Assembly: GCA_900319635.1 (NCBI GenBank)
Contig: ONPF01000006.1
Location: 1-64,000 of the forward strand
Source of the DNA: an uncultured Eubacteriales bacterium
GTDB lineage: Bacteria > Bacillota > Clostridia > Oscillospirales > Oscillospiraceae
Length of the DNA stretch: 64,000 nucleotides
Reading direction: 5' to 3'
Part shown: in pieces, positions 1 through 64,000 of the stretch
How the letters are laid out: each line of letters opens with the position of its first letter
How positions within the stretch are numbered: position 1 is the stretch's first letter
Translations under genes and position numbers: made by a program
Notes under the pieces: model-generated
The model's database searches: none
What the model saw: the letters and a program-made list of their open reading frames with translations, nothing else
What the model was told of the DNA's origin: nothing

Positions 1-6
1 TGCCAC

Positions 7-80
7 GCCGTAGGGAGGCATGCCCACATGCCTCCGGAGCGCTTGAACGGCGGAGCGATCAGGGGATCGCTCCCTACGGC
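7..80. repeat. composite GTAGGG-family palindromic element
   Basis: The block opens with CCGTAGGGAGGCATG and closes with GATCGCTCCCTACGG, so its ends are inverted copies. It contains the palindromes GGAGGCATG/CATGCCTCC and GGAGCGATC/GATCGCTCC. Similar units, a variable stem flanked by GTAGGG or CCCTAC, recur at 22.3, 24.5, 27.9, 48.7, 54.8, 55.3 and 61.6 kb. No gene is visible here. Confidence 0.6.
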
Positions 81-117
81 TCGCAATGACATGCTTTGGT
101 GTTTGTCTACACATTGA

Positions 118-152
118 ATGGCCCGGCGCGAAAGCGCCGGGCCATTGCTTTT
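118..152. terminator. intrinsic terminator-like hairpin
   Basis: A perfect 12-bp stem (ATGGCCCGGCGC / GCGCCGGGCCAT) with a GAAA loop, followed on the plus strand by TGCTTTT. It sits just past the 3' end of the minus-strand operon. The T-run is better placed for plus-strand transcription, so direction is uncertain. Confidence 0.6.
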
Positions 153-161
153 GTATCCGGT

Positions 162-374
162 TTACAGGATCTTGTTGATCTCGGCCTCGATAGCCTTGGC
201 GGCGTCCTCGGGGACGATCTTCTTGCTGACCACCAGGTCAAAAATGTTGCCGCAGGTCTTCTTGTTGAAGAGCTTGATGGGGTACTTCATCAGGTTGGGG
301 GCATACTTCTTGATGATCTCCACGCACTGGGGATTGGCAAAGCAGTCCTTTACGGTGAGGCTTCTGAAATCCAT
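162..374 (-). CDS. small conserved hypothetical protein (70 aa)
   Basis: A 70-residue, lysine-rich soluble protein with no signal peptide or membrane segment. The sequence (LTVKDCFANPQCVEIIKKY, then NLMKYPIKLF, then an amphipathic C-terminal helix rich in A and E) looks like a compact helical domain. AGGAGAACAATT ATG gives a strong ribosome site. It is the last gene of the minus-strand run that begins with asparaginase, 52 bp downstream of the small membrane gene, and is followed by a terminator-like hairpin. I do not recognise a function. Confidence 0.7.
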   Translation of the reverse strand: MDFRSLTVKDCFANPQCVEIIKKYAPNLMKYPIKLFNKKTCGNIFDLVVSKKIVPEDAAKAIEAEINKIL

Positions 375-426
375 AATTGTTCTCCTTTACAGATCAATTT
401 GCGGGTTGTTCGGTGCTCCTATTGTA

Positions 427-672
427 TCACGGCTGCTCCGTCTCGTCAACCGGGCGGCGGCGCCGCCGACGGCGGAAGGACAGCCGGTAGTCCCGGTAGA
501 GCAGGATGGCGCTGGCCATGGAGGCGAGGGCGCACAGCAGCACCAGCAGCAGGAAGGCTCTGCCCTTCAAAAACCCTAACATGGGGTTGTACTGATCCAG
601 GATCACCAGGGTCAGCAGCGCCAGCCACAGGGAAATACAGAGATTCGGCACAAAGGCTCTCCAGAATTTCAT
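427..672 (-). CDS. small two-helix membrane protein
   Basis: An 81-residue protein with two hydrophobic helices (about residues 8-26 and 36-56), a strongly basic stretch (LSFRRRRRRR) and an acidic tail. The start MKFWRAF is chosen because its ATG overlaps the stop of the upstream glycosidase gene (ATGA), the usual sign of translational coupling; the upstream alternative MGGQT would lie inside that gene. Coupling and shared orientation suggest it works with the phosphodiester-glycosidase-like protein at the membrane, but this is inference. No family recognised. Confidence 0.65.
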   Translation of the reverse strand: MKFWRAFVPNLCISLWLALLTLVILDQYNPMLGFLKGRAFLLLVLLCALASMASAILLYRDYRLSFRRRRRRRPVDETEQP

Positions 673-1808
673 CGTTTGTCCTCCCATCCCTCTTCGGTGA
701 CGATCAGCATATCGCCCAGCTCCCTTCCGGCGCCGTTGGACTGCCGGCTGTAGCGCTCATGCAGGAAGGTCATCAGCGCCGAGCCGCCGCCGTCCAGGTT
801 GTAGGCGCAGGTGCAGCCCAGATCCTCAAAGACCTGTGCCAGCTCCGGCACCGTCATGCCCTTGGAATAGCCGTCCTGCCGGCCGTCCACCACCACGAAG
901 CAGTAGTGCCCCGGCTCATAGTAGCCCACGGCGCTGCGGGGGTTGGGGAAGGACACCGCCTCGCTGAGCTCGTAATCCGGCTTCACATGGCCGTTCTCGT
1001 CCAGCAGGGAGGGGCCGAAGTTCCAGGCCTGGGCCACGCCCCGGTTCCACACGTCCTCCACCGTGTACTCGTCCCGCCCGTAGCAGGCCATCACGCCGGA
1101 ATCGTAGAGCACGCACAGGTCGCAATAGGTCTGGTCGCTCATGTAGAGCTGGCCGTTGCGCACGAGAAAGCCCTTGGGCTGATAGGAGTAGAAGTCGCCG
1201 CTGATGGTCAGGATGGCGTGGGAGTCCGCGTCCATCTCCATGGCGTCCTGGGTGGACCAGAACTCCAGCTCGTTGTTGGCGGTGTAGGTGCGGAAGTTGT
1301 CAAGGCTCGCCACATAGATGTCCGCCACATGGTACACGGATTTCCCATTGCCCGCGTCAAACTCCCGCGTCTCGATGGTGATGGAGACCTGGGGGCTGGT
1401 GTAGGAGTGGTCGGTGATGACCACCTCGTCGGTGAAGTGCTCCGCAAAGCGGATCTGCCACTCGGTGCGGGGATCCTCCGTGGGGATGGGGCTGGGCGTT
1501 GTCCCGGTCAGCTCTCCCACGATCCCGCCTTCCGGGACGGGGGTCGCGTCCGCGGGCGCCTCCGGCGCTGCGATGCCGGGCTCCGCTGCGGGGGCGGTTT
1601 GCGTGTCGGCCTGCGCCTGAGCGGGGGACACCACCTGTTCCGTCTGTGTCTGCTGTTCGCGCTCCGCCTGCCGGGCGCGGCTGCGGGCCTTGGCCTGCAG
1701 GATGGGCAGCCCCAGCTGGAAGAATACCACAAGGCCCAGGGCCAGGGCGCCGACGAGGATATCGGCCACGATGACCTGCCAAAGCTCTCTCGGTCTGTTA
1801 TATCTCAT
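669..1808 (-). CDS. phosphodiester glycosidase (NAGPA-like) family protein
   Basis: A 379-residue protein: short cytoplasmic N-terminus, one membrane anchor (about residues 15-35), a low-complexity A/P/E/Q linker to about residue 115, then a globular extracytoplasmic domain. The C-terminal motif YNLDGGGSALM and the earlier VVVDGRQDGYS are typical of the NAGPA domain (PF09992), whose members hydrolyse sugar phosphodiesters and occur in exopolysaccharide proteins. In this organism it may act on cell-surface glycopolymers. It starts 5 bp after the COG2509 gene and overlaps the next membrane gene by 4 bp, so it sits mid-operon. Confidence 0.85.
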   Translation of the reverse strand: MRYNRPRELWQVIVADILVGALALGLVVFFQLGLPILQAKARSRARQAEREQQTQTEQVVSPAQAQADTQTAPAAEPGIAAPEAPADATPVPEGGIVGELTGTTPSPIPTEDPRTEWQIRFAEHFTDEVVITDHSYTSPQVSITIETREFDAGNGKSVYHVADIYVASLDNFRTYTANNELEFWSTQDAMEMDADSHAILTISGDFYSYQPKGFLVRNGQLYMSDQTYCDLCVLYDSGVMACYGRDEYTVEDVWNRGVAQAWNFGPSLLDENGHVKPDYELSEAVSFPNPRSAVGYYEPGHYCFVVVDGRQDGYSKGMTVPELAQVFEDLGCTCAYNLDGGGSALMTFLHERYSRQSNGAGRELGDMLIVTEEGWEDKR

Positions 1809-1813
1809 AGCTC

Positions 1814-3415
1814 TTATCTCTTTTCTTCGTTCTCTGCTGCGGATTGCAGCACGGCCTCGGCGCAGCGCATCCCGTCCACGGCGGCGGAGGTGATGCCGCC
1901 GGCGTAGCCCGCGCCCTCGCCGCAGGGGTAGAGCCCGCGGATGGGGGAGCGGCAGTCCTTGCCCCGCAGGATGCGCACCGGGGAGGAGGAGCGGGTCTCC
2001 GGCGCGGTGAGCACCGCCTCCGGATCGTCAAAGCCCCGGAGCTTCTGCCCCAGAGCGGGGAGCGCCTGCTCCAGCACCCGGGTGATGCGGCTTGGGAGCA
2101 CGGCGTGCAGCTCCGTCCAGGTGACGCCGGGGCGGTAGCTGGGCTGCACCCTGCCGGGGGCCTCGCTCTTCCGATGAGCCAGGAAGTCCCCGGCCAGCTG
2201 GGCGGGCGCCCGATAGTTTCCGCCGCCGGCAAGAAAGGCGGCCCGCTCGATCTGCCGCTGCCAGCGCATGCCGGAGAGGACGTCCCTTTCCGGAAAATCC
2301 TCCGGGTGCAGGGTCACAAGCAGGGCGGCGTTGGCGTTCTCCCCGTCCCGGGCAGAATAGCTCATGCCGTTGGTGACCACGCCCCCTTCCTCCGAGGCCG
2401 CGGCGATGACCTCGCCGCCGGGGCACATGCAGAAGGTATAGGCGCTGCTGCCGTCGGGCAGGTGTACGTTCAGACTGTAGTCTGCCGCGGGGAGATTCCC
2501 CCGGGCGCGGCCGTATTGGCTGCGGTCGATGTCCCCCTGGCGGTGCTCAATGCGCACGCCCATGGAAAAGGCCTTGGGCTCCATGGGAACGCCGGCGGCG
2601 TGCAGCATCTCAAAGCTGTCCCGGGCCGAGTGTCCCAGGGCCAGGATCAGCCGGCTGCAGGGGATGGTTTCCTCCCCTTCGGCGCTCCGGACGCGGACGC
2701 CGGTGAAGGCGCCGCCCTCCAGCCTTAGCCCGGTGAGCTTCGTGCCGAAGCGGATCTCCCCGCCCAGGGCCTGGATCTCCCGCCGGATGTTCTGCACCAC
2801 GTGGATGAGAATGTCCGTGCCGATGTGGGGCTTGGCGTCATAGCGGACGCTCTCCGGCGCGCCGTGGGCGGCGAACTGCTCCAGCACCCAGGAGATGCGC
2901 CGGTCATGGGTGCCGGTGTTCAGCTTCCCGTCGGAGAAGGTGCCGGCGCCGCCCTCGCCGAACTGGACGTTGGATTCCGGATCTAATACGCCGCCGGCGC
3001 GGAAGGCGTCCACCGCGGCCTTGCGGGTCAGGGCGTCCTGCCCCCGCTCGATCACCAGCGGCCTTGCCCCGGCGCGGGCCAGCACCAGGGCGGCGAACAT
3101 GCCCGCCGGGCCGAAGCCCGCCACCACCGGCCGCTCCTTCAGCGCGGAGCGGGGGATCTCATAGGGCTGCTCCTCATAGGGGAGCAGATCCTTGCTGTTC
3201 ACTCGCTGCAGCAGCAGCGCCTCCGCCCCGCGGACGCTGACTGCCACAGAGCACACATAGTGCAGGTCGCTCTTGTCCCGCGCGTCCAGGGAGCGGCGCA
3301 GCAGCTTCAGATGTTCGATGCGCTCCGGCTTGATCCGGAGCTTTTTTGCCGCCCGCTCCCAGAGGACAGCCATGGGCTCCCCCGGGTTCAGGCGCAGCTT
3401 GTTGACACGGATCAT
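1814..3415 (-). CDS. COG2509-type FAD-dependent dehydrogenase
   Basis: A 533-residue flavoprotein of the uncharacterised COG2509 family, common in Firmicutes. The N-terminal part (IRVNKLRLNPGEP) is a family-specific domain; the FAD-binding motif VVAGFGPAGMFAALVLARAG follows at about residues 92-115, and FGEGGAGTFSDGKL and GLYPCGEGAGYAGGI are conserved in the family. The start MIRVNKL is chosen because its ATG overlaps the stop of the upstream flavoprotein gene (ATGA). The substrate is unknown. It lies between another FAD enzyme and the NAGPA-like protein in one operon. Confidence 0.88.
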   Translation of the reverse strand: MIRVNKLRLNPGEPMAVLWERAAKKLRIKPERIEHLKLLRRSLDARDKSDLHYVCSVAVSVRGAEALLLQRVNSKDLLPYEEQPYEIPRSALKERPVVAGFGPAGMFAALVLARAGARPLVIERGQDALTRKAAVDAFRAGGVLDPESNVQFGEGGAGTFSDGKLNTGTHDRRISWVLEQFAAHGAPESVRYDAKPHIGTDILIHVVQNIRREIQALGGEIRFGTKLTGLRLEGGAFTGVRVRSAEGEETIPCSRLILALGHSARDSFEMLHAAGVPMEPKAFSMGVRIEHRQGDIDRSQYGRARGNLPAADYSLNVHLPDGSSAYTFCMCPGGEVIAAASEEGGVVTNGMSYSARDGENANAALLVTLHPEDFPERDVLSGMRWQRQIERAAFLAGGGNYRAPAQLAGDFLAHRKSEAPGRVQPSYRPGVTWTELHAVLPSRITRVLEQALPALGQKLRGFDDPEAVLTAPETRSSSPVRILRGKDCRSPIRGLYPCGEGAGYAGGITSAAVDGMRCAEAVLQSAAENEEKR

Positions 3416-4620
3416 GCGCCCAGCCTCCCGGCGAGACGCCCGCTGGCCCAGGCCCACTGGAGATTGAAGCCGCCGCAGTCCCCGTCCACGTCCAGCAGCT
3501 CCCCGCAGGCGAAGAGCCCGGGAACCAGACGGCTCTCCAGGGTGTTGGGGTCAAAGTCCCCGGTGCGGAGGCCGCCGGCGGTGACCTGGGCGTTATCAAA
3601 GCCCTCGGTGCCCTTCACGGGCAGGCGGAAGGCCGTTGCGGCCTGGGCCAGACGGCTGCGCTCCCCATCGTCCAGCTCCCGCAGGGGCTTGGCGGCATCC
3701 ACGCCCGCGTATTTCACCAGCATCCGCCCCAGGCGGTTGTGGAGTATCCCGGTGAAGATCTCCGACACGGGAAGCTCCGGGAAGGCGGTCTTCCGATCTT
3801 CCAGCAGGGCGGCAGCGTCATTCACGCCGAAGGGGAGGAAGTTGATCTCCAGCGTCAGCCCCTCGCCCCCGGTGGCGGCGGCGCGGGAGACGTCAAAGCT
3901 CACCGGGCCGGAGACGCCCTTTTCGGTGAACTGCAGCTCGCCCCTGGCCGCGGCCAGCACCGTGTCCCGGCGCAGAAGACGCAGCCTGCAGTCCGCCCGC
4001 ACGCCCTTGAGAGCGCGGGGATAGTCCGGTTCGGTGGTGAGCTGCACCAGGGCGGGATAGAGCCCGGTGCGTTTGTGCCCCAGGGCTTTTGCCAGCTGGT
4101 AGCCGTCCAACACGCCGCCAAGCTTCGCTCCCGCGGCGCCGCCGCAGGCCAGGATCAGCCGGTCGGCGTAGAGGGGGCCCTCATCGGTCTCCACGGTGAA
4201 GCCACGCTTCTCCCGCCGGACGGCCCGCGCCGGCGAGGCGCAGCGCTGCTCCACCCCGGCCCGATCCAGGGCGAAGCGCAGCACGTCCAGCACGGAATTG
4301 GCGGAGTTGGAGAGGGGGTAGACCCGCCCGCCGACCTCCTCCACGGTGAGAAGGCCCAGCTTGCGGAAATAGTCCAGCGCCGCTTCCGGCGGAAAACGCT
4401 CCAGGGCGGGGCGCACGAAGTCCGGCTCCTCCCCGTGGTAGCGCTCCGGCGCCGCGCCGGTATTGGTCAGATTGCAGCGGCCGTTGCCGGTGGCCAGGAG
4501 CTTGCGGCCGATGCGCTGCTGCCGCTCCAGCAGCAGCACCTTGTTTTGGGGATCTTCCGCGGCGGTCAGCGCGGCCAGAATGCCGGAGGCGCCGCCGCCG
4601 ATGACAAGGACAGTTTTCAT
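3412..4620 (-). CDS. YhiN/HI0933-family NAD(P)/FAD-dependent oxidoreductase
   Basis: A 402-residue flavoprotein of the HI0933/YhiN (BaiN-like, COG2081) family. The dinucleotide fold VLVIGGGASGILAALTAA is at the N-terminus, followed by IGRKLLATGNGRCNLTN, a family signature, and the C-terminal FACGELLDVDGDCGGFNLQ. Members are soluble flavin enzymes of poorly known substrate; BaiN reduces bile-acid intermediates, but similarity to the general family does not establish that activity. The gene starts 1 bp after the asparaginase stop and overlaps the COG2509 gene by 4 bp. Confidence 0.88.
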   Translation of the reverse strand: MKTVLVIGGGASGILAALTAAEDPQNKVLLLERQQRIGRKLLATGNGRCNLTNTGAAPERYHGEEPDFVRPALERFPPEAALDYFRKLGLLTVEEVGGRVYPLSNSANSVLDVLRFALDRAGVEQRCASPARAVRREKRGFTVETDEGPLYADRLILACGGAAGAKLGGVLDGYQLAKALGHKRTGLYPALVQLTTEPDYPRALKGVRADCRLRLLRRDTVLAAARGELQFTEKGVSGPVSFDVSRAAATGGEGLTLEINFLPFGVNDAAALLEDRKTAFPELPVSEIFTGILHNRLGRMLVKYAGVDAAKPLRELDDGERSRLAQAATAFRLPVKGTEGFDNAQVTAGGLRTGDFDPNTLESRLVPGLFACGELLDVDGDCGGFNLQWAWASGRLAGRLGA

Positions 4621-4621
4621 A

Positions 4622-5620
4622 TTAGCTTCTATATAACATGTCGTGGGCCACGGGGGTGTAGAACAGGCGGTTGACCTCCTCCGGGTCCTTCGTCTGCCCC
4701 AGGATCCACATGATCTTGGCCAGGGCGGCCTCGGTGGTCATGTCATAGGCCTCCAGGATGTGGGGGTTGCCCTTGAGCCGGGTGCCCACGCTGTAGACCG
4801 AGAAGTCCGAGCCCTCGTTCTGCACCTGGGTGGTCATGACCAAAAATTTTCCCTGCCGGGTATAGTCGTGCAGCACCTGGAAGAGCCTGTCGTCGTCATA
4901 GGAGGGCAGGCCGCCCACGCCGAAGCACTCCAGGATCAGGGCGTCCTTGCGCTGCAGCAGAAACTCCAGCAGCTCATGGTCGGTGCCGGGGATCATCTTC
5001 ACAAGGCCGATCCGCTCGTCCAGCACTTCGGAGAACACCGGCCGCTCCCCCCGGTCGGGGCGGATGTAGCACAGCAGCCTGTGATCCAGCAGGGTGCCCA
5101 GATCGGGGAAGTTGATGCTGGAGAAGGCGGCAAAGCTCTTGGAATAGGTCTTGCGGGCGCGGGTGCCCAGAATGACCCGGCCGGAGAACACGATGCACAC
5201 CCCGCAGAGCTCCTCCGAGCAGGCGCAGGTGAAGGCGTCGATGAGATTGAGCTTGGAGTCGGTGGTGTCGTAGCTGATGGGCTTTTGCGCGCCGGTGAGG
5301 ATGATGGGCTTGTCCGCCCCCTGCACCAGGTAGGAGAGGGCCGCGGCGGTGTAGGCCAGGGTGTCGGTGCCGTGGCTGATGACAAAGCCGTCGTACTCGT
5401 GATAGTGCGCCCGCAGCGCCCGGGTGATGGCGATCCAGTGGGAGGGAGTGATGTTGGTGCTGTCGATATTGAATAGGGATAGACAGTCCACCTTGCACAG
5501 GGAAGAGATCTGCGGCACGTACTGCAGCAGCTGCTCCGGCGTGAGCTCCGGGCTCAGCCCGTCCTCCGTCATGCCGGAGGCGATGGTGCCGCCGGTGCCG
5601 ATCAGCAGGATCCGTTTCAT
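4622..5620 (-). CDS. asparaginase
   Basis: A 332-residue enzyme hydrolysing L-asparagine to aspartate and ammonia. Both active-site threonine motifs are visible: ILLIGTGGTIASG at the N-terminus and SHGTDTLAYTA near residue 85, with the conserved LTGAQKP stretch after them. There is no signal peptide, so it is a cytoplasmic, type I-like enzyme. The start MKRILLIG has GGAGGACGACGCC ATG, and a TTGCAA/TATAAT promoter lies 40-65 bp upstream. It heads the minus-strand operon with two flavoproteins. The same frame stays open antisense through the CotH gene, but that extension has no coding signals. Confidence 0.93.
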   Translation of the reverse strand: MKRILLIGTGGTIASGMTEDGLSPELTPEQLLQYVPQISSLCKVDCLSLFNIDSTNITPSHWIAITRALRAHYHEYDGFVISHGTDTLAYTAAALSYLVQGADKPIILTGAQKPISYDTTDSKLNLIDAFTCACSEELCGVCIVFSGRVILGTRARKTYSKSFAAFSSINFPDLGTLLDHRLLCYIRPDRGERPVFSEVLDERIGLVKMIPGTDHELLEFLLQRKDALILECFGVGGLPSYDDDRLFQVLHDYTRQGKFLVMTTQVQNEGSDFSVYSVGTRLKGNPHILEAYDMTTEAALAKIMWILGQTKDPEEVNRLFYTPVAHDMLYRS

Positions 5621-5657
5621 GGCGTCGTCCTCCAATCTGTCTGTATTCCAACACATT

Positions 5658-5685
5658 ATTATATCAAGGATTCCGAAAATTGCAA
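5658..5685 (-). promoter_or_regulatory. sigma-A promoter of the asparaginase operon
   Basis: On the minus strand TTGCAA, a 16-bp spacer and TATAAT, ending 38 bp before the asparaginase ATG. It is back to back with the CotH promoter. Confidence 0.7.
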
Positions 5686-5734
5686 TCCGAATCCGCGCAA
5701 CAGGGGCGGCCTCCCGGAGAGTAGCGTTTTTTCG

Positions 5735-5764
5735 TTGACACAAAGGCGTTTCATGCGCTATAAT
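5735..5764 (+). promoter_or_regulatory. sigma-A promoter of the CotH-VTC module
   Basis: TTGACA, an 18-bp spacer and TATAAT, 33 bp before the CotH ATG. Both hexamers match consensus exactly. Confidence 0.8.
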
Positions 5765-5797
5765 AATCTGTAATTTTGTCGGATTTGAGGAAACGCA

Positions 5798-8296
5798 ATG
5801 GCCCGAAGAAAGAAAAACAATCGCAGAACGCAAAAGCGCCATGTGCTGCCCTCCCTGCTGCTGGCGATGGCGGCGATGCTGATGCTGGTGTCGCCCCTTC
5901 CCTCCCGGCAGACGGCGGAGACCCCCGCCCCCGGCGGAGAGGAAGCGCCGCTTGAGAGCCCTGCGCCCGCCTGGACGGAGCCGGAGAGGGATGAGGATGA
6001 GGCGCCAAGTCCCGCGCCTGTGACCTACGACGAGGACGCGGAAAAGATTCGCGTTTCGGAGCTGATGATCAAAAACCGGGCTACCCTGCCCGATGAAGAC
6101 GGGGATTTTTCCGACTGGATCGAGCTGGAAAATATCTCCGACAGCACCGTGGAGCTGACCGGCTGGCGCCTCACGGACGCGGAGCGCAAGCCCGGCACGG
6201 TGCTCCCGGCGACCACCCTTGCCCCGGGGGAGAGGCTGCTGCTCTTCGCCTCCGGTAAGGACAGGGCCGGGCACCTGAACTTTGCTCTCTCCGGGGGAGA
6301 GAGCCTGTATGTCTATACCGATCTGGGCGTCCTGGCGGAAGAGCTGAGCTGCCCCGACGGGGAGGCGGATCGCGCCTGGGTGACAGACGGGGCCGGCGGC
6401 TTTACCGAGAGCTTTTACCCCACCCCCGGGCTGCCCAACACGCCGGAGAGCTATGTCACGCTCATGGATGCCGAAGGATGCGACAGCCCCCTGGTCATCA
6501 ACGAGGCCTCCCCCTTCAACCGCAGCGGACGCTGGAAGGGCACCGTGGGGGACAGCGACTGGGTGGAGCTGAAAAACGTCTCCGACGCGCCGCTGGAGCT
6601 CTCGGACTACTACCTCTCCGACGATCCTGACCAGCGTCTGCTCTTCCGGCTGCCTGAGGCCACGCTGCAGCCCGGCGCACTGTACCTGCTGCGCTTTGAC
6701 ACCGAGGGCTCCTATGTGGGCTCCGCCGCCCTCTGCACCGCCTTCTCCCTCAGCTCCGAGGCCGACCGGCTGTATCTGAGCCGGGCGGACGGCAGCTTGG
6801 CGGACTTTGTCTCCCTGCGGGGCATCCCCTATGAGGGCAGCTTCGGCAGGATGCCCGGACAGAACGGCTGGTTCTTCTTCGCTCTGGCTACGCCCGGAGC
6901 GGAAAACAGCGGCGGCGAGCGGCGCATCTCCTCCATGCCCGTCTCCCTGGAGCCGGACGGGGTCTTCAACGGGGTGGAGAGCGTCACCGTCCGCCTCAGC
7001 AGCAGCGGCGAGATCCACTATACCACCGACGGCTCCTATCCCACGCTGAGCTCCCCGGTCTATACCGAGCCCATCCAGGTGGAGCGTACCGGCACGGTGC
7101 GCGCCATCAACCTGGAGGAGGGCGCCCTGCCCAGCCGGGCGCTGAATCTGAGCTACGTGATGAACGAAAACCACAGCCTGCCGGTGGCCTGCCTGGTCAC
7201 GGACAACGACCAGTTCCGGGGCATGTATTACGGCAGCCGGAAGGACGTGGAGGTTCCCGCGAGCCTGGCCTTCTATACCGACGAGGGCAGCTTCACCATC
7301 CCCTGCGGCGTGAAACTGAACGGGGAGAGCAGCCTGGTGCTGGCCAAGAAGAACCTGAGCCTGCGCTTCCGCGGCGCCTACGGCCAGGCGGAGCTGCACT
7401 ACGACGTCTTTGGCGACGGTGGGGTCTGCGACTTCAACAATCTTCTTCTCCGCGCCGGGCAGGACTATTTCCACGCCATCATCCGCAACGAGCTCTGCAC
7501 GGAGCTGGCCCGCTCTGCCACCGACCGGGTGGTCGTCTCCCGCAGCCGCTACTGCATTCTGTACATCGACGGCAAGTACTTCGGCATCTACGCCGTGGAG
7601 GAAAAGCTCAACGAGGCCATGTACACCCACATGGCCGGCGTCAGCCGGGACAGCGTCACCGTGGAGACCCCGCCCCTGGACGGCAAGCACAGCATGTACC
7701 GGGAGGTCATCTCCTACGCGCTGACCCACGACATGGCAAACCCCGAATACTACGAGGAGCTCTGCAAGCGCCTGGATGTGGACAGCATGATCGACTGGCT
7801 GATCCTGGAGGGCGTTTTTGCCAACGACGATCTGACCTATGCAAACGTCCGCTACTGCCGCTCTCTGGAAAACGACGGCAAGTGGCGCCTGATGTTCTAC
7901 GATCTGGACAGCACCTTCTACCACGCCAACACCTGCTTTGGCAACCTCCTCTCCCCCTGGGCGCGGGATTCCCGGCAGGTGGCCCAGCTCATCAACGCCC
8001 TGCTGCGCAGCCCGGACTTCCGGGATCGGCTGCTGACCCGGGCTGCCGAGCTGCTGGAGGGACCCCTCTCCAACGAGCGGATCATCGCCGAGATCGACCG
8101 GCTCTCCGACCAGATCCGCCCGGAGGTGGAGCGGGACTACGGCCGCTTCCAGCTGAAGGTGGAGGACTGGGAGTGGAACGTCCAGTGGATGCGGGACTTT
8201 ATCCTGGACAACGACTGGAACCAGATCTGCGTCAATAACCTCTGCTACTATCTGAACGTAGGCGCGGAGGAGCGGGCGCGGTACTTTACGAAGTAA
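5798..8296 (+). CDS. CotH kinase family protein with lamin-tail domains
   Basis: An 832-residue exported protein: basic N-terminus and one hydrophobic segment (about 16-35), an acidic/proline linker, two lamin-tail-like domains (about 84-190 and 231-345, each with a SDW(I/V)EL motif), a chitobiase-C-like segment (about 385-440, IHYTTDGSYPT), then a CotH domain (about 455-800). The CotH part has LAKKNLSLRFRG, YIDGKYFGIYAVEEKLN and MFYDLDSTF, fitting the protein-kinase-like fold. CotH proteins phosphorylate spore-coat or surface proteins. It begins a run with a VTC polymerase, DUF4956 and a beta-helix protein, a combination suggesting a surface module. GAGGAAACGCA ATG sets the start. Confidence 0.9.
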   Translation: MARRKKNNRRTQKRHVLPSLLLAMAAMLMLVSPLPSRQTAETPAPGGEEAPLESPAPAWTEPERDEDEAPSPAPVTYDEDAEKIRVSELMIKNRATLPDEDGDFSDWIELENISDSTVELTGWRLTDAERKPGTVLPATTLAPGERLLLFASGKDRAGHLNFALSGGESLYVYTDLGVLAEELSCPDGEADRAWVTDGAGGFTESFYPTPGLPNTPESYVTLMDAEGCDSPLVINEASPFNRSGRWKGTVGDSDWVELKNVSDAPLELSDYYLSDDPDQRLLFRLPEATLQPGALYLLRFDTEGSYVGSAALCTAFSLSSEADRLYLSRADGSLADFVSLRGIPYEGSFGRMPGQNGWFFFALATPGAENSGGERRISSMPVSLEPDGVFNGVESVTVRLSSSGEIHYTTDGSYPTLSSPVYTEPIQVERTGTVRAINLEEGALPSRALNLSYVMNENHSLPVACLVTDNDQFRGMYYGSRKDVEVPASLAFYTDEGSFTIPCGVKLNGESSLVLAKKNLSLRFRGAYGQAELHYDVFGDGGVCDFNNLLLRAGQDYFHAIIRNELCTELARSATDRVVVSRSRYCILYIDGKYFGIYAVEEKLNEAMYTHMAGVSRDSVTVETPPLDGKHSMYREVISYALTHDMANPEYYEELCKRLDVDSMIDWLILEGVFANDDLTYANVRYCRSLENDGKWRLMFYDLDSTFYHANTCFGNLLSPWARDSRQVAQLINALLRSPDFRDRLLTRAAELLEGPLSNERIIAEIDRLSDQIRPEVERDYGRFQLKVEDWEWNVQWMRDFILDNDWNQICVNNLCYYLNVGAEERARYFTK

Positions 8297-8540
8297 AGCG
8301 ACAACTCCCTCAGTCACGGCGCATTTTGCCTCCCTCTCCGAGGGCCTTGGGTGTGCCCCAGTGCGCACACTGGGGCGGAGGGAGTTATGCACAACGGGCA
8401 CTCCCTCAGTCAGCCTGACGGCTGCCAGCTCCCTCAGAGAGGGAGCCTATAAGGAAGAAACCCCTCAGTCTGCCGCCTTCCGCGAGACGGCGTCAGACAG
8501 CTCCCCTTAGGCAGGGGAGCCTATAAGGAAGATTTATTGG
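8297..8540. repeat. three tandem bipartite hairpin repeats
   Basis: Three related palindromic units between CotH and the VTC gene. The first contains the stem GCCCCAGTG/CACTGGGGC (8355-8376), found again at 24346-24367 and, shortened, at 55111-55130. The second and third each run from CCCTCAGTC through two short stems to GGGAGCCTATAAGGAAG, so their right ends are identical. The last unit's AAGGAAG may serve as the ribosome site of the VTC gene. No gene is visible. Confidence 0.7.
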
Positions 8541-8541
8541 A

Positions 8542-9264
8542 ATGAACGAGACCAAATTCACCTTCAAGCGCACGGAGAAGAAATACCTGCTCACAGCGGA
8601 GCAGTATGAGGCGCTGTGGGAGCGGATGAGCCCCTATCTGGAGCCGGACGACTACCCGCTGAGCACCGTGTGCAGCATCTACTACGACACCGACGACTAC
8701 AGCCTGATCCGCCACTCCATCGAGGGGCCGGTGTACAAGGAAAAGCTGCGTCTGCGCAGCTACAATGTCCCCGGGCAGGAGGATCCGGTGTTCGTGGAGC
8801 TGAAAAAGAAATACAAGGGCGTGGTCTACAAGCGCCGGGTGCAGCTGCCCGAACGGGAGGCCGCCGCCTGGCTCAACGAGGGCCGCCGCCCCGCCCAGGA
8901 CGGCCAGATGCTTCGGGAGATCGACTGGTTCCTGCACAGCGTCCGCCCCAGGGCCAAGGTGTACCTGGCCTGCGACAGGCTGGCCTGGCGCGCCAAGGAA
9001 GATCCGGAGCTGCGCATCACCTTCGACCGGAATCTGCGCTGGCGGCAGGCGGAGCTGGATCTCTGCGCCGGGGACGAGGGCGAGTCCCTGCTCCCGCCGG
9101 GAGACGTGCTGATGGAGATCAAGACCCCCGCGGCCGCCCCCGTGTGGCTGGCGCGGCTGCTCAGCGAGCTGTTGATCTTCCCCGTCAGCTTCTCCAAGTA
9201 CGGCACCTGCTACAAAGAACATATTTTGAGCGAATACTTCCTTTCTTCTGAAAGTCATAGGTAG
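8542..9264 (+). CDS. VTC-domain polyphosphate polymerase family protein
   Basis: A 240-residue cytoplasmic protein matching the VTC domain (PF09359), a triphosphate-tunnel fold whose yeast members polymerise polyphosphate from ATP. The start (FKRTEKKYLLTAEQYEALW), the TVCSIYYDTDDYSLIR stretch and the basic/acidic strands KEKLRLRSYN, VFVELKKKYKGVVYKRRV and VLMEIKTP are the expected tunnel residues. The next gene encodes a DUF4956 membrane protein, the usual neighbour of bacterial VTC proteins, with CotH upstream. Polymerase activity and product handling at the membrane are inferred from family and context. Confidence 0.88.
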   Translation: MNETKFTFKRTEKKYLLTAEQYEALWERMSPYLEPDDYPLSTVCSIYYDTDDYSLIRHSIEGPVYKEKLRLRSYNVPGQEDPVFVELKKKYKGVVYKRRVQLPEREAAAWLNEGRRPAQDGQMLREIDWFLHSVRPRAKVYLACDRLAWRAKEDPELRITFDRNLRWRQAELDLCAGDEGESLLPPGDVLMEIKTPAAAPVWLARLLSELLIFPVSFSKYGTCYKEHILSEYFLSSESHR

Positions 9265-9348
9265 AAATTTTGCCCCGATGGGGAGTTCAATCGTTTTTGA
9301 GGCGGCAGTCTGCCTCGGATTTTGAGCATAATTTTGGAGGTTCCATCC

Positions 9349-10011
9349 ATGCTGAACAGCATTCTCTCTGCGGAAATCACCCTCACCCAGTTTCTGATCT
9401 GCGAACTGACCGCCATGGCCCTGGGCTTTGGCACGTCTCTGGTTTTTCTGCTCCGGGATCGGCATACCGGCGCCTTTTCCCAGGCGCTGGCGCTGCTGCC
9501 GGGCGTGGTGACCCTGGTCATCATGCTGGTTAACGGCAACATCGGCGCGGGCCTGGCTGTGGCCGGCACCTTTGCGCTGGTGCGCTTCCGCAGCGCCCCC
9601 GGCTCCGCCAAGGAGATCACCGGGCTCTTTATCAGCGTGGCCATCGGCCTGGCCTGCGGCATGGGCTTTGTGGGCGCGGCGGCCATCTTCTTTGTGCTGA
9701 TGGCGGTCTATGTGCTGCTGCTGGGCGGGATCCGCTACGGCGAGGAGGGTGTGAAGCACCGGCACCTCAAGATCACCGTCCCGGAAAACATCGACTACGA
9801 GACCGTTTTTGACGATCTGTTCCAGCGCTACACCAGCTTTCACGAGCTGTACAAGGTGCGCACCACCAACATGGGCACCCTCTATGAGCTGCACTATCGC
9901 ATCGAGCTGAAGGATCCCCGGCACACCCGGGAGTTTATTGACGAGCTCCGCTGCCGCAACGGCAACCTGAACATCATCTGCGGACGCGAGCCGGAAAAAG
10001 ACGTGATGTAA
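9349..10011 (+). CDS. DUF4956 membrane protein
   Basis: A 220-residue protein with about four membrane helices in the first 135 residues (FLICELTAMALGFG, LALLPGVVTLVIMLV, AGLAVAGTFALVRFRSAPG, IFFVLMAVYVLLLGG) and a soluble C-terminal domain. The loop ALVRFRSAPGSAKEI is the DUF4956 signature. TTGGAGGTTCCATCC ATG selects MLNSILS, nine codons after another in-frame ATG that lacks a ribosome site. DUF4956 genes commonly follow VTC polymerase genes, so a role in transporting or anchoring the polymerase or its product is plausible but unproven. Confidence 0.85.
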   Translation: MLNSILSAEITLTQFLICELTAMALGFGTSLVFLLRDRHTGAFSQALALLPGVVTLVIMLVNGNIGAGLAVAGTFALVRFRSAPGSAKEITGLFISVAIGLACGMGFVGAAAIFFVLMAVYVLLLGGIRYGEEGVKHRHLKITVPENIDYETVFDDLFQRYTSFHELYKVRTTNMGTLYELHYRIELKDPRHTREFIDELRCRNGNLNIICGREPEKDVM

Positions 10012-10032
10012 TAGAATCTGGAGTGAACTGAT

Positions 10033-11352
10033 ATGAAAAAGCTGATTCCCATTCTGCTTCTGCTTGCCCTGCTGCTGACAGCCTGCTCCCAGAGCGGCGA
10101 GAGCACCGCGGAGACTGCCGCGGACAGCTCCGCAGCGGCGGAGATCCCCTCGGATCACACGGTCATCACCTTCAACGGCACGGAGGTGTCCATCCGCGGC
10201 GGCGGCGCCCGGGACACGGGCAGCGCCGTCGTCATCAGCGCGGCCGGCGCCTATGAGGTCACCGGCGTCAGCAGCGAGAAGACCCTGGTGGTGGACACCG
10301 GGGACGATCCCATGGACGTGACGCTGATCCTCAACAATGTCCAGATCACCAGCCTCTCGGAGCCCTGCATCCGGGTGGACCAGGCCGGACACTTCCGTCT
10401 GCAGCTGGCCTCCGGCAGCCAAAACAAGCTGATCTGGGGCGAGGAGAGCATGCTGCAGAGCCTCGATCCCAACGCCGCCGGCGCCGCCCTCTACAGCGCC
10501 GATGACATGGACATCGAGGGCGAGGGCGCCCTGACCGTCTGCGGCTACATCAATAACGGCATCGGCTGCAAGAAGGATCTGGACATCAACGGCGGCGTCA
10601 TCACGGTGACAGCGGCCAACAACGGCATCAAGGGCAACAACTCCGTCCAGATCAAGGGCGGCAGCATCTCCGTCAGCGCCCGGGGCGACGGCGTCAAGGC
10701 TACCGTCACGGACAAGGAGGGCAAGGGCTTTGTGGAGATCACCGACGGCACCGTCGCCATCGAGGCCTGGGGCGACGGCGTCCAGGCGGCCACCGAGCTG
10801 CGCATCTCCGGCGGCACCCTGGCGGTCACCGCTCAGGGCGACGGGCTGGAGACCGGCAGCAAGGCGCTGAAGGCGGAGCAGGCGGTGCTCATCTCCGGCG
10901 GCACGCTGACGCTCAGCTCCCGGGAGGACGCCCTCCGCTGCAGCCTCGGCAATGTGGAGATCACCGGCGGCACCCTGGACATCCTGGCCCTGGGCGACGG
11001 CATCAGCGCCGGCCAGAAGGGCAGCGGCGTGGGCGACGTGCTGCTCACCGGCGGCACGCTGCAGATCAGCGCCGGCAAGCAGGCCGTCCAGGCCCGGGGC
11101 AGCTTCCAGGCGGGCGACTGCACGCTCTTCGCCCTCTGCGGCTCAGACAAGCAGGCCGCTCCCGCGGGACATGCCAGCCTGCTCTGCATGGTTTCCGGGC
11201 CGGAGGGCGACACCGTGACCGTCGGGGAGCTGGGCAGCCTGACTGCCCGGCAGAGCTACAAGCGGCTCCTCTGCGTCACCGGCGAGCTGAGCGCGGGGAC
11301 GGAGATCGCCGTCACCAACCGCAACGGCACGGTGAACGCCGTCGTCCGGTGA
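10033..11352 (+). CDS. Cthe_2159-type beta-helix lipoprotein (carbohydrate-binding domain family)
   Basis: A 439-residue lipoprotein. The signal peptide ends in the lipobox LLTAC (Cys about 18), followed by a short S/A/E linker. The rest is a parallel beta-helix: repeated rungs such as ALTVCGYINNGIGCKKDLDI, GGVITVTAANNGIKGNNS and GGSISVSARGDGVKA, each with a GG turn. This matches the Cthe_2159 family (PF14262), reported to bind acidic polysaccharides and calcium. It is 21 bp after DUF4956 and 25 bp before kup. In this module it is probably the extracellular ligand-binding component; the partner is unknown. Confidence 0.87.
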   Translation: MKKLIPILLLLALLLTACSQSGESTAETAADSSAAAEIPSDHTVITFNGTEVSIRGGGARDTGSAVVISAAGAYEVTGVSSEKTLVVDTGDDPMDVTLILNNVQITSLSEPCIRVDQAGHFRLQLASGSQNKLIWGEESMLQSLDPNAAGAALYSADDMDIEGEGALTVCGYINNGIGCKKDLDINGGVITVTAANNGIKGNNSVQIKGGSISVSARGDGVKATVTDKEGKGFVEITDGTVAIEAWGDGVQAATELRISGGTLAVTAQGDGLETGSKALKAEQAVLISGGTLTLSSREDALRCSLGNVEITGGTLDILALGDGISAGQKGSGVGDVLLTGGTLQISAGKQAVQARGSFQAGDCTLFALCGSDKQAAPAGHASLLCMVSGPEGDTVTVGELGSLTARQSYKRLLCVTGELSAGTEIAVTNRNGTVNAVVR

Positions 11353-11377
11353 GCGCGCCCGGAAGGGGAGAAATACT

Positions 11378-13387
11378 ATGACTGACAACAATCCGCAGCT
11401 GAACCGGAAACAGCGTTTCCGCTTCAGTCTGTTCCTGGTGACCATCGGCATCGTCTACGGCGACATCGGCACCTCGCCCATGTACGTGATGAAGTCGATC
11501 CTGGAGGGCAACGGCGGCATCACCCAGGTGAACGAGGACTTTATCATCGGCTCTCTGTCCCTGGTGATCTGGACGATCACGCTGCTGACCACCTTCAAAT
11601 ATGTACTCATCGCCATGAGGGCGGACAACCACGGGGAGGGCGGCATCTTCTCCCTGTATTCCCTGGTGAAGCACTGCGGCAAATGGCTCATCTTCCCCGC
11701 CATGCTGGGCGGCGCCGCCCTGCTGGCCGACGGGGTGCTGACCCCCGCCGTCACCGTCACCACGGCGGTGGAGGGTCTGCGCAGTATGGACGCGATGGAT
11801 CGCCTCCTGGGCAGCGGGCAGGGCACGGTGGTGCTCATCACGCTGCTGATCATCTCCCTGCTGTTTCTGGCCCAGCGGGCCGGCACCAGCAAGATCGGCA
11901 AGGCCTTCGGCCCGGTGATGCTGCTGTGGTTCAGCTTCCTGGGCGTGATGGGACTGCTGCAGATCTTCCGGCTGCCGGTGGTGCTGCGGGCCTTCAACCC
12001 CCTCTACGCCGTCCGGGTGCTGCTGAGCCCCTATAACAAGGCGGGCTTCATGATCCTGGGCAGCGTCTTCCTGGCCACCACCGGCGCCGAGGCGCTCTAC
12101 TCCGACATGGGGCATGTGGGCCGGGAAAACGTGTATTTCAGCTGGCCGCTGGTGAAGCTCTGTCTGATCCTGAACTACCTGGGCCAGGGCGCCTGGATCC
12201 TGCAGAGCAAGGGCGACGCGGCTCTGGCGCTGGTGGAGGATCTGAACCCCTTCTTCCTCATGCTGCCGGACATGCTGCGTCCCTTCGCGGTGCTCCTGGG
12301 CGCGGCGGCGGCCATCATCGCCTCCCAGGCGCTGATCACCGGCTCCTACACCCTGGTCTCCGAGGCCATCCTGCTGGATCTGCTGCCCCATCTGGAGATC
12401 CGCTATCCGGCGGACACCAAGGGTCAGCTCTATATCCCCAAGGTCAACACCATCCTCTGGATCGGCTGCAGCCTGGTGGTGCTCTACTTCCGCTCCGGCG
12501 CCCGGATGGAGTCGGCCTACGGCCTGGCCATCACCGTCACCATGCTGATGACCACGGTGCTGCTCAGCGTCTACCTAATGCGGATTCGGAAAAAGCGGAT
12601 CCTGGCGGTGCTGGTGCTGCTGGTCTTCGCCGCCATTGAGGCGGTGTTCTTCCTCTCCAGCCTGGGCAAGTTCATGCACGGAGGCTACGTCACCGTGATC
12701 CTGACCCTGCTGCTGCTGTGGCTGATGGTGGTGTGGCACCGGGGCACCCAGTTGGAGCACCGGTACAGCACCCGCCTGAAGCTGCGGGACTACGTCTCCA
12801 ACCTGGGCAGCCTCAACAAGGATGAGAGCATCCCCCTGCTCTGCAACAACCTGGTGTATCTGGGCAGCAACAACGACACGGAGTATGTGGACCGGGACAT
12901 CCTCTATTCCATTCTGGACAAGGATCCCAAGCGGGCCCAGGCCTACTGGTTCGTCAGCGTCAACGTGCTCAACGAGCCGGACACCCTGGAATACCGGGTG
13001 GACACCTTCGGCACGGACTATATCTTCCGGGTGCGGCTGGATCTGGGCTTCAAGTGCAGCCCCCGGGTGAACGTGTACCTGCGCCAGATCGTGCAGGATC
13101 TGCAGCAGCGCGGCGATCTGCCCGTGCAGGACAAGAAATACTCCATCTACGGCCGGTCCACGGTGGGCACCTTCAAGTTCTGCATGATCCGCAAGTCGGT
13201 GACGCCCAAGACGGAGCTCTCCGCCTTTGACGAGTTCATTCTGAACACCAAGTATGTGATCCGCCGCATGGCGGGCTCCAAGGTGCAGTGGTACGGACTG
13301 GACACCTCCTCCCTGATCGTGGAGACGGTGCCGCTCATCACCGGCGGCGGCGATCCCAACGCCCGCCGCATCCAGCGCGCGGAGTAG
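11378..13387 (+). CDS. kup: KUP-family potassium transporter
   Basis: A 669-residue potassium/proton symporter of the KUP/HAK/KT family. The first helix carries the signature IGIVYGDIGTSPMYV; about twelve membrane helices follow to about residue 460, with family motifs such as ADNHGEGGIFSLYSLV and GTEAL-type TGAEALYSDMGHVG. A cytoplasmic C-terminal domain fills the remainder. AAGGGGAGAAATACT ATG gives the start, 25 bp after the beta-helix lipoprotein, so it may be cotranscribed with that module. Length is normal for the family. A strong bidirectional terminator follows. Confidence 0.95.
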   Translation: MTDNNPQLNRKQRFRFSLFLVTIGIVYGDIGTSPMYVMKSILEGNGGITQVNEDFIIGSLSLVIWTITLLTTFKYVLIAMRADNHGEGGIFSLYSLVKHCGKWLIFPAMLGGAALLADGVLTPAVTVTTAVEGLRSMDAMDRLLGSGQGTVVLITLLIISLLFLAQRAGTSKIGKAFGPVMLLWFSFLGVMGLLQIFRLPVVLRAFNPLYAVRVLLSPYNKAGFMILGSVFLATTGAEALYSDMGHVGRENVYFSWPLVKLCLILNYLGQGAWILQSKGDAALALVEDLNPFFLMLPDMLRPFAVLLGAAAAIIASQALITGSYTLVSEAILLDLLPHLEIRYPADTKGQLYIPKVNTILWIGCSLVVLYFRSGARMESAYGLAITVTMLMTTVLLSVYLMRIRKKRILAVLVLLVFAAIEAVFFLSSLGKFMHGGYVTVILTLLLLWLMVVWHRGTQLEHRYSTRLKLRDYVSNLGSLNKDESIPLLCNNLVYLGSNNDTEYVDRDILYSILDKDPKRAQAYWFVSVNVLNEPDTLEYRVDTFGTDYIFRVRLDLGFKCSPRVNVYLRQIVQDLQQRGDLPVQDKKYSIYGRSTVGTFKFCMIRKSVTPKTELSAFDEFILNTKYVIRRMAGSKVQWYGLDTSSLIVETVPLITGGGDPNARRIQRAE

Positions 13388-13447
13388 GATTCAGGTTTCA
13401 GAGTTCAGTTTACAGATTGTGGCATGCGATTCTCTTCAGTTAAAGGC

Positions 13448-13491
13448 AAAAGAGGCAGGAATCCAAACGTTTCCTGCCTCTTTTCTTTTTT
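13448..13491. terminator. bidirectional terminator between kup and the M14 peptidase
   Basis: A 14-bp perfect stem (AAAAGAGGCAGGAA / TTCCTGCCTCTTTT), 9-nt loop and T-rich tail, between two convergent genes. Flanking it at 13391-13427 and 13505-13531 are short TTCAGAGTTCAG-type repeats like those at 54.6 kb. Confidence 0.88.
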
Positions 13492-13533
13492 GCCGTCGTA
13501 TTCTTCTGAACACTGAAAACTGAAATCTGAACG

Positions 13534-14811
13534 CTACGTCACCAGGGCGGCGTAGGTCAGGAGCGGGCGGTTGCGCTGGTAGATGGCGGGGAAGTCCCTC
13601 GCGGGCAGGGGGTTCACGCCCAGGCCCACCTCCACGGTGTAGCCAGGGCGGCGGAAGTCCTGCAGAACCCAATCCTTGTACCCGGCGGAGGAGGGGGCGT
13701 CCGGGGCACCCGCCAGGGCGTAGCCAGAGAGGCGGGCGAAGAGCTCCCCGATCTGCCGGGCGTTCTCCGGGGCATAGTCCCGGAACTGCCAGTAGATCAC
13801 CTCGCCCTGGCTGTGGTAGCTCAGGGTCAGCGCGGGGTCGAAGCGCTCCGTCAGCTCCGCCATGGCGCGCGCCTCCGGCTCCGTCAAAGGCGCCTGCCCC
13901 ACGAAGTCTGCCGGCGCGGGGGAAGTGATCCCCAGGGCGTATTTATACGCCCGCGCCTGCTCCCACTCCGCCGGGTACTGCAGATTCAGATCCACCCCCC
14001 GGATGTTGGCCTTCCAGCCGTCGGGGAAGGGGAAGCGGGGATAGCGCTCGGCGATGGCGCGGGCGGCGCGCCAGGCCTCCCCGCTGCGCAGCTCCCCCGT
14101 CACCAGATCCATACCGTCCGGATTCACCGCCGGCACCAGGCAGATGGTGGCGTAATCCAGCAGCTCCCCGGCGGGAAAGCCGTCCAGTTCTTCCCCCGCG
14201 GCCGCCGCCGCGGCCAGCTCCTCGGCAAAGCGCAGCAGCACGGGGGTGGTGATCCACTCGTTGGCGTGGTGCTCCGCGTGGTAGAGCACCCGGTTCCCGC
14301 CCTGCCCCAGGCGCAGGGTCCAAAGGGGCTTTCCCAGCACACTCTTCCCCGCCGTGCCCGACAGCAGGAAGGGGTAGCGGGCGCTGAGCCCCTGCACGCA
14401 GTAGCCCACCAGGGCCGAGCTCCAGGTGAGCTCCGCAGGCACCACCGGGAAGGGCAGCGGCACGATCAGCGAGGCGCCGATCTGCAGATTTTCCGGCTGC
14501 ACGCCCGGGTTTGCCAGAAGAATGGCCTCGGTGCTGCTGCCGTAGAGCCGGGCCAGGGCCCAGATGCTGTCCCCTCTGCGGACGCGGACATTCACATAGC
14601 CGGTGTACCAGGGCAGCAGCGCCCGGTGGGTGGCGGGGCCCACGATCCCGTCCACCGCCAGGCGGTTCACCGCCTGGAAGCGGGAGACGGCGCCCCGCGT
14701 GGCGGCGCCGAAGACCCCGTCGATCTCCAGCGGGCCGAAGCCCGCTCTCTGCAGCGCAAGCTGCAGCAACTCCACGGCGGGGCCGCTGCTTCCGAAAGCC
14801 AAGCTGCGCAT
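13534..14811 (-). CDS. M14 zinc carboxypeptidase with peptidoglycan-binding and LysM domains
   Basis: A 425-residue cell-wall peptidase. Residues 1-65 form a PG_binding_1 domain (LQLALQRAGFGPLEIDGVFG), about 72-118 a LysM (VRVRRGDSIWALARLYGSS), and about 125-425 a peptidase M14 domain. Zinc ligands H and E are in YHAEHHANEW, and the catalytic Glu is probably in GYTVEVGLG. The layout matches gamma-D-glutamyl-diaminopimelate peptidases acting on peptidoglycan stem peptides, often in sporulation or wall recycling. There is no clear signal peptide, as in several sporulation members. GGAGGGATCGCC ATG gives the start. Confidence 0.9.
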   Translation of the reverse strand: MRSLAFGSSGPAVELLQLALQRAGFGPLEIDGVFGAATRGAVSRFQAVNRLAVDGIVGPATHRALLPWYTGYVNVRVRRGDSIWALARLYGSSTEAILLANPGVQPENLQIGASLIVPLPFPVVPAELTWSSALVGYCVQGLSARYPFLLSGTAGKSVLGKPLWTLRLGQGGNRVLYHAEHHANEWITTPVLLRFAEELAAAAAAGEELDGFPAGELLDYATICLVPAVNPDGMDLVTGELRSGEAWRAARAIAERYPRFPFPDGWKANIRGVDLNLQYPAEWEQARAYKYALGITSPAPADFVGQAPLTEPEARAMAELTERFDPALTLSYHSQGEVIYWQFRDYAPENARQIGELFARLSGYALAGAPDAPSSAGYKDWVLQDFRRPGYTVEVGLGVNPLPARDFPAIYQRNRPLLTYAALVT

Positions 14812-14956
14812 GGCGATCCCTCCTTCTCCCCGCCAGTGTATGCGGGCGCGCCGCGCGGATATGACAAAAGAAGGCCTGCCGCCGTACCTGTTCTTGACAA
14901 ATGCGCGGAAGCTTGCTACAATCCCCCTGCATTTTCAGAAAAAGGCGGTTGGAATC

Positions 14957-16138
14957 ATGGGGGAAAGGCAAAGGCTGACGGCGCTGTACGCTCTGGTGCA
15001 GGCGTCGTTCTGGATGAGCTTCTGCGTCGCCGTATCTTTTGCGGCGGTCTATTTGCAGGGCCTCGGGTATGACAATACCCATCTCGGCGTCATTCTGGCA
15101 GCGGGGAATCTGCTGGGCGCCATTCTCGGCCCGGGCTTTTCCACCTGGATCGACAGGAGCACCCACGCCACAGCGTCCCGGCTGATCCCGCCGCTTCTGG
15201 CGGTGCAGGCCGCGGCGCTGGCGCTGCTCCTGCTGCTTCCCCGCAGAGGCGTGCTCACCGCCCTGAGCTATGTTCTGTATGTTGCCTTCTCCCTCAGCGT
15301 CAACTCCCTGAACCTGAAGCTCTATGTGGACTTCTCCCACCTGGGCCTTCCGATCAACTACGGCGTCGCCCGGGGAATGGGCTCGCTGGCCTATGTGCTG
15401 CTCTCCATGGCTCTTGGCGTTCTGGCGGAACGGACTTCGATTGCCGCGCTGCCGATCGTCGGGCTTGCGCTGTGCGCACTGCAGACGGCGGCCCATGTGC
15501 TGCTGTGCAGAAGGCTTCCGCGGGGAGCGGCCGGGCCTGCGGAGGAGCGCCGGGGCGCCTCACTTCTGGCCTTCCTGAGGAAAAACCGCCGTTTCAGCAT
15601 CCTGCTGCTGGGCACGGCGCTGCTGTTCTTCGCCCACAACAGCATCTGCAACTTCCTCATCAACATCACCCGGCAGGTGGGCGGCGACACCGAGGACATG
15701 GGCTATATCAACAGCTTTATGGCAGCCATGGAGATCCCGGTAATGCTGCTTTTCTCCCGCTTCCTGGGCAAGCGAAGCACCGGCGGGCTTCTGCGCCTGG
15801 CGTTCTGCTGCTTCGTGCTGAAAACGGCGGCGGTAGCCGCCGCGCCTTCGATCCCCGCGCTCTACGCTGCCTTCCTTCTTCAGGCGCCCTCTTTCGCCCT
15901 CTATACCGCCGCCATCGTTCCCTATACGGAGCAGGCGGTGGGCTATGAGGATTCTGCCAAGGCCCAGAGCCTGGCCTTTTCCATGACGACGCTGGGCTCT
16001 GTGCTGGCAAGCGCGGTCAGCGGATGGATGCTGGACCGCCTGTCTGTGCCCCAAACGCTGTGGATCGCCTGTCTGGTCTGTGCCATCGGCGCAGGGCTGG
16101 CCTGCTTCGGCGTCCAGCGGAAAAAAGCGCTGCAATAA
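14957..16138 (+). CDS. MFS transporter
   Basis: A 393-residue integral membrane protein with about twelve helices and a central basic cytoplasmic loop (RRLPRGAAGPAEERRG), typical of the major facilitator superfamily. The N-terminal half resembles oligosaccharide or nucleoside-type permeases (GLGYDNTHLGVILAAGNLLGAI). The start MGERQRL is chosen from GGTTGGAATC ATG; longer in-frame extensions overlap the divergent peptidase gene. Substrate cannot be told from sequence. A strong terminator follows directly. Confidence 0.85.
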   Translation: MGERQRLTALYALVQASFWMSFCVAVSFAAVYLQGLGYDNTHLGVILAAGNLLGAILGPGFSTWIDRSTHATASRLIPPLLAVQAAALALLLLLPRRGVLTALSYVLYVAFSLSVNSLNLKLYVDFSHLGLPINYGVARGMGSLAYVLLSMALGVLAERTSIAALPIVGLALCALQTAAHVLLCRRLPRGAAGPAEERRGASLLAFLRKNRRFSILLLGTALLFFAHNSICNFLINITRQVGGDTEDMGYINSFMAAMEIPVMLLFSRFLGKRSTGGLLRLAFCCFVLKTAAVAAAPSIPALYAAFLLQAPSFALYTAAIVPYTEQAVGYEDSAKAQSLAFSMTTLGSVLASAVSGWMLDRLSVPQTLWIACLVCAIGAGLACFGVQRKKALQ

Positions 16139-16147
16139 ACGGATAAA

Positions 16148-16195
16148 AAAGGACGCAGGCCGAAGGTTTTTCTCCTTCGGCCTGCGTCCTTTTGT
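16148..16195 (+). terminator. intrinsic terminator of the MFS gene
   Basis: A 19-bp perfect stem beginning AAAGGACGCAGG, 7-nt loop, then CCTTTTGT. Its A-run on the 5' side makes it usable in both directions. Confidence 0.9.
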
Positions 16196-16351
16196 CGTTA
16201 GTAAAATGCGGATTGACCGCCCGGGGCATCTGCCGGAAAACTTGTCCCGGTTTTTTATCACGCTTTCTTGCAATACGCAAAGCATTCCCGGGAAAACGCG
16301 CCATCGTCAGAATGCAAATTTTCTCTGAATCTGCGCTTGCCGAATCAATCG

Positions 16352-16786
16352 TCATTCAGCCTGCTGCAGCAGTTTGTACAGAAGCCTGTACAGCTCCCGG
16401 GCCTCCTCCGGCTCCAGGTTGACGCACTGCGACATTTTTGCCGGAATGTCCACCGCCCTCTCCCGCAGCGCCTCACCCTCCTCGGTAAGGCTCACGATCA
16501 GGCTGCGCTCGTCCTCGGTGGAGCGGCGCCGGATGAGCAGACCCTTGGCTTCCATTTTTTTCAGCAGGGGAGTCAGCGTGCCAGAATCCAAGTGAAGCAT
16601 GGCGCCCATCTCCTTCACCGTCACAGCCTTCTTTTCCCACAGCACCATCATGGCGATATACTGGGTATAGGTCAGATCCAGCTCGTCCAGATAGGGCTTA
16701 TAGAGCTTGATCGTCTCTCTGGCACAGGCGTACAGCGGAAAGCAGAGCTGCACTTTCAGCCTCAGGGGATCCTTCTTCGTTTCCAT
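16352..16786 (-). CDS. MarR/OhrR-type transcriptional regulator
   Basis: A 144-residue winged-helix repressor. The N-terminal LKVQLCFPLYACAR, with Cys15, matches the redox-sensing cysteine region of OhrR, which detects organic hydroperoxides. The DNA-binding part has LTYTQYIAMMVLWEKKAVTVKEMG, LDSGTLTPLLKKMEAKGLI-like residues and the wing RRSTEDERSLIVSLT. GGAGGGAAA ATG selects METKKD. It follows the genes for a small membrane protein and a larger acidic membrane protein; no peroxidase or Ohr gene is adjacent, so its target is not evident. A second OhrR-like gene at 46.2 kb is linked to gpx. Confidence 0.87.
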   Translation of the reverse strand: METKKDPLRLKVQLCFPLYACARETIKLYKPYLDELDLTYTQYIAMMVLWEKKAVTVKEMGAMLHLDSGTLTPLLKKMEAKGLLIRRRSTEDERSLIVSLTEEGEALRERAVDIPAKMSQCVNLEPEEARELYRLLYKLLQQAE

Positions 16787-16805
16787 TTTCCCTCCGGAAC
16801 GCGGC

Positions 16806-17024
16806 TTACCAAAGGCCGCGCACACCTTCTACGATGTTGTTGAAAGACGTGATTGCCCACTGGGAATACTGCTCCCAGCGGCCGCTCAGGTTATAGCGGA
16901 GATCCAGCGTGGAGTAGATGTCCGCCACGTCGCCGCCGGTCATGAAGCCGACGCCGATGCAGATGGCGCCCAGCAGCACCAGCACCAGCACGATCGCGCC
17001 GATGATTCTCCATCCCTTGCTCAT
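16806..17024 (-). CDS. small single-pass membrane protein
   Basis: A 72-residue protein with one long hydrophobic helix near the N-terminus (IIGAIVLVLVLLGAICIGVGF) and a polar C-terminal part containing two tryptophans. Its ATG overlaps the stop of the preceding gene (ATGA), and GAGGAGGTG provides a ribosome site inside that gene, so the two are translationally coupled. I do not recognise a family. The pair probably forms or regulates a membrane complex. Confidence 0.7.
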   Translation of the reverse strand: MSKGWRIIGAIVLVLVLLGAICIGVGFMTGGDVADIYSTLDLRYNLSGRWEQYSQWAITSFNNIVEGVRGLW

Positions 17025-18106
17025 ACCGGCACCTCCTCATAGCACCACTTGCGCCCCAGTTCGATCACATTGCGGATCAGACCGCCGATGGCGCCGCCGA
17101 TGAACCAGACGAAGAGCCACAGCAGCAGCAGGCCCAGCGCCAGCACGATCACCGCCGTGCCCACCACGATCAGAATATCCGCAAGCTTGGGGAAGCCGCT
17201 GAAGGCGGCGATCAGCACCGCGGAGCCGCCGCCGATGACCAGCAGGGACAGGGCCAGCACCAGCACCGTGGGGATCAGCAGCAGGACGATGCCCGCCAGC
17301 GTCACAGGCACGGCAAGCAGCACATACAGGATCAGCAGGAAGACCTTGGCCTTCCGCTTGGTCTCCGGAATATAGTCCAGATCCAGTTCCGCCGGCGCGG
17401 GAGGGGCAGACTCTGCTGCGGGAGCTTGCTCCCGGCTCGGCTCGGTGGGCTCCTCCGCAGGCTCCTCATGACGGCTTTGCTCCTGGGCGGGGGCGGACGC
17501 CTCCCCGAAAACGGCCTCAGCCAGATCCTGCGGCTCTTCTTCCTCGGGGAGCGGCGCTTCCTCTTCGGGGCGAGGCTCCGCGGCGGGAAGCTCCTCTTCC
17601 CCTTCCGCCGCCTCTTCCTCCGCCGGCGCGCTCAGCTCCGGCTCCACAGGCAGCTCCTCCACGGGCTCTGCGATGGGAACGGTATCCGCCTCGATCTGGA
17701 AGGGGACGTACTCGGAATCGTCAATGGGATGGGCGTCGTCCTCAAACAGGGAGAACTGGTTGACGACGGGGGCGGGCTCCTCCGCCGGCGCCTCCTCGGG
17801 CTCCGCCATCTCCAGATGCCGGGGCGCCACCTGCTGATACAGCCGGTCGATGGCCAGCACGAAGCCGGGGGTCTGCTCCTCCCCGTGGGTGGGAGACTCC
17901 AACTGCTTTTTCCGCTCCTTGGCGTCATAGGCGCGGGCGATCACCACGGCCTGACGGGTGGGAGACTCCAGCAGATTCTGCAGCAGCTGCTCGTCCTCCG
18001 CATCGTCGAAGAGCCTGCTGTACATGGCAAGCGCCGTCTGCCGGTCTTCTTCGACCATGAAGGTCAGCAGCCTGCCAAGCTCGGGCAAGAATTTTTGCTT
18101 GTTAAT
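17021..18106 (-). CDS. acidic membrane protein with apparent ATT start
   Basis: A protein of about 361 residues: a conserved N-terminal part (INKQKFLPELGRLLTFM, RQAVVIARAYDAKERKKQ), a long Pro/Glu/Ala acidic linker (about 100-260), and a C-terminal set of three or four membrane helices ending in a cytoplasmic tail. The only upstream in-frame ATG lies inside the TATAAT of the gene's own promoter, and a GTG lies on the ribosome site GGAGGTGA itself. The best-spaced in-frame codon is ATT at 18106, 8 nt after GGAGG. A later ATG would lose conserved-looking sequence. Function unknown. Confidence 0.7.
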   Translation of the reverse strand: MNKQKFLPELGRLLTFMVEEDRQTALAMYSRLFDDAEDEQLLQNLLESPTRQAVVIARAYDAKERKKQLESPTHGEEQTPGFVLAIDRLYQQVAPRHLEMAEPEEAPAEEPAPVVNQFSLFEDDAHPIDDSEYVPFQIEADTVPIAEPVEELPVEPELSAPAEEEAAEGEEELPAAEPRPEEEAPLPEEEEPQDLAEAVFGEASAPAQEQSRHEEPAEEPTEPSREQAPAAESAPPAPAELDLDYIPETKRKAKVFLLILYVLLAVPVTLAGIVLLLIPTVLVLALSLLVIGGGSAVLIAAFSGFPKLADILIVVGTAVIVLALGLLLLWLFVWFIGGAIGGLIRNVIELGRKWCYEEVPV

Positions 18107-18143
18107 ATCAGTCACCTCCGATTGCTTTGGCACAATCAAAGAC

Positions 18144-18172
18144 ATTATACCCATATTGCCGCAGAAGGTCAA
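18144..18172 (-). promoter_or_regulatory. sigma-A promoter of the acidic membrane protein operon
   Basis: On the minus strand TTGACC, 17 bp, TATAAT. It is divergent from the proS promoter. Its -10 contains the only upstream in-frame ATG of the downstream gene. Confidence 0.85.
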
Positions 18173-18204
18173 GAAAAATCGTGAGAATGCCGGGAACTCC
18201 GCCC

Positions 18205-18233
18205 TTGACAAGGGGGAAAAGGGGGCTTAAAAT
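18205..18233 (+). promoter_or_regulatory. sigma-A promoter of proS
   Basis: TTGACA, 17 bp, TAAAAT, 71 bp before the proS ATG. The leader is too short for a T-box. Confidence 0.8.
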
Positions 18234-18304
18234 ATAGTTCCTGTATTTTTTGGCAGGAGATTACGGCGGGGCAAGGGCCCTGACGGAAAGAGAGGAACAT
18301 TTTC

Positions 18305-19741
18305 ATGGCGAAAGAAAAGAAGGTCGAGCAGATCACCGATATGGAGGTCGACTTTGCCCAGTGGTTCACCGATGTGTGCAAAAAGGCGGAGCTGATCGAC
18401 TACTCCTCCATCAAGGGTCTGTTTGTTTACCGTCCCTACGGCTATGCGATCTGGGAGAATATGCAGCACATTCTGGATGCGGAGTTCAAGAAGTGCGGCG
18501 TGCAGAACGTCTACATGCCCATGCTGATCCCCGAGAGCCTGCTGCAGAAGGAGAAGGATCATGTGGAGGGCTTCGCGCCCGAGTGCGCCTGGGTCACCAC
18601 CGGCGGCAGCGAGGAGCTGGAGGAGCGCTACTGCGTCCGCCCCACCTCCGAGACCCTGTTCTGCGAGCATTTCAAGAATGTCATCCAGTCCCACCGGGAT
18701 CTGCCCATGTGCTATAACCAGTGGTGCAGCGTGCTGCGCTGGGAGAAGAGCAGCCGCCCTTTCCTGCGCCACCGGGAATTTCTGTGGCAGGAGGGCCACA
18801 CCATGCACGCCACCGCCGAGGAGGCCGAGGCCTTCACCCAGCGGATCTTGAACCTGTACGCGGACTTCTGCGAGGACGTGCTGGCCATGCCCGTCACCCG
18901 CGGCCGCAAGACCGAGAAGGAGAAGTTCAACGGCGCCGAGGCCACCTACGCCATCGAGTGCATGATGCACGACCGCAAGGCCCTGCAGGCCGGCACCAGC
19001 CACTATTTCGGCGACGGCTTCGCCAAGGCCTTTGACATCACCTTTGCCAACCGGGAGAACAAGCTGGTGAACCCCTTCCAGACCTCCTGGGGCGTGTCCA
19101 CCCGCCTCATCGGCGGCATCATCATGACCCACGGCGACAACAACGGCCTGGTGCTGCCCCCCAAGGTGGCGCCCATCCAGATCGTGGTGGTGCCCGTGGC
19201 CCAGCACAAGCCCGGCGTCCTGGAGGGTGCCCGGGCGCTGGTGGAGCGCCTGGCCGCCGCCGGCTACCGGGTGAAGATCGACGATTCCGACAACTCCATG
19301 GGCTGGAAGTGCGCCCAGTATGAGATGAAGGGCGTGCCCCTGCGTCTGGAGATGGGCCCCCGGGATCTGGAGAACGGCCAGTGCGTGCTGGTGCGGCGGG
19401 ACAACGGGGAGAAGACCTTCGTCGCCCTTGCCGAGCTGGAGCAGAAGGCCGGCGAGCTGCTGCAGAGTGTGCATGACGGGCTCTTCGAGCGCGCCAAGCG
19501 GAACCTGGAGGAGCACACCTACGCCGCGTCCACGCTGGAGGAGGCCAAGGCCATCCAGGAGGAGAAGGGCGGCTTCATCAAGACCATGTGGTGCGGCGAT
19601 CTCAGCTGCGAGATGGCCATGAAGGAGAAGGCGGGCATGTCCTCCCGCTGCATCCCCTTCAAGCAGGAGAAGCTGGGCGAGACCTGCGCCTGCTGCGGCA
19701 AGCCCGCCAAGCACATGGTGATCTGGGGCGTGGCCTACTGA
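18305..19741 (+). CDS. proS: prolyl-tRNA synthetase (short, archaeal/eukaryal type)
   Basis: A 478-residue class II synthetase charging tRNA-Pro. Motif 2 ([31 protein letters not shown], about 138-168) and motif 3 ([17 protein letters not shown]) are intact. There is no editing domain between motifs 2 and 3, which together with the cysteine-containing C-terminal region ([24 protein letters not shown]) marks the ProS type 3 form found in archaea, eukaryotes and many Clostridia. The last residue is Tyr, as usual for this form. It has its own promoter and terminator. Confidence 0.96.
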
Positions 19742-19892
19742 TACTAACACCTAATAGAAATCTTTGATTCTTTCCGGTCAGAATTGCGCCAGGGTTTATT
19801 TTGTAACGGAGGAATGTATCCTTACAAAAGAACCCTGACTGCGGCTCATTCGCGGCAAACTGATAGGACAGTTGGGAGAAAGAGAATATCAT

Positions 19893-19932
19893 AGACTACA
19901 GGGCGGAGAAATCCTCCCCGTAGTCTTTTTTT
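19893..19932 (+). terminator. intrinsic terminator of proS
   Basis: AGACTAC/GTAGTCT outer stem with an inner GGG/CCC pairing, followed by seven T residues. Confidence 0.8.
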
Positions 19933-19979
19933 CGCCGAAAAACGATTGCGTTCTTTTTCTTGACATGGTAAACTGACTC

Positions 19980-20137
19980 TGCGACACAATTCCATATAGG
20001 ACGAGTACAGAGAGCGCGTTTAACTTCAGTAAAAACGCACTCTCCACTTTGGCGTTCTCTGTAATCGTCAAGGAATTGTGTCGCAGCAAACGGAGCTGTG
20101 CGTTTTTCGTGCGCAGCTTCGGCTGCGCACTTTTTTT
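19980..20137 (+). promoter_or_regulatory. structured leader with terminator before the acyl-CoA ligase
   Basis: A 14-bp perfect inverted repeat (TGCGACACAATTCC at 19980-19993, GGAATTGTGTCGCA at 20072-20085) closes an inner stem (TACAGAGA/TCTCTGTA) and a further GCGTTT/AAACGC pairing. Then comes an intrinsic terminator at 20109-20137 (GTGCGCAG/CTGCGCAC plus seven T), only 15 bp before the gene's ATG. AGCTGTGCG just before it could compete for the terminator's left arm. This is the layout of a transcription attenuator; the class is not recognised. Confidence 0.55.
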
Positions 20138-20152
20138 GAGGAGGAACAGAGA

Positions 20153-21886
20153 ATGCAGGAACAGACAGAGAAAAAGCTGACCGGATACCCGTCCATCGAC
20201 AAGCCTTGGCTGAAATATTACAGCGAGGAGGCCATCAACGCATTGCTGCCTCAATGCACGCTTTATGATTATCTTTGGGAGAACAACAAGGATCACATGG
20301 ACGATGTTGCTCTCAATTACTTTGATCGTAAAATAACCTACGGAAAATTGTTCGAGAATATAAAAAAGACAGCAAATGGGTTCTTTTCAATTGGAGTGCG
20401 AGAAGGAGATATTGTCACCGTTTTCAGCGTTAATACACCCGAAACAATTTACAGTCTTTATGCGCTAAACCTGTTAGGCGCTATTTCTAATATGGAGTAC
20501 ATTACTGAATCCGGAAAGGAGGCAGTATCAGCCATTGAAAAATGCAAATCCAAAACAATCATCATACTCGACGCCCTCCTTCCAAGATTTTCGTGCGTTG
20601 CAAATTGTAATACAGTCAAAAACATTGTTGTTCTCCCTGTTTGCAGATCAATGCCGACTGTAAAACGAGTACTTTACCATCTCAAGGCGAAAAGAACCTT
20701 CTGCAGCAAAGAAATTACATTCGAAACTATGATGAAACACGGAATACCTTGTCAAAAAGCGGAGTATCAAACAGGAAAAACCGCTGTTATTGTTCATTCT
20801 GGCGGAACGACAGGAACACCAAAGGGCGTAGTGCTGAGCAACGACAATTTAAACTATATTGCTTGGGTATTCAAAAATCATAAAAATGATACAAAACGCG
20901 GCGATACATGGCTTTGCGCAATACCTGCATTTCATGCGTTTGGGCTTGCAATGGGAATCATCTTCCCTCTTGCCCAAGGCATGCAGCTAATACTTGTCGT
21001 GAAGTATAACGATCAAGAACTCGTTCGCTTGTTTATAAAACATAAGCCAAATCATATTATGGGCAGCGGTGCACACATCCCAAGCATTCAAGAAAGTAAA
21101 GAGATACAAAAAATGGATTTATCTTTTTTCAAAACCTGCGGGCTGGGAGGAACTCCCTTGTCAGTCAACAAGGAAAAAGAGCTTGTTGACTTTTTGGCTG
21201 CAAGAGGCTCCATCGCAAAAGCCAGTATTGGATATGGGATGTCGGAAACAAGTTCAGCGATTTCAACCGAGCTCAATCGATACTACGGGAAACCCGGAAG
21301 CTGCGGGATCATTCTGTGTAAGTCTAATGTTAAAGTTATTGAGCAGGATGGCCATTTTGAACAACCATACGGTAAAACAGGCGAATTATATTTTTCTGGC
21401 CCAGGTGTTATGACGGAGTATTACCAAAATGAAGAAGAAACTACCCATGTATTGTTTACTGATGAATTCGGTATCAAATGGGTCCGATCGGGTGATCTCG
21501 GTCACGTTGATAAAGACGGTTTTCTGTTTATAACAGGAAGGGTAAAAAGAATATACTCAACGCGTTCAGAAAAAAATGGCACAATCTATAAGCTTTTTCC
21601 TGACTATGTGGCGAAAGTGATTTCGCAAGTCCAAAATGTTGAAGATTGCGCGGTCGTCTGCATAGACGATCCGGATTTTAAAACCATTGCTGTTGCTTTT
21701 GTAGTTGTTGACACAGCTTTTGATCTTGAATTGATGAAAAAGGCAATCGAAAACCATGTGTCTGAGGTTCTTCCCTCTTATTGCACACCTAAAAGAATCT
21801 GCTTTGTAAAATCAATTCCATTGACACCTATTGGGAAAACTGACTTTCAGGCACTCGAACACATGGCAAAAGGCACTGATAAATAA
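20153..21886 (+). CDS. AMP-binding acyl-CoA synthetase/ligase
   Basis: A 577-residue adenylate-forming enzyme that activates a carboxylic acid with ATP and usually passes it to CoA. The core motifs are present: VHSGGTTGTPKGV (ATP loop), GYGMSETS, GELYFSGPGVM, WVRSGDLG and GRVKRIYS (hinge), with the C-terminal lysine in PLTPIGKTDF. GAGGAGGAACAGAGA ATG gives the start. Base composition is clearly lower in GC than all neighbours and codons such as AAA, ATA and TTT are frequent, so recent transfer is likely. No operon partner; a terminator-bearing leader precedes it. Substrate unknown. Confidence 0.88.
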   Translation: MQEQTEKKLTGYPSIDKPWLKYYSEEAINALLPQCTLYDYLWENNKDHMDDVALNYFDRKITYGKLFENIKKTANGFFSIGVREGDIVTVFSVNTPETIYSLYALNLLGAISNMEYITESGKEAVSAIEKCKSKTIIILDALLPRFSCVANCNTVKNIVVLPVCRSMPTVKRVLYHLKAKRTFCSKEITFETMMKHGIPCQKAEYQTGKTAVIVHSGGTTGTPKGVVLSNDNLNYIAWVFKNHKNDTKRGDTWLCAIPAFHAFGLAMGIIFPLAQGMQLILVVKYNDQELVRLFIKHKPNHIMGSGAHIPSIQESKEIQKMDLSFFKTCGLGGTPLSVNKEKELVDFLAARGSIAKASIGYGMSETSSAISTELNRYYGKPGSCGIILCKSNVKVIEQDGHFEQPYGKTGELYFSGPGVMTEYYQNEEETTHVLFTDEFGIKWVRSGDLGHVDKDGFLFITGRVKRIYSTRSEKNGTIYKLFPDYVAKVISQVQNVEDCAVVCIDDPDFKTIAVAFVVVDTAFDLELMKKAIENHVSEVLPSYCTPKRICFVKSIPLTPIGKTDFQALEHMAKGTDK

Positions 21887-22016
21887 CGTGTATATGGTTC
21901 TCTACTGATACAAAGTATTTTCTTGACAGTGCGTAAGCAAACCGCTAAATAAGCATGTAAATGGCGTTGCCGAAAAGCGACTCCGCCCAATGAGATTTTA
22001 CACTTTATTCAAGCAT

Positions 22017-22055
22017 AGAAACCGTCACTTGGCCGAGTGGCGGTTTCTGCTTTTT
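22017..22055 (+). terminator. terminator downstream of the acyl-CoA ligase
   Basis: A 13-bp stem (AGAAACCGTCACT / AGTGGCGGTTTCT, one G-T) followed by GCTTTTT. It overlaps the 3' end of the 27-codon minus-strand gene. Confidence 0.65.
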
Positions 22056-22108
22056 ACGGTGACGGTGATCGTGTATTTCCATACATGAAACGTCAATGTA
22101 ATCGGCAT
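22025..22108 (-). CDS. 27-residue basic hydrophobic peptide, type I toxin-like
   Basis: A 27-codon reading frame, MPITLTFHVWKYTITVTVKS followed by a basic tail ending HSAK. It has a near-perfect ribosome site, AAGGAGGTGTTGCT ATG. That site lies in a hairpin (ACATCTCC GAAA GGAGGTGT), so translation is probably gated by RNA folding. Beta-branched, aromatic residues followed by a basic tail resemble small peptides encoded near mobile elements in gut Clostridia, some annotated as holin-like toxins. The gene ends inside a terminator stem. A short GGCGGAACCGCC stem plus seven T on the opposite strand (22133-22152) could end an antisense RNA. Confidence 0.5.
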   Translation of the reverse strand: MPITLTFHVWKYTITVTVKSRNRHSAK

Positions 22109-22216
22109 AGCAACACCTCCTTTCGGAGATGTGGCGGAACCGCCTTTTTTTCGCTTGGCAACGCCTGCCCTTTCGGGCGACATTATTCCACAAAATAGAT
22201 GATATTTATCAATCAG

Positions 22217-22262
22217 AAGAGCGCACTTACTCGCCACCCTTTGGCGAGGTAAGCGCGCTCTT
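22217..22262. repeat. long imperfect hairpin
   Basis: AAGAGCGCACTTACTCGCC pairs with a right arm ending GCGCGCTCTT, about 18 bp with one bulge. The rest of 21887-22744 holds the small peptide gene and palindromic repeats; I see no other gene. Confidence 0.6.
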
Positions 22263-22284
22263 GCATTATTCGTGGAGGAAGCAG

Positions 22285-22392
22285 AAAAATGCCGTAGGGG
22301 ACGGCGCCCTCGACGTCCCGGCAGTAAAGCCTTGGATTATTAACTGTTTCGGCGAATACACATCGGGCCGCCGAGGGCGTCGGCCCCTACAC
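22285..22392. repeat. two GTAGGG-family palindromes
   Basis: GCCGTAGGGGACGGCGCCCT at 22283-22302 with its partner CCCGGC, and an inverted unit ending GGGCGTCGGCCCCTACAC at 22374-22391. They belong to the dispersed family described at 7-80. Confidence 0.6.
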
Positions 22393-22758
22393 AGGATATA
22401 ATCGTCCTTGAAAAAACGGTCGCCAGCCTTCGTTTCGTCGGCACAAGCTCCGGATCGACTCGCTTCGATGGGAACCCTTGGATTGACCATAGATGTCCAT
22501 GATGCTCAGCCCGAGCCCGCCTTGTCTGACGCAACAAGGTGAATTGTACCCGCAGGGCAGACCCCGCCCAGCGGCAAGAGAGGGTGACCTGGGCCGTTCT
22601 GCCTCGGAAATCATTCTAAAGCTTTCTATCAGGTATTAGTATGAGTGCCGAGTTTTGAGGAGAAAAGTCCAAAAGAGACACAAAAAAGATCTCAAAACTC
22701 AAAACTCTCGACTCAAAACTGGGGCTGTGAAAAACATCTTTTTTTCACAGCCCCATAT

Positions 22759-23406
22759 TTACCATATAAAATTGGACTTCAGCATCTCGCCGTTGTCGAT
22801 GAGGATGTCCTCCCCGGTGATGGAGCGGTTCACCGCCGTGAGATAGTAGGCCAGATCTGCGATCTCCTCCGCCTCGGCCCACTTGCCCAGCAGGGTCTCC
22901 GCCTTCACGGCGGCATAGAGGCTCTCGCTCTCCAGAATGTGGCGGTTCGCCGGGGTGATGACCCCGCCGGGGGAGATGCTGTTGACCGTGACGCCCCGCT
23001 TGGAAAGCGCCAGCGCCAGGTTCTTCATATAGCCCACCAGCCCCGCCTTGCTGGCCACATACAGGGGAAATTCCGCGCCGTTGCGGGCGGAGGCGGAGGC
23101 GATGAACAGCACCGAGCGGAGCTTTGGGCTCTCCAGAAACTGCCGGGTGAAGCGGATGGTGCCGGTGAGGTTCACCTCGATGGCGTCTTGTTCTTCCAGG
23201 GTGCCGGCGTTGTTGATGAGGATCTCCGCCGGCTCGATCCCCTCCGCCGAGGCGCTGCGGATGTCCGCGGCGACGTGGCGGTAGCGGGGGTGGTCGATGG
23301 CGCTCCGGCACAGGTCAAAGCCGGTAACGCTGTGCCCCGCGTCCAGGAACTTTTTTGCGATGGCAAGGCCGATGCCGCTGGCCGAGCCGCTGACGATCAC
23401 ATGCAC
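22759..23406 (-). CDS. SDR-family oxidoreductase
   Basis: A 215-residue short-chain dehydrogenase/reductase. The NAD(P)-binding motif is SGSASGIGLAIA at the N-terminus, ILINNAGTL is the structural NAG motif, and the catalytic Ser, Tyr and Lys are in IASASARNGAEFPLYVASKAG (Y-x3-K at YVASK). It ends with GEDILIDNGEML. It is slightly short for the family but has all core motifs. It lies 3 bp after the VUT transporter gene, so the two are probably cotranscribed. Substrate unknown. Confidence 0.9.
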   Translation of the reverse strand: MHVIVSGSASGIGLAIAKKFLDAGHSVTGFDLCRSAIDHPRYRHVAADIRSASAEGIEPAEILINNAGTLEEQDAIEVNLTGTIRFTRQFLESPKLRSVLFIASASARNGAEFPLYVASKAGLVGYMKNLALALSKRGVTVNSISPGGVITPANRHILESESLYAAVKAETLLGKWAEAEEIADLAYYLTAVNRSITGEDILIDNGEMLKSNFIW

Positions 23407-23409
23407 GCC

Positions 23410-24111
23410 TTACGCCTCCTTCTGCTCCTGCAGGATCCGCCGGGACATGCGGTAACCCAGGGGGGAGAAGAAAATCTCAAACAGCAGCTCCGCCACCGCG
23501 CCGGTGAGGGCGCAGGTGAAGCACTGCAGCAGCGTCCAGCCGAAGAAGAGCTTGCTCACCAGCAGGGCGAAGATCAGATTGTCCGCAAACTGGGCCAGAA
23601 AGGTGGACACATAGGAGCGCAGGGCGAAGCCGCCGAAGCCCCGATCCCGTTTGAGGAGCTTTCCGATGTCGTAGTTGAGGAAGTTGTTCAGCACCGCCGA
23701 GGCCAGGAAGGCCACGGAGCTGCCCAGGATGATGAACCAGGTGCCGCCGAAGGTGTTGTCCAGTGCGGTATTGATGATTTCCTCGCTGCCCTCCACAAAG
23801 CTCTCTCCCCACACCCCTGAGATGCGGCTTGCGAGAAAGAAGATCCCCGCCATCAGCAGGTTCATCGCCAGCGCCACGAAGGACAGGGCGCTGGCCGCCC
23901 GGGGGCCGTAGCAGTGGGTCAGAATGTCCATGCTGAGGAAGGTCAGCCAGGAAAACAAAATCCCGCAGTCCAGCGCCAGCCAATCCAGACCCGTGTTGAT
24001 GCTCTTGTTCGCCAGCAGATTCATCCCCACGACGGAGAGGATCAGCAGCGAGACAAGCAGGGGCGGAACGCTGCGCAGCAGCCTGCGGAAATCGGAATAC
24101 GCGGTTTTCAT
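23410..24111 (-). CDS. VUT family (YhhQ-like) membrane transporter
   Basis: A 233-residue protein with about six membrane helices, matching the putative vitamin uptake transporter family (PF02592), which includes the queuosine-precursor transporter YhhQ. Characteristic stretches are CGILFSWLTFLSMDILTHCYG and the charged region ALDNTFGGTWFIILGSSVAF, with LNNFLNYDIGKLLKRD after it. AAGGAGAAATTGCATC ATG selects MKTAYSDF; 63 codons of in-frame upstream sequence lack coding signals. The downstream SDR gene is 3 bp away. Confidence 0.87.
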   Translation of the reverse strand: MKTAYSDFRRLLRSVPPLLVSLLILSVVGMNLLANKSINTGLDWLALDCGILFSWLTFLSMDILTHCYGPRAASALSFVALAMNLLMAGIFFLASRISGVWGESFVEGSEEIINTALDNTFGGTWFIILGSSVAFLASAVLNNFLNYDIGKLLKRDRGFGGFALRSYVSTFLAQFADNLIFALLVSKLFFGWTLLQCFTCALTGAVAELLFEIFFSPLGYRMSRRILQEQKEA

Positions 24112-24316
24112 GATGCAATTTCTCCTTGTTTTTTTCAGGTGGTTATCAAGAACACCCTTTTTCGTTGTACGCCCGTTTCCGGGCCGATGCATCATACCAC
24201 AGCACCGGGAAAAATGCAAGGGCAAGATTCGCACCGGAGGAATGAAGGAACGAAGCCGCTGTGCTGATGAAGGAATGAAGAAATTGTTCAAGCCTGGCAT
24301 GTCGATTCCGTGCGCC

Positions 24317-24765
24317 TTGCCTCCCCCTCCGGGGGCCTTGGGTGTGCCCCAGTGCGCACACTGGGGCGGTGGGGGTACCGCTGACGGGAGGGGTTTGCCG
24401 TGGCAGTCCGTTCTCCCATCTCCGTGTCATTGCGAGCCTACCAAAGGCACGCACAAGTTCTACGGCTCCTTCGTCGCCAAGAACTTGTAGTGAGTGGCCG
24501 ACGTCACTGGCGTGGCAATCCGTTCCCCCGTCCCCGTAGGGGCGACCCTTGCGGTCGCCCGCCGTCTCCGCCGCCTCCCCGTAGGGGCGGGCCTTTGGTC
24601 GCCTGCCTATGGCCCCCTTGCCTAAAGGGGGCTGTCGCCCGAGCAGAGCGAGGGTGACTGGGGGATACGTCTTTCTCTTTTGCATCTGTATCCCCCCGAC
24701 CTCGCTTCGCTCGGCCACCCCCCTCTAAGCGAGGGGGGGCTTTGCGCCGCCCCCGGGACCTGCGC
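24317..24765. repeat. patchwork of palindromic repeats
   Basis: The stretch 24112-24769 has no gene that I can support. It contains a TTGCCTCCC element with GCCCCAGTG/CACTGGGGC (24346-24367), a TCATTGCGA...GTGGCAATCCG element (24425-24528), two GTAGGG-family units (24536-24562, 24578-24604), and AGGGGG/CCCCCT stems up to about 24765. The order suggests successive insertions into each other. Confidence 0.65.
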
Positions 24766-24769
24766 TCTC

Positions 24770-25048
24770 TCAAAACAGGCCCCGCCGGGGGCGCTTGCGG
24801 CGGGAGCATTTGTCCTGGATGTCCACCAGGATGATGTCCGTGCCGATGCGCACAATGGCCGTCCAGGGCAGCACATAGTCGTCCTCCCGCCCCAAGAGTC
24901 CGAAGAATTTGACCCGCCCCGGGGTCACCAGGGAGACGATGCGCCCGTCCTTGTCGTCCAGCTCCGCGTCGCACACATAGCCCAGGCGAAAGCCGGTGTG
25001 CACGTCGATGACCTCCTTATAGCGCAGATCCGAATAATACACGATCAT
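24770..25048 (-). CDS. YlmC/YmxH-family PRC-barrel protein
   Basis: A 92-residue protein of the YlmC/YmxH family, small PRC-barrel proteins common in spore-forming Firmicutes and expressed in sporulation. The start VYYSDLRYKEVIDVHTGFRLGYVCDAELDD and the strand PGRVKFFGLLGREDDYVLPW are typical; a basic tail KCSRRKRPRRGLF follows. It lies 45 bp after the ParB-like gene. The ribosome site GGGGGTGG just upstream is part of a strong hairpin stem, so translation may be limited unless that hairpin opens. Confidence 0.87.
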   Translation of the reverse strand: MIVYYSDLRYKEVIDVHTGFRLGYVCDAELDDKDGRIVSLVTPGRVKFFGLLGREDDYVLPWTAIVRIGTDIILVDIQDKCSRRKRPRRGLF

Positions 25049-25055
25049 AAAACCA

Positions 25056-25088
25056 CCCCCATATACCGCAAGTATATGGGGGATTTTT
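25056..25088. terminator. hairpin between the parB-like gene and ylmC
   Basis: An 11-bp perfect stem (CCCCCATATAC / GTATATGGGGG) with loop CGCAA. The T-run GATTTTT is on the plus side; on the minus strand the stem is followed by TGGTTTT and then the ylmC ATG, so it could partly stop parB transcription and also cover the ylmC ribosome site. Confidence 0.65.
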
Positions 25089-25093
25089 GCGCT

Positions 25094-25942
25094 TTATGTT
25101 GCTTCGGCGGACGCCTCCTGCCGGCTCTTGGGGATGGAGATGGTGAGGATCAGGGCGTCCTCCGTCTCCTCCCGCTTCATCCCCGCGTCGATCCCGCCCT
25201 GCTTCATCAGGTCGATGCTCCTGGTGACGGTGTTGAGGAAAAGCCGCACGTCCTTCAGCACGAAGGTGCGGCGGCGCTCCTTCTTCTCCGGCGGGGGCGG
25301 CGCTTCCTCCGGCGGCGAAAGCAGGGCGTCGATGTAGGCGTCGGCGGCGGCCACGGTCATGTGGTTTTCCAGGATCACCGCCAGCGCCGCCCGCTGGCTC
25401 TCCCCGTCCGGCAGGCGCAGCAGGGCGCGGCCGTGCCGCTCCGAGAGGCCGTTTTGCCGCAGGGCGTCTAGCACGTCCGGCGGCAGCTTCAGAAGGCGCA
25501 GCTTGTTCGCCACGGCGGACTGGCTCTTGCCGATGCGCCGGGCGGCCTCCTCCTGGCTCATGCCGAACATGCGGATCAGCCGCTGCAGCCCCTCGGCCTC
25601 CTCCAGGAAATCCAGATCCTTCCGCTGCAGGTTTTCCACCAGCGCCAGCAGCCCCGCGTCCTGCATGTCCACGTCCACCAGCAGGCAGGGCACCTCCTTG
25701 AGCCCCGCCAGCTTTGCCGCCCGCAGCCGTCGCTCCCCGGCCACCAGCTCGTATTTCCCGCAGCGCAGCCGCACCGTCAGAGGATTCAGGATGCCGTAGC
25801 TGCGGATGCTCTCGCTCAGCTCCCGCAGCTCCTCCTCGTCAAAGCGGCGCCGGGGCTGCACCGGGTTGGGGGCGAGATCCTCTACCCGGAGGGATAAAAT
25901 GCCGCCGCGCCGCAGCGCGGGGCGCAAAAGAGATGCCTGCAT
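25094..25942 (-). CDS. ParB/Noc-family DNA-binding protein
   Basis: A 282-residue ParB-like protein. The N-terminal CTP-binding domain has PNPVQPRRRFDEEELRELSESI and GERRLRAAKLAGL; a central helix-turn-helix reads MSQEEAARRIGKSQSAVANKLRLLKLP. After a proline-rich linker (SPPEEAPPPPEKKERRR) comes a short C-terminal domain. Family members load on specific DNA and slide as clamps in chromosome segregation or nucleoid occlusion. No parA lies next to it, so Noc or a second ParB is possible. GGAGGAATCGACC ATG gives the start. It is divergent from rarA. Confidence 0.88.
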   Translation of the reverse strand: MQASLLRPALRRGGILSLRVEDLAPNPVQPRRRFDEEELRELSESIRSYGILNPLTVRLRCGKYELVAGERRLRAAKLAGLKEVPCLLVDVDMQDAGLLALVENLQRKDLDFLEEAEGLQRLIRMFGMSQEEAARRIGKSQSAVANKLRLLKLPPDVLDALRQNGLSERHGRALLRLPDGESQRAALAVILENHMTVAAADAYIDALLSPPEEAPPPPEKKERRRTFVLKDVRLFLNTVTRSIDLMKQGGIDAGMKREETEDALILTISIPKSRQEASAEAT

Positions 25943-26043
25943 GGTCGATTCCTCCTCATATTGTGGCTTATAACCGGAGCATACACCACATCTTGCGAGA
26001 AAGAGGCGGAAGCGCGTCGGACTGCGCCGGCTGCAAGAAATCT

Positions 26044-26072
26044 TTTACAAAGCGGGACTTCTGTGCTATAAT
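26044..26072 (+). promoter_or_regulatory. sigma-A promoter of rarA
   Basis: TTTACA, 17 bp, TATAAT, with TG two bases before the -10 (extended -10). It lies 36 bp before the ATG. Confidence 0.8.
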
Positions 26073-26108
26073 AAAATGATTTTGTATGACCAAATGGAGG
26101 AGACTCCT

Positions 26109-27353
26109 ATGTATAAGCCTCTTGCGGATGAAATTCGCCCCGATTCTCTGGACGAGGTGGTGGGCCAGCGGCATATCCTGGGCCCCGGCGGCCTGCTGCG
26201 CCGCATTGTGGAGAGCGGACAGATCCCCAACATGATCTTCTACGGCCCCTCCGGCACCGGGAAGACCACCGTGGCGCGGATCATCGCCCAGCGCACCAAC
26301 CGCAGCCTGCGCAAGCTCAACGCCACCACCGCCGGCATCGCGGACATCAAAAAGATCATCGACGAGCTGGACACCTTTCTGACCCCCGGCGGCGTGCTGC
26401 TGTACCTGGACGAGATCCAGTATTTCAACAAAAAGCAGCAGCAGTCCCTGCTGGAGTTCATCGAGGACGGGCGCATCACCCTCATCGCCTCCACCACGGA
26501 AAACCCCTATTTCTGCGTCTTTAACGCCATTTTGAGCCGTTCCACGGTCTTTGAGTTCAAGCCCGTCTCCGCCGCCGATGCCGAGCAGGCGGTGAAGCGG
26601 GCGGTGGAGATCGAAAACGCCCGGCGGGAGGCGCCCCTGACGCTGGAGGACGGGGTCACGAAGCGGATCGCCTCGGCCTGCGGGGGCGACGTGCGCAAGG
26701 CCATGAACGCGGTGGAGCTGCTGTTTGCCACCGCGGCGGAGCGCATCACCCTTGCCGACGCCCAGGCCCTCACCCAGCGCAGCGCCATGCGCTACGACCG
26801 GGACGGGGACGAGCATTTTGACTGTCTCTCGGCGCTGATGAAGTCCCTGCGGGGCTCGGATCCGGACGCGGCGGTGCATTACCTGGCGCGACTGCTGGAG
26901 GCCGGGGATCTGATCGGCGCCTGCCGCCGGATCCTCTGCTCCGCCAGCGAGGACATCGGCCTGGCCTACCCCCAGGCGGTGCCCATCGTGAAGGCCTGCG
27001 TGGATTCGGCCCTGCAGCTGGGCCTGCCGGAGGCGCGGCTGCCCCTGGCGGAGGCCTGCATCGTCCTCGCCACGGCGCCCAAGTCCAACACCGGCTGCGT
27101 GGCCATCGACCGGGCCATCGCGGACCTGCGGGCGGGGAAGGGCAAGGGCTTCCCGAGGGAGCTGCAGAACGTCCACGCCGACGGGACGGGCTTCGAGCGG
27201 GAGCAGGGCTATCTCTACCCCCATGACTTCCCCCACCGCTGGGTGAAGCAGCAGTACCTGCCGGACGAGCTGAAAAACGCCCGCTACTATGAGTACGGCG
27301 ACAACAAGACCGAGCAGGCCGCGAAAAAGTATTGGGACGAGATCAAGAAGTGA
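26109..27353 (+). CDS. rarA: replication-associated recombination protein A (MgsA/RarA)
   Basis: A 414-residue AAA+ ATPase acting at stalled replication forks. Walker A is FYGPSGTGKTTVA, Walker B LLYLDEIQYF, sensor 1 LIASTTENP and sensor 2 GGDVRKAMNA; the C-terminal half has the tetramerisation region typical of RarA (AVHYLARLLEAGDLIGACRR, ASEDIGLAYP). GGAGGAGACTCCT ATG selects MYKPLADE; eleven upstream in-frame codons overlap the promoter region. Length and motifs are normal. The stop codon merges with a palindromic element. Confidence 0.94.
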   Translation: MYKPLADEIRPDSLDEVVGQRHILGPGGLLRRIVESGQIPNMIFYGPSGTGKTTVARIIAQRTNRSLRKLNATTAGIADIKKIIDELDTFLTPGGVLLYLDEIQYFNKKQQQSLLEFIEDGRITLIASTTENPYFCVFNAILSRSTVFEFKPVSAADAEQAVKRAVEIENARREAPLTLEDGVTKRIASACGGDVRKAMNAVELLFATAAERITLADAQALTQRSAMRYDRDGDEHFDCLSALMKSLRGSDPDAAVHYLARLLEAGDLIGACRRILCSASEDIGLAYPQAVPIVKACVDSALQLGLPEARLPLAEACIVLATAPKSNTGCVAIDRAIADLRAGKGKGFPRELQNVHADGTGFEREQGYLYPHDFPHRWVKQQYLPDELKNARYYEYGDNKTEQAAKKYWDEIKK

Positions 27354-27464
27354 AAAATGAAGAATGAATAATGAATAATTATGGTATCGCCTTTGGCGAT
27401 AGATTATAATCCGTCCCGCGAAGCGGGACACCTCAATTTTTCACTTTTCATTTTTCATTCTTCA
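27353..27464 (-). repeat. covarying double-hairpin element, copy 1
   Basis: Between rarA and the DUF951 gene. AT-rich GAATGAATAATGAA-type ends (inverted against TTCATTTTTCATTCTTC) enclose two hairpins: ATCGCC/GGCGAT at 27386-27400 and GTCCCGC/GCGGGAC at 27413-27429. The order is the reverse of the copies at 53.4 and 60.1 kb, so this copy is in the minus orientation. Confidence 0.8.
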
Positions 27465-27481
27465 AAAAGGAGCTGGCACGA

Positions 27482-27658
27482 TTGGACATTCAGATCGGTG
27501 ACATCCTCACCATGAAAAAGCCCCATCCCTGCGGAAGTAAGGATTGGCAAGTGCTGCGCATCGGGGCGGATTTCAAGCTCCGCTGCTGCGGCTGCGGGCA
27601 TGAGGTCATGGGCGCCCGGGCAAAATTTGAAAAGAACGTCAAGCAGGTGAAGCGGTGA
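27482..27658 (+). CDS. DUF951 family protein
   Basis: A 58-residue protein starting at TTG (AAAAAGGAGCTGGCACGA TTG). The sequence [20 protein letters not shown], followed by [22 protein letters not shown], is the DUF951 signature, with cysteines at CG, CCGCG likely binding a metal. It is a small cytoplasmic protein of unknown function found across Firmicutes, often near ychF or parB. Its stop overlaps the GTG start of the GIY-YIG gene (GTGA). The TTG start makes it easy to miss. Confidence 0.85.
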
Positions 27659-27936
27659 ACAGTTGCTATATCCTCCGCTGCGCCGACGGGACGCTCTACA
27701 CCGGCTGGACCAACGATCTGGAGCGGCGGCTCAAAACCCACAACGCGGGGAAGGGCGGCAAGTACACCCGCGCCCGCCTGCCGGTGGAGCTGGTCTATTA
27801 TGAGCAATACCCCACCAAGGCGGAGGCCATGCGCCGGGAGTGGCGTATCAAGCGCATGCCGCGCGCGGAAAAGCTGCGGCTGATCGAGGCCCGCAGAGAG
27901 GCGTACCCAGACGCTTCCGGGCCAGCAACTTCGTAG
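27655..27936 (+). CDS. GIY-YIG nuclease family protein (YhbQ-like)
   Basis: A 93-residue single-domain GIY-YIG protein. The defining motif is modified to [22 protein letters not shown], with catalytic Tyr and Arg in place and [12 protein letters not shown] and the Glu-bearing [14 protein letters not shown] after it. Family members are small DNA-cleaving or repair-associated proteins. It starts with GTG, overlapping the DUF951 stop by 4 bp. Its last codons (ASGPATS) run to the edge of a GTAGGG-family repeat, so the C-terminus may have been altered by the insertion. Confidence 0.9.
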
Positions 27937-28052
27937 GGCCGACCATTGGTCGGCCGATCATGGATGTTCCTGCCTGTCGGACTGCGGACGAGCAATGCTC
28001 GTCCCTACGGGATCATCAGGGACGGAGCGATGAGGGCATCGCTCCCTACGGG
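27931..28052. repeat. three GTAGGG-family palindromes in tandem
   Basis: Units GTAGGGCCGACCATTGGTCGG at 27933-27953, then GGACGAGCAATGCTCGTCC at 27986-28004, and GGAGCGATGAGGGCATCGCTCC at 28022-28043, the last two followed by CTACGG. The same GGACGAGCAATGCTCGTCC core recurs at 48.7 kb. Confidence 0.65.
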
Positions 28053-28078
28053 AAAAGAAACACAAGTGAGGCAACACA

Positions 28079-29059
28079 ATGGAAGCAAAACCCTGTAAAG
28101 TCTCGGTGTTCTGCACCGTCTATAACCACGAGCCCTATCTGCGGCAGACGCTGGACGGATTCATCTCCCAGCAGACAGACTTCCCCTTTGAGGTGCTGGT
28201 GAACGACGACGTCTCCACCGACGGCAGCGCCGCCATCCTGCGGGAGTACGCGGCGAAATACCCGGACATCATCCGCCCCTTTTATCAGGAGAAAAACCTC
28301 TGGTCCCAGGGGATCGTCATCCACGACGCGGTGTTCGCGCCCGCGGCCCGGGGAGAGTATCTCGCCGCCTGTGAGGGGGACGACTGCTGGATCGACCCCC
28401 ATAAGCTCCAGCGGCAGGCGGACTTTCTGGACGCCCACCCGGACTACTCCGCCTGCGTACACAACAGCCTGGGGGAGAAGATCGGCTCCGGCGAGGAGCC
28501 CAGGCCCCTCTTTCCCCAGACCGGGGACCGGGACATCCCCTTCGAGACGGTGCTGCAGGGCATGAGCCACGCCTTCCACACCAGCTCCATCATGGCCCGG
28601 CGGGAGTGGATCGTGAATCCCCCGGATTTCCGGAACCTGGCCTACACCTACGGCTTTACCGACTACGCCGTGGGGCTCTGGCTCACCATGAACGGCAAGA
28701 TCCGCTTCCTGGACAGCTGCATGTCCCTCTACCGCATCGGCTCCAACCCCTCCGCCTGGAGCAGCGGGGTGAACCGGGAGTATCGAAAGCTCATCCGCTT
28801 CGTCACCGGGGAGGTGGAGATGCTCAAGTGTCTGCGCCCCCGGCTGGACGAAGGGCGGCAGGCCGCCCTGGACGAGGTGCTGCGGGAGCGGGAGTTTGAG
28901 CTTTTGTACCTCCGGGGCAAAACGGAGGAGCTGGTCAAGCCCCCTTATCGGGAGCTCTTCAAAGCAAAGCCCCTTTCCTTCCGGGCGGCGACCCGGCTGA
29001 AAAACGCATTCCCCGGGCTGCACCGCGCCTATCGCAAAAGGCGGGGCTACGGGGACTGA
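28079..29059 (+). CDS. family 2 glycosyltransferase
   Basis: A 326-residue GT-A fold glycosyltransferase. The nucleotide-binding start VSVFCTVYNHEPYLRQTLDG, the acidic metal-binding site VNDDVSTDGS (about 41-50) and ACEGDDCWIDPHKL are typical of GT2. The C-terminal half has WSSGVNREYRKLI and basic helices. It is the first gene of a five-gene glycan cluster transcribed in one direction. GTGAGGCAACACA ATG marks the start. The donor and acceptor sugars are unknown. Confidence 0.9.
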   Translation: MEAKPCKVSVFCTVYNHEPYLRQTLDGFISQQTDFPFEVLVNDDVSTDGSAAILREYAAKYPDIIRPFYQEKNLWSQGIVIHDAVFAPAARGEYLAACEGDDCWIDPHKLQRQADFLDAHPDYSACVHNSLGEKIGSGEEPRPLFPQTGDRDIPFETVLQGMSHAFHTSSIMARREWIVNPPDFRNLAYTYGFTDYAVGLWLTMNGKIRFLDSCMSLYRIGSNPSAWSSGVNREYRKLIRFVTGEVEMLKCLRPRLDEGRQAALDEVLREREFELLYLRGKTEELVKPPYRELFKAKPLSFRAATRLKNAFPGLHRAYRKRRGYGD

Positions 29060-29068
29060 GGACGGTTT

Positions 29069-30529
29069 ATGGATAATCGAAGCAAGGTAGTCAGCAATTT
29101 GATATGGCGCTTTTTCGAGCGTTTCGGCGCCCAGGCGGTGAACATCGTGGTGGGCATCGTCCTGGCCCGCAAGCTGGGCCCCGGCCCCGCCGGGGACATC
29201 GCGGTGATCCTGGCGGTGATCACGATCCTCCGGGTCTTTGCCGACAGCGGCATGGGCAACGCCCTCATCCAGAAGAAGGATCCGGACGATACGGACTTTT
29301 CCTCCGTGTTCTTCTTTAACCTGGGCTTCAGCCTGATCCTCTACGCGGCGCTGTTTCTGGCGGCGCCCTGGATCTCCGGGATCTACGGAAATGCGGACTA
29401 TGTGCCCATTCTGCGGGTGCTGGGGCTGCTGGTGGTGGTGTCGGGGCTCTTTAACGTGCAGCAGGCCTATGTGGCCAAGACCATGCAGTTCAAGCGCTTC
29501 TTCTTCGCCACCCTGGGCGGTACCCTGGCCTCCTGCGTGCTGAGCATCGCCATGGCCTACTGGGGCTACGGGATCTGGGCGCTGGTGGCGCTGCACCTGG
29601 TCAGCTACGCGGTGAACACGGCCATCCTCTGGTTCACGGTGGACTGGCGCCCCCGGCGGCTGTTTTCCTTCGGGCGGCTCAAAGGGCTGCTGGCCTACGG
29701 CTGGAAGCTGCTGGCCGCCTCCTTCCTGGATACGGTCTATCTGCAGCTCTACCCCCTGCTCATCGGCGCCCGCTTTCCCAAGGAGGAGCTGGGACAGTTT
29801 GACAAGGGGCGCAACTGGCCGGATCAGATCACCCAGAGCATCAACGCCTCCATCGACGGGGTGCTGCTGCCGGTGCTCTCCGCCGAGCAGGACGACAAGC
29901 ATCGGGTGCGGGAGATGACCCGCCGCGCCATCAAGACCAGTTCCTTTGTGATGATGCCGCTGATGGCGGGGCTGGCCGTCTGCGCCCAGCCTCTGGTGCA
30001 CCTGCTGCTGGGGGAGGAGTGGATGCCCTGTGTGCCCTTCCTGCAGATCTTCTGCGTGATCTACGCCTTCTACCCCCTGCACACCGCGAACCTCAACGCC
30101 ATCAAGGCCATGGGGCGCAGCGACGTGTTTCTGGTGCTGGAGATCCTGAAAAAGCTGGTGGAGACGGGGGCGCTGCTCATCACGCTGCGCTACGGCGTCT
30201 TTGCCATGGCGCTGGGACAGCTGGTTTCCAGTGTTCTCGCCCAGATCATCAACGCCTGGCCCAACCGGAAGCTGCTGGACTATCCCTATCTGCGGCAGCT
30301 TCTGGATCTGCTGCCGGCACTGCTGCTCTCCGCCGCCATGGGCGCGGCGGTCTGGACGGTGACCCGGCTGGGCCTTTCCGATATTCTGACCCTGCTGATC
30401 CAGGTGCCCCTGGGCGCTTTGCTCTATGTGCTGGGCTCCTGGCTAATGAAGCTGGAAAGCTTCACATTCCTGCTCTCGACTGCGAAAAAGATGCTGCACC
30501 GCAGCACGGAAGGAGAAAACCATGGCTGA
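29069..30529 (+). CDS. polysaccharide flippase (Wzx/TuaB-like)
   Basis: A 486-residue membrane protein with about twelve to fourteen helices, of the polysaccharide exporter family (MATE/MVF-like; WzxC, TuaB). The N-terminus (NLIWRFFERFGAQAVNIVVGIVLARKLGP) is the family signature, and the C-terminal half has the PST domain. It would flip lipid-linked sugar units across the membrane. It starts 9 bp after the glycosyltransferase and overlaps the ATP-grasp gene by 8 bp, so these genes are one operon. Confidence 0.9.
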   Translation: MDNRSKVVSNLIWRFFERFGAQAVNIVVGIVLARKLGPGPAGDIAVILAVITILRVFADSGMGNALIQKKDPDDTDFSSVFFFNLGFSLILYAALFLAAPWISGIYGNADYVPILRVLGLLVVVSGLFNVQQAYVAKTMQFKRFFFATLGGTLASCVLSIAMAYWGYGIWALVALHLVSYAVNTAILWFTVDWRPRRLFSFGRLKGLLAYGWKLLAASFLDTVYLQLYPLLIGARFPKEELGQFDKGRNWPDQITQSINASIDGVLLPVLSAEQDDKHRVREMTRRAIKTSSFVMMPLMAGLAVCAQPLVHLLLGEEWMPCVPFLQIFCVIYAFYPLHTANLNAIKAMGRSDVFLVLEILKKLVETGALLITLRYGVFAMALGQLVSSVLAQIINAWPNRKLLDYPYLRQLLDLLPALLLSAAMGAAVWTVTRLGLSDILTLLIQVPLGALLYVLGSWLMKLESFTFLLSTAKKMLHRSTEGENHG

Positions 30530-31811
30530 TGTGAAAAACGTGTTGGTATTTCCCGCTGGGACGGAGATCGCCTTTGAGATCTATGACGCGCTGTACCGCA
30601 GCAAATTCGTCAAGCTCTTCGGCGCCACCAGCGTCCCCTGCCACGCGGAATTTGTGTTTGAAAACTGCGCGGAGGACGTCCCCTTCCCGAACCATCCGGA
30701 TTTTCTGGAAAAGATCAACGAGGTCGTGGATCGCTGGCACATTGATTACATCTACCCCGCCCACGACAGCGCCCTGCTCGCGCTGACGCGGCTGCAGGGG
30801 CAGCTGCATGCTGAGGTGGTGACCAGCGCCCTGGAGACGGTGGAGATCTGCCGGGACAAGAACCGTACTTACACGTTCCTGGCGGGGGCGGAGTATCTGC
30901 CCGCGTCCTACGCCGACGCCGACGCGGTGCCGACCTACCCGGTGTTCATCAAGCCCGCGGTGGGGCAGGGCTCCCAGGGCGCCCGGCGCATCGACAGCCG
31001 CGCCCAGCTGGAGGAGGCCCTGGCCGAGGGCGTGGACTACGCCATTTGCGAGTACTTACCCGGCGAGGAGGTGTCGGTGGACTGCTTCACCGACCGGCAC
31101 GGCGCCCTGCGCCTCGCAAGCCCCCGCAGCCGGGAGCGGATCCGGGCGGGGATCGCCGTGCGCTCCCGGATCCTGCCGGAGGATCCGGCTATCGCCGCCA
31201 TCGCGGCGGATCTGAACCGGCGCTTCTCCTTCCGCGGCGCCTGGTTTTTCCAGATCAAGAAGAACGCGGCAGGCGCATACCGGCTGATGGAGGCCGCCCC
31301 CCGGGTGGCCGGCACCATGGGCCTCACCCGCAACCTGGGAGCAAACCTCCCCCTGATGACGCTCTTCGACCGCTGGGGCTATGATCTGGATCTGCTGCTC
31401 AACGAGCACGCCCAGCTGCTGCTGGATCGGGCCTTCATCAGCCGCTTCAGCTCCGATCTGCACTATCAGAAGGTCTATGTGGACTATGACGATACGCTCA
31501 CCATCAACGGCAAGGTCAACGGGGAGCTGATGCGTTTCCTCTACCAGGCCAGGGATGCGGGGAAGGAGCTGATCCTCCTGTCCCGGTCGCACCAGGATCT
31601 GATGGCGGACATGCGCCGCCGGGCCATCTGCGAGGGGCTGTTTGATCAGATCATCTGGCTGAAGGAGGGCGAGGCGAAGCCCGACTTTATCGAGGGAGAC
31701 GCCATTTTCATTGACGACTCCTTTGCCGAACGGCGCCGGGTCAGAGACGCCTGCCATATCCCCGTGTTCGACGTGGACATGGTGGAGAGCCTGCTGGACT
31801 GGCGCAGCTGA
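30522..31811 (+). CDS. ATP-grasp enzyme fused to a HAD domain
   Basis: A 429-residue fusion. Residues about 1-310 form an ATP-grasp ligase: an N-terminal pre-ATP-grasp part, TYPVFIKPAVGQGSQGARRI for ATP binding, YAICEYLPGEEVSVDC and the metal-binding FQIKKNAAGAYRLMEAAPRV. Residues about 325-429 are a HAD hydrolase-like domain with motif I VYVDYDDTLT, motif II LSRSHQ and motif IV IFIDDSFAERR. ATP-grasp enzymes join a carboxylate to an amine; here they may attach an amino acid to a sugar, with the HAD part removing a phosphate. Both roles are inferred. Confidence 0.85.
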   Translation: MADVKNVLVFPAGTEIAFEIYDALYRSKFVKLFGATSVPCHAEFVFENCAEDVPFPNHPDFLEKINEVVDRWHIDYIYPAHDSALLALTRLQGQLHAEVVTSALETVEICRDKNRTYTFLAGAEYLPASYADADAVPTYPVFIKPAVGQGSQGARRIDSRAQLEEALAEGVDYAICEYLPGEEVSVDCFTDRHGALRLASPRSRERIRAGIAVRSRILPEDPAIAAIAADLNRRFSFRGAWFFQIKKNAAGAYRLMEAAPRVAGTMGLTRNLGANLPLMTLFDRWGYDLDLLLNEHAQLLLDRAFISRFSSDLHYQKVYVDYDDTLTINGKVNGELMRFLYQARDAGKELILLSRSHQDLMADMRRRAICEGLFDQIIWLKEGEAKPDFIEGDAIFIDDSFAERRRVRDACHIPVFDVDMVESLLDWRS

Positions 31812-31825
31812 AAAGAGGGAAGTCT

Positions 31826-32929
31826 ATGAACAAAACAATCAACGTCACCCGCTCCTCCATGCCCGCCTTTGAGGAATACTGCGCGGAGATCCGGGAGCTC
31901 TGGGACAGCCGCTGGCTCACCAACCAGGGCGTGAAGCACCAGGCGCTGGAGGCGGCGCTGCGGGACTATCTGGGCTGCGAGCACCTGGCCCTGCACACCA
32001 ACGGCCACCTGGCGCTGGAGAATCTGCTGGAGGCCTTTGGGCTGCATCAGGGGGAGATCCTCACCACGCCCTTCACCTTCGCCTCCACCACCCACGCCAT
32101 CATCCGCAGCGGCTGCACGCCGGTGTTCTGCGATGTGGAGCCCGAAACCCTCACCCTGGATCCCCGGGAGCTGGAGCGGCGGCTCACGAAAAACACCGTG
32201 GCCGTGCTGCCGGTGCATGTGTACGGCAAGCTCTGCGACGTGGACGCCATCGCTGAGTTCGGCCGGCGCCACAGCCTGCCCGTGCTCTATGACGCGGCTC
32301 ACGCCTTCGGCGTCTCGCGGGATGGGGTCAGCTCCGCCCGCTTCGGGGACGCGGCCATGTTCTCCTTCCACGCCACCAAGGTCTTCCACTCCATCGAGGG
32401 CGGGCTCGCCGTCTGCCGGGACGCGGACACCCTGCAGCGGCTGAACGATCTGAAAAACTTCGGCATCCACGGCCCGGAGGAGGTGCCCTATGTAGGCGGC
32501 AACGCCAAGATGAACGAGTTTGCGGCGGCCATGGGGCTCTGCAATCTGCGGCATCTGGACGGGGAGATCGAAAAGCGCCGCCGGGTCACGGAGCGCTACC
32601 GGACGCGGCTGGAGGGGGTTCCCGGCCTGCGCCTCCTGCCCGAGCAGCCCGGGGTGCGCGCAAACTACGCCTACTTCCCCGTGCTCTTCGAGGGGTACAA
32701 ATACGACCGCGATCAGGTCTTTGCCCTGCTTGCGGCGGAGGGTATCAACGCCCGCAAGTATTTCTACCCCCTGACCAACAGCTTCGCCTGCTTCCGGGGC
32801 AGACCCGGCTTCGATCCGGCGGACACCCCCGTGGCCGCCGGGGCGGCGGAGCGGGTGCTGACCCTGCCGCTGTACGCGGATCTTTCTTTGGAGGATGTGG
32901 ACCGGATCTGCGACGTGATCTTGAGGTGA
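31826..32929 (+). CDS. DegT/DnrJ/EryC1/StrS-family aminotransferase
   Basis: A 367-residue PLP-dependent sugar aminotransferase. The fold-type I features are present: HLALHTNGHLALENLLEAF for phosphate binding, PVLYDAAHAFG with the PLP-contacting Asp, and the Schiff-base lysine in FSFHATKVFHSIEGG. Members form amino sugars from keto sugars in surface glycan synthesis. Together with the glycosyltransferase, flippase and ATP-grasp/HAD protein it suggests an amino-sugar-containing glycan whose amine might be acylated. It starts 15 bp after the ATP-grasp gene. Confidence 0.92.
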   Translation: MNKTINVTRSSMPAFEEYCAEIRELWDSRWLTNQGVKHQALEAALRDYLGCEHLALHTNGHLALENLLEAFGLHQGEILTTPFTFASTTHAIIRSGCTPVFCDVEPETLTLDPRELERRLTKNTVAVLPVHVYGKLCDVDAIAEFGRRHSLPVLYDAAHAFGVSRDGVSSARFGDAAMFSFHATKVFHSIEGGLAVCRDADTLQRLNDLKNFGIHGPEEVPYVGGNAKMNEFAAAMGLCNLRHLDGEIEKRRRVTERYRTRLEGVPGLRLLPEQPGVRANYAYFPVLFEGYKYDRDQVFALLAAEGINARKYFYPLTNSFACFRGRPGFDPADTPVAAGAAERVLTLPLYADLSLEDVDRICDVILR

Positions 32930-32933
32930 CCCT

Positions 32934-34526
32934 ATGCGACCCATTCTGAAAAACAAGCTCTATCTCTATCTTACCGAGTTTTTTGCCGGCATGTCCGTCA
33001 TGGCGGTGGAGCTGGGAGCCAGCCGCCTGCTGGCGCCCTATTTCAGCTCCTCCCAGATCGTGTGGACCATCATCATCGGCACCATCATGATCGCCATGGC
33101 TCTGGGCAATGTCTACGGCGGCCGCAAGGCGGACAAGGACCCGAACCCGGACAAGCTCTACCGCCGCATCCTGATTGCCGCGGTCTGGATCGGGCTGATC
33201 CCGGTGCTGGGCAAGTATATCATTCTGGGCATCTCAGCCCTGATGATCTTCTCCGTCAACGCCAATTATCTCATCTGGGCGGCCTTTGCCGCCTGCATGG
33301 TGATCTTCGTCTTCCCCCTGTTCCTGCTGGGGACGGTGACCCCCTCTCTCGCCAAGTACACCATGGAGAACCTGGAGGACAACGCCCGGGTGGTGGGCTC
33401 CCTGGGGGCGGCCAACACCATCGGCAGCATCATCGGCACCTTTGTGCCCACCTTCGTCACCATCCCCGCCGTGGGCACGGCGATCACCTTCCTCATCTTC
33501 GCGGGGATCCTGCTGGCGCTGGCCCTGGTCTACTTCTTCAGCGGCAAGGGCAGGCGGGGCGGCGCCATTGCGGCGCTGGCGCTCTTTCTCGGAAGCTGCA
33601 TCTTCGGCCACCAGTCCAACTTCGCCTTCTGGAAGACGGAGCTGCGCTACGAGGGGGAGTCGGTGTATAACTACCTGCAGGTGGAGGAGACGGAGCGCAG
33701 CGTGATCCTCTCCACCAACGTCCTCTTCGGCGTCCAGTCCATCAAGATGAAGGACGAGGGGCTCACCGGCATGTACTATGACTACGCCCTGGCAGCGCCC
33801 CTGATGGCCGGCGCCGGGGAGAAGGAGCAGCTGGACGTGCTGATCCTTGGCATGGGCACCGGCACCTACGGGCGGCAGTGCCTGCGCTATTTCGACGGCG
33901 TCACCGTGGAAGGCGTGGAGATCGACGAGAAGATCACCGCCCTGGCACGGGAGCATTTTGACCTGCCCGCGGAGATTCGGGTCAGCACCTATGACGGCCG
34001 CGCCTTCCTCGCCGCGGTGGACAGCAAGTATGACGTCATCATGGTGGACGCCTACCAGGACATCACCATTCCCTTTCAGATGGCCTCCGTCGAGTTCTTC
34101 ACCCTGGTGCGGGATCACCTGAAGGAGGGCGGCGTCATGGTGGTGAACATGAACATGCGCGGCGAGGAGGACAGCATCAACCAGTACCTGGCGGACACCA
34201 TCTCTGTGGTCTTCTCCCAGGTCTACACCGTGGATGTGACCGGGGACACCAACCGGGAGCTCTTCGCCTCCAACACGCCGGATCTGCTCTCTTCGCTGGA
34301 GCGGGGCATCGCCCTCTGCCAGGATCCGGAGCTGCGGGGCATGATGACCCGGGTCTCCGGCCGCCTCGTCCCCTATGAAGCCGGGAACCGGATCATGACG
34401 GACGACCGGGCGCCGGTGGAGCTTCTGAGCATGCAGGTGATGGATCAGCTCATCGACCGGGAGGTGGCCTACTACCGGGCCATCTACGAGGAGCAGGGCA
34501 TCCAAGGCCTGATCGACGGGCTCTGA
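32934..34526 (+). CDS. fused membrane/spermidine synthase-like protein
   Basis: A 530-residue protein. The first half (about 1-205) has six membrane helices (YLTEFFAGMSVMAVELGASRLLAPYF is typical of the fused MFS/spermidine synthase family). The second half is a Rossmann-type domain with VLILGMGTGTYGRQCL, VEGVEIDEKI and DVIMVDAYQD, as in spermidine synthase. Family members are often not true polyamine synthases. It ends the glycan cluster, 4 bp after the aminotransferase. Its stop touches the convergent SpoIID-like gene's stop with no gap. Confidence 0.87.
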   Translation: MRPILKNKLYLYLTEFFAGMSVMAVELGASRLLAPYFSSSQIVWTIIIGTIMIAMALGNVYGGRKADKDPNPDKLYRRILIAAVWIGLIPVLGKYIILGISALMIFSVNANYLIWAAFAACMVIFVFPLFLLGTVTPSLAKYTMENLEDNARVVGSLGAANTIGSIIGTFVPTFVTIPAVGTAITFLIFAGILLALALVYFFSGKGRRGGAIAALALFLGSCIFGHQSNFAFWKTELRYEGESVYNYLQVEETERSVILSTNVLFGVQSIKMKDEGLTGMYYDYALAAPLMAGAGEKEQLDVLILGMGTGTYGRQCLRYFDGVTVEGVEIDEKITALAREHFDLPAEIRVSTYDGRAFLAAVDSKYDVIMVDAYQDITIPFQMASVEFFTLVRDHLKEGGVMVVNMNMRGEEDSINQYLADTISVVFSQVYTVDVTGDTNRELFASNTPDLLSSLERGIALCQDPELRGMMTRVSGRLVPYEAGNRIMTDDRAPVELLSMQVMDQLIDREVAYYRAIYEEQGIQGLIDGL

Positions 34527-35552
34527 TCACGCCCGTGTCAGAGCGGCACCGGGATAATAGTGCGCCAGGATCTGCCGGTAGTCCGCACCCTCTCGGGCCA
34601 TGACCGCCGCGCCGTACTGGCTCATGCCCACGCCGTGGCCATAGCCGGTGACGGTGAAGAGAAAGCCGTTCTCCGTCCAGGCCAGGGTGAAGGCGGTGGA
34701 GCGCAGGGAGAAGAGGCCCCGCAGCGTCTTGCCGGGGATCGACACCCCGCCCAGTACCGCGCTCTCCACCCGGCCGCTGGCGTCCCGGTGCAGCTCGCCC
34801 ACCCAGCTGCTCTCCGCGCCGGAGAAATCCGCCTCCGGATAGGCCGAGAGGATCACATCCCGGAAGTCGATGGGGGAGCAGAGCAGGGTGCTGATGTAGC
34901 CGGGCACGTCCCGGGCGGTCTCGGGGCTGTCCACGCTGACCAGATAGGGCTGGGGATTCCAGAGGGCGCCGCTGTCCTCGGTGTGCCCGGCGGAGGAGGA
35001 GTGGAAGGCCGCGAAGATGGGCTCGCCCTCGTAGAAGAGGGTCTCCCCCGCGGTGTCCTCCACCGCGGCGCGGATAAGGGCCAGATTCTGCTCGTAGCCC
35101 TCGCCCCAGTTTTCCCGAAGCCTGTCCTCGCTGAGCCAGGCCTGGCAGCAGCCGGGATCGGTGCAGACGTCCGCGCCGGCGTGCTTGTGCCCCGCGGCGC
35201 AGTACAGAGCGTAGCTGCGGGCGGCCACAGCCTGGGCTTTCAGCGCATCCGGCGGGAAGGAGGCCGGCATCTCCGCCGCCACCACCCCGGTCAGGTAGTC
35301 CTGCATGTCCATCTCCACGATCTCGCCGCCGCAGAGCACCCGCAGCGTCCTGGGTTGGGGCGCGGCCGGCTCCTCCGGCGCGGGAATACTCTCCTGGGAA
35401 GGAGAGGCAACGGTTTGGACTTCGGAAAGGGTCAGGGGCGCGGTCGCCTCCGGCTCCAGCGCCTGGGCGGCGGTGAGCCTGTCCGGAAAGAGCAGGGGCA
35501 GCAGATAGGCGAACAAGAGCGCGGCATAGGCAAGGAGCAAAGTCTTTTTCAC
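34527..35552 (-). CDS. SpoIID/LytB domain protein
   Basis: A 341-residue exported protein with an N-terminal membrane anchor (about 4-22), a proline/alanine linker, then a SpoIID domain (about 80-335). The family signature VVAAEMPASFPPDALKAQAVAARSYA is complete, including the catalytic Glu, and GYGHGVGMSQYGA closes the domain. SpoIID is a lytic transglycosylase acting on denuded peptidoglycan during engulfment. It is not in a spoIID-spoIIQ locus here, so it may be a paralogue with a vegetative role. It converges with the upstream plus-strand gene with no space for a terminator. Confidence 0.9.
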   Translation of the reverse strand: MKKTLLLAYAALLFAYLLPLLFPDRLTAAQALEPEATAPLTLSEVQTVASPSQESIPAPEEPAAPQPRTLRVLCGGEIVEMDMQDYLTGVVAAEMPASFPPDALKAQAVAARSYALYCAAGHKHAGADVCTDPGCCQAWLSEDRLRENWGEGYEQNLALIRAAVEDTAGETLFYEGEPIFAAFHSSSAGHTEDSGALWNPQPYLVSVDSPETARDVPGYISTLLCSPIDFRDVILSAYPEADFSGAESSWVGELHRDASGRVESAVLGGVSIPGKTLRGLFSLRSTAFTLAWTENGFLFTVTGYGHGVGMSQYGAAVMAREGADYRQILAHYYPGAALTRA

Positions 35553-35574
35553 GGCGGAGCCTCCCGTATAAGTC

Positions 35575-35603
35575 TTGACGGCGGGTTCAGTTCAGAGTAC
35601 AAT
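35575..35603 (+). promoter_or_regulatory. sigma-A promoter of the 273-aa membrane protein
   Basis: TTGACG, 17 bp, TACAAT, 38 bp before the ATG. Confidence 0.75.
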
Positions 35604-35641
35604 AACAATCTACCCAACCTTATGGAAACGGAAGCGGAATT

Positions 35642-36463
35642 ATGCGTAAGAAACCTCTTGAGCTCAGTCTCTATGTAGCCGGCGCCGGCGCCTTTGGCGT
35701 GTTCCTGCGCTGGCTTGAAAATCAGCTGGCCTTTGAGAAGGAAACAGGGCTGGCAAAGGCCAGCGCCTTCCATGTGATGGCCATTGCCTTTGTGATCCTC
35801 TGCGGCGTCGTGTTCTGGCGCTTCCTGCGGAAGATCGAGGCGGCAAACTACGAGGTGCCCGCAGACTTCAGCCGGGCGCTGTGGAGCGGCGTGAAGCTCC
35901 ATATCGCGCTGCGCCTGGCGGCCGGCCTTGCCATGGCGCTGGGCGGCCTGCTCCTCCTCACCAAGAGCGAGACGGATCCCTATGGCGGGATGCTGCGGGT
36001 CTTGGCGCTGCTGGCCTTCCTGTCCGGCCTGGCCTATCCCTTTGTGCTGGCAGAGGCGGATCGGGAGGAGCCCAGGCGGAACCTTCTGTGCGTGCTGATG
36101 CTGCTGCCGGTGCTGCTCTATGCCGTGTGGCTGATCTTCAGCTACCGCAACAACGTCATCAACAGCGTGCCCCTGTCCTTCGGGCTGGATATGCTGGCCG
36201 CCATCCTGGGCATGATCGCCTATTTCCGCATGGCGGGCTATGCCTTCGGCGCTGCCAAGCCCTGGCGGGCGCTGCTCGGCGCCATGCTCAGCGCCACGGT
36301 CTGCATCATGTCCCTGGCGGACGGGCGCTATATGGGCATGGAGATCATCCTGCTGGCCACTGCCGGGCAGATGCTGCTCTATGTCTGGATCCTGCTGCAG
36401 AACCTGCGGGAGCGGGAGCGGAAGGTGGTTGTCAAGAAGGACGACGGCTTTGAGCACCTGTAA
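35642..36463 (+). CDS. hypothetical multi-pass membrane protein
   Basis: A 273-residue protein with about seven membrane helices spaced along its whole length and short polar loops, some acidic (LENQLAFEKETGLAKAS). The C-terminus is basic and cytoplasmic (RERERKVVVKKDDGF). It has its own promoter and a strong terminator, so it is a single-gene unit. No catalytic motif is visible and I do not recognise a family. Confidence 0.7.
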   Translation: MRKKPLELSLYVAGAGAFGVFLRWLENQLAFEKETGLAKASAFHVMAIAFVILCGVVFWRFLRKIEAANYEVPADFSRALWSGVKLHIALRLAAGLAMALGGLLLLTKSETDPYGGMLRVLALLAFLSGLAYPFVLAEADREEPRRNLLCVLMLLPVLLYAVWLIFSYRNNVINSVPLSFGLDMLAAILGMIAYFRMAGYAFGAAKPWRALLGAMLSATVCIMSLADGRYMGMEIILLATAGQMLLYVWILLQNLRERERKVVVKKDDGFEHL

Positions 36464-36479
36464 TGGGAATAAAAAACAG

Positions 36480-36522
36480 CCGGGAGGATTTCATTTCTGA
36501 AATCCTCCCGGATCTTTTTTTG
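36480..36522. terminator. bidirectional terminator
   Basis: A 14-bp perfect stem (CCGGGAGGATTTCA / TGAAATCCTCCCGG), loop TTTC, then ATCTTTTTTT. It separates two convergent genes. Confidence 0.92.
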
Positions 36523-36529
36523 TCTTGGG

Positions 36530-37828
36530 TTATTTCACGGTGTAGCTGATGTCCAGGGTGACGGTCTCCCCGCTGGACAGGGTGAAGACGACGCTGGCAG
36601 TGTACTGGCCCTTCTCCAGCCCGGTGACCGGCCGCAGCGTCCAGCTGCTGCTGTCGGTCTTGCCGGCCTTGACGGTGGCGCCCTTCTCGGAGCTGAGCTT
36701 GAAGCTCTTGGCGTTCTCGCCCTCCAGCTTCACGCTCTCGATCTCCGCGTCCACGGAGCCCTTGTTTTCCACGCGGAAGGCTGCGGCCTTGGGGGGATCC
36801 TTCCCCTCCTGGCCCACGGTGAAGGCCGGCACCGTGATGGTCACGAAGGCGTAGTCCGCGGCCACTGGCTCGCTGGGCTCGGCGCCCGGGATGATGGCGA
36901 CGGCGGTGACGGTCACGCCCTCGGTGAGGGTCAGGGGCTCGGCATAGAGCTGGCTGTTGTCCTCCCGGGGCTCGCTGCCGTCCAGGGTGTAATAGATCTC
37001 CGCGCCCGCGGGGCCGGTGACGGTGAGGGTCTGCTCCTCGGAATAGGTGCCCTCCTCCAGATCAAAGCTCGGCGCCTCCGTCCGGAAGCTCAGGGTCAGG
37101 GTCAGATCCGCGTCCACCTGCTCCAGGGTCCAGCTGCCGTCCTCCTTCTCGGTGAGAACGCCGGCGTCGGCCTGGGCGGCGGTGATCACAAGCCCCTCGT
37201 GGGGGGTGATGGTGCAGACGCCGTCCTCGTCGAGATACATCTCGTTCTCCAGCCCCTCAATGTCGGCCAGGGCGCTGTAATCCTCGGCCAGGGTGACCTT
37301 GTAGGAACCGTAGATCCGGTTTTCCACCACGCCGTCATTCTCAAAGCTGTACACCAGGGCCTCGTTGCGGTAGACGGTGCCGCCGTTGTTGTAAACCGTT
37401 CCGCCGTTTGCGTAGACGACGCCGCCGTTATTGTACACGGTGCCGTCGTTGAGATATACGAGGCCGCCGTTGTTGTACACCAGGGCGCCGTTATTGTAGA
37501 CGGTGCCGCCGTTATTGTACACGGTCTGGCCGGGCATGGCGTAGCCGGTCTCGTCCTCCGCCACGATGACGGGCGCGTCCTCCTCCGGCTCTGCGGCCTC
37601 CTCGGGCTCCTCGGCTTCTGCCGGCTCTTCGGGCTCCTCGGACTCTACCGGGTCTGCAGGCTCCTCCGGCTCTTCCTCCCCGGTTGGGGCGGCAGTCTCC
37701 TCCGGTGCAGGCTCCGTGACCTCCTCGTCCTCGCCCTCGTCGGCGGGGTCAGCCAGCGCCGCGGCGGGCAGCAGGCAGAGGATCAGCGCCAGCACCAGCA
37801 AAATGGACAGATATTTTGCGGCTTTCAT
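36530..37828 (-). CDS. secreted heptad-repeat surface protein
   Basis: A 432-residue exported protein. A signal peptide ends near PAAALA (about 26), then an acidic Glu/Pro-rich linker (28-92). Residues 102-160 are eight perfect-length seven-residue repeats of the type TVYNNGG. A chitobiase-C-like segment (IYYTLDGSEP) and a C-terminal beta-sandwich-like domain (about 345-432) follow. The repeats could form a small beta-solenoid; there is no sortase motif. AAGGAGCCGATT ATG selects MKAAKYL. No function is recognised. A surface display role is inferred. Confidence 0.72.
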   Translation of the reverse strand: MKAAKYLSILLVLALILCLLPAAALADPADEGEDEEVTEPAPEETAAPTGEEEPEEPADPVESEEPEEPAEAEEPEEAAEPEEDAPVIVAEDETGYAMPGQTVYNNGGTVYNNGALVYNNGGLVYLNDGTVYNNGGVVYANGGTVYNNGGTVYRNEALVYSFENDGVVENRIYGSYKVTLAEDYSALADIEGLENEMYLDEDGVCTITPHEGLVITAAQADAGVLTEKEDGSWTLEQVDADLTLTLSFRTEAPSFDLEEGTYSEEQTLTVTGPAGAEIYYTLDGSEPREDNSQLYAEPLTLTEGVTVTAVAIIPGAEPSEPVAADYAFVTITVPAFTVGQEGKDPPKAAAFRVENKGSVDAEIESVKLEGENAKSFKLSSEKGATVKAGKTDSSSWTLRPVTGLEKGQYTASVVFTLSSGETVTLDISYTVK

Positions 37829-37948
37829 AATCGGCTCCTTTCTATGTTCTGGAACATTCTTTTCTAACATATTATTATAACGTCCTTTCGCCGCACTGTA
37901 AAGCAACAAAACGGTAAAAATCGGCCGCCGCGCCGGGACGGCGGGGGA

Positions 37949-37978
37949 TTGACAGATCTTCCCCGGCCGTGCTATCAT
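37949..37978 (+). promoter_or_regulatory. sigma-A promoter of the SMR exporter gene
   Basis: TTGACA, 18 bp, TATCAT. Transcription would begin near 37985, at the first bases of a structured leader. Confidence 0.78.
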
Positions 37979-37984
37979 GAAAAC

Positions 37985-38080
37985 CACGCCGCCGCCGGGT
38001 GGCGCGTACCGTCGGGCTCCTGTCATTAGGCCTTGGAAGACAGGGGCGCCGGCGATTTTTGCTTTTTGGGAGGGATCGGC
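37985..38080 (+). promoter_or_regulatory. structured 5' leader of the SMR exporter gene
   Basis: About 96 nt. A closing stem CGCCG/CGGCG (37987-37991 with 38050-38054) encloses a CGCC-GGGT-GGCG hairpin (37993-38004) and a 9-bp hairpin GCTCCTGTC/GACAGGGGC (38016-38047) with a 14-nt loop. A run TTTTTGCTTTTT follows at once, then GGGAGGGATCGGC ATG. This is the shape of a transcription- or translation-controlling element. It does not match the guanidine riboswitch sequences I know. Confidence 0.45.
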
Positions 38081-38395
38081 ATGGAATGGATCTATCTGCT
38101 GCTGGCGGGCGTGATGGAGGTCACCTGGGCGGTGGCCATGAAGGCGGCGGAGGGCTTCACCAAGCTCTGGCCCAGCGTGATAACGGCGCTGTGCTATCTG
38201 GCCAGCGCCCTGTTTTTGGCGCTGGCGCTGAAAAAGCTGCCCCTGGGCACGGCCTACGCCATGTGGACGGGCTTCGGCATCCTGGGCACCACGCTGCTGG
38301 GCCTTGCGCTGTTTCACGAGAGCATCAGCCTGCCCCAGGGCCTGTGCGTGGGGCTGATCGCCCTGGGCATCGTGGGGCTGAAGCTGCTGGGATAA
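38081..38395 (+). CDS. small multidrug resistance (SugE/Gdx-like) exporter
   Basis: A 104-residue, four-helix membrane protein of the SMR family. The conserved Glu sits in LLAGVMEVTWAVAMK (about residue 13), and the GTAYAMWTGFGILGTTLLG and GIVGLKL stretches are typical of the SugE/Gdx branch, which exports guanidinium, rather than the EmrE branch. A structured leader precedes it, in keeping with ligand control known for Gdx genes. Its stop is followed by an inverted terminator that serves the convergent tsf operon. Confidence 0.88.
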   Translation: MEWIYLLLAGVMEVTWAVAMKAAEGFTKLWPSVITALCYLASALFLALALKKLPLGTAYAMWTGFGILGTTLLGLALFHESISLPQGLCVGLIALGIVGLKLLG

Positions 38396-38422
38396 AAAAC
38401 TGCCGCATCCTTCGATGCGGCA
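38393..38422 (-). terminator. terminator of the rpsB-tsf operon
   Basis: TGCCGCATC/GATGCGGCA stem with a CTTC loop; on the minus strand it is followed by GTTTTTTATC. A second stem at 38594-38619 (GGGGACGCGCC/GGCGCGTCCCC) lies closer to tsf but lacks a T-run. Confidence 0.75.
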
Positions 38423-38423
38423 A

Positions 38424-38517
38424 TCAAGCTGTCGACAAAGTGTCGACAGCTTGAAAGCAAGAATGGGAACTTCCGAAAAAAGTTCCCATTCTTGCGTAGA
38501 TTGAACGTGAAGGGGGG
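38424..38517. repeat. 94-bp exact repeat with two hairpins, copy A
   Basis: Identical over 94 bp to 61784-61877. It contains the palindrome AAGCTGTCGACA-AAG-TGTCGACAGCTT and the hairpin AAGAATGGGAACTT/AAGTTCCCATTCTT. A further 24 bp, from TGGGCGAAGGG to CTACAGTCT (38570-38593), is also shared; copy A carries 52 extra bases between the two blocks. Confidence 0.9.
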
Positions 38518-38651
38518 ACTCCCCATCCCCCCTTCACAATCCCCCCATGCGTGTCCAAACTATGCCGCATGGGCGAAGGGTTGTCTACAGTCTAAGGGGA
38601 CGCGCCTTGCGGCGCGTCCCCTCTCAAAACGCAAAACTGAAAACTCAAAGC

Positions 38652-39584
38652 TTACTTGCCCATGTTCATCTGGGCAGCGACCTCGGCGGCGAAGTCCTCT
38701 TCCTTCTTCTCGATGCCCTCGCCCTTGACAAAGTGGACAGCGTCAACGAACTTGACGGAGCCGCCCAGCTTCTTGGCAGCGTCGGCGATATAGCCCTCGA
38801 CGGAGCCCTGGAACAGGTCGGAGCGGACGAAGTCCTGCTGCAGCAGGCAGTTTTCCTTGTAGAAGGCGTTGATCTTGCCGGCAGCGATCTTCTCCTTGAT
38901 CGCCTGGGGCTTGGCGGCCATCTTGGGGTCGTTGTTCATGAGAGCGACCTGAACCTCCAGCTCGTGGTCGATGTCGGCCTGGGGAACCAGGGACTTGTCC
39001 CAGTACTTGGGGTTCATGGCGGCGATCTGCATGGCAACGTTCTTGCCGATCTCGGTGGCGTCGATATCGCCCTCGACGGCCAGGTTCACCAGCACGCCGT
39101 GGGTGCCGCCGGCGTGGACGTAAGCCACGTTGGTGGGATTGGCAAAGCGGACGAAGCGGCGGATCTGCAGGTTCTCACCGATGCTCATGACCTTCTCGGG
39201 CAGGGTCTCGGCCACGGTCAGGTCACGCTCGGGGTACTTGCACTGGAGCAGAGCGTCCACATCGGCGGGGTTGTCGTTGAGGACGACCTTGCAGATATCC
39301 TTCACGAACTGCTGGAAAGCCTCGCTCTTGGCGCAGAAGTCGGTCTCGCAGTTGACTTCCACAACGGCACCCACGCCGCACTTGGGGCACACGCGGGCAT
39401 AGGCCATGCCCTCGGCGGCCACGCGGCCGGCCTTCTTGGCGGCCTTGGCCAGGCCCTTCTCACGCAGCCAGTCGACTGCCTTTTCCATATCGCCGTCGGT
39501 GGCCTGGAGCGCCTTCTTGCAGTCCATCATGCCGACGTTGGTCATCTCACGCAGCGTCTTTACATCCTGAGCGGTAAAAGCCAT
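38652..39584 (-). CDS. tsf: elongation factor Ts
   Basis: A 310-residue nucleotide exchange factor for EF-Tu. The N-terminal UBA-like domain (VKTLREMTNVGMMDCKKALQ) and the core motif NCETDFCAKSE are clear. The core normally reads TDFVAK; here there is a Cys, and with VCPKCG just before it four cysteines (66, 69, 79, 84) cluster, suggesting a metal site or local adaptation. AGGAGGAATGTAAAA ATG gives the start. It follows rpsB by 69 bp, the usual bacterial order. Confidence 0.96.
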   Translation of the reverse strand: MAFTAQDVKTLREMTNVGMMDCKKALQATDGDMEKAVDWLREKGLAKAAKKAGRVAAEGMAYARVCPKCGVGAVVEVNCETDFCAKSEAFQQFVKDICKVVLNDNPADVDALLQCKYPERDLTVAETLPEKVMSIGENLQIRRFVRFANPTNVAYVHAGGTHGVLVNLAVEGDIDATEIGKNVAMQIAAMNPKYWDKSLVPQADIDHELEVQVALMNNDPKMAAKPQAIKEKIAAGKINAFYKENCLLQQDFVRSDLFQGSVEGYIADAAKKLGGSVKFVDAVHFVKGEGIEKKEEDFAAEVAAQMNMGK

Positions 39585-39653
39585 TTTTACATTCCTCCTG
39601 TAAATTTACTCGAAACAAGGGGCGCGGGTGGCGCCCCTTGAGCTTGTATCCGA

Positions 39654-40382
<729 letters not shown>

Positions 40383-40476
40383 TTTGTTATTTCCTCTGGA
40401 GCTTTCCTCCCCCGCGCCCAACGCGATTTCCCGCGTCACCGGGAGCGAAGTCCGGCTCCATGCGAAATGCCTTGAC

Positions 40477-40505
40477 ATTATATAAGAATTGTTTCCAAAT
40501 TGCAA
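40477..40505 (-). promoter_or_regulatory. sigma-A promoter of rpsB-tsf
   Basis: On the minus strand TTGCAA, 17 bp, TATAAT, about 95 bp before the rpsB start. Confidence 0.85.
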
Positions 40506-40725
40506 GAGCTTTTTTCACGGTTTTTGCGGCTTTTTTCGCGGGTTTTCGAAAAAACCGCAAACCCGATGCAGCTGGCTACTTGTTTTCCGCTTTATATTTT
40601 GATAAACTATCATAGTATAAGAGGCTTTTGGGTCGCTTCTCCCGTCGCAAGCAAGCTTTTGCTGTCTGGGTGAAGCCGATACCATGACGCCGAACGATTC
40701 AGGAAAAAGAAAGAGAGGAAAAAAG

Positions 40726-41187
40726 ATGAAAAAGATTTCTGCTTTGATGGGGCTTGCAGCAGGCCTGCTGGCGATCTTGATCGGGATCCTGATCCTGAGC
40801 GGCAGCATCGGAGGCAATACCAGTTACTATGCGTATTCGGAGTCGATCTCAACAAGCAATTCCGGCAGAACCACCTTCGGCGCGGATTTCTACACCTATG
40901 TGAACAACAACGCCGCCAACGCGGTAACCGCGATCAAGAACACGAACAACGCGATCAAAGGCGTCGGCGAGAGCCTGGAAGACCTGTTCCATCTGGTTCG
41001 GGCGATCGGCGGCTGGGGCATCCTGCTCTTCGGTCTGTTCGTCACCTTCCTCTTTGCCGGGAAGCTGCAGGAGAAGGCCCCCGCTGCGGGAACTGCGCCT
41101 GTGGCGTGGGCAGCTGCGCCTGCTCCGACGGCGACGCAGGCGGCCCCGGCCGTGCCCGTGGTTGACGAGAGCTTGCCGGAGCTGTAA
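40726..41187 (+). CDS. hypothetical two-helix membrane protein
   Basis: A 153-residue protein: an N-terminal helix (ISALMGLAAGLLAILIGILIL), an extracytoplasmic part rich in Asn, Ser and Thr (about 30-95), a second helix (GGWGILLFGLFVTFLFAG), and an Ala/Pro-rich cytoplasmic tail. GAGAGGAAAAAAG ATG gives the start; a longer in-frame ATG lies in the promoter region. The next gene, 12 bp on, encodes a zinc-ribbon/TPR membrane protein, so the two probably act together. No family recognised. Confidence 0.7.
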   Translation: MKKISALMGLAAGLLAILIGILILSGSIGGNTSYYAYSESISTSNSGRTTFGADFYTYVNNNAANAVTAIKNTNNAIKGVGESLEDLFHLVRAIGGWGILLFGLFVTFLFAGKLQEKAPAAGTAPVAWAAAPAPTATQAAPAVPVVDESLPEL

Positions 41188-41199
41188 GGGAGAGCCGAC

Positions 41200-43119
41200 A
41201 TGAGCGAACGCTTTACCCGACTTTTTGCGCTGCCGGAGGAGCAGTATGCGGAGGGCTCGCCCCTGCTGATCGAGGCGGGAGCCCTGCTGCTGGACAACCA
41301 GAACGGCCGTCTGATTGCCCAGCTGAAGCTGAAGAACCTGGGGGAAATGGTCGTGCAGGCCGTGAAGATCCGCCTCTGGCTCCAGGATCCCGCGGGACGG
41401 CCTCTGGGCGAGCCCCTTGTGTACAACTATCTGGACCAGTCCGCCGGACGGGGGGACAGCTTCGGCGCCAAAAATCCCATCCCTGTGACAGAGAGCTCCA
41501 CCCGGATCTTTCGGGCGGAACTGCTGGAGGTCATTTTTGCCGATGGCAGTCTCTGGACAGCCCCCGAGGGGGCGGTCTGGACGTCGCTGCCTGCCGGGGA
41601 GACCCTGGAGAGCGCTCTGGGCGACCCGGAGCTCTGCAAGCAGCTGCAGCTGGAGCGGGGTGCGGACTGCCGCTTCGTCCCGACCCGGCACGGGGATCTC
41701 TGGCGCTGCGCCTGCGGGGAAGTGGAGCGGGGCGAGCCCTGTCCCGCCTGCGGGAAGGGTTTCTTTGAGATCGACCTGGCCGCGCTGACGGCGGCGAAGG
41801 ACGAGCGCCTTGCCGCGGAGAAGATCGCCGCGGAGAAAGCCGCCAAAGAGCAGAAGAAGAAAAAGAAGAAACGCATCTGGGGGATCATCATAGCGGCAAC
41901 GGCCCTGGTTCTGCTGTTTGCGGGTTATCTGGCGGCCAGCCCCTTTATTGCCAGGAGTCTGGCGGTCTCCGGCAAGAGCGAGACTGCGCGAAAGCTGCTG
42001 ATCATCCCCGCCGTAGCGGATCTTCTGGAGCCGAAGCTGAATCCCTATCTGGAGGCGGACGCCCTGTTATCCCAGGGCAATTACGACGAAGCGATGGAGC
42101 GGTTTGCCGCCCTGGGAGACTATCAGGACGCGGCGGAGCGGGGAAACCAGGCGGAATACCTTCTGGCTGAGGAGTTGGCGAAAACAGGGAATTACCAAGA
42201 GGCCGAAAGGCATTTCAAAGCCCTGGGAGACTACGAGGACGCGGCGGAGCGGTTTCTCCAGACTCGGTACGACCATGCCATGGCTCTGTGGAAGCAGAAG
42301 GAGTATAGCCTGGCCATCAGCATTTTGTCTGAACTGAAGAAGATTGACTATCAGGATTCCGCCGAGCAGTGGCTCGCCTGTGAACTGGAGCAGATTGATT
42401 CCTTTATCGAACAGGGCAGCTATCAAAAAGCATATGCCCAGCTCGGAAGCGCCGCGTTCGACTCTGCGACCAGAGAAAGAACCAGAAAAGCCATCTCCTC
42501 GGCCGCCTACGCTCAGGCTGAGTCATACTACAGCAAGGGCAAGTACATGGATGCCGGAGAGCTCTTTTATCTGATCAAGCAACGTGACAGGAACTACGGG
42601 GATACCGAAAAGTATCTCACCCTCTGCACCATGTGGATCTATAGTCAACACGAAATTGAATGGGACAGCGGCAAAAGGGACTACTTGGATTGGGTGGACT
42701 GGTTCAGCAATCCGACAGAATACGATTGGGACGAAGCAAAAGAGGAAGGCCATTTCAACGACGAAAAGACACGGGAAAACCTGATCGCGCTGCTGGATTT
42801 CAAGGACTGCAAGAGCGCCATTGTATCCTGCGACGAATATGCGTTTCCCTTCCTGCTTGGAAACTGGAGTGGCGGCGGTTACTATTTCAACATTACCGCC
42901 AGGCAAGGCGGGGGACATTACGTCTCCTACAGCGCGCCCCACGGAAACCTGAGTAACGGAATAGACTATATCGGCTTCATGAACGGCAACTTTGTTGGCT
43001 ATAAAGACGGTCATAAGAACCAGGGCAACAAGCTCTACAAGATCACCATAGTGGACGAAAATACCATCGATCTCTACTGCTACACCAACAGCAAGACCTA
43101 TACCATGACCCGTCGCTGA
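41200..43119 (+). CDS. zinc-ribbon, single-pass membrane protein with TPR-like repeats
   Basis: A 639-residue protein. Residues 1-165 form a beta-rich domain of unknown type; about 166-185 is a zinc ribbon (CACGEVERGEPCPACG). A charged lysine-rich helix leads to one membrane segment (about 226-246, IWGIIIAATALVLLFAGYLA). The extracytoplasmic part has TPR-like repeats with the near-identical units FAALGDYQDAAER and FKALGDYEDAAER, and a C-terminal globular domain (about 550-639) ending in Arg. Function unknown. The layout resembles clostridial membrane proteins that start with a zinc ribbon and end in a sensor domain. Confidence 0.75.
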   Translation: MSERFTRLFALPEEQYAEGSPLLIEAGALLLDNQNGRLIAQLKLKNLGEMVVQAVKIRLWLQDPAGRPLGEPLVYNYLDQSAGRGDSFGAKNPIPVTESSTRIFRAELLEVIFADGSLWTAPEGAVWTSLPAGETLESALGDPELCKQLQLERGADCRFVPTRHGDLWRCACGEVERGEPCPACGKGFFEIDLAALTAAKDERLAAEKIAAEKAAKEQKKKKKKRIWGIIIAATALVLLFAGYLAASPFIARSLAVSGKSETARKLLIIPAVADLLEPKLNPYLEADALLSQGNYDEAMERFAALGDYQDAAERGNQAEYLLAEELAKTGNYQEAERHFKALGDYEDAAERFLQTRYDHAMALWKQKEYSLAISILSELKKIDYQDSAEQWLACELEQIDSFIEQGSYQKAYAQLGSAAFDSATRERTRKAISSAAYAQAESYYSKGKYMDAGELFYLIKQRDRNYGDTEKYLTLCTMWIYSQHEIEWDSGKRDYLDWVDWFSNPTEYDWDEAKEEGHFNDEKTRENLIALLDFKDCKSAIVSCDEYAFPFLLGNWSGGGYYFNITARQGGGHYVSYSAPHGNLSNGIDYIGFMNGNFVGYKDGHKNQGNKLYKITIVDENTIDLYCYTNSKTYTMTRR

Positions 43120-43145
43120 TCTGAAAACGATCTCGCCGGGGTGCG

Positions 43146-43185
43146 AAAGAGCGGCAAGCTTTTGCTTGCCGCTCTTTGCTATTTC
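43146..43185. terminator. bidirectional terminator
   Basis: A 14-bp perfect stem (AAAGAGCGGCAAGC / GCTTGCCGCTCTTT) with a TTTT loop, between convergent genes. Confidence 0.85.
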
Positions 43186-43220
43186 CTTTATCCGATTGAA
43201 AGCCTCACTGTCCGCTGAGA

Positions 43221-44768
43221 TCAAGCCTCCGCCCCGCCGTTTTCCGGCGCTTCGGGGTTCTCTTCCTCTGGGGCGGGAGTCTCGGGCTGCGCTTCGCCCT
43301 TTTCCTCCTCCGCGCCCTTTTCCTCTTCTGCGGGCTTCTCCTCCTCGTCCTGATCTTCCAGATCCTCCGGCAGCACGGCCATCAGATCCTCTTTGCTGGG
43401 CTCCTCCATCTTGGCTACCCGGTTGGCCTGGCGCACCACCATGTCCTCAAAGACATTGCGCACGTCGCGGCCGTTGCCGAAGTTCTCCGTCCGCTCCTCG
43501 TAGAGCTGGGTAAAGAAGTCCACGGCGGCCTTCTCGGTCTCCCCGGTCATGGTGTAGCCGTTCTTTTTGCAGCGGATGCGGAACATCTCCATGAGCTGCT
43601 CGCCGTTATAGTCGGGGAAGAAGAAATACTTGTTGAAGCGGGATTCCAGGCCGGGGTTGGAGTGGATGAACTTCTCCATGGGCCCGGTGTAGCCCGCCAC
43701 GATGACGATGAGATCGTCCCGGTGATCCTCCATGGCCTTCAGAATGGTCTCGATGGCCTCCCGGCCGAAGTCGTTCTCCCCGCCGGAGGAGAGGGAATAG
43801 GCCTCGTCGATGAAGAGCACGCCGCCCAGGGCGGACTTGATGACCTCCTGGGTCTTGAGAGCGGTCTGCCCCACATAGCCCGCCACCAGGCCCGAGCGGT
43901 CCACCTCGACGAGCTGCCCCTTGGACAGCACGCCGATGGCGGCGTAGAGCCCGCTGATGAGCCGCGCCACGGTGGTCTTGCCGGTGCCGGGGTTGCCCAC
44001 GAAGACCATGTGCAGGCTCATGGGGGGCACAGGCAGCTCGTGCTGCTGGCGCAGCTTGCGCACCTTCACCAGGTTCATCAGGTTCTTGACGTCCTTTTTG
44101 ACGTCCTCCAGGCCCACCAGATCCTCCAGCTCCGCCATCAGCTCCTCAAAGCTGGGCTTTTCCTCCTCAGCCTCGGGCTTCTGCTCGGTCTCGGCCTTCT
44201 TCTCCCCGCCGGAGGTCTGCGCCTGGGGCTTGTGCTTTTCCTGGAAGCTGGGCTCCCCGCTGGTCACATAGTCCAGGGGGTTGAGCCCCTCCCGGCTCTT
44301 GCGGACGCCGGTGGTGTCGCAGATGGCGGTGAGGCGGTCGGTGCAGTCGGTGATATAGGCGGCCTCGGCATAGGTCACATCGTCGTCCACGGCGGCGAGA
44401 TAGAGGAGGATGTTGGTGAGCATGCGGATGAAGGTGCGGGAGGTCTCGGCCCCCCGCTTGGCGTCGCTCTCCGCCAGGTTCCAGAAGAACACCGGCGGCA
44501 TGAACACATCCTCATTGCAGGCGGCGCTGGTCAGATTCCACAGCAGCCAGCTGGGCTTTGCCTGCCCGCGGGAGTAGATCTGATTCGCCATCTCCACATG
44601 GCGCTCGTTGATGCTGCCGGCCCGGCTCCAGAGCCCCAGGGCGCAGCGGGTCATGAAATCGTCCAGCTCCTTGGCCAGGGTGTTGCTGCCGATGCGGTAA
44701 AAGGCGTCGGTGTTGGCGAGATAAATCTTGTGAAACTCCTCGGGGGAGCGGTTCCAGGTAGTGGGCAT
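43221..44768 (-). CDS. AAA ATPase of the CbbX/SpoVK type
   Basis: A 515-residue protein. The N-terminal 170 residues are helical and lack a known motif; an acidic linker follows. About 200-470 is a CbbX/SpoVK AAA domain: LVGLEDVKKDVKNLMNLV, Walker A GNPGTGKTTVAR, pore-loop region GLVAGYVGQTALKT, Walker B VLFIDEAYSL and arginine-finger region NPGLESRFNKY. The tail is almost purely Glu/Pro/Ala. SpoVK-type members act in spore formation; others remodel enzymes. No substrate partner is adjacent. Confidence 0.88.
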   Translation of the reverse strand: MPTTWNRSPEEFHKIYLANTDAFYRIGSNTLAKELDDFMTRCALGLWSRAGSINERHVEMANQIYSRGQAKPSWLLWNLTSAACNEDVFMPPVFFWNLAESDAKRGAETSRTFIRMLTNILLYLAAVDDDVTYAEAAYITDCTDRLTAICDTTGVRKSREGLNPLDYVTSGEPSFQEKHKPQAQTSGGEKKAETEQKPEAEEEKPSFEELMAELEDLVGLEDVKKDVKNLMNLVKVRKLRQQHELPVPPMSLHMVFVGNPGTGKTTVARLISGLYAAIGVLSKGQLVEVDRSGLVAGYVGQTALKTQEVIKSALGGVLFIDEAYSLSSGGENDFGREAIETILKAMEDHRDDLIVIVAGYTGPMEKFIHSNPGLESRFNKYFFFPDYNGEQLMEMFRIRCKKNGYTMTGETEKAAVDFFTQLYEERTENFGNGRDVRNVFEDMVVRQANRVAKMEEPSKEDLMAVLPEDLEDQDEEEKPAEEEKGAEEEKGEAQPETPAPEEENPEAPENGGAEA

Positions 44769-44807
44769 AGGGCGTCTCTCCTGTCTCTAAAATTCTATCG
44801 TACCTTT

Positions 44808-45010
44808 CATTATAATGATCATCGGATGGCGAAAACAATCGAGGGTTCGATTGTTTTCGCTGCCAAACGACAAGTTTGGCAGCGAATGATTCGTTGAATC
44901 ATTCGCCCGATGCTCATTGCAATGAATATATGGCAAAACAGCCGTGCTGTTTTGCTGCGCCGCAAAGCGGCGCGGCGAAAAGCTTTTCGCCATCATATAA
45001 TCATTATAAT
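44808..45010. repeat. chain of seven hairpins bounded by an inverted repeat
   Basis: An 11-bp inverted repeat (ATTATAATGAT at 44809-44819, ATCATTATAAT at 45000-45010) and an inner GATGGC/GCCATC pair enclose consecutive hairpins: 44829-44860 (14 bp), 44861-44881 (8 bp), 44882-44906 (10 bp), 44914-44923, 44933-44955 (10 bp), 44957-44973 (7 bp) and 44974-44991 (perfect palindrome). No open frame spans it. Confidence 0.8.
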
Positions 45011-45102
45011 CCAAATCCCGCCCGGGTCAAGATGAGATTTGCGCCGGAGGGGCAGACGAAGGCCGCCGGGCAAGATGCCCGGCGGCGAATCGGAAAGAAG
45101 GC

Positions 45103-46233
45103 TCAGTCGCTCAGATCCACATCCGGCGCGATGACCACGGAATAGTCCGGCGCCATGGTCTGAACCTCCGCGGTGATCTCCTCCAGCAGCCGGCGGCTGT
45201 CGGCGTCGAAGCTGAACACCACGTCCAGGCGCAGCTCCTTGGCCTCGGGATCCAGATAGAAGCCGTGCACCTGCATGGTGCCCTCGTGGGCCAGGACGGC
45301 CTGGGTCACCCGCTTTTGCAGGGCGGCGCTCTCGTCGTTTCCGGTGTTATAGGAATAGACCCCCACGCCGGTGACGATGACGCCGGTCTCGGCAAAGACC
45401 CGCTTCTGGATGCTGCGGGTCATGCGGTCGATCTGGGCGGCGGTGCTGCTGTCCGCCACCTCGATGTGCACGGTGGCGTAGTTGCGGCCGGGGCCGTAGT
45501 TGTTCAGCAGCAGATCGAAGGCGCCCCGCACGCCCTCCTCCTGGCAGATGAGGGACTTGATCTGACGGCTCAGCTCCGGGTCGATGCGGGCGCCCAGCAG
45601 ATCGTCCAGGGTGTCGCGGATCATCTCGATGCCGGATTTCAGGATGAACAGGGAGATGACCGCGCCCACATAGGGCTCCAGGGAGAGCCCGGTGGTCTTG
45701 AACAGGATCGCGCACAGCAGCACCGAGCCGGAGAGGATGGCGTCAAAGCTGGCGTCGGAGCCGGAGGCGATGAGCGCGTCGGAATCGGCCTTCCTGCCCT
45801 TGGCGGTGACATAGCGGCCCAGCAGGATCTTCGCCGCCACCGCCGCGCCGATCAGGATCAGCGAGAGCAGGGAATAGTCCGGCGTCTCCGGGGTGATGAT
45901 CTTCTTCACCGACTCCACCAGGGCGGTGATGCCCGCGTAGAGCACCAGGGCGGCCACGATCAGGGCGCTGAAGTACTCGATGCGCCCGTAGCCCAGGGGG
46001 TGCTTCCGATCCGGTCGCTTGCCCGAGAGCTTGGCGCCCACGATGGTGATCACGCTGGAGAGGGCGTCGGAGAGGTTGTTCACCGCGTCCAGCACCACGG
46101 CGATGGAGTTGGCCAGCAGACCCACCGCGGCCTTCATCCCGGCCAGCAGCACGTTCACCAGCACGCCAACCAGGCTGGTGCGCACGATGAGCTTTTGTCT
46201 TGCGCTCTGTTCTGTGAGCTTGTTCTCCTTCAT
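45103..46233 (-). CDS. cation diffusion facilitator (CDF) metal exporter
   Basis: A 376-residue CDF-family metal/proton antiporter with six membrane helices and a cytoplasmic C-terminal domain. The first metal site is in ANSIAVVLDAVNNLSDALSS (D, N and D at the site) and the second in SDALIASGSDASFDA. Metal-binding residues D-N in the first motif are more like manganese or iron exporters than the H-D of zinc exporters. The extended C-terminal domain (about 205-376) is longer than usual. It starts 1 bp after the OhrR-like gene. Confidence 0.92.
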   Translation of the reverse strand: MKENKLTEQSARQKLIVRTSLVGVLVNVLLAGMKAAVGLLANSIAVVLDAVNNLSDALSSVITIVGAKLSGKRPDRKHPLGYGRIEYFSALIVAALVLYAGITALVESVKKIITPETPDYSLLSLILIGAAVAAKILLGRYVTAKGRKADSDALIASGSDASFDAILSGSVLLCAILFKTTGLSLEPYVGAVISLFILKSGIEMIRDTLDDLLGARIDPELSRQIKSLICQEEGVRGAFDLLLNNYGPGRNYATVHIEVADSSTAAQIDRMTRSIQKRVFAETGVIVTGVGVYSYNTGNDESAALQKRVTQAVLAHEGTMQVHGFYLDPEAKELRLDVVFSFDADSRRLLEEITAEVQTMAPDYSVVIAPDVDLSD

Positions 46234-46234
46234 C

Positions 46235-46690
46235 TTATGCCTCCATGTTGTTCAGCAGTTCATAGAGCAGCTCGTAGAGCTGCATGGCGCGCCGGGGCTC
46301 CAGCGGGATGCAGGAGCCCACCTGCGCCGGAACGGACTGCGCCCGTTCCCGCAGCGCTTCCCCCGCCTCAGTGAGGCTGACGAGCACGCTGCGTTCGTCC
46401 TTTTCACTGCGGGCGCGGCGGACGAGGCCCTTTTGCTCCAGCGCCTTCAGCAGCGGCGTCAGGGTGCCGGTGTCCAGATACAGCTTCCGGCACAGCTCCT
46501 TGACGCTCTGAGGCGAGCGCTCCCACAGCGCCATCATGGCGATGTACTGGGTGTAGGTCAGATCCAGAGCGCTCAAAAAGGGGTGATACTGCCGGATCAC
46601 AGCCCGGGAGGCGGCATAGAGCGGGAAGCAGAGCTGCCGATCCAGCCGCAGGGCCTCAGTGTCCGGGCACAGGGCGTCTTTGTTCTCCAT
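46235..46690 (-). CDS. OhrR-like MarR-family regulator
   Basis: A 151-residue winged-helix repressor, a paralogue of the one at 16.4 kb. LDRQLCFPLYAASRAV carries the conserved redox cysteine (Cys21); a second, Cys8, is in the N-terminal extension. The DNA-binding part has LDTGTLTPLLKALEQKGLV and wing RSEKDERSVLVSLT. ATG at 46690 overlaps the gpx stop (TGATG); a GTG one codon earlier is also possible. Placement between gpx and a metal exporter indicates control of a peroxide and metal stress operon, probably including its own expression. Confidence 0.88.
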   Translation of the reverse strand: MENKDALCPDTEALRLDRQLCFPLYAASRAVIRQYHPFLSALDLTYTQYIAMMALWERSPQSVKELCRKLYLDTGTLTPLLKALEQKGLVRRARSEKDERSVLVSLTEAGEALRERAQSVPAQVGSCIPLEPRRAMQLYELLYELLNNMEA

Positions 46691-47232
46691 CACAGCAGCG
46701 CGGCGACGGCCTCTTCCACCTTGGTCATGTTCGCCGTGGGCTCAAAGCGGGCGACCACATTGCCCTCCCGGTCTACCAGGAACTTGGTGAAGTTCCACTT
46801 GATGTTGGGGTTGTTCTTGTAATCCTTGTCCAGCTTTTTGAGCATGGCGCTCATGGCCAGGGCCATGGGGCCCTTGCCGAAGCCCTCGAAGCCCTTCTGG
46901 GACTTGAGCCAGGTGTAGAGGGGCAGCTCATTCTCGCCGTTGACGTCGGACTTCTTCATCTGGGCGAACTGGGTGTTGAAGCGCAGGGTGCAGAACTCGT
47001 GGATCTCCTCGTCAGTGCCGGGGGTCTGGCCGGCGAACTGGTTGCAGGGGATGTCCAGGATCTCAAAGCCCTGCTCGTGATACTTCTCGTACATCTCCTC
47101 CAGGGGCTTGTACTGGGGGGTGAAGCCGCAGCCCGTGGCGGTGTTGACCACCAGCACCACCTTGCCGCGGAAGGCTTCCAGCGCAAAATCGTTTCCGAAA
47201 CGGTCCTTCAAAGTGAAATCATAAAATGCCAT
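46690..47232 (-). CDS. glutathione peroxidase family protein
   Basis: A 180-residue peroxidase of the thioredoxin fold. The catalytic tetrad is visible: Cys35 in NTATGCGFTPQ, Gln in CNQFAGQ, Trp and Asn in KWNFTKFLVD. It has Cys in place of selenocysteine. Clostridia usually lack glutathione, so a thioredoxin or glutaredoxin-like reductant is likely; a glutaredoxin-like gene lies just upstream. It heads the gpx-ohrR-CDF operon behind a consensus promoter. Confidence 0.94.
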   Translation of the reverse strand: MAFYDFTLKDRFGNDFALEAFRGKVVLVVNTATGCGFTPQYKPLEEMYEKYHEQGFEILDIPCNQFAGQTPGTDEEIHEFCTLRFNTQFAQMKKSDVNGENELPLYTWLKSQKGFEGFGKGPMALAMSAMLKKLDKDYKNNPNIKWNFTKFLVDREGNVVARFEPTANMTKVEEAVAALL

Positions 47233-47262
47233 GGTTTGTACCTCCTGTAAATTTATTTCAAC

Positions 47263-47294
47263 TTGATTGTATCAAATATAATTGTCGATGTCAA
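47263..47294 (-). promoter_or_regulatory. gpx operon promoter with candidate OhrR operator
   Basis: On the minus strand TTGACA, 17 bp, TACAAT. The -10 lies in the inverted repeat TTGATACAATCAA (47263-47275), in a position suited to repression by the operon's OhrR-like protein. Confidence 0.7.
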
Positions 47295-47324
47295 GGACTT
47301 TTTGCAGATTCTCCTGTGTTTTTT

Positions 47325-47354
47325 GCCCCGGCTTCCGGAATCGGAAGCCGGGGC
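47325..47354. other. GC-rich hairpin
   Basis: A 13-bp perfect stem (GCCCCGGCTTCCG / CGGAAGCCGGGGC) with loop GAAT, just past the glutaredoxin-like gene. No T-run lies on its minus-strand 3' side, so it is not a classic terminator for that gene. Confidence 0.6.
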
Positions 47355-47362
47355 TTTGCCGT

Positions 47363-47644
47363 TCACGCTTCCAGGGCAGCGTCCAAGGCGGCTCTGGTGC
47401 CGGCCTTGATGTCCTCGTGGCTCATGAAAAGCCGGGCCTCGAAGATCTTTTTGCCGTCCACGAAGTAGCTGGGCACGGCGTAGTAGTCATACCGATCCGC
47501 AAGCTCCGGCTGCCGGGACTCCTCGATCTTCGTCAGCGGCACCTCCCGGTAGGCGGGATTTTCCGCGTAGAGCTCCTCCAGCGCCCGCTTGGCCTTGGCG
47601 CAGTAGCCGCAGCTTTCCAGATAAAACATCAATACTTCTTTCAT
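47363..47644 (-). CDS. glutaredoxin-like thiol-disulfide protein
   Basis: A 93-residue thioredoxin-fold protein. The redox motif is C-G-Y-C (Cys12, Cys15) in MFYLESCGYCAKAKRAL and the cis-proline loop is YAVPSYFVDGKKI. Length fits glutaredoxins. It lies upstream of gpx, in the same direction, but with about 130 bp and the gpx promoter between, so it is probably a separate unit. It may reduce the peroxidase; this is inferred from closeness only. Confidence 0.88.
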   Translation of the reverse strand: MKEVLMFYLESCGYCAKAKRALEELYAENPAYREVPLTKIEESRQPELADRYDYYAVPSYFVDGKKIFEARLFMSHEDIKAGTRAALDAALEA

Positions 47645-47725
47645 CGTGCGTCCTCCTTTTTTTATATGTAGGAATGCTCGGGTTCATACAGTGGGATCCC
47701 CTCGTCCCTCTTTACTTTTCCCTCT

Positions 47726-48691
47726 TCACTCTTCACTTTTCACTTTCTCCATCCCCCAGTTTCCGGCGCGCTGGCGGCAGAGGGCGATGAAGTCCAGCAC
47801 GGCGGGGGAGCGGTAACCGGTCTCCATAAAGGCCACCGCCAGGGCGCCCAGGGTCTCCGCCCCGGGCAGGGGAAAGAGATCCAGGGGAGAGCTCTCGCCT
47901 CCGGCCTGGGCGTGGAGGGTGCGCAGGAAGAGCTCCGGATAGGGCGTGACGCCCATGCCCTGCTCCGCCAGGGCGAAGGCAGTCTCGATATTCTCCGTCT
48001 CCAGCAGCACCCGGGGGAAGAAGCCCAGCTTCGCGGCATAGGCGTCCAGCATGGCGCGGATGCGGTTGCCGGCCTTCAACAGGATGAAGGGCTGCTCCCC
48101 GAAAAGACGGATGTCCGCCCCCTCCTGCCGGGCAAGGCGGATCCGCTCTCCGTCCCCGCCGAAGACCTGCTCGCTGAAGGGCTTGGGGCAGGCCAGAAAC
48201 AGCCGCTCCTGCAGGATGACGGAGACCTGCGCCCCGCTGACGTCGATGGGCATGTAGCCGATGAGCACATCGATCTCCCCCTGCCGCAGCCACTCGTTGA
48301 GCTGCCGGTAGTTGCCCTCCATGAGGCTGATCTCCACCAGGGGGTGGGCAGCGCAGAAGGCGGGCAGCAGCATGGGCAGCAGAGAGCGGCCGCAGGTGTA
48401 GGAGATGCCCAGGCGGAGCCTGCCCCGGCGGTGGTCGCTGATCTCCCCGGTCTCCCGCAGGATCTCCTGCTCCAGGGAGCAGATCTGCCGTGCGATGAGC
48501 GCCAGGCGCTCCCCGGCGTAGGTCAGCTTCAGCTCGGAGCCCCGCTCGAAGAGGGTCACCCCCAGCTCCTCCTCCAGCTTGGCGATATGCCCCGAGAGGG
48601 ACTGCTGGGAGATATAGAGCCTGCGGGCCGCGTGGGTGAAGTTCTTTTCCTCCGCGGCAGCAAGGAAATACTGCAGATTGCGGAAATTCAT
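47726..48691 (-). CDS. LysR-family transcriptional regulator
   Basis: A 321-residue LysR-type regulator. The N-terminal helix-turn-helix is LQYFLAAAEEKNFTHAARRL through YISQQSLSGHIAKLEEELG, and the rest is a periplasmic-binding-like effector domain (about 90-300, GRLRLGISYTCG). AGGAGGAAGCCT ATG selects MNFRNLQ, dropping 18 upstream codons. It is divergent from the kor operon, about 330 bp away across a repeat-rich region, so control of that operon is possible but not shown. Effector unknown. Confidence 0.9.
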   Translation of the reverse strand: MNFRNLQYFLAAAEEKNFTHAARRLYISQQSLSGHIAKLEEELGVTLFERGSELKLTYAGERLALIARQICSLEQEILRETGEISDHRRGRLRLGISYTCGRSLLPMLLPAFCAAHPLVEISLMEGNYRQLNEWLRQGEIDVLIGYMPIDVSGAQVSVILQERLFLACPKPFSEQVFGGDGERIRLARQEGADIRLFGEQPFILLKAGNRIRAMLDAYAAKLGFFPRVLLETENIETAFALAEQGMGVTPYPELFLRTLHAQAGGESSPLDLFPLPGAETLGALAVAFMETGYRSPAVLDFIALCRQRAGNWGMEKVKSEE

Positions 48692-48732
48692 AGGCTTCCT
48701 CCTGTTTATGCGCTTCAATCCGGATACGAGTG

Positions 48733-48860
48733 TGCGGACGAGCAATGCTCGTCCCTGCGGGGAACGGGGGTCTCGCCGCAGGGGCGATTCACGAATCGCC
48801 CGCGGATACGCATCCCTGTCCGACAGCGGGTCGGCGAGGGCGTCGACCCCTACAAGCTCT
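48733..48860. repeat. three GTAGGG-family palindromes
   Basis: GGACGAGCAATGCTCGTCC at 48736-48754 with CTGCGG, then GGGGCGATTCACGAATCGCCC at 48780-48800, and GGGTCGGCGAGGGCGTCGACCC at 48829-48850 with CTAC. They lie between the LysR gene and korD. Downstream, CCACAGG/CCTGTGG (48892-48912) forms another hairpin. Confidence 0.65.
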
Positions 48861-49023
48861 TTTCACGCTTCTCTTCCATTGTACCACAGGCTTTTCCCTG
48901 TGGCAACAGCAAGGAAAGAAGTGTTTCCTTTTTTCTGGAAATTGATGTTTAATAGGTACTTAGAGGCTCGCTGCGCTCCGGGGGATCCGGAGAACGAAGG
49001 GCCCAAAAAAAGGAGAGTACAAC

Positions 49024-49224
49024 ATGATCGGGAGAAAGAAACTCGTGATCGAGGAGTCCTGGTGCAAGGGCTGCGGGATCTGCGCCGCCTTCTGCCCCAA
49101 ACAGGTGCTGGAAATCAAAAAGGAAAAAGTGACCTTGAAGGATCCGGCAGGCTGCATCCTTTGCGGCATGTGCGAGCTGCGCTGCCCGGATTATGCGATT
49201 TATCTGGTCAACCAGGAAGAGTGA
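49024..49224 (+). CDS. korD: 2-oxoacid:ferredoxin oxidoreductase delta subunit (2[4Fe-4S] ferredoxin)
   Basis: A 66-residue ferredoxin with two full cluster-binding motifs, CKGCGICAAFCP and CILCGMCELRCP, each for one [4Fe-4S] cluster. It passes electrons from the oxidoreductase core to soluble ferredoxin. AAAGGAGAGTACAAC ATG gives the start. It is 13 bp before the alpha subunit and heads the korDABC operon. Confidence 0.93.
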   Translation: MIGRKKLVIEESWCKGCGICAAFCPKQVLEIKKEKVTLKDPAGCILCGMCELRCPDYAIYLVNQEE

Positions 49225-49237
49225 GGAGCGTGATAGT

Positions 49238-50374
49238 ATGTCGAAAGCTGTTCTGATGCAGGGGAACGAGGCCGCTGTTGAGGGCGCCATCGCCGCCGGT
49301 ATGCGCGTTTTCGCCGGCTACCCCATCACCCCGTCCACCGAAATTGCGGAGCAGAGCTCCCTGCGTTTGCCCCAGGTCGGGGGCCATTTCATCCAGATGG
49401 AGGACGAGATCTCCTCTATCGCCGCCGTGCTGGGCGCCTCCGCCGCCGGCGTCAAGGCCATGACCGCCACCTCCGGCCCGGGCTTCTCCCTGATGCAGGA
49501 GAATCTGGGCTACGGCGCCATGGCGGAGATCCCCTGCGTGGTCGTGGACGTGCAGCGCGCCGGCCCCTCCACGGGTCTGCCCACCAGCCCCGCCCAGGCC
49601 GATTACATGCAGGCCAAATGGGGCACCCACGGGGATCACCCTGTGATCGCCCTGTCTCCCTCCTCCGTGCTGGAGACCTATACGTTGATCATCCGGGCCT
49701 TCAACCTGTCCGAGAAGTACCGCACCCCGGTCATCTTCCTGATGGACGAGATCGTGGGTCACATGCGGGAGGGTGTGGAGCTGCCCAATCCCAACAGCCT
49801 CCTCATCAATCAGCGCAAGCCCTCCTTCCACGACGGCGCCAACAAGCAGTGCTACTATGTGCCCGAGGGCCAGTATGTCCCCGCCATGAAGCCCTTCGGC
49901 CGGGGCGAGCGCTACAACATCACCGGCCTTGCCCATGACGAGAGCGGCTTCCCCACCAACAACACCCAGGTGGCCGGCCAGCTGGTCAGCCGTCTGCTGG
50001 CGAAGGTGGAAAGCAATGTGGACGACATCGTCCGCGTGGAGGAGTACGCCATGGACGACGCGGAGACCGCCCTCGTCTGCTTCGGCGGTACCGCCCGCGC
50101 CGCTATGGAGGCAGTGCTCCAGGCCCGGGCAGAGGGCAGGAAGGTGGGTCTGTTCCGGCCCATCACCGTGTGGCCCTTCCCGGAAAAGCAGCTCAAAGCC
50201 CGCCTTGGGCAGCTCAAGAACATCCTGATGGTGGAGCACAACCACGGTCAGATGCTGCTGGAGGTGCAGCGCGTTGTGAACGACGGCACCCCCGTCTCCT
50301 TCCTGGGGAAGGTGGACGGCACCGTCATCACCCCCGCCGAGATCCTTGCCAAACTGCAGGAAATGGAGGTCTGA
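49238..50374 (+). CDS. korA: 2-oxoacid:ferredoxin oxidoreductase alpha subunit (2-oxoglutarate type)
   Basis: A 378-residue subunit of a CoA-acylating, ferredoxin-dependent 2-oxoacid oxidoreductase. The pyrimidine-binding region EAAVEGAIAAGMRVFAGYPI is followed by TPSTEIAEQ; MTATSGPGFSLMQE and VQRAGPSTGLPTSPAQAD point to the 2-oxoglutarate (Kor) branch rather than pyruvate. The C-terminal part has LVCFGGTARAA and VGLFRPITVWPFP. GAGGAGCGTGATAGT ATG selects MSKAVLM. Product with 2-oxoglutarate would be succinyl-CoA; branched-chain substrates cannot be excluded. Confidence 0.92.
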   Translation: MSKAVLMQGNEAAVEGAIAAGMRVFAGYPITPSTEIAEQSSLRLPQVGGHFIQMEDEISSIAAVLGASAAGVKAMTATSGPGFSLMQENLGYGAMAEIPCVVVDVQRAGPSTGLPTSPAQADYMQAKWGTHGDHPVIALSPSSVLETYTLIIRAFNLSEKYRTPVIFLMDEIVGHMREGVELPNPNSLLINQRKPSFHDGANKQCYYVPEGQYVPAMKPFGRGERYNITGLAHDESGFPTNNTQVAGQLVSRLLAKVESNVDDIVRVEEYAMDDAETALVCFGGTARAAMEAVLQARAEGRKVGLFRPITVWPFPEKQLKARLGQLKNILMVEHNHGQMLLEVQRVVNDGTPVSFLGKVDGTVITPAEILAKLQEMEV

Positions 50375-50378
50375 AATC

Positions 50379-51239
50379 ATGCCCAGTGATTTGATCCATC
50401 AGTATATGCGTATCGACCACCTGCCCCACATCTGGTGCCCCGGCTGCGGCAACGGCGTCATCATGCGGGACGTGGCGGTGGCTCTGGACGAGCTTATAAA
50501 CGATCCCGACACCGACTTTGACCGGGACAACATTGTGATCGTCTCCGGCATCGGCTGCTCCTCCCGCGCGGCGGGCTATCTGGACTTCAATTCCATCCAC
50601 ACCACCCACGGCCGGGCCATCGCCTTTGCCACGGGCATCAAGATGGCCAACCCCAAGCTCCACGTTGTGGTGCTCACCGGCGACGGAGACTGCTCCGCCA
50701 TCGGCGGCAACCACCTGATCCACGCCGCCCGCCGGAATCTGGGTCTCACGGTCATCTGCTTCAACAACGACATCTACGGCATGACCGGCGGCCAGTATTC
50801 CCCCACCACCCCCACCGGCGACAAGGCCACCACCGCCCCCTACGGCAACCTGGACCGCCCCTTTGACATCGCGCTCCTGGCCGCCGGCGCCGGCGCCTCC
50901 TTCGCCGCCCGGGGCGACGTGTTCCACGCCCGGGAGACCACGGCCATCATCAAGCAGGCCATGCTGCACAAGGGCTTCGCCCTGGTGGACGTCTACTCCG
51001 TCTGCCCCACCTACTACGGCCGCAAGAACAAGAAGGGCGACGCCGTGGAGATGCTCAAGTGGCAGCGGGACAACCTGATCCCCATGAACCGCTTCAACGT
51101 GATGACGCCGGAGGATCTGGCCGGCAAGAAGCCCATCGGCATCCTGGCGGAGAACGACTTCCCCGAGTATTCGGAGGAGTATCAGAAGCTCATCGACCGC
51201 TTTGCGGCCAAGGGCAAGAAGGAAGGGGAGAGAAGATGA
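50379..51239 (+). CDS. korB: 2-oxoacid:ferredoxin oxidoreductase beta subunit
   Basis: A 286-residue thiamine-diphosphate-binding subunit. HIWCPGCGNGVIM holds two cluster-binding cysteines, and LTGDGDCSAIGGNHLIHAARRN through VICFNNDIYGMTGGQ is the ThDP/Mg motif (GDG ... NN). It catalyses decarboxylation of the 2-oxoacid. GGAGGTCTGAAATC ATG gives the start, 4 bp after korA. Its stop overlaps the korC start (ATGA). Confidence 0.94.
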   Translation: MPSDLIHQYMRIDHLPHIWCPGCGNGVIMRDVAVALDELINDPDTDFDRDNIVIVSGIGCSSRAAGYLDFNSIHTTHGRAIAFATGIKMANPKLHVVVLTGDGDCSAIGGNHLIHAARRNLGLTVICFNNDIYGMTGGQYSPTTPTGDKATTAPYGNLDRPFDIALLAAGAGASFAARGDVFHARETTAIIKQAMLHKGFALVDVYSVCPTYYGRKNKKGDAVEMLKWQRDNLIPMNRFNVMTPEDLAGKKPIGILAENDFPEYSEEYQKLIDRFAAKGKKEGERR

Positions 51240-51805
51240 GCAAGCGTTATGAAATGCGTTTCGCCGGCTCCGGCGGCCAGGGCGTGATCCTGGCCAGCGT
51301 CATCATGGCGGAGGCCGCCGTGATCGCCGGACTCAATACCGTCCAGTCCCAGGCCTACGGGCCCGAGGCCCGCGGCGGCGTCAGCAAGGCGGAGACCGTG
51401 GTGAGCCGGGAGCAGATCTGGTACTCCAAGGTCACGGCTCCGAACTTCCTGCTGGCTCTGACCCAGGCCTCCCTGAACACCTACACCAAGACCCTGGCCG
51501 AGGGCGCCGTGGTCATGATGGACGACAGTCTGGAGCGTCCGGAATACGTGGACGAGAGCCGGGTCATCGCCATCCCCATCCTGCGCACCGCCAAGGAGAA
51601 GGTGGGCAAGGCCTTCACCGCCAATATTGTGGCCGTGGGCGCCATCAACGCCGCCCTGCAGCTCTTCACCGATGAGGAGCTGATGGAGGCCGTGAAGCGC
51701 CACATCCCCGCCGGCACCGAGGACATTAACCGCAAGGCGCTGGACGCCGGCAAGGAGCTGATCGCTCCCGAGCAGGCCGCCGCCTTCATCCACCACCTGG
51801 GGTGA
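51236..51805 (+). CDS. korC: 2-oxoacid:ferredoxin oxidoreductase gamma subunit
   Basis: A 189-residue subunit of the POR/KOR gamma family. The start YEMRFAGSGGQGVILASVIMAEAA is the family signature, with SQAYGPEARGGVSKAETV after it; this subunit helps bind CoA. Its ATG overlaps the korB stop, and its stop overlaps or closely precedes the CoA-transferase start, so all five genes are coupled. Confidence 0.93.
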   Translation: MSKRYEMRFAGSGGQGVILASVIMAEAAVIAGLNTVQSQAYGPEARGGVSKAETVVSREQIWYSKVTAPNFLLALTQASLNTYTKTLAEGAVVMMDDSLERPEYVDESRVIAIPILRTAKEKVGKAFTANIVAVGAINAALQLFTDEELMEAVKRHIPAGTEDINRKALDAGKELIAPEQAAAFIHHLG

Positions 51806-51810
51806 GCGCC

Positions 51811-53337
51811 ATGGAGCTGGACAAGCGTTTTCGCTGCGAGGCGCTGCGGGAGAAGCTCATGACCGCCGACGAGGCCGCCCTGCTTGTTCAAGACGGGGAC
51901 ACCGTGGCCGTCAGCGGCTTCACCCCCTCCGGCTGCCCCAAGGCGGTGCCTCTGGCCCTGCGGGAGCAGGTGCGCTCAGGCCGGCGGAAGCTGCGCCTGG
52001 GGCTCTTCTCCGGCGCCTCCACCGGCGAGGAGCTGGATTCCGCCTGGGCGGAGGAGGATATGATCGCCTACCGCCTGCCCTACATGACCAGCAAGGCTCT
52101 GCGCACTGCCGTGAACGGCGGCAGCGCCCAGGGCGTGGCCTACACCGACCTGCACCTTGGCATGGTGGCGCAGAACGCCCGCTACGGCTTCTACGGCCCC
52201 ATCCGGGTGGCCATCATCGAGGCCGCCGCCATCACCGAGGAGGGGCATCTGATCCCCACCACCGCGGTGGGCTGCTCCCAGACCTGGATCGACCTGGCCG
52301 ATAAGGTCATCGTGGAGCTGAATCTCCGCCAGCCCGCGGAGCTGGAGGGCTTCCATGACATCTACCGGGTGGCCGATCCCCCCCTTCGTCAGCCCATCCC
52401 CCTCACCGACGCCGCCCAGCGCATCGGCGTGCCCTACCTCACCTGCCCGGCGGAGAAGATCGCCGCTGTTGTGATCTCCGACCTGCCGGAGAAGCCCCGG
52501 GCGCTGGCGCCGGAGGATGAGGTGAGCAAGCAGATCGCCCGGAACATCGTCTCCTTCCTGAAAAACGAGAAGGCCGCGGGCCGGCTCTCCGCCGACGTGT
52601 GCCCGCTGCAGTCCGGCGTGGGCTCGGTGGCAAACGCCGTGCTCCTGGGGCTCCGAGACTCGGATTTTGAGCATCTGCGCTTCTTCTCCGAGGTCATGCA
52701 GGACGGCATTCTGGATCTCATCGACGCCGGCAAGGCCGACATGGCCTCCGCCACCTCCCTCTCCCTCTCCGAAGCGGGGATGCAGCGGCTGCTGGGCAAC
52801 CTGGAGTCCTACCGGGGCAAGCTCATCCTGCGGGATTCCGAGATTTCCAACAACGGCGAGGTGATCCGGCGCCTGGGCGTCATCGCCATGAACACCGCCG
52901 TGGAGGCGGACATCTACGGCAACGTGAACTCCTCCCAGATGAACGGCACCAGCGTCTACAACGGCATCGGCGGCTCCGGGGACTACGCCCGCAACTCCGC
53001 CATCTCCATCTTCATGACAAACTCCGTGGCCAAGGGCGGCAAGATCTCCAGCATCGTGCCCATGGTGACCCATGTGGATCACTGCGAGCATGACGTGGAC
53101 GTGCTGGTCACCGAGCAGGGCTATGCGGATCTGCGGGGCTTGAGCCCCAAGCAGCGGGCGGTAAGCATCATCGAAAACTGCGCCCATCCGGACTATCGTC
53201 CCCAGCTCCGCGCCTATTTTGAGGCCGCATGCGCCGCCACCCACGGCGCCCAGACCCCTCACCTGCTGGATCGCTGCTTCTCCTTCCACCAGCAGCTGAA
53301 AAAAACCGGCTCCATGCGGCTGGACGAAGAGGAATGA
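51811..53337 (+). CDS. acetyl-CoA hydrolase/transferase (succinyl-CoA:acetate CoA-transferase-like)
   Basis: A 508-residue CoA transferase of the Cat1/Ach1/AarC family. Expected features are GDTVAVSGFTPSGCPKAVP near the N-terminus, GSVANAVLLGL, IGGSGDYARNSA and the catalytic-region VTEQGYADLRGLSPKQRA. It moves CoA between succinyl-CoA and acetate or similar acids. ATG at 51811 has GGGGTGAG upstream; a GTG at 51802 overlapping the korC stop is the alternative. Direct coupling to korC suggests a 2-oxoglutarate to succinyl-CoA to succinate path that conserves the thioester. A palindromic element begins at its stop. Confidence 0.92.
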   Translation: MELDKRFRCEALREKLMTADEAALLVQDGDTVAVSGFTPSGCPKAVPLALREQVRSGRRKLRLGLFSGASTGEELDSAWAEEDMIAYRLPYMTSKALRTAVNGGSAQGVAYTDLHLGMVAQNARYGFYGPIRVAIIEAAAITEEGHLIPTTAVGCSQTWIDLADKVIVELNLRQPAELEGFHDIYRVADPPLRQPIPLTDAAQRIGVPYLTCPAEKIAAVVISDLPEKPRALAPEDEVSKQIARNIVSFLKNEKAAGRLSADVCPLQSGVGSVANAVLLGLRDSDFEHLRFFSEVMQDGILDLIDAGKADMASATSLSLSEAGMQRLLGNLESYRGKLILRDSEISNNGEVIRRLGVIAMNTAVEADIYGNVNSSQMNGTSVYNGIGGSGDYARNSAISIFMTNSVAKGGKISSIVPMVTHVDHCEHDVDVLVTEQGYADLRGLSPKQRAVSIIENCAHPDYRPQLRAYFEAACAATHGAQTPHLLDRCFSFHQQLKKTGSMRLDEEE

Positions 53338-53486
53338 AGAAATGAAGGGCCTGCGGCCAATGAGGGAATTGAGGTGTCCCGCATGGCGGGACGGATTTGA
53401 ATGCATCGGCGAAGCCGATACCATCATTTCTTCATGAGCGAAGCGTCTTCATTTCTTCATTAGGCGAAGCCGAGCTTCATTTCATT
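53333..53486 (+). repeat. covarying double-hairpin element, copy 2
   Basis: Between the CoA transferase and the TIGR00300 gene. Hairpins GGCC/GGCC (53348-53358), GTCCCGC/GCGGGAC (53376-53392) and ATCGGC/GCCGAT (53405-53419) are framed by GAATGAAGAAATGAAG and CTTCATTTCTTCATT. The ATCGGC/GCCGAT arm pair differs from copies 1 and 3 by matched changes. Confidence 0.82.
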
Positions 53487-53524
53487 TAAGATGTTCTGCC
53501 TTTGCAGAGAAAGGATCGATTTTT

Positions 53525-54622
53525 ATGGCATTTCAGTTTCCCGCCTATCACGCTCCCGATTTCACCAAGGAGCGCTTTGTAAACGCCCCCAACGTCGCCT
53601 GGGCTCTCTGTGAGGCAGACGGCGTGGCCCCCGAGGGCTACCACAGCACCTCCATGTACCCCGAATACTACAAGCTGGACGGCGTGTGGACCCTGGCAAC
53701 CGAGAGCCGTATGGACTCCTGCGTGGTCTGGCGTCCCGAAGGACGGCTGGACGTGGTGGAGGCGCGCAACCTCAAAAAGGGCGACCGGGTGATCCTGGGC
53801 CGCAGCGAGAACGCCGAGTACGGCATCTTCATGCACAGCACCGGCTTCCAGGAAGAGGGCGAGGGGCTGGAGGATCGCTTCGTCTTCCGCACCGGCCGCA
53901 GCCGCGAGACCTCCTACACCAAGGACTATGACAACCTGGTGGAGCTGCTGCGCTATGAGAAGGAGCACGGCAACATCGTCTGGGTCATGGGCCCCGCCTT
54001 CGCCTTCGACGCCGACGCCCGCAAGGCCATGCAGCTTCTGGTGGAGAACGGCTACGCCCACGGTCTCCTGGCCGGCAACGCCCTGGCCACCCACGATCTG
54101 GAGGGCGCCCTGCTGCACACCGCCCTGGGCCAGGACATCTACACCCAGCAGTCCATGCCCAACGGCCACTACAACCACATGGACACCATCAACAAGGTGC
54201 GCCGCAGCGGCTCCATCGCCCAGTTCGTGGAGGACTACCACATCGACAACGGCATCATGTACAGCGTGGTGAAGAACCATGTGCCCTTCGTGCTGGCCGG
54301 CTCCATCCGGGACGACGGCCCCCTGCCCGAGGTCATCGGCAACGTGTACGAGGCCGCCACCGCCATGCGGGAGATCGTGAAGAAGTCCACCACGGTGATC
54401 TGCCTCGCCACCATGCTGCACACCATCGCCACCGGCAACATGACCCCCTCCTTCCGGGTGCTCCCCGACGGCAGCATCCGCCCCGTGTACCTCTACTGCG
54501 TGGACGCGGACGAGTTCGTGGTCAACAAGCTGCTGGATCGGGGCAGCCTCTCCGCCACCACCATGGTCACCAACGTCCAGGACTTCATCCGCAACGTAGC
54601 CCACGGCCTGGGGCTGATGTGA
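53525..54622 (+). CDS. ornithine cyclodeaminase-like (LOR/SDH, TIGR00300) protein
   Basis: A 365-residue protein matching the TIGR00300 (LOR/SDH) family, whose archaeal and cyanobacterial members include a new type of ornithine cyclodeaminase and the C-terminal part of ArgZ. The diagnostic run is FVLAGSIRDDGPLPEVIG, with LLAGNALATHDLEGALLHT before it and LATMLHTIATGNM after. It is separated from the kor-CoA transferase operon by a palindromic element but shares its direction. Making proline from ornithine would fit an amino-acid fermenter; activity is inferred from family. Confidence 0.82.
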   Translation: MAFQFPAYHAPDFTKERFVNAPNVAWALCEADGVAPEGYHSTSMYPEYYKLDGVWTLATESRMDSCVVWRPEGRLDVVEARNLKKGDRVILGRSENAEYGIFMHSTGFQEEGEGLEDRFVFRTGRSRETSYTKDYDNLVELLRYEKEHGNIVWVMGPAFAFDADARKAMQLLVENGYAHGLLAGNALATHDLEGALLHTALGQDIYTQQSMPNGHYNHMDTINKVRRSGSIAQFVEDYHIDNGIMYSVVKNHVPFVLAGSIRDDGPLPEVIGNVYEAATAMREIVKKSTTVICLATMLHTIATGNMTPSFRVLPDGSIRPVYLYCVDADEFVVNKLLDRGSLSATTMVTNVQDFIRNVAHGLGLM

Positions 54623-54625
54623 AGG

Positions 54626-54692
54626 TAGGTTTCAGATTTCAGAATTCAGTTTTCAGAGTTCAGTTTTCAGAGTTCAGTTTTCAGCGTTCAGA
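54626..54692. repeat. TTCAGAGTTCAGTTTTCAG periodic repeat
   Basis: Five to six 9-12-bp variants of TTCAGA(A/G)TTCAGTTT in a row directly after the TIGR00300 gene. Related short runs lie at 13391-13427, 13505-13531 and, as CAAAACTCAAAACT, at 22691-22723. Confidence 0.65.
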
Positions 54693-54725
54693 ATTGCGTT
54701 TTGCGCTTTGAGGGGCCGCCCGCCT

Positions 54726-54813
54726 GTCATTCTGAGGAGCGCCAGCGACGAAGAATCTCGCCGTTGCCAAGCATGCGCCGGGGGCGAGATCCTTCGCTTG
54801 CGCTCAGGATGAC
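54726..54813. repeat. long inverted repeat GTCATTCTGAGG...ATGAC
   Basis: GTCATTCTGAGGAGCG and CGAAGAATCTCG pair with CGAGATCCTTCG and CGCTCAGGATGAC, giving an imperfect hairpin of about 35 bp per arm around a short spacer. No gene is present. Confidence 0.7.
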
Positions 54814-54854
54814 GGCGTAAGGGCGACCTTTGGTCGCCCGCGGATCTGCGCAGG

Positions 54855-54980
54855 AGCGACCGGCCGGCGACCGGCCGGCGACCGACCGGCGTCCGACCGG
54901 CGTCCGACCGGCGTCTGACCGGCGACCGACCGGCGTCCGACCGGCGACCGACCGGCGTCCGACCGGCGTCCGACCGTCAT
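54855..54980. repeat. 11-bp tandem repeat array (11 units)
   Basis: Eleven consecutive 11-bp units, alternating mainly between GGCGACCGACC and GGCGTCCGACC, start at 54855, 54866, 54877 and so on to 54965, then decay. All units are the same length. There are no spacers, so it is not a CRISPR array. It is readable as an Arg/Gly/Thr-rich repeat in several frames, but no ribosome site or conserved start supports a protein. Confidence 0.9.
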
Positions 54981-55031
54981 CCGGAAATACCGACATAAAA
55001 ACCTGCGGGCGGCCAATGGCCGCCTGCACTT

Positions 55032-55440
55032 GTCATTGCGAACCAGTGACCGACGTCACTGGTGTGGCAATCCGCGTCCCTTGTCCCTTGCCTCCCCTGC
55101 AAGGGGAGGTGCCCAGTGCGCACACTGGGCGGAGGGGTCTCCCCGCCCGCCCTTGCCTCCCCTGAAAGGGGTCTTGGGTGTGTCGCGGCAAGCGCAGCGC
55201 AGACGTGACGGAGGGGTTCGGTGTGGCGATCCGTTTTCTCTTTTTTCGTAGTAGGGGCGGGCCTTGTGCCCGCCCTTGCCTCCCCCCTCCGGGGGAGGTG
55301 TCGCGGCGCGTCTCACGCAAGCGCCGTGACGGAAGGGGTCAAGAAACGAGGGGTCGGGCCGTCGAGGGCGCCGGCCCCTACGGCGGAGACGGACGGTTTC
55401 TTCGTAGGGGCTGCCCTCCGCAGCCCGCTTTGCGAGGCTG
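55032..55440. repeat. patchwork of palindromic repeats
   Basis: Holds a TCATTGCGAACCAGTGACCG...GTGGCAATCCG element (55032-55076), three TTGCCTCCC/GGGGAGG elements (55088-55140, 55152-55220, 55275-55345) and GTAGGG-family units (55251-55275, 55347-55382, 55402-55430). I see no gene between 54623 and 55490. Confidence 0.65.
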
Positions 55441-55451
55441 TGCGGGATCGG

Positions 55452-55485
55452 GAAAAAGACGGCAGGGAGCGGTGTGCTCCCTGCC
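55452..55485 (-). terminator. terminator of the small-gene cluster
   Basis: GGCAGGGAGC/GCTCCCTGCC stem, followed on the minus strand by GTCTTTTTCCC. It lies 6 bp past the zinc-ribbon gene. Confidence 0.8.
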
Positions 55486-55490
55486 TTTCT

Positions 55491-55667
55491 TTATGGGTGT
55501 CGTTTTCCCCAACAGTCTATGCACATGATGATCCCATTATCCTCGGTAATAAATGTATCAAGGTATTCTCCGCCACATATAGGGCATGTGTAGAAAATAT
55601 GACCTGGGGCATCATCATAGGTGTGTTGGTCAAGTTCGTCAAGATTTACATTGTCATAGTTCGGCAT
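55491..55667 (-). CDS. 58-residue zinc-ribbon protein
   Basis: A small protein starting MPNYDNVNLDELDQHTYDD, with CPICGG and, 19 residues on, CIDCWG: two C-x2-C knuckles that could hold one zinc ion. The acidic N-terminus and short basic tail (GKRHP) leave room for only one fold. The ribosome site is weak (TTGAAAG ATG). It is the last gene of an AT-rich minus-strand cluster with the 69- and 52-residue proteins and ends just before a terminator. Function unknown. Confidence 0.7.
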   Translation of the reverse strand: MPNYDNVNLDELDQHTYDDAPGHIFYTCPICGGEYLDTFITEDNGIIMCIDCWGKRHP

Positions 55668-55680
55668 CTTTCAATTATCC

Positions 55681-55890
55681 TTAGTCGTCTATTTCAATCA
55701 CGTCAAAATCTGCCTCTCCATCCTCTCGCTCTTCCCAGGGGTTAGACATTTCAAGGATTTCGCCACCCAGCCTAAAACAACTGACAGCATCGCATCCGTA
55801 GTCTGTGGCCTCCTCCTCGGTTTCAAACACGGGGTCTTCTTCCCACGAAGACCCATTGGGAGAATGAATTACAACCTTATACTTTGGCAT
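55681..55890 (-). CDS. 69-residue acidic protein
   Basis: A very acidic soluble protein (MPKYKVVIHSPNGSSWEEDP, ending ADFDVIEIDD). It has a beta-strand-like start and many Glu/Asp. AAGGAGGAACCCGAAT ATG gives a strong ribosome site. It lies 13 bp before the zinc-ribbon gene and 17 bp after the 52-residue gene. Lower GC than the chromosome suggests transfer. No family recognised. Confidence 0.68.
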   Translation of the reverse strand: MPKYKVVIHSPNGSSWEEDPVFETEEEATDYGCDAVSCFRLGGEILEMSNPWEEREDGEADFDVIEIDD

Positions 55891-55907
55891 ATTCGGGTTC
55901 CTCCTTA

Positions 55908-56066
55908 TTACTTCCTCTTTTGAGAAGAAGCCAACTTCATCATTTTTCGAGAATAAGTAGCCCCATCAATTTTCTCGTTGTCGTATTGGTTCATTAGTTT
56001 ATCTACTTTGCTTTTTATCTTTTTCCGCTCTTTCTCGCTGTCCTTAGATTTCCCAAATAAACCCAT
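55908..56066 (-). CDS. 52-residue basic helical protein
   Basis: Starts MGLFGKSKDSEKERKKIKSK and is almost all charged helix (DKLMNQYDNEKIDGATYSRKMMKL). GGAGGTGCTATT ATG selects this start; a longer in-frame extension to 56225 has no ribosome site of its own. It is the first gene of the small AT-rich cluster behind a TTGACG/TACAAT promoter. A short glycine-phenylalanine N-terminus followed by basic helix could bind membrane or nucleic acid. Function unknown. Confidence 0.65.
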   Translation of the reverse strand: MGLFGKSKDSEKERKKIKSKVDKLMNQYDNEKIDGATYSRKMMKLASSQKRK

Positions 56067-56305
56067 AATAGCACCTCCAAAAAATAATGATTCTGGTTGA
56101 TTTTGCGTGAAAGCACAATCTTTCATCGGCCATATGTTGCCTCGGCGGTTCGTGTTATTCGACTGTTGAGGATTCTCAAGACCGTCATTCCCTCGCCCTC
56201 TCTTTTTTGTTAGTTCACCGCGCATTTCTCGAGAAAAAGGAGCAACTCAAGCCGTGAAGAAAGCCTTGCTGATAGTAATACATTAACATATCAGTAAGTA
56301 TTAGT

Positions 56306-56335
56306 ATTGTAGCATATTTTGCTTCGATCCGTCAA
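56306..56335 (-). promoter_or_regulatory. promoter of the small AT-rich gene cluster
   Basis: On the minus strand TTGACG, 18 bp, TACAAT. It leaves a leader of about 230 nt before the first start codon. It is divergent from the RHH gene. Confidence 0.7.
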
Positions 56336-56369
56336 TCTATAATTCTATCAAGATTGCGAGGTGGAGCAA

Positions 56370-56552
56370 ATGAAAAATGAACCCCTGATTATCAAGAAAA
56401 GAGGCGAGGATGGCAACCGCATTATCTCCGTGCGGATCCGGGAGGAGACGCTGACCGCGCTGGACAAGCTAGCCGCAGAGACCAACTATTCCCGCAATGA
56501 ACTGATCAACCTGATCCTCGCTCACGGATTGGATAATATAGAGATACAGTGA
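56370..56552 (+). CDS. ribbon-helix-helix DNA-binding protein
   Basis: A 60-residue protein with a ribbon-helix-helix fold: a strand (IISVRIREETLTALDKLA) and two helices (ETNYSRNELINLILAHGLDN). These bind DNA as dimers of beta ribbons and often act as antitoxins or autoregulators. GAGGTGGAGCAA ATG gives the start; a GTG three codons earlier is possible. No toxin partner lies beside it. It stands divergent to the small AT-rich cluster and may control it. Confidence 0.82.
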   Translation: MKNEPLIIKKRGEDGNRIISVRIREETLTALDKLAAETNYSRNELINLILAHGLDNIEIQ

Positions 56553-56693
56553 TGCTGCTGCAGGAGCATGCTTTGCCGCGGCTGAATCTTGATAGGCAAA
56601 AAATAGCCGCCTGCCGGGTCATACGACCCCACGGGCGGCAATTCTGACGAAAAAGAGGCACCTCCTTGGTAAGAATGAGGTAAGGATGAGGGC

Positions 56694-56835
56694 TGGAGCT
56701 GCTGGGCAGATTCGTTCTGTTTTCCCTTGCGGGAGACGGGAAAACAGAATAGAGGTATCGACCAGTGTTTGCACTGGTCGATGCAGGCCACCTATGTGGC
56801 CTGCGGACATGATTCGAATCTGCCCAGCAGCTCCA
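56694..56835. other. four-arm cruciform built from tRNA-Thr 3' end
   Basis: A perfect 21-bp inverted repeat (56694-56714 against 56815-56835) closes three perfect hairpins: 56715-56749 (12 bp), 56757-56782 (11 bp) and 56783-56804 (9 bp). The outer arm, read CGAATCTGCCCAGCAGCT plus CCA, equals the T-arm and acceptor end of the adjacent tRNA-Thr. A fragment like its anticodon arm (TCCTTGGTAAGAATGAGG) lies at 56663-56680. Confidence 0.85.
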
Positions 56836-56869
56836 AAAAAGCAGATACCCGAATGGGTATCTGCTTTTT
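56836..56869 (-). terminator. terminator of the tRNA-Asp/tRNA-Thr operon
   Basis: AAAAAAGCAGATACCC/GGGTATCTGCTTTTTT with loop GAAT, immediately after the tRNA-Thr CCA on the minus strand. Confidence 0.92.
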
Positions 56870-56945
<76 letters not shown>

Positions 56946-56979
56946 AAAGTACATGCCCCCTATTGGGGGGGGGCATGTG

Positions 56980-57056
56980 TGGCGACCGAGAAGGGACTTG
57001 AACCCTCGACCTCCGGCGTGACAGGCCGGCGTTCTAACCGACTGAACCACTCGGCC
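56980..57056 (-). tRNA. tRNA-Asp (GTC)
   Basis: A 77-nt tRNA, GGCCGAGTGGTTCAGTCGG on, with acceptor stem GGCCGAG/CTCGGTC, anticodon loop CTGTCAC giving GTC, T-loop TTCAAGT and encoded CCA. It is first in the operon. The 34-bp spacer to tRNA-Thr holds a hairpin (ACATGCCCCC/GGGGGGCATGT) likely used in processing. Confidence 0.97.
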
Positions 57057-57067
57057 ACGGCTCAGTT

Positions 57068-57096
57068 AGTGTACCAAAAGATTTTGCATTTGTCAA
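57068..57096 (-). promoter_or_regulatory. promoter of the tRNA operon
   Basis: On the minus strand TTGACA, 17 bp, TACACT, ending 11 bp before tRNA-Asp. Confidence 0.85.
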
Positions 57097-57141
57097 CACT
57101 TTTTTTCGTACACGTCGTATTTTTTCAAAAAACCTGTGTTT

Positions 57142-57202
57142 GAGCACGGGGGACGGGTCCGTGTGTCCCCCGCGGGACACGCGGCTCCGTCCCCCTGTGC
57201 TC
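57142..57202. other. long GC-rich hairpin
   Basis: GAGCACGGGGGACGGGTCCG pairs imperfectly with a right arm ending CCCCCTGTGCTC, about 27 bp with a few mismatches. It follows the ABC permease gene and may act as its terminator; a T-run (TTTTTTG) lies about 10 bp further on the minus strand. Confidence 0.6.
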
Positions 57203-57211
57203 CGGCTGCGC

Positions 57212-58798
57212 TTACAGCGCGTCGAAGATCCGGGTTCCCTTCTTCCGCAGCCAGAGGTACAGCAGCGCGCACAGCACCAGCAGCAGCCCCAGCATGCCGA
57301 AGCCCACCGCCTCCATGGAGATATAGTCCCCCAGCAGGGCGTAGACCAGCACCGGCAGGGCGGACATGCCCATGCCCACGAACATGGTGATCATGACGCT
57401 GGCGCCGCTCTTCACGGCCTGGGTCTCGTTGACCCAGTTGAAGTTGGGGTGGCGCAGATTCTCGAAGAGGCCCAGCAGGGCGCTGAACAGGGCATAGGCC
57501 GGGGGCAAGGCGAAGAGCAGCACCAGGGTGAGGCCCTTGTAGCCCAGCACCAGCGCCATCACCGTGGAGCAGAGCAGCAGCGCCGGCACCGCCAGCAGCA
57601 GATGCAGCCGGAGCTTTGCCTGCAGGATGTCCCAGGAGGAGACGGGCAGAGATTTGGGCAGCCACAGGCTCTTGCCCTCCAGGGAGATGGAAGGCGCGGT
57701 GAGGATGATCGTCACCGCCATGAAGCAGGCCGCGACCACGAAGATCGACTGCAGCAGCGGCGCGATATAGGGCCACTCGGGCATCCCCGTGAGAGCCTTG
57801 CCCTTCACGAGCAGCGCCACGGCGGCGAGCACCACGAAGAACACGCCCAGGCCGCCGTTGAGCAGGTAGGCGGGCAGTCCCCAGAGCCGGCGCAGCTCCT
57901 GGATCAGCAGGGCGGCGCGGGGGGAGTGCGCCCTGGCGGTGCGCTCCACATAGCGCTTCTTGGCGCCGGTGCCCCGGGCGGTGGCCGTGCGGATAAAGGT
58001 GCGGGAGAGCAGCAGCAGCGCCAGCACGCCCAGCGCCAGGGAGGCCGCCAGCAGGAGCAGCAGCGGCAGCAGCTCGCCCTGGGTGACGGCCTTGCCGATC
58101 CAGACCAGGGGCGCCACCGCGCCCAGGGATTTCTCCAGTCCCTCGTGATTTTCCACCAGGCTCGTCAGCATGCTGTTCATCCGGAAGCTGAAATACATGT
58201 AGCCGCCCAGGAAGGCCAGGGAGATGACCAGGGTGATCAGGCTCTTGTTGCGGGCGCGGGCGGAGGCCAGGTGGATCAGCCAGCCCAGCAGGGACGAGAC
58301 CACCAGGTTCAGCAGCGGCAGGATCACAAAAAAGCTCAGGATCAGGGCGACCCAGCCCGGAACGCCCACGCTGCCCGGCCAGTACAGCATCGCGGGGATC
58401 ACCACCGGCAGCGCCAGCACCTCCGCCAGCACCAGCAGCAGAAAGAGGCGGCTGAGCAGGATGTGGATGGGCTTGATGGGCATGCTCAGCAGCAGGTCGT
58501 TGTCCTTGGCCTCGTAGAGCTGGGACTTGGCGACAAAGACGTTGCCCACCAGCATCAGACCGAAGGTGATCACCGCGGCCAGGGCGAAGTACAGCCAGCC
58601 CAGGCCGGCCCAGTGAAAGGCGGGGCCGATGACCTCAAAGATCCGGGAGAAGAGGGTGCCGATGGAGACCAGGGAGAGGATCATCAGCGCCGCAAAGCCG
58701 ATGAGCTTGCCCTTGCTTTGGGCTTTCTTGGTTCTGCTGGCGCCGGTGAGGACGCTGAGCAGAGCCTCCAGCCGGTTTTTCAGCAGTACCTTAAGCAT
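57212..58798 (-). CDS. ABC transporter permease
   Basis: A 528-residue membrane protein with about twelve to fourteen helices and no soluble enzyme domain. Stretches such as NDLLLSMPIKPIHILLSRLFLLLV and LWLPKSLPVSSWDILQAKLRLHLL are typical of large ABC-2-like permeases paired with a single ATPase. ATG at 58798 overlaps the ATPase stop by 8 bp. Upstream in-frame sequence is a shadow of the ATPase gene. Substrate unknown; such pairs often handle peptides or drugs. Confidence 0.87.
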   Translation of the reverse strand: MLKVLLKNRLEALLSVLTGASRTKKAQSKGKLIGFAALMILSLVSIGTLFSRIFEVIGPAFHWAGLGWLYFALAAVITFGLMLVGNVFVAKSQLYEAKDNDLLLSMPIKPIHILLSRLFLLLVLAEVLALPVVIPAMLYWPGSVGVPGWVALILSFFVILPLLNLVVSSLLGWLIHLASARARNKSLITLVISLAFLGGYMYFSFRMNSMLTSLVENHEGLEKSLGAVAPLVWIGKAVTQGELLPLLLLLAASLALGVLALLLLSRTFIRTATARGTGAKKRYVERTARAHSPRAALLIQELRRLWGLPAYLLNGGLGVFFVVLAAVALLVKGKALTGMPEWPYIAPLLQSIFVVAACFMAVTIILTAPSISLEGKSLWLPKSLPVSSWDILQAKLRLHLLLAVPALLLCSTVMALVLGYKGLTLVLLFALPPAYALFSALLGLFENLRHPNFNWVNETQAVKSGASVMITMFVGMGMSALPVLVYALLGDYISMEAVGFGMLGLLLVLCALLYLWLRKKGTRIFDAL

Positions 58799-59504
58799 GA
58801 TCGTCCTCCAGTTCCAGGAACACGTCCTCCAGAGAGGCGTTGCCCTTGACCTCCTGCATGGAGCCGCTGGCGACCAGACGGCCCTCCTTGATGATGGCGA
58901 CCTTGTCGCAGAGCTTCTCCGCCACGTCCAGCACGTGGGTGGAGAAGAAGATGGCACCGCCCTTCCGGCAGTGTTCGTGCATCAGCTCCTTGAGCAGATG
59001 GGCGGCCTTGGGATCCAGGCCCACAAAGGGCTCGTCCATGAGGATGAGCTTCGGCTCGTGGATCCAGGCGGCGATCAGCGCCAGCTTCTGCTTCATGCCG
59101 TGGGAGAAGGCGGAGATGGGCTGGGCCAGGTCGCCCTCGATGCCCAGCATCTCGGCGTAGGTGTGGATGCGCTCCCGGCGAACCGTGGGCTCCACCCGGA
59201 ACACGTCCCCGATGAAGTTCAAAAAGCGGATGCCGGTCATAAACTCATAGAGATCCGGGTTATCCGGAATATAGGCCATCTGCTGCTTGCAGGCCAGGGG
59301 ATCGGCCTGGATGTCCAGGCCGCCGATGCGGATCTGCCCCTCCTCGAAGGGCAGGATGCCGGCGCAGGCCTTCAGGGTGGTGGTCTTGCCGGCGCCGTTG
59401 TGGCCGATGAAGCCGTAGATTTCGCCCGGGGCGATATGCAGGCTCAGATTGTCCACGGCCTTCTTGTCGCCGTAGCTTTTGGTCAGATGTTCAATGGTCA
59501 GCAT
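58791..59504 (-). CDS. ABC transporter ATP-binding protein
   Basis: A 237-residue ATPase. Walker A is GHNGAGKTTTLK, the signature FSHGMKQKL, Walker B LILMDEPFVGLDP and the switch His is in FFSTHVLD. It matches the ABC-2 type (NatA/YthP-like) group. It drives the adjacent permease, whose start overlaps its stop, and lies 48 bp after a DUF1648 membrane protein gene in the same direction. Confidence 0.94.
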   Translation of the reverse strand: MLTIEHLTKSYGDKKAVDNLSLHIAPGEIYGFIGHNGAGKTTTLKACAGILPFEEGQIRIGGLDIQADPLACKQQMAYIPDNPDLYEFMTGIRFLNFIGDVFRVEPTVRRERIHTYAEMLGIEGDLAQPISAFSHGMKQKLALIAAWIHEPKLILMDEPFVGLDPKAAHLLKELMHEHCRKGGAIFFSTHVLDVAEKLCDKVAIIKEGRLVASGSMQEVKGNASLEDVFLELEDDHA

Positions 59505-59552
59505 AGAATTGCCTCCTTGTATGGTGTTCGGATGTTTGAATGTCCGCTTGCC

Positions 59553-60056
59553 TTATCGCGCGCGGCGCAGGCGGATGAAATAGCGCAGCAGCGGCGCGAA
59601 GATCACGATCAGCATGATGCCGGTCACGTTGCCACTGAAATGCTCCGGCAGGTTTGCCTGGTACACGGCAAAGCCGGCGAAGGCCAGCGCGCAGCTCAGC
59701 CGCATGTCAGCCATCATGTCTCGCAGCACCCGGTAGACCCGGGCCCGGTTCAGCACCGTGATGCGCACGCCTGTGTTCCAGCTTTTTGGGAAGCGTGCGC
59801 AGATGGCAACTGTCAGGTCCGTCAACAGTCCGATGATGGGCATCAGCAGCAGGGATCCCCGGCCACCGTAGCCGTCGATCTCTCCGGCGAAGTTATAATG
59901 GGTGGGGATCTTCTCCGGCAGCGTATGCCAGAGGATGAGAATGTATACGATACTGCCCAGCAGCATCAGCGGCGCCAGGATCCCCGCGATGCGCTGATAC
60001 CGTGTGGTGGGGGAGCCGCAGAAGGCGTCCACCTGGGCGCGGGAGGGGATGCGCAT
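59553..60056 (-). CDS. DUF1648 domain membrane protein
   Basis: A 167-residue protein with about four membrane helices. The DUF1648 motif is LPEKIPTHYNFAGEIDGYGG with RGSLLLMPIIGL after it. Known proteins with this domain include SdpI-like immunity proteins, but full SdpI features are not seen here. GGAGGCTCTC ATG gives the start. It is upstream of the ABC transporter genes and may be cotranscribed with them. A palindromic element lies directly upstream. Confidence 0.86.
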   Translation of the reverse strand: MRIPSRAQVDAFCGSPTTRYQRIAGILAPLMLLGSIVYILILWHTLPEKIPTHYNFAGEIDGYGGRGSLLLMPIIGLLTDLTVAICARFPKSWNTGVRITVLNRARVYRVLRDMMADMRLSCALAFAGFAVYQANLPEHFSGNVTGIMLIVIFAPLLRYFIRLRRAR

Positions 60057-60069
60057 GAGAGCCTCCTTT

Positions 60070-60236
60070 CGGGAAATGAAGACGCTTCGCTAATGAAGAA
60101 ATGAAGCAGAATGAAGGGCCTTCGGCCAATTGCGGTGTGCCGCAAGGCGGCACGGATTGTTAATCGTCGCCGGAGGCGACACCATCAATTCCTTCATAGG
60201 CGAAGCCGACTTCATTCCTTCACTCCTTCATTTGAT
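60070..60236 (+). repeat. covarying double-hairpin element, copy 3
   Basis: Hairpins GGCC/GGCC (60117-60127), GTGCCGC/GCGGCAC (60137-60153) and GTCGCC/GGCGAC (60166-60180) lie between GAATGAA-type and TTCATTCC-type ends. Both main stems differ from copy 1 by compensating base changes. The right end runs into the stop of the RHH gene. Confidence 0.82.
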
Positions 60237-60431
60237 TTCGATCTCCAGGGGCTTGTCGATCTCCTCGCCCACATATTTGCCGTTCTTCTTCCGCTGCTTG
60301 ACGCACTCGGTCAGCAGATACTCGATCTGGCCGTTGAGGGAGCGGAAATCGTCCTCCGCCCAGCGAGCCAGCGCGTCATAGAGCTTGGGGGACAGGCGCA
60401 GCGGCACCTGTTTCTTTGCGTTGTCAGCCAT
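60228..60431 (-). CDS. Arc-type ribbon-helix-helix protein
   Basis: A 67-residue protein with the ribbon VPLRLSPKLYDALARWAEDD and helices FRSLNGQIEYLLTECVKQRKK; the phrase SLNGQIEYLL is common in Arc-like repressors. An acidic/basic tail follows. It lies 6 bp after the SPFH gene, so the pair is one operon. A tandem TGATATCA palindrome over the operon promoter is a good candidate operator for it, giving self-repression. Not a classical toxin-antitoxin pair. Confidence 0.85.
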   Translation of the reverse strand: MADNAKKQVPLRLSPKLYDALARWAEDDFRSLNGQIEYLLTECVKQRKKNGKYVGEEIDKPLEIEIK

Positions 60432-60437
60432 GGGGCG

Positions 60438-61475
60438 TCAATACAGGGAGCCGGAGTTGACCACCGGCTGGGCGTCCCGGTTGCCGCAGAGCACCACCAG
60501 GAGGTTCGAGACCATGGCGGCCTTCCGCTCCTCGTCCAGCTCCACGGTGTGATTCTCGCTGAGCCGCTCCAGGGCCATCTCCACCATGCCCACGGCGCCG
60601 TCCACGATCATCTTACGCGCGTCGATGATGGCGGATGCCTGCTGACGCTGGAGCATCACAGCGGCGATCTCCGGCGCGTAGGCCAGGTAGGTGATGCGGG
60701 CCTCCACGATCTCGATGCCCGCCTCGGACACCTTCTGCTGGATCTCGTCCCGGATGCGCTGGGCCACCAGCTCGCTGGAGCCCCGGAGGCTGCCCTCGTC
60801 GGCCACGCCGTCGCCGGTGGTGTCCACCCCGGGGGCCACGTCGTAGGGGTAGATGCGCACAATGTTGCGCACCGCGCTGTCGCACTGCAGGGACAGGTAT
60901 TCCTTATAATTATCCACGTTGAAGACGGCCTTGGCAGTGTCAACGACCTTCCAGATCACGGCGATGCCGATCTCCACGGGATTGCCCAGGCAATCGTTGA
61001 TCTTCTGCCGGGAGTTGGAGAGGGTCATGGCCTTGAGGGAGATCTTCTTGTTCGGCATCTGGGCAGCAGCGTCCACGCTCTTGCCCAGAGCCACGTTCAG
61101 CAGGGCGTTGCTCTGGGCGCCGCCGTCCACGTCGCCGGACTGGTTCAGCTTGGTCTTGGCCGCGGGGTTCACCGCCACGCAGAAGGGATTGACGAAGTAG
61201 AAGCCCTCCTCCTTCAGCGTGCCGATGTACTTGCCGAAGAGGGTGAGCACCAACGCCTCCTGGGGCTTGAGCACCTTGAGACCCAGGGCAGGGAACCAGC
61301 CGACGCCGACCCAGATGATGCCCACCACGAACAGCGCCACGCCCCAGCCCTGACCCTTGTCAAAGCCGAAGATGCCGCCCAGGATCATGGCGGCGACCCC
61401 CGCCAGGTACAGCAGGACGGTCAGCAGCAGCACGGCCATCCCGTTTTTCTTATTGTTCAGCACGATCTCTTTCAT
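60438..61475 (-). CDS. SPFH/band 7 domain membrane protein
   Basis: A 345-residue protein: two N-terminal membrane helices (about 13-35 and 42-62), then a band 7/SPFH domain (about 70-310; EEGFYFVNPFCVAVNP, LKAMTLSNSRQKINDCLGNPVEIGIAVIWKV) and a helical stretch with EARITYLAYAPEIAAVMLQR. SPFH proteins form oligomers in ordered membrane patches. GGAGGCGCGAGAA ATG gives the start. It heads an operon with an RHH regulator, behind a promoter with a palindromic operator. Confidence 0.92.
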   Translation of the reverse strand: MKEIVLNNKKNGMAVLLLTVLLYLAGVAAMILGGIFGFDKGQGWGVALFVVGIIWVGVGWFPALGLKVLKPQEALVLTLFGKYIGTLKEEGFYFVNPFCVAVNPAAKTKLNQSGDVDGGAQSNALLNVALGKSVDAAAQMPNKKISLKAMTLSNSRQKINDCLGNPVEIGIAVIWKVVDTAKAVFNVDNYKEYLSLQCDSAVRNIVRIYPYDVAPGVDTTGDGVADEGSLRGSSELVAQRIRDEIQQKVSEAGIEIVEARITYLAYAPEIAAVMLQRQQASAIIDARKMIVDGAVGMVEMALERLSENHTVELDEERKAAMVSNLLVVLCGNRDAQPVVNSGSLY

Positions 61476-61496
61476 TTCTCGCGCCTCCTTTGATTT

Positions 61497-61534
61497 GATA
61501 TCAAAATGATATCACCAAGATATGGCGCTGTCAA
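61497..61534 (-). promoter_or_regulatory. SPFH operon promoter with tandem-palindrome operator
   Basis: On the minus strand TTGACA, 17 bp, TATCAT. The -10 lies in GATATCA-TTT-TGATATC (61497-61513), an inverted repeat of two TGATATCA palindromes, suited to an RHH repressor. Confidence 0.75.
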
Positions 61535-61634
61535 GCCTTTTGTGAAAAAATAATCAATATTTTCGCAAAAACAGCCAGGCGCCCGCAACAGGCGCCCGGC
61601 AGCAGAAAAAACAAGGGACAGGGCAGCGCGCTTT

Positions 61635-61737
61635 CGTAGGGGCGACCTGCGGTCGCCCGCCTGTCAGACACGCCTGTGGGCTTGGTGAAAGAAAACGGAT
61701 TGCCGCGCCAGTGCTGCGACACCGGCTCGCAATGACG
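61635..61737. repeat. GTAGGG-family unit and TCATTGCGA-family unit
   Basis: CGTAGGGGCGACCTGCGGTC at 61635-61654, then a minus-orientation copy of the element whose ends are GATTGCCGCGCCAGTG and GGCTCGCAATGAC (61698-61735), as at 24425 and 55032. Confidence 0.6.
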
Positions 61738-61783
61738 CGAGGGGGTTGCCGACATCTGAAAGGGGAGGGGCAAGCCCCTCCCC

Positions 61784-61877
61784 TCAAGCTGTCGACAAAG
61801 TGTCGACAGCTTGAAAGCAAGAATGGGAACTTCCGAAAAAAGTTCCCATTCTTGCGTAGATTGAACGTGAAGGGGGG
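61784..61877. repeat. 94-bp exact repeat with two hairpins, copy B
   Basis: Identical to 38424-38517. Here it is followed directly by the 24-bp block TGGGCGAAGGG...CTACAGTCT (61878-61901). It is flanked on both sides by GGGGAGGGGCAAGCCCCTCC-type palindromes (61762-61783 and 61904-61925). Confidence 0.9.
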
Positions 61878-61944
61878 TGGGCGAAGGGTTGTCTACAGTC
61901 TGAGGGGAGGGACAAGCCCCTCCCCTACAGTCTGGCGGCACGGA

Positions 61945-62550
61945 TCAGAGCGCACGCTCCCAGGCGCCGTTTTTCTGCTCGTAGCCCAGCTTCTTCAGAT
62001 AGCCCAGATGGCCGTCCTCCGCGTGCTCATAGCGCAGAAGTTTCACGCCCTCCTGCCCCAGATGCTCCACCAGGTAGCGGCCCTCGGAGCTGTCCCGATA
62101 GGCGGGGGTGCTGTAATCCAGCGCCACGTCCAGAACGCCGTTTTCCTCCCGGCCCAGCAGCAGACCCGCCGTCGTGTCCCCCTGGCAGACCAGGAAGGCC
62201 CGGTTCAGCTCCGCCTGATTCCAGTTGCGGCCGGGGAAGCAGCGGACGATATCCTCCCGATGGGCGGTGAGGAAGGCGTCCACGTAAGAGCCCTCCGAAC
62301 GCACGGGCACCAGCCGGTAGTTGGGTTCCCTGTTGCGCAGCTTCCACAGATAGTAGAGATTGATGAGCACCAGGCAGATGTTCATGATCATGGTGGGGTA
62401 GGACTTGATGAGCAGGGCGTAGGTGGCGAAGATCAGGCTGCCCACGGAGTTGACGATGCGCAGCTTCACCACCGAGGCCATCAGGAAGGACACCAGCACC
62501 AGCGCCGAGCCCACATAGCCGATGATGTCGTAAATTGTCGTGGTATCCAT
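61945..62550 (-). CDS. YgjV family protein with C-terminal acetyltransferase-like domain
   Basis: A 201-residue protein. The first 90 residues hold three or four membrane helices with the YgjV pattern (IIGYVGSALVLVSFLMASVVKLR, IVNSVGSLIFATYALLI). Residues about 100-201 look like half of a GNAT fold (VLDVALDYSTPAYRDSSEGR, then KLLRYEHAEDGHLGYLKKLGYEQK). AAAGGAACGTGTAC ATG selects MDTTTIYD. It stands alone between repeat regions. Function is unknown; the C-terminal call is tentative. Confidence 0.8.
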   Translation of the reverse strand: MDTTTIYDIIGYVGSALVLVSFLMASVVKLRIVNSVGSLIFATYALLIKSYPTMIMNICLVLINLYYLWKLRNREPNYRLVPVRSEGSYVDAFLTAHREDIVRCFPGRNWNQAELNRAFLVCQGDTTAGLLLGREENGVLDVALDYSTPAYRDSSEGRYLVEHLGQEGVKLLRYEHAEDGHLGYLKKLGYEQKNGAWERAL

Positions 62551-62593
62551 GTACACGTTCCTTTCTTTTGTATCAAATAGTCAATTATGAAAG

Positions 62594-62922
62594 ATGCAAA
62601 TAAACCTCAATTTTCTGTCCCGAAGGAAAATCAAATCGTTTTTGGGGTGGCTTTGCCGCCGCAAAAACACCCTGAGGCGAGCTCTGCGAGCCCTCGCGCC
62701 GTCGTCAAACGAAACTCACTCCATTCCGCTTCCGCTTAGGGCGAAAGCTCCATATCCGTTCCTTTCGTTTTCCTCTCAAAATCAAAGCTTTTGCTTTGAT
62801 TTTGGAAAGGAAGAAGGAGGGAGCAAAGCGCAGTTTTCGTCACGCCTGACGGAAACGGAGCGGTGCGAGCTTCTTCTGACGCAAGCGCGAGTTCTCAATT
62901 GCGAAACATGTTTCGCAATTGT
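62594..62922. other. hairpin-rich intergenic region without a gene
   Basis: Contains GGCGAGCTC.../GAGCCCTCGCGCC, the 12-bp stem CAAAATCAAAGC/GCTTTGATTTTG (62777-62804), GTTTTCGTCA/TGACGGAAAC and the perfect 26-bp palindrome around CGAAACATGTTTCG (62896-62921). The short frames across it have no ribosome site and follow the palindromes. Confidence 0.55.
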
Positions 62923-63591
62923 TTAAATGATCCAGTTGTCGGACTGCTCCATTTCCAGCTCGCTCTCCCGCTTCTTGAGCCGCGCCAGCTCCTCCCGCAA
63001 AGCGGCCAGATCAGAGGTGATGGGGTCGGGCACGTCGCGGACGTGGTCGACCTCCTTGACATAGTTGACCTTCTCCCCGGCCAGACGCACCACCCGGGCG
63101 GGAATGCCCACGGCGGTGCTGCTCTCGGGGATGTCCTTGAGCACCACGGAGTTTGCCGCCACGCGGGCGTTATCCCCGATGGTGATGGGGCCCAGCACCT
63201 TGGCGCCGGTGCCGATGAGCACGTTATTGCCGATGGTGGGGTGGCGCTTGCCGGTCTCCTTGCCGGTGCCGCCCAGGGTGACGCCGTGGTAGATCAGGCA
63301 GTCGTCCCCGATCTCGGCGGTCTCGCCGATCACAAGCCCCATCCCGTGGTCGATGACCAGGCGCTTGCCGATCTTGGCGCCGGGGTGGATCTCGATGCCG
63401 GTGCGGCGGCGGCTGCCCTGGGAGATCATCCGCGCCAGAAAGAGCAGCCCGTGGGTATAGCACCAGTGGGCCCGCCGGTGGCTGCGCACGGCCTTCAGCC
63501 CGGGATAGAGCAGCAGCACCTCCAGCGTGGAGCGGGCCGCCGGGTCCCGGGACTTGTAGGCGTTGATGGTTTCTCGTAAATCCTTGAACAT
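62923..63591 (-). CDS. cysE: serine O-acetyltransferase
   Basis: A 222-residue left-handed beta-helix acetyltransferase making O-acetylserine for cysteine synthesis. [34 protein letters not shown] and [29 protein letters not shown] are the hexapeptide rungs, with the catalytic His-Asp in the IDHG loop. A charged helix ([18 protein letters not shown]) extends the C-terminus beyond the core. GAGGAAAGGAAGATCGGC ATG selects MFKDLRE. It has its own promoter. No T-box fits its 85-nt leader. Confidence 0.95.
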
Positions 63592-63683
63592 GCCGATCTT
63601 CCTTTCCTCTACCAGTGTATGCGGAGGAAAGGACATCGGACCCGGAAAGCGGCGGACATGGCTCACCTCGTACATTGACCAAC

Positions 63684-63713
63684 ATTATAGCGTATGAAAT
63701 CCGGGACTGTCAA
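63684..63713 (-). promoter_or_regulatory. sigma-A promoter of cysE
   Basis: On the minus strand TTGACA, 18 bp, TATAAT, about 92 bp before the cysE ATG. Confidence 0.85.
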
Positions 63714-63756
63714 CCGAAAGCGGCAGAAGATGCCTTTTCCGGGGGCATCGTTTACC

Positions 63757-63785
63757 TTGCAAATGGAAAAAGGGGGTGCTATACT
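63757..63785 (+). promoter_or_regulatory. sigma-A promoter of the partial secreted-protein gene
   Basis: TTGCAA, 17 bp, TATACT, 31 bp before the ATG at 63817. Confidence 0.75.
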
Positions 63786-63816
63786 GTAGCTTAGAAAATT
63801 CTGGGGGTAGGGAAAG

Positions 63817-64000
63817 ATGAGAGATAACCGCTTCATCACCAAGCTGATCGGCCTGCTGTATATCGCGTTTCTGGTTCTGTTCGGAGCCAACATCCCCGTG
63901 CTCGCCTCCCAGCGGACGGACGGCACCGTGGACACCAAGCCGGTTTCCGTGGCCCTGGCGGAGAAGGACGTGCGTCTGTCCGCGGGCACCTACGCCACCG
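63817..64000 (+). CDS. exported protein, 5' part only
   Basis: The first 61 codons of a gene that runs off the window. MRDNRFITKLIGLLYIAFLV begins a clear signal sequence or membrane anchor (to about residue 30), followed by an extracytoplasmic start (SQRTDGTVDTKPVSVALAEK). GGGGTAGGGAAAG ATG gives the start, behind its own promoter. The fragment is too short to name a family. Confidence 0.7.
   Translation, partial: MRDNRFITKLIGLLYIAFLVLFGANIPVLASQRTDGTVDTKPVSVALAEKDVRLSAGTYAT

What the first reader, a model, noticed from the sequence alone, without database searches (positions are those of the whole stretch)
27353..60236. Three-copy intergenic element with compensating changes in both hairpins
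Copies at 27353-27464 (minus), 53333-53486 and 60070-60236 (plus) share order: GAATGAA-type end, AATTG(A/C)GGTGT stem 1, GGATT spacer, stem 2, ACCAT(C/A)A, TTCATT-type end. Stem 1 is GTCCCGC/GCGGGAC in two copies and GTGCCGC/GCGGCAC in the third. Stem 2 is ATCGCC/GGCGAT, ATCGGC/GCCGAT or GTCGCC/GGCGAC. Each change is matched on the other arm, so folding is selected. All copies sit at gene ends. I know of no described family with this form.
Basis: partly seen in the sequence, partly recalled or inferred. Interest (0 to 1): 0.72.

Follow-up and report, generated by a model that had tools for sequence, protein, structure and literature searches.

The report
Twin-hairpin DNA repeat with heptamer arms
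The three matching sequences are copies of a large family of short, non-coding, palindromic DNA repeats scattered at gene ends in rumen and gut Oscillospirales bacteria, whose hairpins change on both arms at once, more like a rewritten DNA palindrome than a conserved RNA.

Summary
Observation confirmed: three copies at the stated places, with the stated stems. They belong to a dispersed family: 52 places at E<=0.1 in the own genome; matches in 28 of 61 genomes of the genus and 44 of 394 of the order (part of them chance). Each copy is two inverted half-elements (GGT, hairpin, GGATT) between inverted arrays of 7- or 8-base repeats. The core recurs; the arm unit differs between genomes.

Pairing is kept far more often than broken: 367 of 376 stem cells. 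At orthologous sites 37 of 68 hairpins have different but perfect stems, 20 the same, 11 an imperfect one. "So folding is selected" does not follow: G-T pairs are rare, double changes outnumber single ones (26 v 3 cells), and loops suit single-stranded DNA. DNA template switching or conversion fits better.

Best reading: a REPIN-like, non-autonomous palindromic repeat whose hairpins and arms are rewritten in place. No mobilising enzyme was found; 20 RAYT-like loci examined carry no copy. Nine paper searches found no description.

The parts
27350..27466 (-). copy 1, whole element: core plus 7-base-repeat arms; contains the TGA stop (27351-27353, + strand) of the RarA/MgsA gene; outer limits by eye
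27376..27438 (-). copy 1 core, 84.7 bits with model R1 (this copy was in the model)
27413..27429 (-). copy 1 hairpin 1, GTCCCGC-TTC-GCGGGAC
27386..27400 (-). copy 1 hairpin 2, ATCGCC-AAA-GGCGAT
53333..53486 (+). copy 2, whole element: 8-base-repeat arms with small extra palindromes (GGGCCTGCGGCC, AGGCGAAGCC); contains the TGA stop (53335-53337) of the upstream gene
53367..53429 (+). copy 2 core, 85.2 bits (in the model)
53376..53392 (+). copy 2 hairpin 1, GTCCCGC-ATG-GCGGGAC
53405..53419 (+). copy 2 hairpin 2, ATCGGC-GAA-GCCGAT
60070..60236 (+). copy 3, whole element: 8-base-repeat arms with small extra palindromes; contains the TGA stop (60228-60230, - strand) of the 67-aa gene 60228-60431
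60128..60190 (+). copy 3 core, 82.1 bits (in the model)
60137..60153 (+). copy 3 hairpin 1, GTGCCGC-AAG-GCGGCAC
60166..60180 (+). copy 3 hairpin 2, GTCGCC-GGA-GGCGAC

Best explanation
A dispersed, non-coding, palindromic DNA repeat of REPIN-like layout. Shown: a core of two inverted half-elements (AATTnnGGT, hairpin, GGATT), set between inverted arrays of a 7- or 8-base unit; gene-end position; presence and absence at orthologous sites; stems that differ between orthologous copies yet stay paired. Inferred: it spread as a miniature non-autonomous element by some enzyme acting in trans on the hairpins, landing mostly between genes read in the same direction, at the upstream gene's stop codon. 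Once there, the DNA folds back when single-stranded, and hairpin-primed template switching, slippage and conversion between copies rewrite stems and arms. The paired changes are then largely a product of how the DNA is copied, helped by very stable short-loop hairpins, and not proof of a selected RNA.
For: Near two-fold symmetry: 25 of 52 own places score on both strands at E<=0.1. Pairing with very few G-T pairs: 365 of 367 paired cells are Watson-Crick; G-T is 2 of 343 (own), 24 of 764 (genus) and 18 of 418 cells (named records). In one search (18 copies, 17 distinct, picked by me, mostly high-scoring) changes on both sides make 26 cells and on one side 3. Loops read from outside to centre are TNC in 31 of 52, 79 of 122 and 38 of 65 hairpins, GNA in 7, 11 and 11 (about 1 in 16 expected each); 211 of 239 are closed by GC/GC or CC/GG. 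So the other strand carries GC-GNA-GC or CC-GNA-GG, the first being a very stable DNA mini-hairpin (recalled, no call). A species pair with 95-96% alike flanks shows A-T to T-A in one stem (L338 v L343). Orthologous sites kept: 34 pairs, 68 hairpins: 20 same and perfect, 37 different and perfect in both, 11 different and imperfect in one (62 of 96 comparisons left out). The 11 commonest stems occur in all three sample sets. Gain or loss: at site 1, 8 of 27 readable relatives have 3-7 bases where the own genome has 132, and a ninth (L207) looks gapless by eye; at site 3 the own genome alone of 30 loci shows the twin hairpins in the 260 bases printed, two others having a long-stem half of a sister type. 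Context: 26 of 30 two-armed own copies lie between tandem genes, 2 divergent, 1 convergent, 1 at a contig end.
Against: No transposase was tied to it and no target-site duplication was shown. In the 25 longest of 321 pairwise alignments, two-armed own copies are only 75-84% alike, so there is no sign of recent jumping. Tandem-gene placement (26 of 29, against 19 of 29 for neighbouring long ORFs in the window) also suits an RNA role between cistrons. G-T pairs reach 3-4% outside the own genome. Template switching alone does not explain why the same stems recur at unlinked sites in different genomes; conversion or selection would have to add to that.
Confidence: 0.5

Rival explanations
1. A selected RNA element between cistrons: the folded transcript protects the upstream mRNA 3' end or tunes expression of the next gene, and compensatory changes are kept by selection on the RNA.
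For: Strong fold, strong covariation against shuffles and slid partners, tandem-gene placement.
Against: Few G-U intermediates; near two-fold symmetric core scored on both strands at 25 of 52 places; patchy presence (28 of 61 genomes); stems replaced whole at orthologous sites; no Rfam match on the copies tested.
Confidence: 0.2
2. An ordinary REPIN family moved by a RAYT (Y1, HUH) transposase.
For: Two inverted palindromic units, single-unit remnants, dozens of places in the genome, gene-end location; RAYT-like genes in the own genome; 12 of 19 genomes with 5 or more element matches against 8 of 42 others have a low-scoring Y1 hit, Fisher p 0.001, list compiled by hand (a fragment in G075 left out) and not corrected for kinship.
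Against: No GTAG/GTGG tag kept at the hairpin foot; 0 matches of model R1 in 74 kb around 20 RAYT-like genes of 14 genomes, several of which lie, by eye, beside GTAGGGGCG palindromes instead; 7 of 19 element-rich genomes have no low-scoring hit in that list.
Confidence: 0.15
3. No transposition: 7- and 8-base arrays arise at stop codons by slippage, are mirrored by template switching, and the twin hairpins grow in place.
For: Other 7-base arrays without twin hairpins stand at the same stop codon in relatives (TAGTTCG, TAGTGCT, TTTTCAG types at site 1); arm units shift between species at orthologous sites.
Against: The same core with AATTnn, GGT and GGATT recurs at unlinked loci and in other families of the order with different arms, which points to descent of the core.
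Confidence: 0.15

Closest known systems
REPINs / REP dimers of the GTAG and CGTC super-families (PMC3116915: passages; PMC3733652: abstract and passages)
   Same: Small inverted pairs of palindromic units, many copies, gene-end location, single-unit remnants, compound clusters; REP dimers inside longer palindromes are described for A. variabilis and H. neapolitanus.
   Different: No conserved unpaired GTAG or CGTC tag; loops mostly of 3 and of the form GNA/TNC; arms are inverted arrays of 7- or 8-base repeats; no associated RAYT found.
Intergenic heptamer arrays: TAACTGA repeats (PMC4679880: abstract and one section read); cyanobacterial STRR (search listing only, otherwise recalled)
   Same: Tandem 7-base units between genes, with in-frame stop codons.
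   Different: Here arrays come as an inverted pair around a twin-hairpin core, and the unit differs by genome.
Template-switch-maintained hairpins (PMC8794818: abstract and passages read)
   Same: Perfect stems with multi-base compensatory changes made in one event.
   Different: A mutation process inferred for RNA genes, not a repeat family.

Membership tests
REPIN / GTAG REP | Two inverted palindromic units close together | tested here: met
   (50 of 52 own places printed): GGT-hairpin-GGATT in inverted pairs in the two-armed copies, plus single halves
REPIN / GTAG REP | Conserved GTAG/GTGG tetranucleotide at the hairpin foot | tested here: not met
   foot is nnGGT with variable nn; GTGG only in some copies
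REPIN / GTAG REP | RAYT gene flanked by the units | tested here: not met
   0 matches around 20 RAYT-like genes; only these 20 of those listed were examined
CGTC REP | Unpaired CGTC tag, stem of 8-9 bp with A-T pairs in first and second position, loop of 4-5 | tested here: not met
   stems mostly 5-8 bp beginning G-C or A-T then T-A, loop of 3; definition from PMC3733652
MITE with terminal inverted repeats | Target-site duplication at filled sites absent from empty sites | tested here: inconclusive
   empty sites exist but the relatives are too diverged at the borders
Rfam RNA family | Match at gathering score | tested here: not met
   window: only two tRNAs; six loci with copies: no match on a copy at E<=1
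Heptamer STRR / TAACTGA arrays | Tandem 7-base units between genes | tested here: met
   best lag 7 in 13 of 30 own two-armed copies (8 in 15, 9 and 10 in 1 each) and in 20 of 21 further copies from named records and one viral contig

The most novel reading that the evidence does not exclude
A widespread class of bacterial DNA element in which a conserved twin-hairpin core is passed on while its flanking arrays, mostly 7 (sometimes 8) bases per unit but of a different sequence in different genomes, and its hairpin stems are repeatedly rewritten in a coordinated, palindrome-preserving way by a dedicated copying or conversion activity not yet described.
Probability: 0.2. Interest if true: 0.75.

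Novelty: new variant of a known kind. Interest (0 to 1): 0.5.

Why it matters
It gives a natural, high-copy system in which 'compensatory change' can be followed site by site in related species and in which selection on RNA can be separated from DNA template switching. It warns that covariation alone does not prove a functional RNA. It also ties two open puzzles, 7-base arrays between genes and REP-like palindromes, into one structure across an order of rumen and gut bacteria.

Tried and rejected
All-frame stop codons as the general rule for the arms. Read inwards the arms hold 213 stop triplets against 17 on the other strand (60 own arms), and 184 against 39 (42 further arms); stops in all three frames in 25 of 60 against 0, and 28 of 42 against 3. 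But the inward strand is purine-rich: plain letter shuffles give a mean of 13.1 (max 24) and 14.1 (max 20), and the arm units AGTGTAC (L379), AGTGGAC (L391) and GAGAGTG (L393) have none (by eye). The adjacent gene's stop was itself an arm unit in 14 of 35 inbound ends by a rough codon score. Kept as a lead only.

RAYT as driver: tested and not supported. Rfam: nothing on the copies. Beyond the genus: of the 29 new loci printed, by eye about 20 show a paired twin-hairpin core or half and 9 are chance or other hairpins, so 44 of 394 (strict filters, 13 candidates scored per genome) is a rough figure. Maribacter, Flavivirga and Methylotenera hits show no paired stem and were dropped. A first ortholog parser failed, a loose one (47 pairs; 20 same, 57 different and perfect, 17 different and imperfect) let in foreign hairpins, and one search is the stricter count; its pairs are not independent, since one site is compared in several genome pairs and sometimes in both directions. 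accept a stem before they count it, so mismatched stems are under-counted there; one search used anchors only, but counted 57 of 72 halves (two length classes). One search also needs a near-paired stem and arm-like upstream sequence; its set labelled 'othergenera' holds records of the same genus too. A period-7 array scan at high stringency found none in the window itself and 17 in 203 kb of own loci, so the arms are imperfect arrays.
Full report
What is there. In each, two hairpins are separated by GGATTnnnAATC and closed by GGT/ACC and AATT/AATT; copy 1 folds as a four-arm structure, copies 2 and 3 fold with both hairpins but less regularly. Read from the outside to the centre each half is AATTnnGGT, hairpin, (G)GATT. 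The halves are inverted, and 25 of 52 own places score on both strands at E<=0.1. The 8-base arms often carry extra small palindromes.

How many. Model R1 (6 copies) finds 77 matches at E<=0.1 in the 2.16 Mb own genome, at 52 places. I fetched and printed 50 of them. By eye 30 are two-armed copies; the rest are halves, compound forms or weak matches, such as window 44948-44998, which is another hairpin chain. Some halves face each other across other repeats (L126) or across ruvC- and ruvA-like genes (L128; gene names by eye).

Where. In the genus, 28 of 61 genomes have a match at E<=0.01 and 19 have five or more matches, both strands counted. In the order, 44 of 394 at E<=1e-4, in 35 of 169 genera (strict filters; by eye 9 of the 29 new loci printed are not the element). 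Named records with copies or halves are rumen and gut Oscillospiraceae or Ruminococcaceae MAGs, Candidatus Oscillibacter excrementigallinarum and Candidatus Enterenecus avicola (a half). One viral contig of the collection matched.

Core constant, arms different. In other genomes the same core sits between other units: AATTCGT (L244, L271), AATTGAC (L269, L270, L258), AATTAGG (L274, L277), AATAAAG (L272), and AGTGTAC (L379), AATTAGT (L386), AGTGGAC (L391), AGATAGG (L396), AGTGGAT with AGTTGAC (L400). In 21 further copies the best lag is 7 in 20 and 8 in 1. Within the genus the unit shifts by species: GAATAG occurs 0.74 times per arm in G093 (29 copies), 0.12 in the own genome, 0.02 in G006, 0.37 in G059, 0.95 in G045 and 1.67 in G060 (3 copies), also at orthologous sites.

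Pairing. Hairpins located only by flanking anchors: 34 of the 7-bp class pair in 235 of 238 cells (shuffled arms: mean 197, max 210) and 23 of the 6-bp class in 132 of 138 (mean 111, max 120) (15 of 72 halves fell in other length classes and were not counted). On 18 chosen copies (17 distinct) 97.9% of cells pair, 26 cells change on both sides against a shuffled mean of 4.9, and slid partners give at most 6. So the structure is real. Three facts speak against simple RNA selection. First, one-sided, G-U type changes are rare (3 cells; 2 of 367 paired cells), though G-T cells reach 3-4% in relatives. Second, orthologous copies often carry wholly different perfect stems: 37 of 68 hairpins, with 20 the same and 11 imperfect. 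Third, a few stems recur: 62 distinct among 239 hairpins, the 11 commonest in all three sample sets. A pair of species with 95-96% alike flanks differs by A-T to T-A in one stem. Loops are TNC read inwards, hence GNA on the other strand, in 148 of 239 hairpins. PMC8794818 (passages) reports that loops stable in both DNA and RNA are enriched where compensatory changes appear at once.

Presence and absence. Site 1 (RarA/MgsA to DUF951; families): 28 of 30 loci could be read, own included; 8 of 27 relatives have 3-7 bases where the own genome has 132, and a ninth (L207) looks gapless; own, G045, G101 and G060 carry the twin-hairpin element and G110 a one-hairpin remnant; others hold different 7-base arrays at the same stop codon. 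Site 2: filled in the own genome and in G006 with identical hairpins and a different number of arm units; G055, G059 and G093 keep only the left arm or half; G077 and G051 have none. Site 3: twin hairpins only in the own genome among 30 loci (260 bases printed each); G006 has an AATTCCG array there, and L231 and L239 a long-stem half of a sister type. Target duplications could not be shown.

Context. By a codon score trained on 30 long ORFs, 26 of 30 copies lie between tandem genes, 2 between divergent and 1 between convergent genes, and 1 is at a contig end; neighbouring long ORFs in the window are tandem in 19 of 29. The score is rough.

Enzyme. In the genus 56 of 102 genomes have a Y1 transposase match, canonical or divergent. 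The own genome has two divergent ones, RAYT-like by sequence as I read it. Twenty such loci from 14 genomes hold no copy of the element and several lie, by eye, beside GTAGGGGCG palindromes. Element-rich genomes have such genes more often (12 of 19 against 8 of 42), which may be kinship.

Conclusion. A REPIN-like palindromic DNA repeat with heptamer arms, not found described in the nine searches made (open-access papers only). The paired changes are real; their cause is more likely DNA copying and conversion than RNA selection, but that is inference.

Noticed in passing
window 38424-38517 and 61784-61877; L157 against L155: A 94-base identical repeat (TCAAGCTGTCGAC...AAGGGGGG). In G093 a related copy lies between 26-base direct repeats of a hairpin that is single in G059, and the second window copy lies between two near-identical GGGGAGGGRCAAGCCCCTCCCCT palindromes: it looks like a miniature element that targets hairpins and duplicates them.
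   Followed up: partly
window 44850-45010: A chain of about five consecutive hairpins, a different element type.
   Followed up: no
window 13386-13537 and 54627-54699: Other heptamer arrays (TTTTCAG type), the first as an inverted pair around a terminator-like hairpin.
   Followed up: no
window 54823-54992: An 11-base tandem repeat (GCGTCCGACCG-like), spacing 11 throughout.
   Followed up: no
G000:C5:69553-69855 and G000:C41:17343-17630; L307-L326: RAYT-like genes; several encode RRGDPCGRP, which looks like a GTAG-type REP read in frame inside the transposase gene.
   Followed up: partly
window 56813-56892: A perfect 38-base inverted repeat whose second arm overlaps the end of the tRNA gene at 56873-56945.
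   Followed up: no
L244 4202-4292: Match to Rfam mir-633 at E 7e-6, below the gathering score; probably another palindromic repeat.
   Followed up: no
L016, L231, L239: A related half-element with a long stem GTTTTTGAGGC(A/G)GC..., perhaps a sister family.
   Followed up: no
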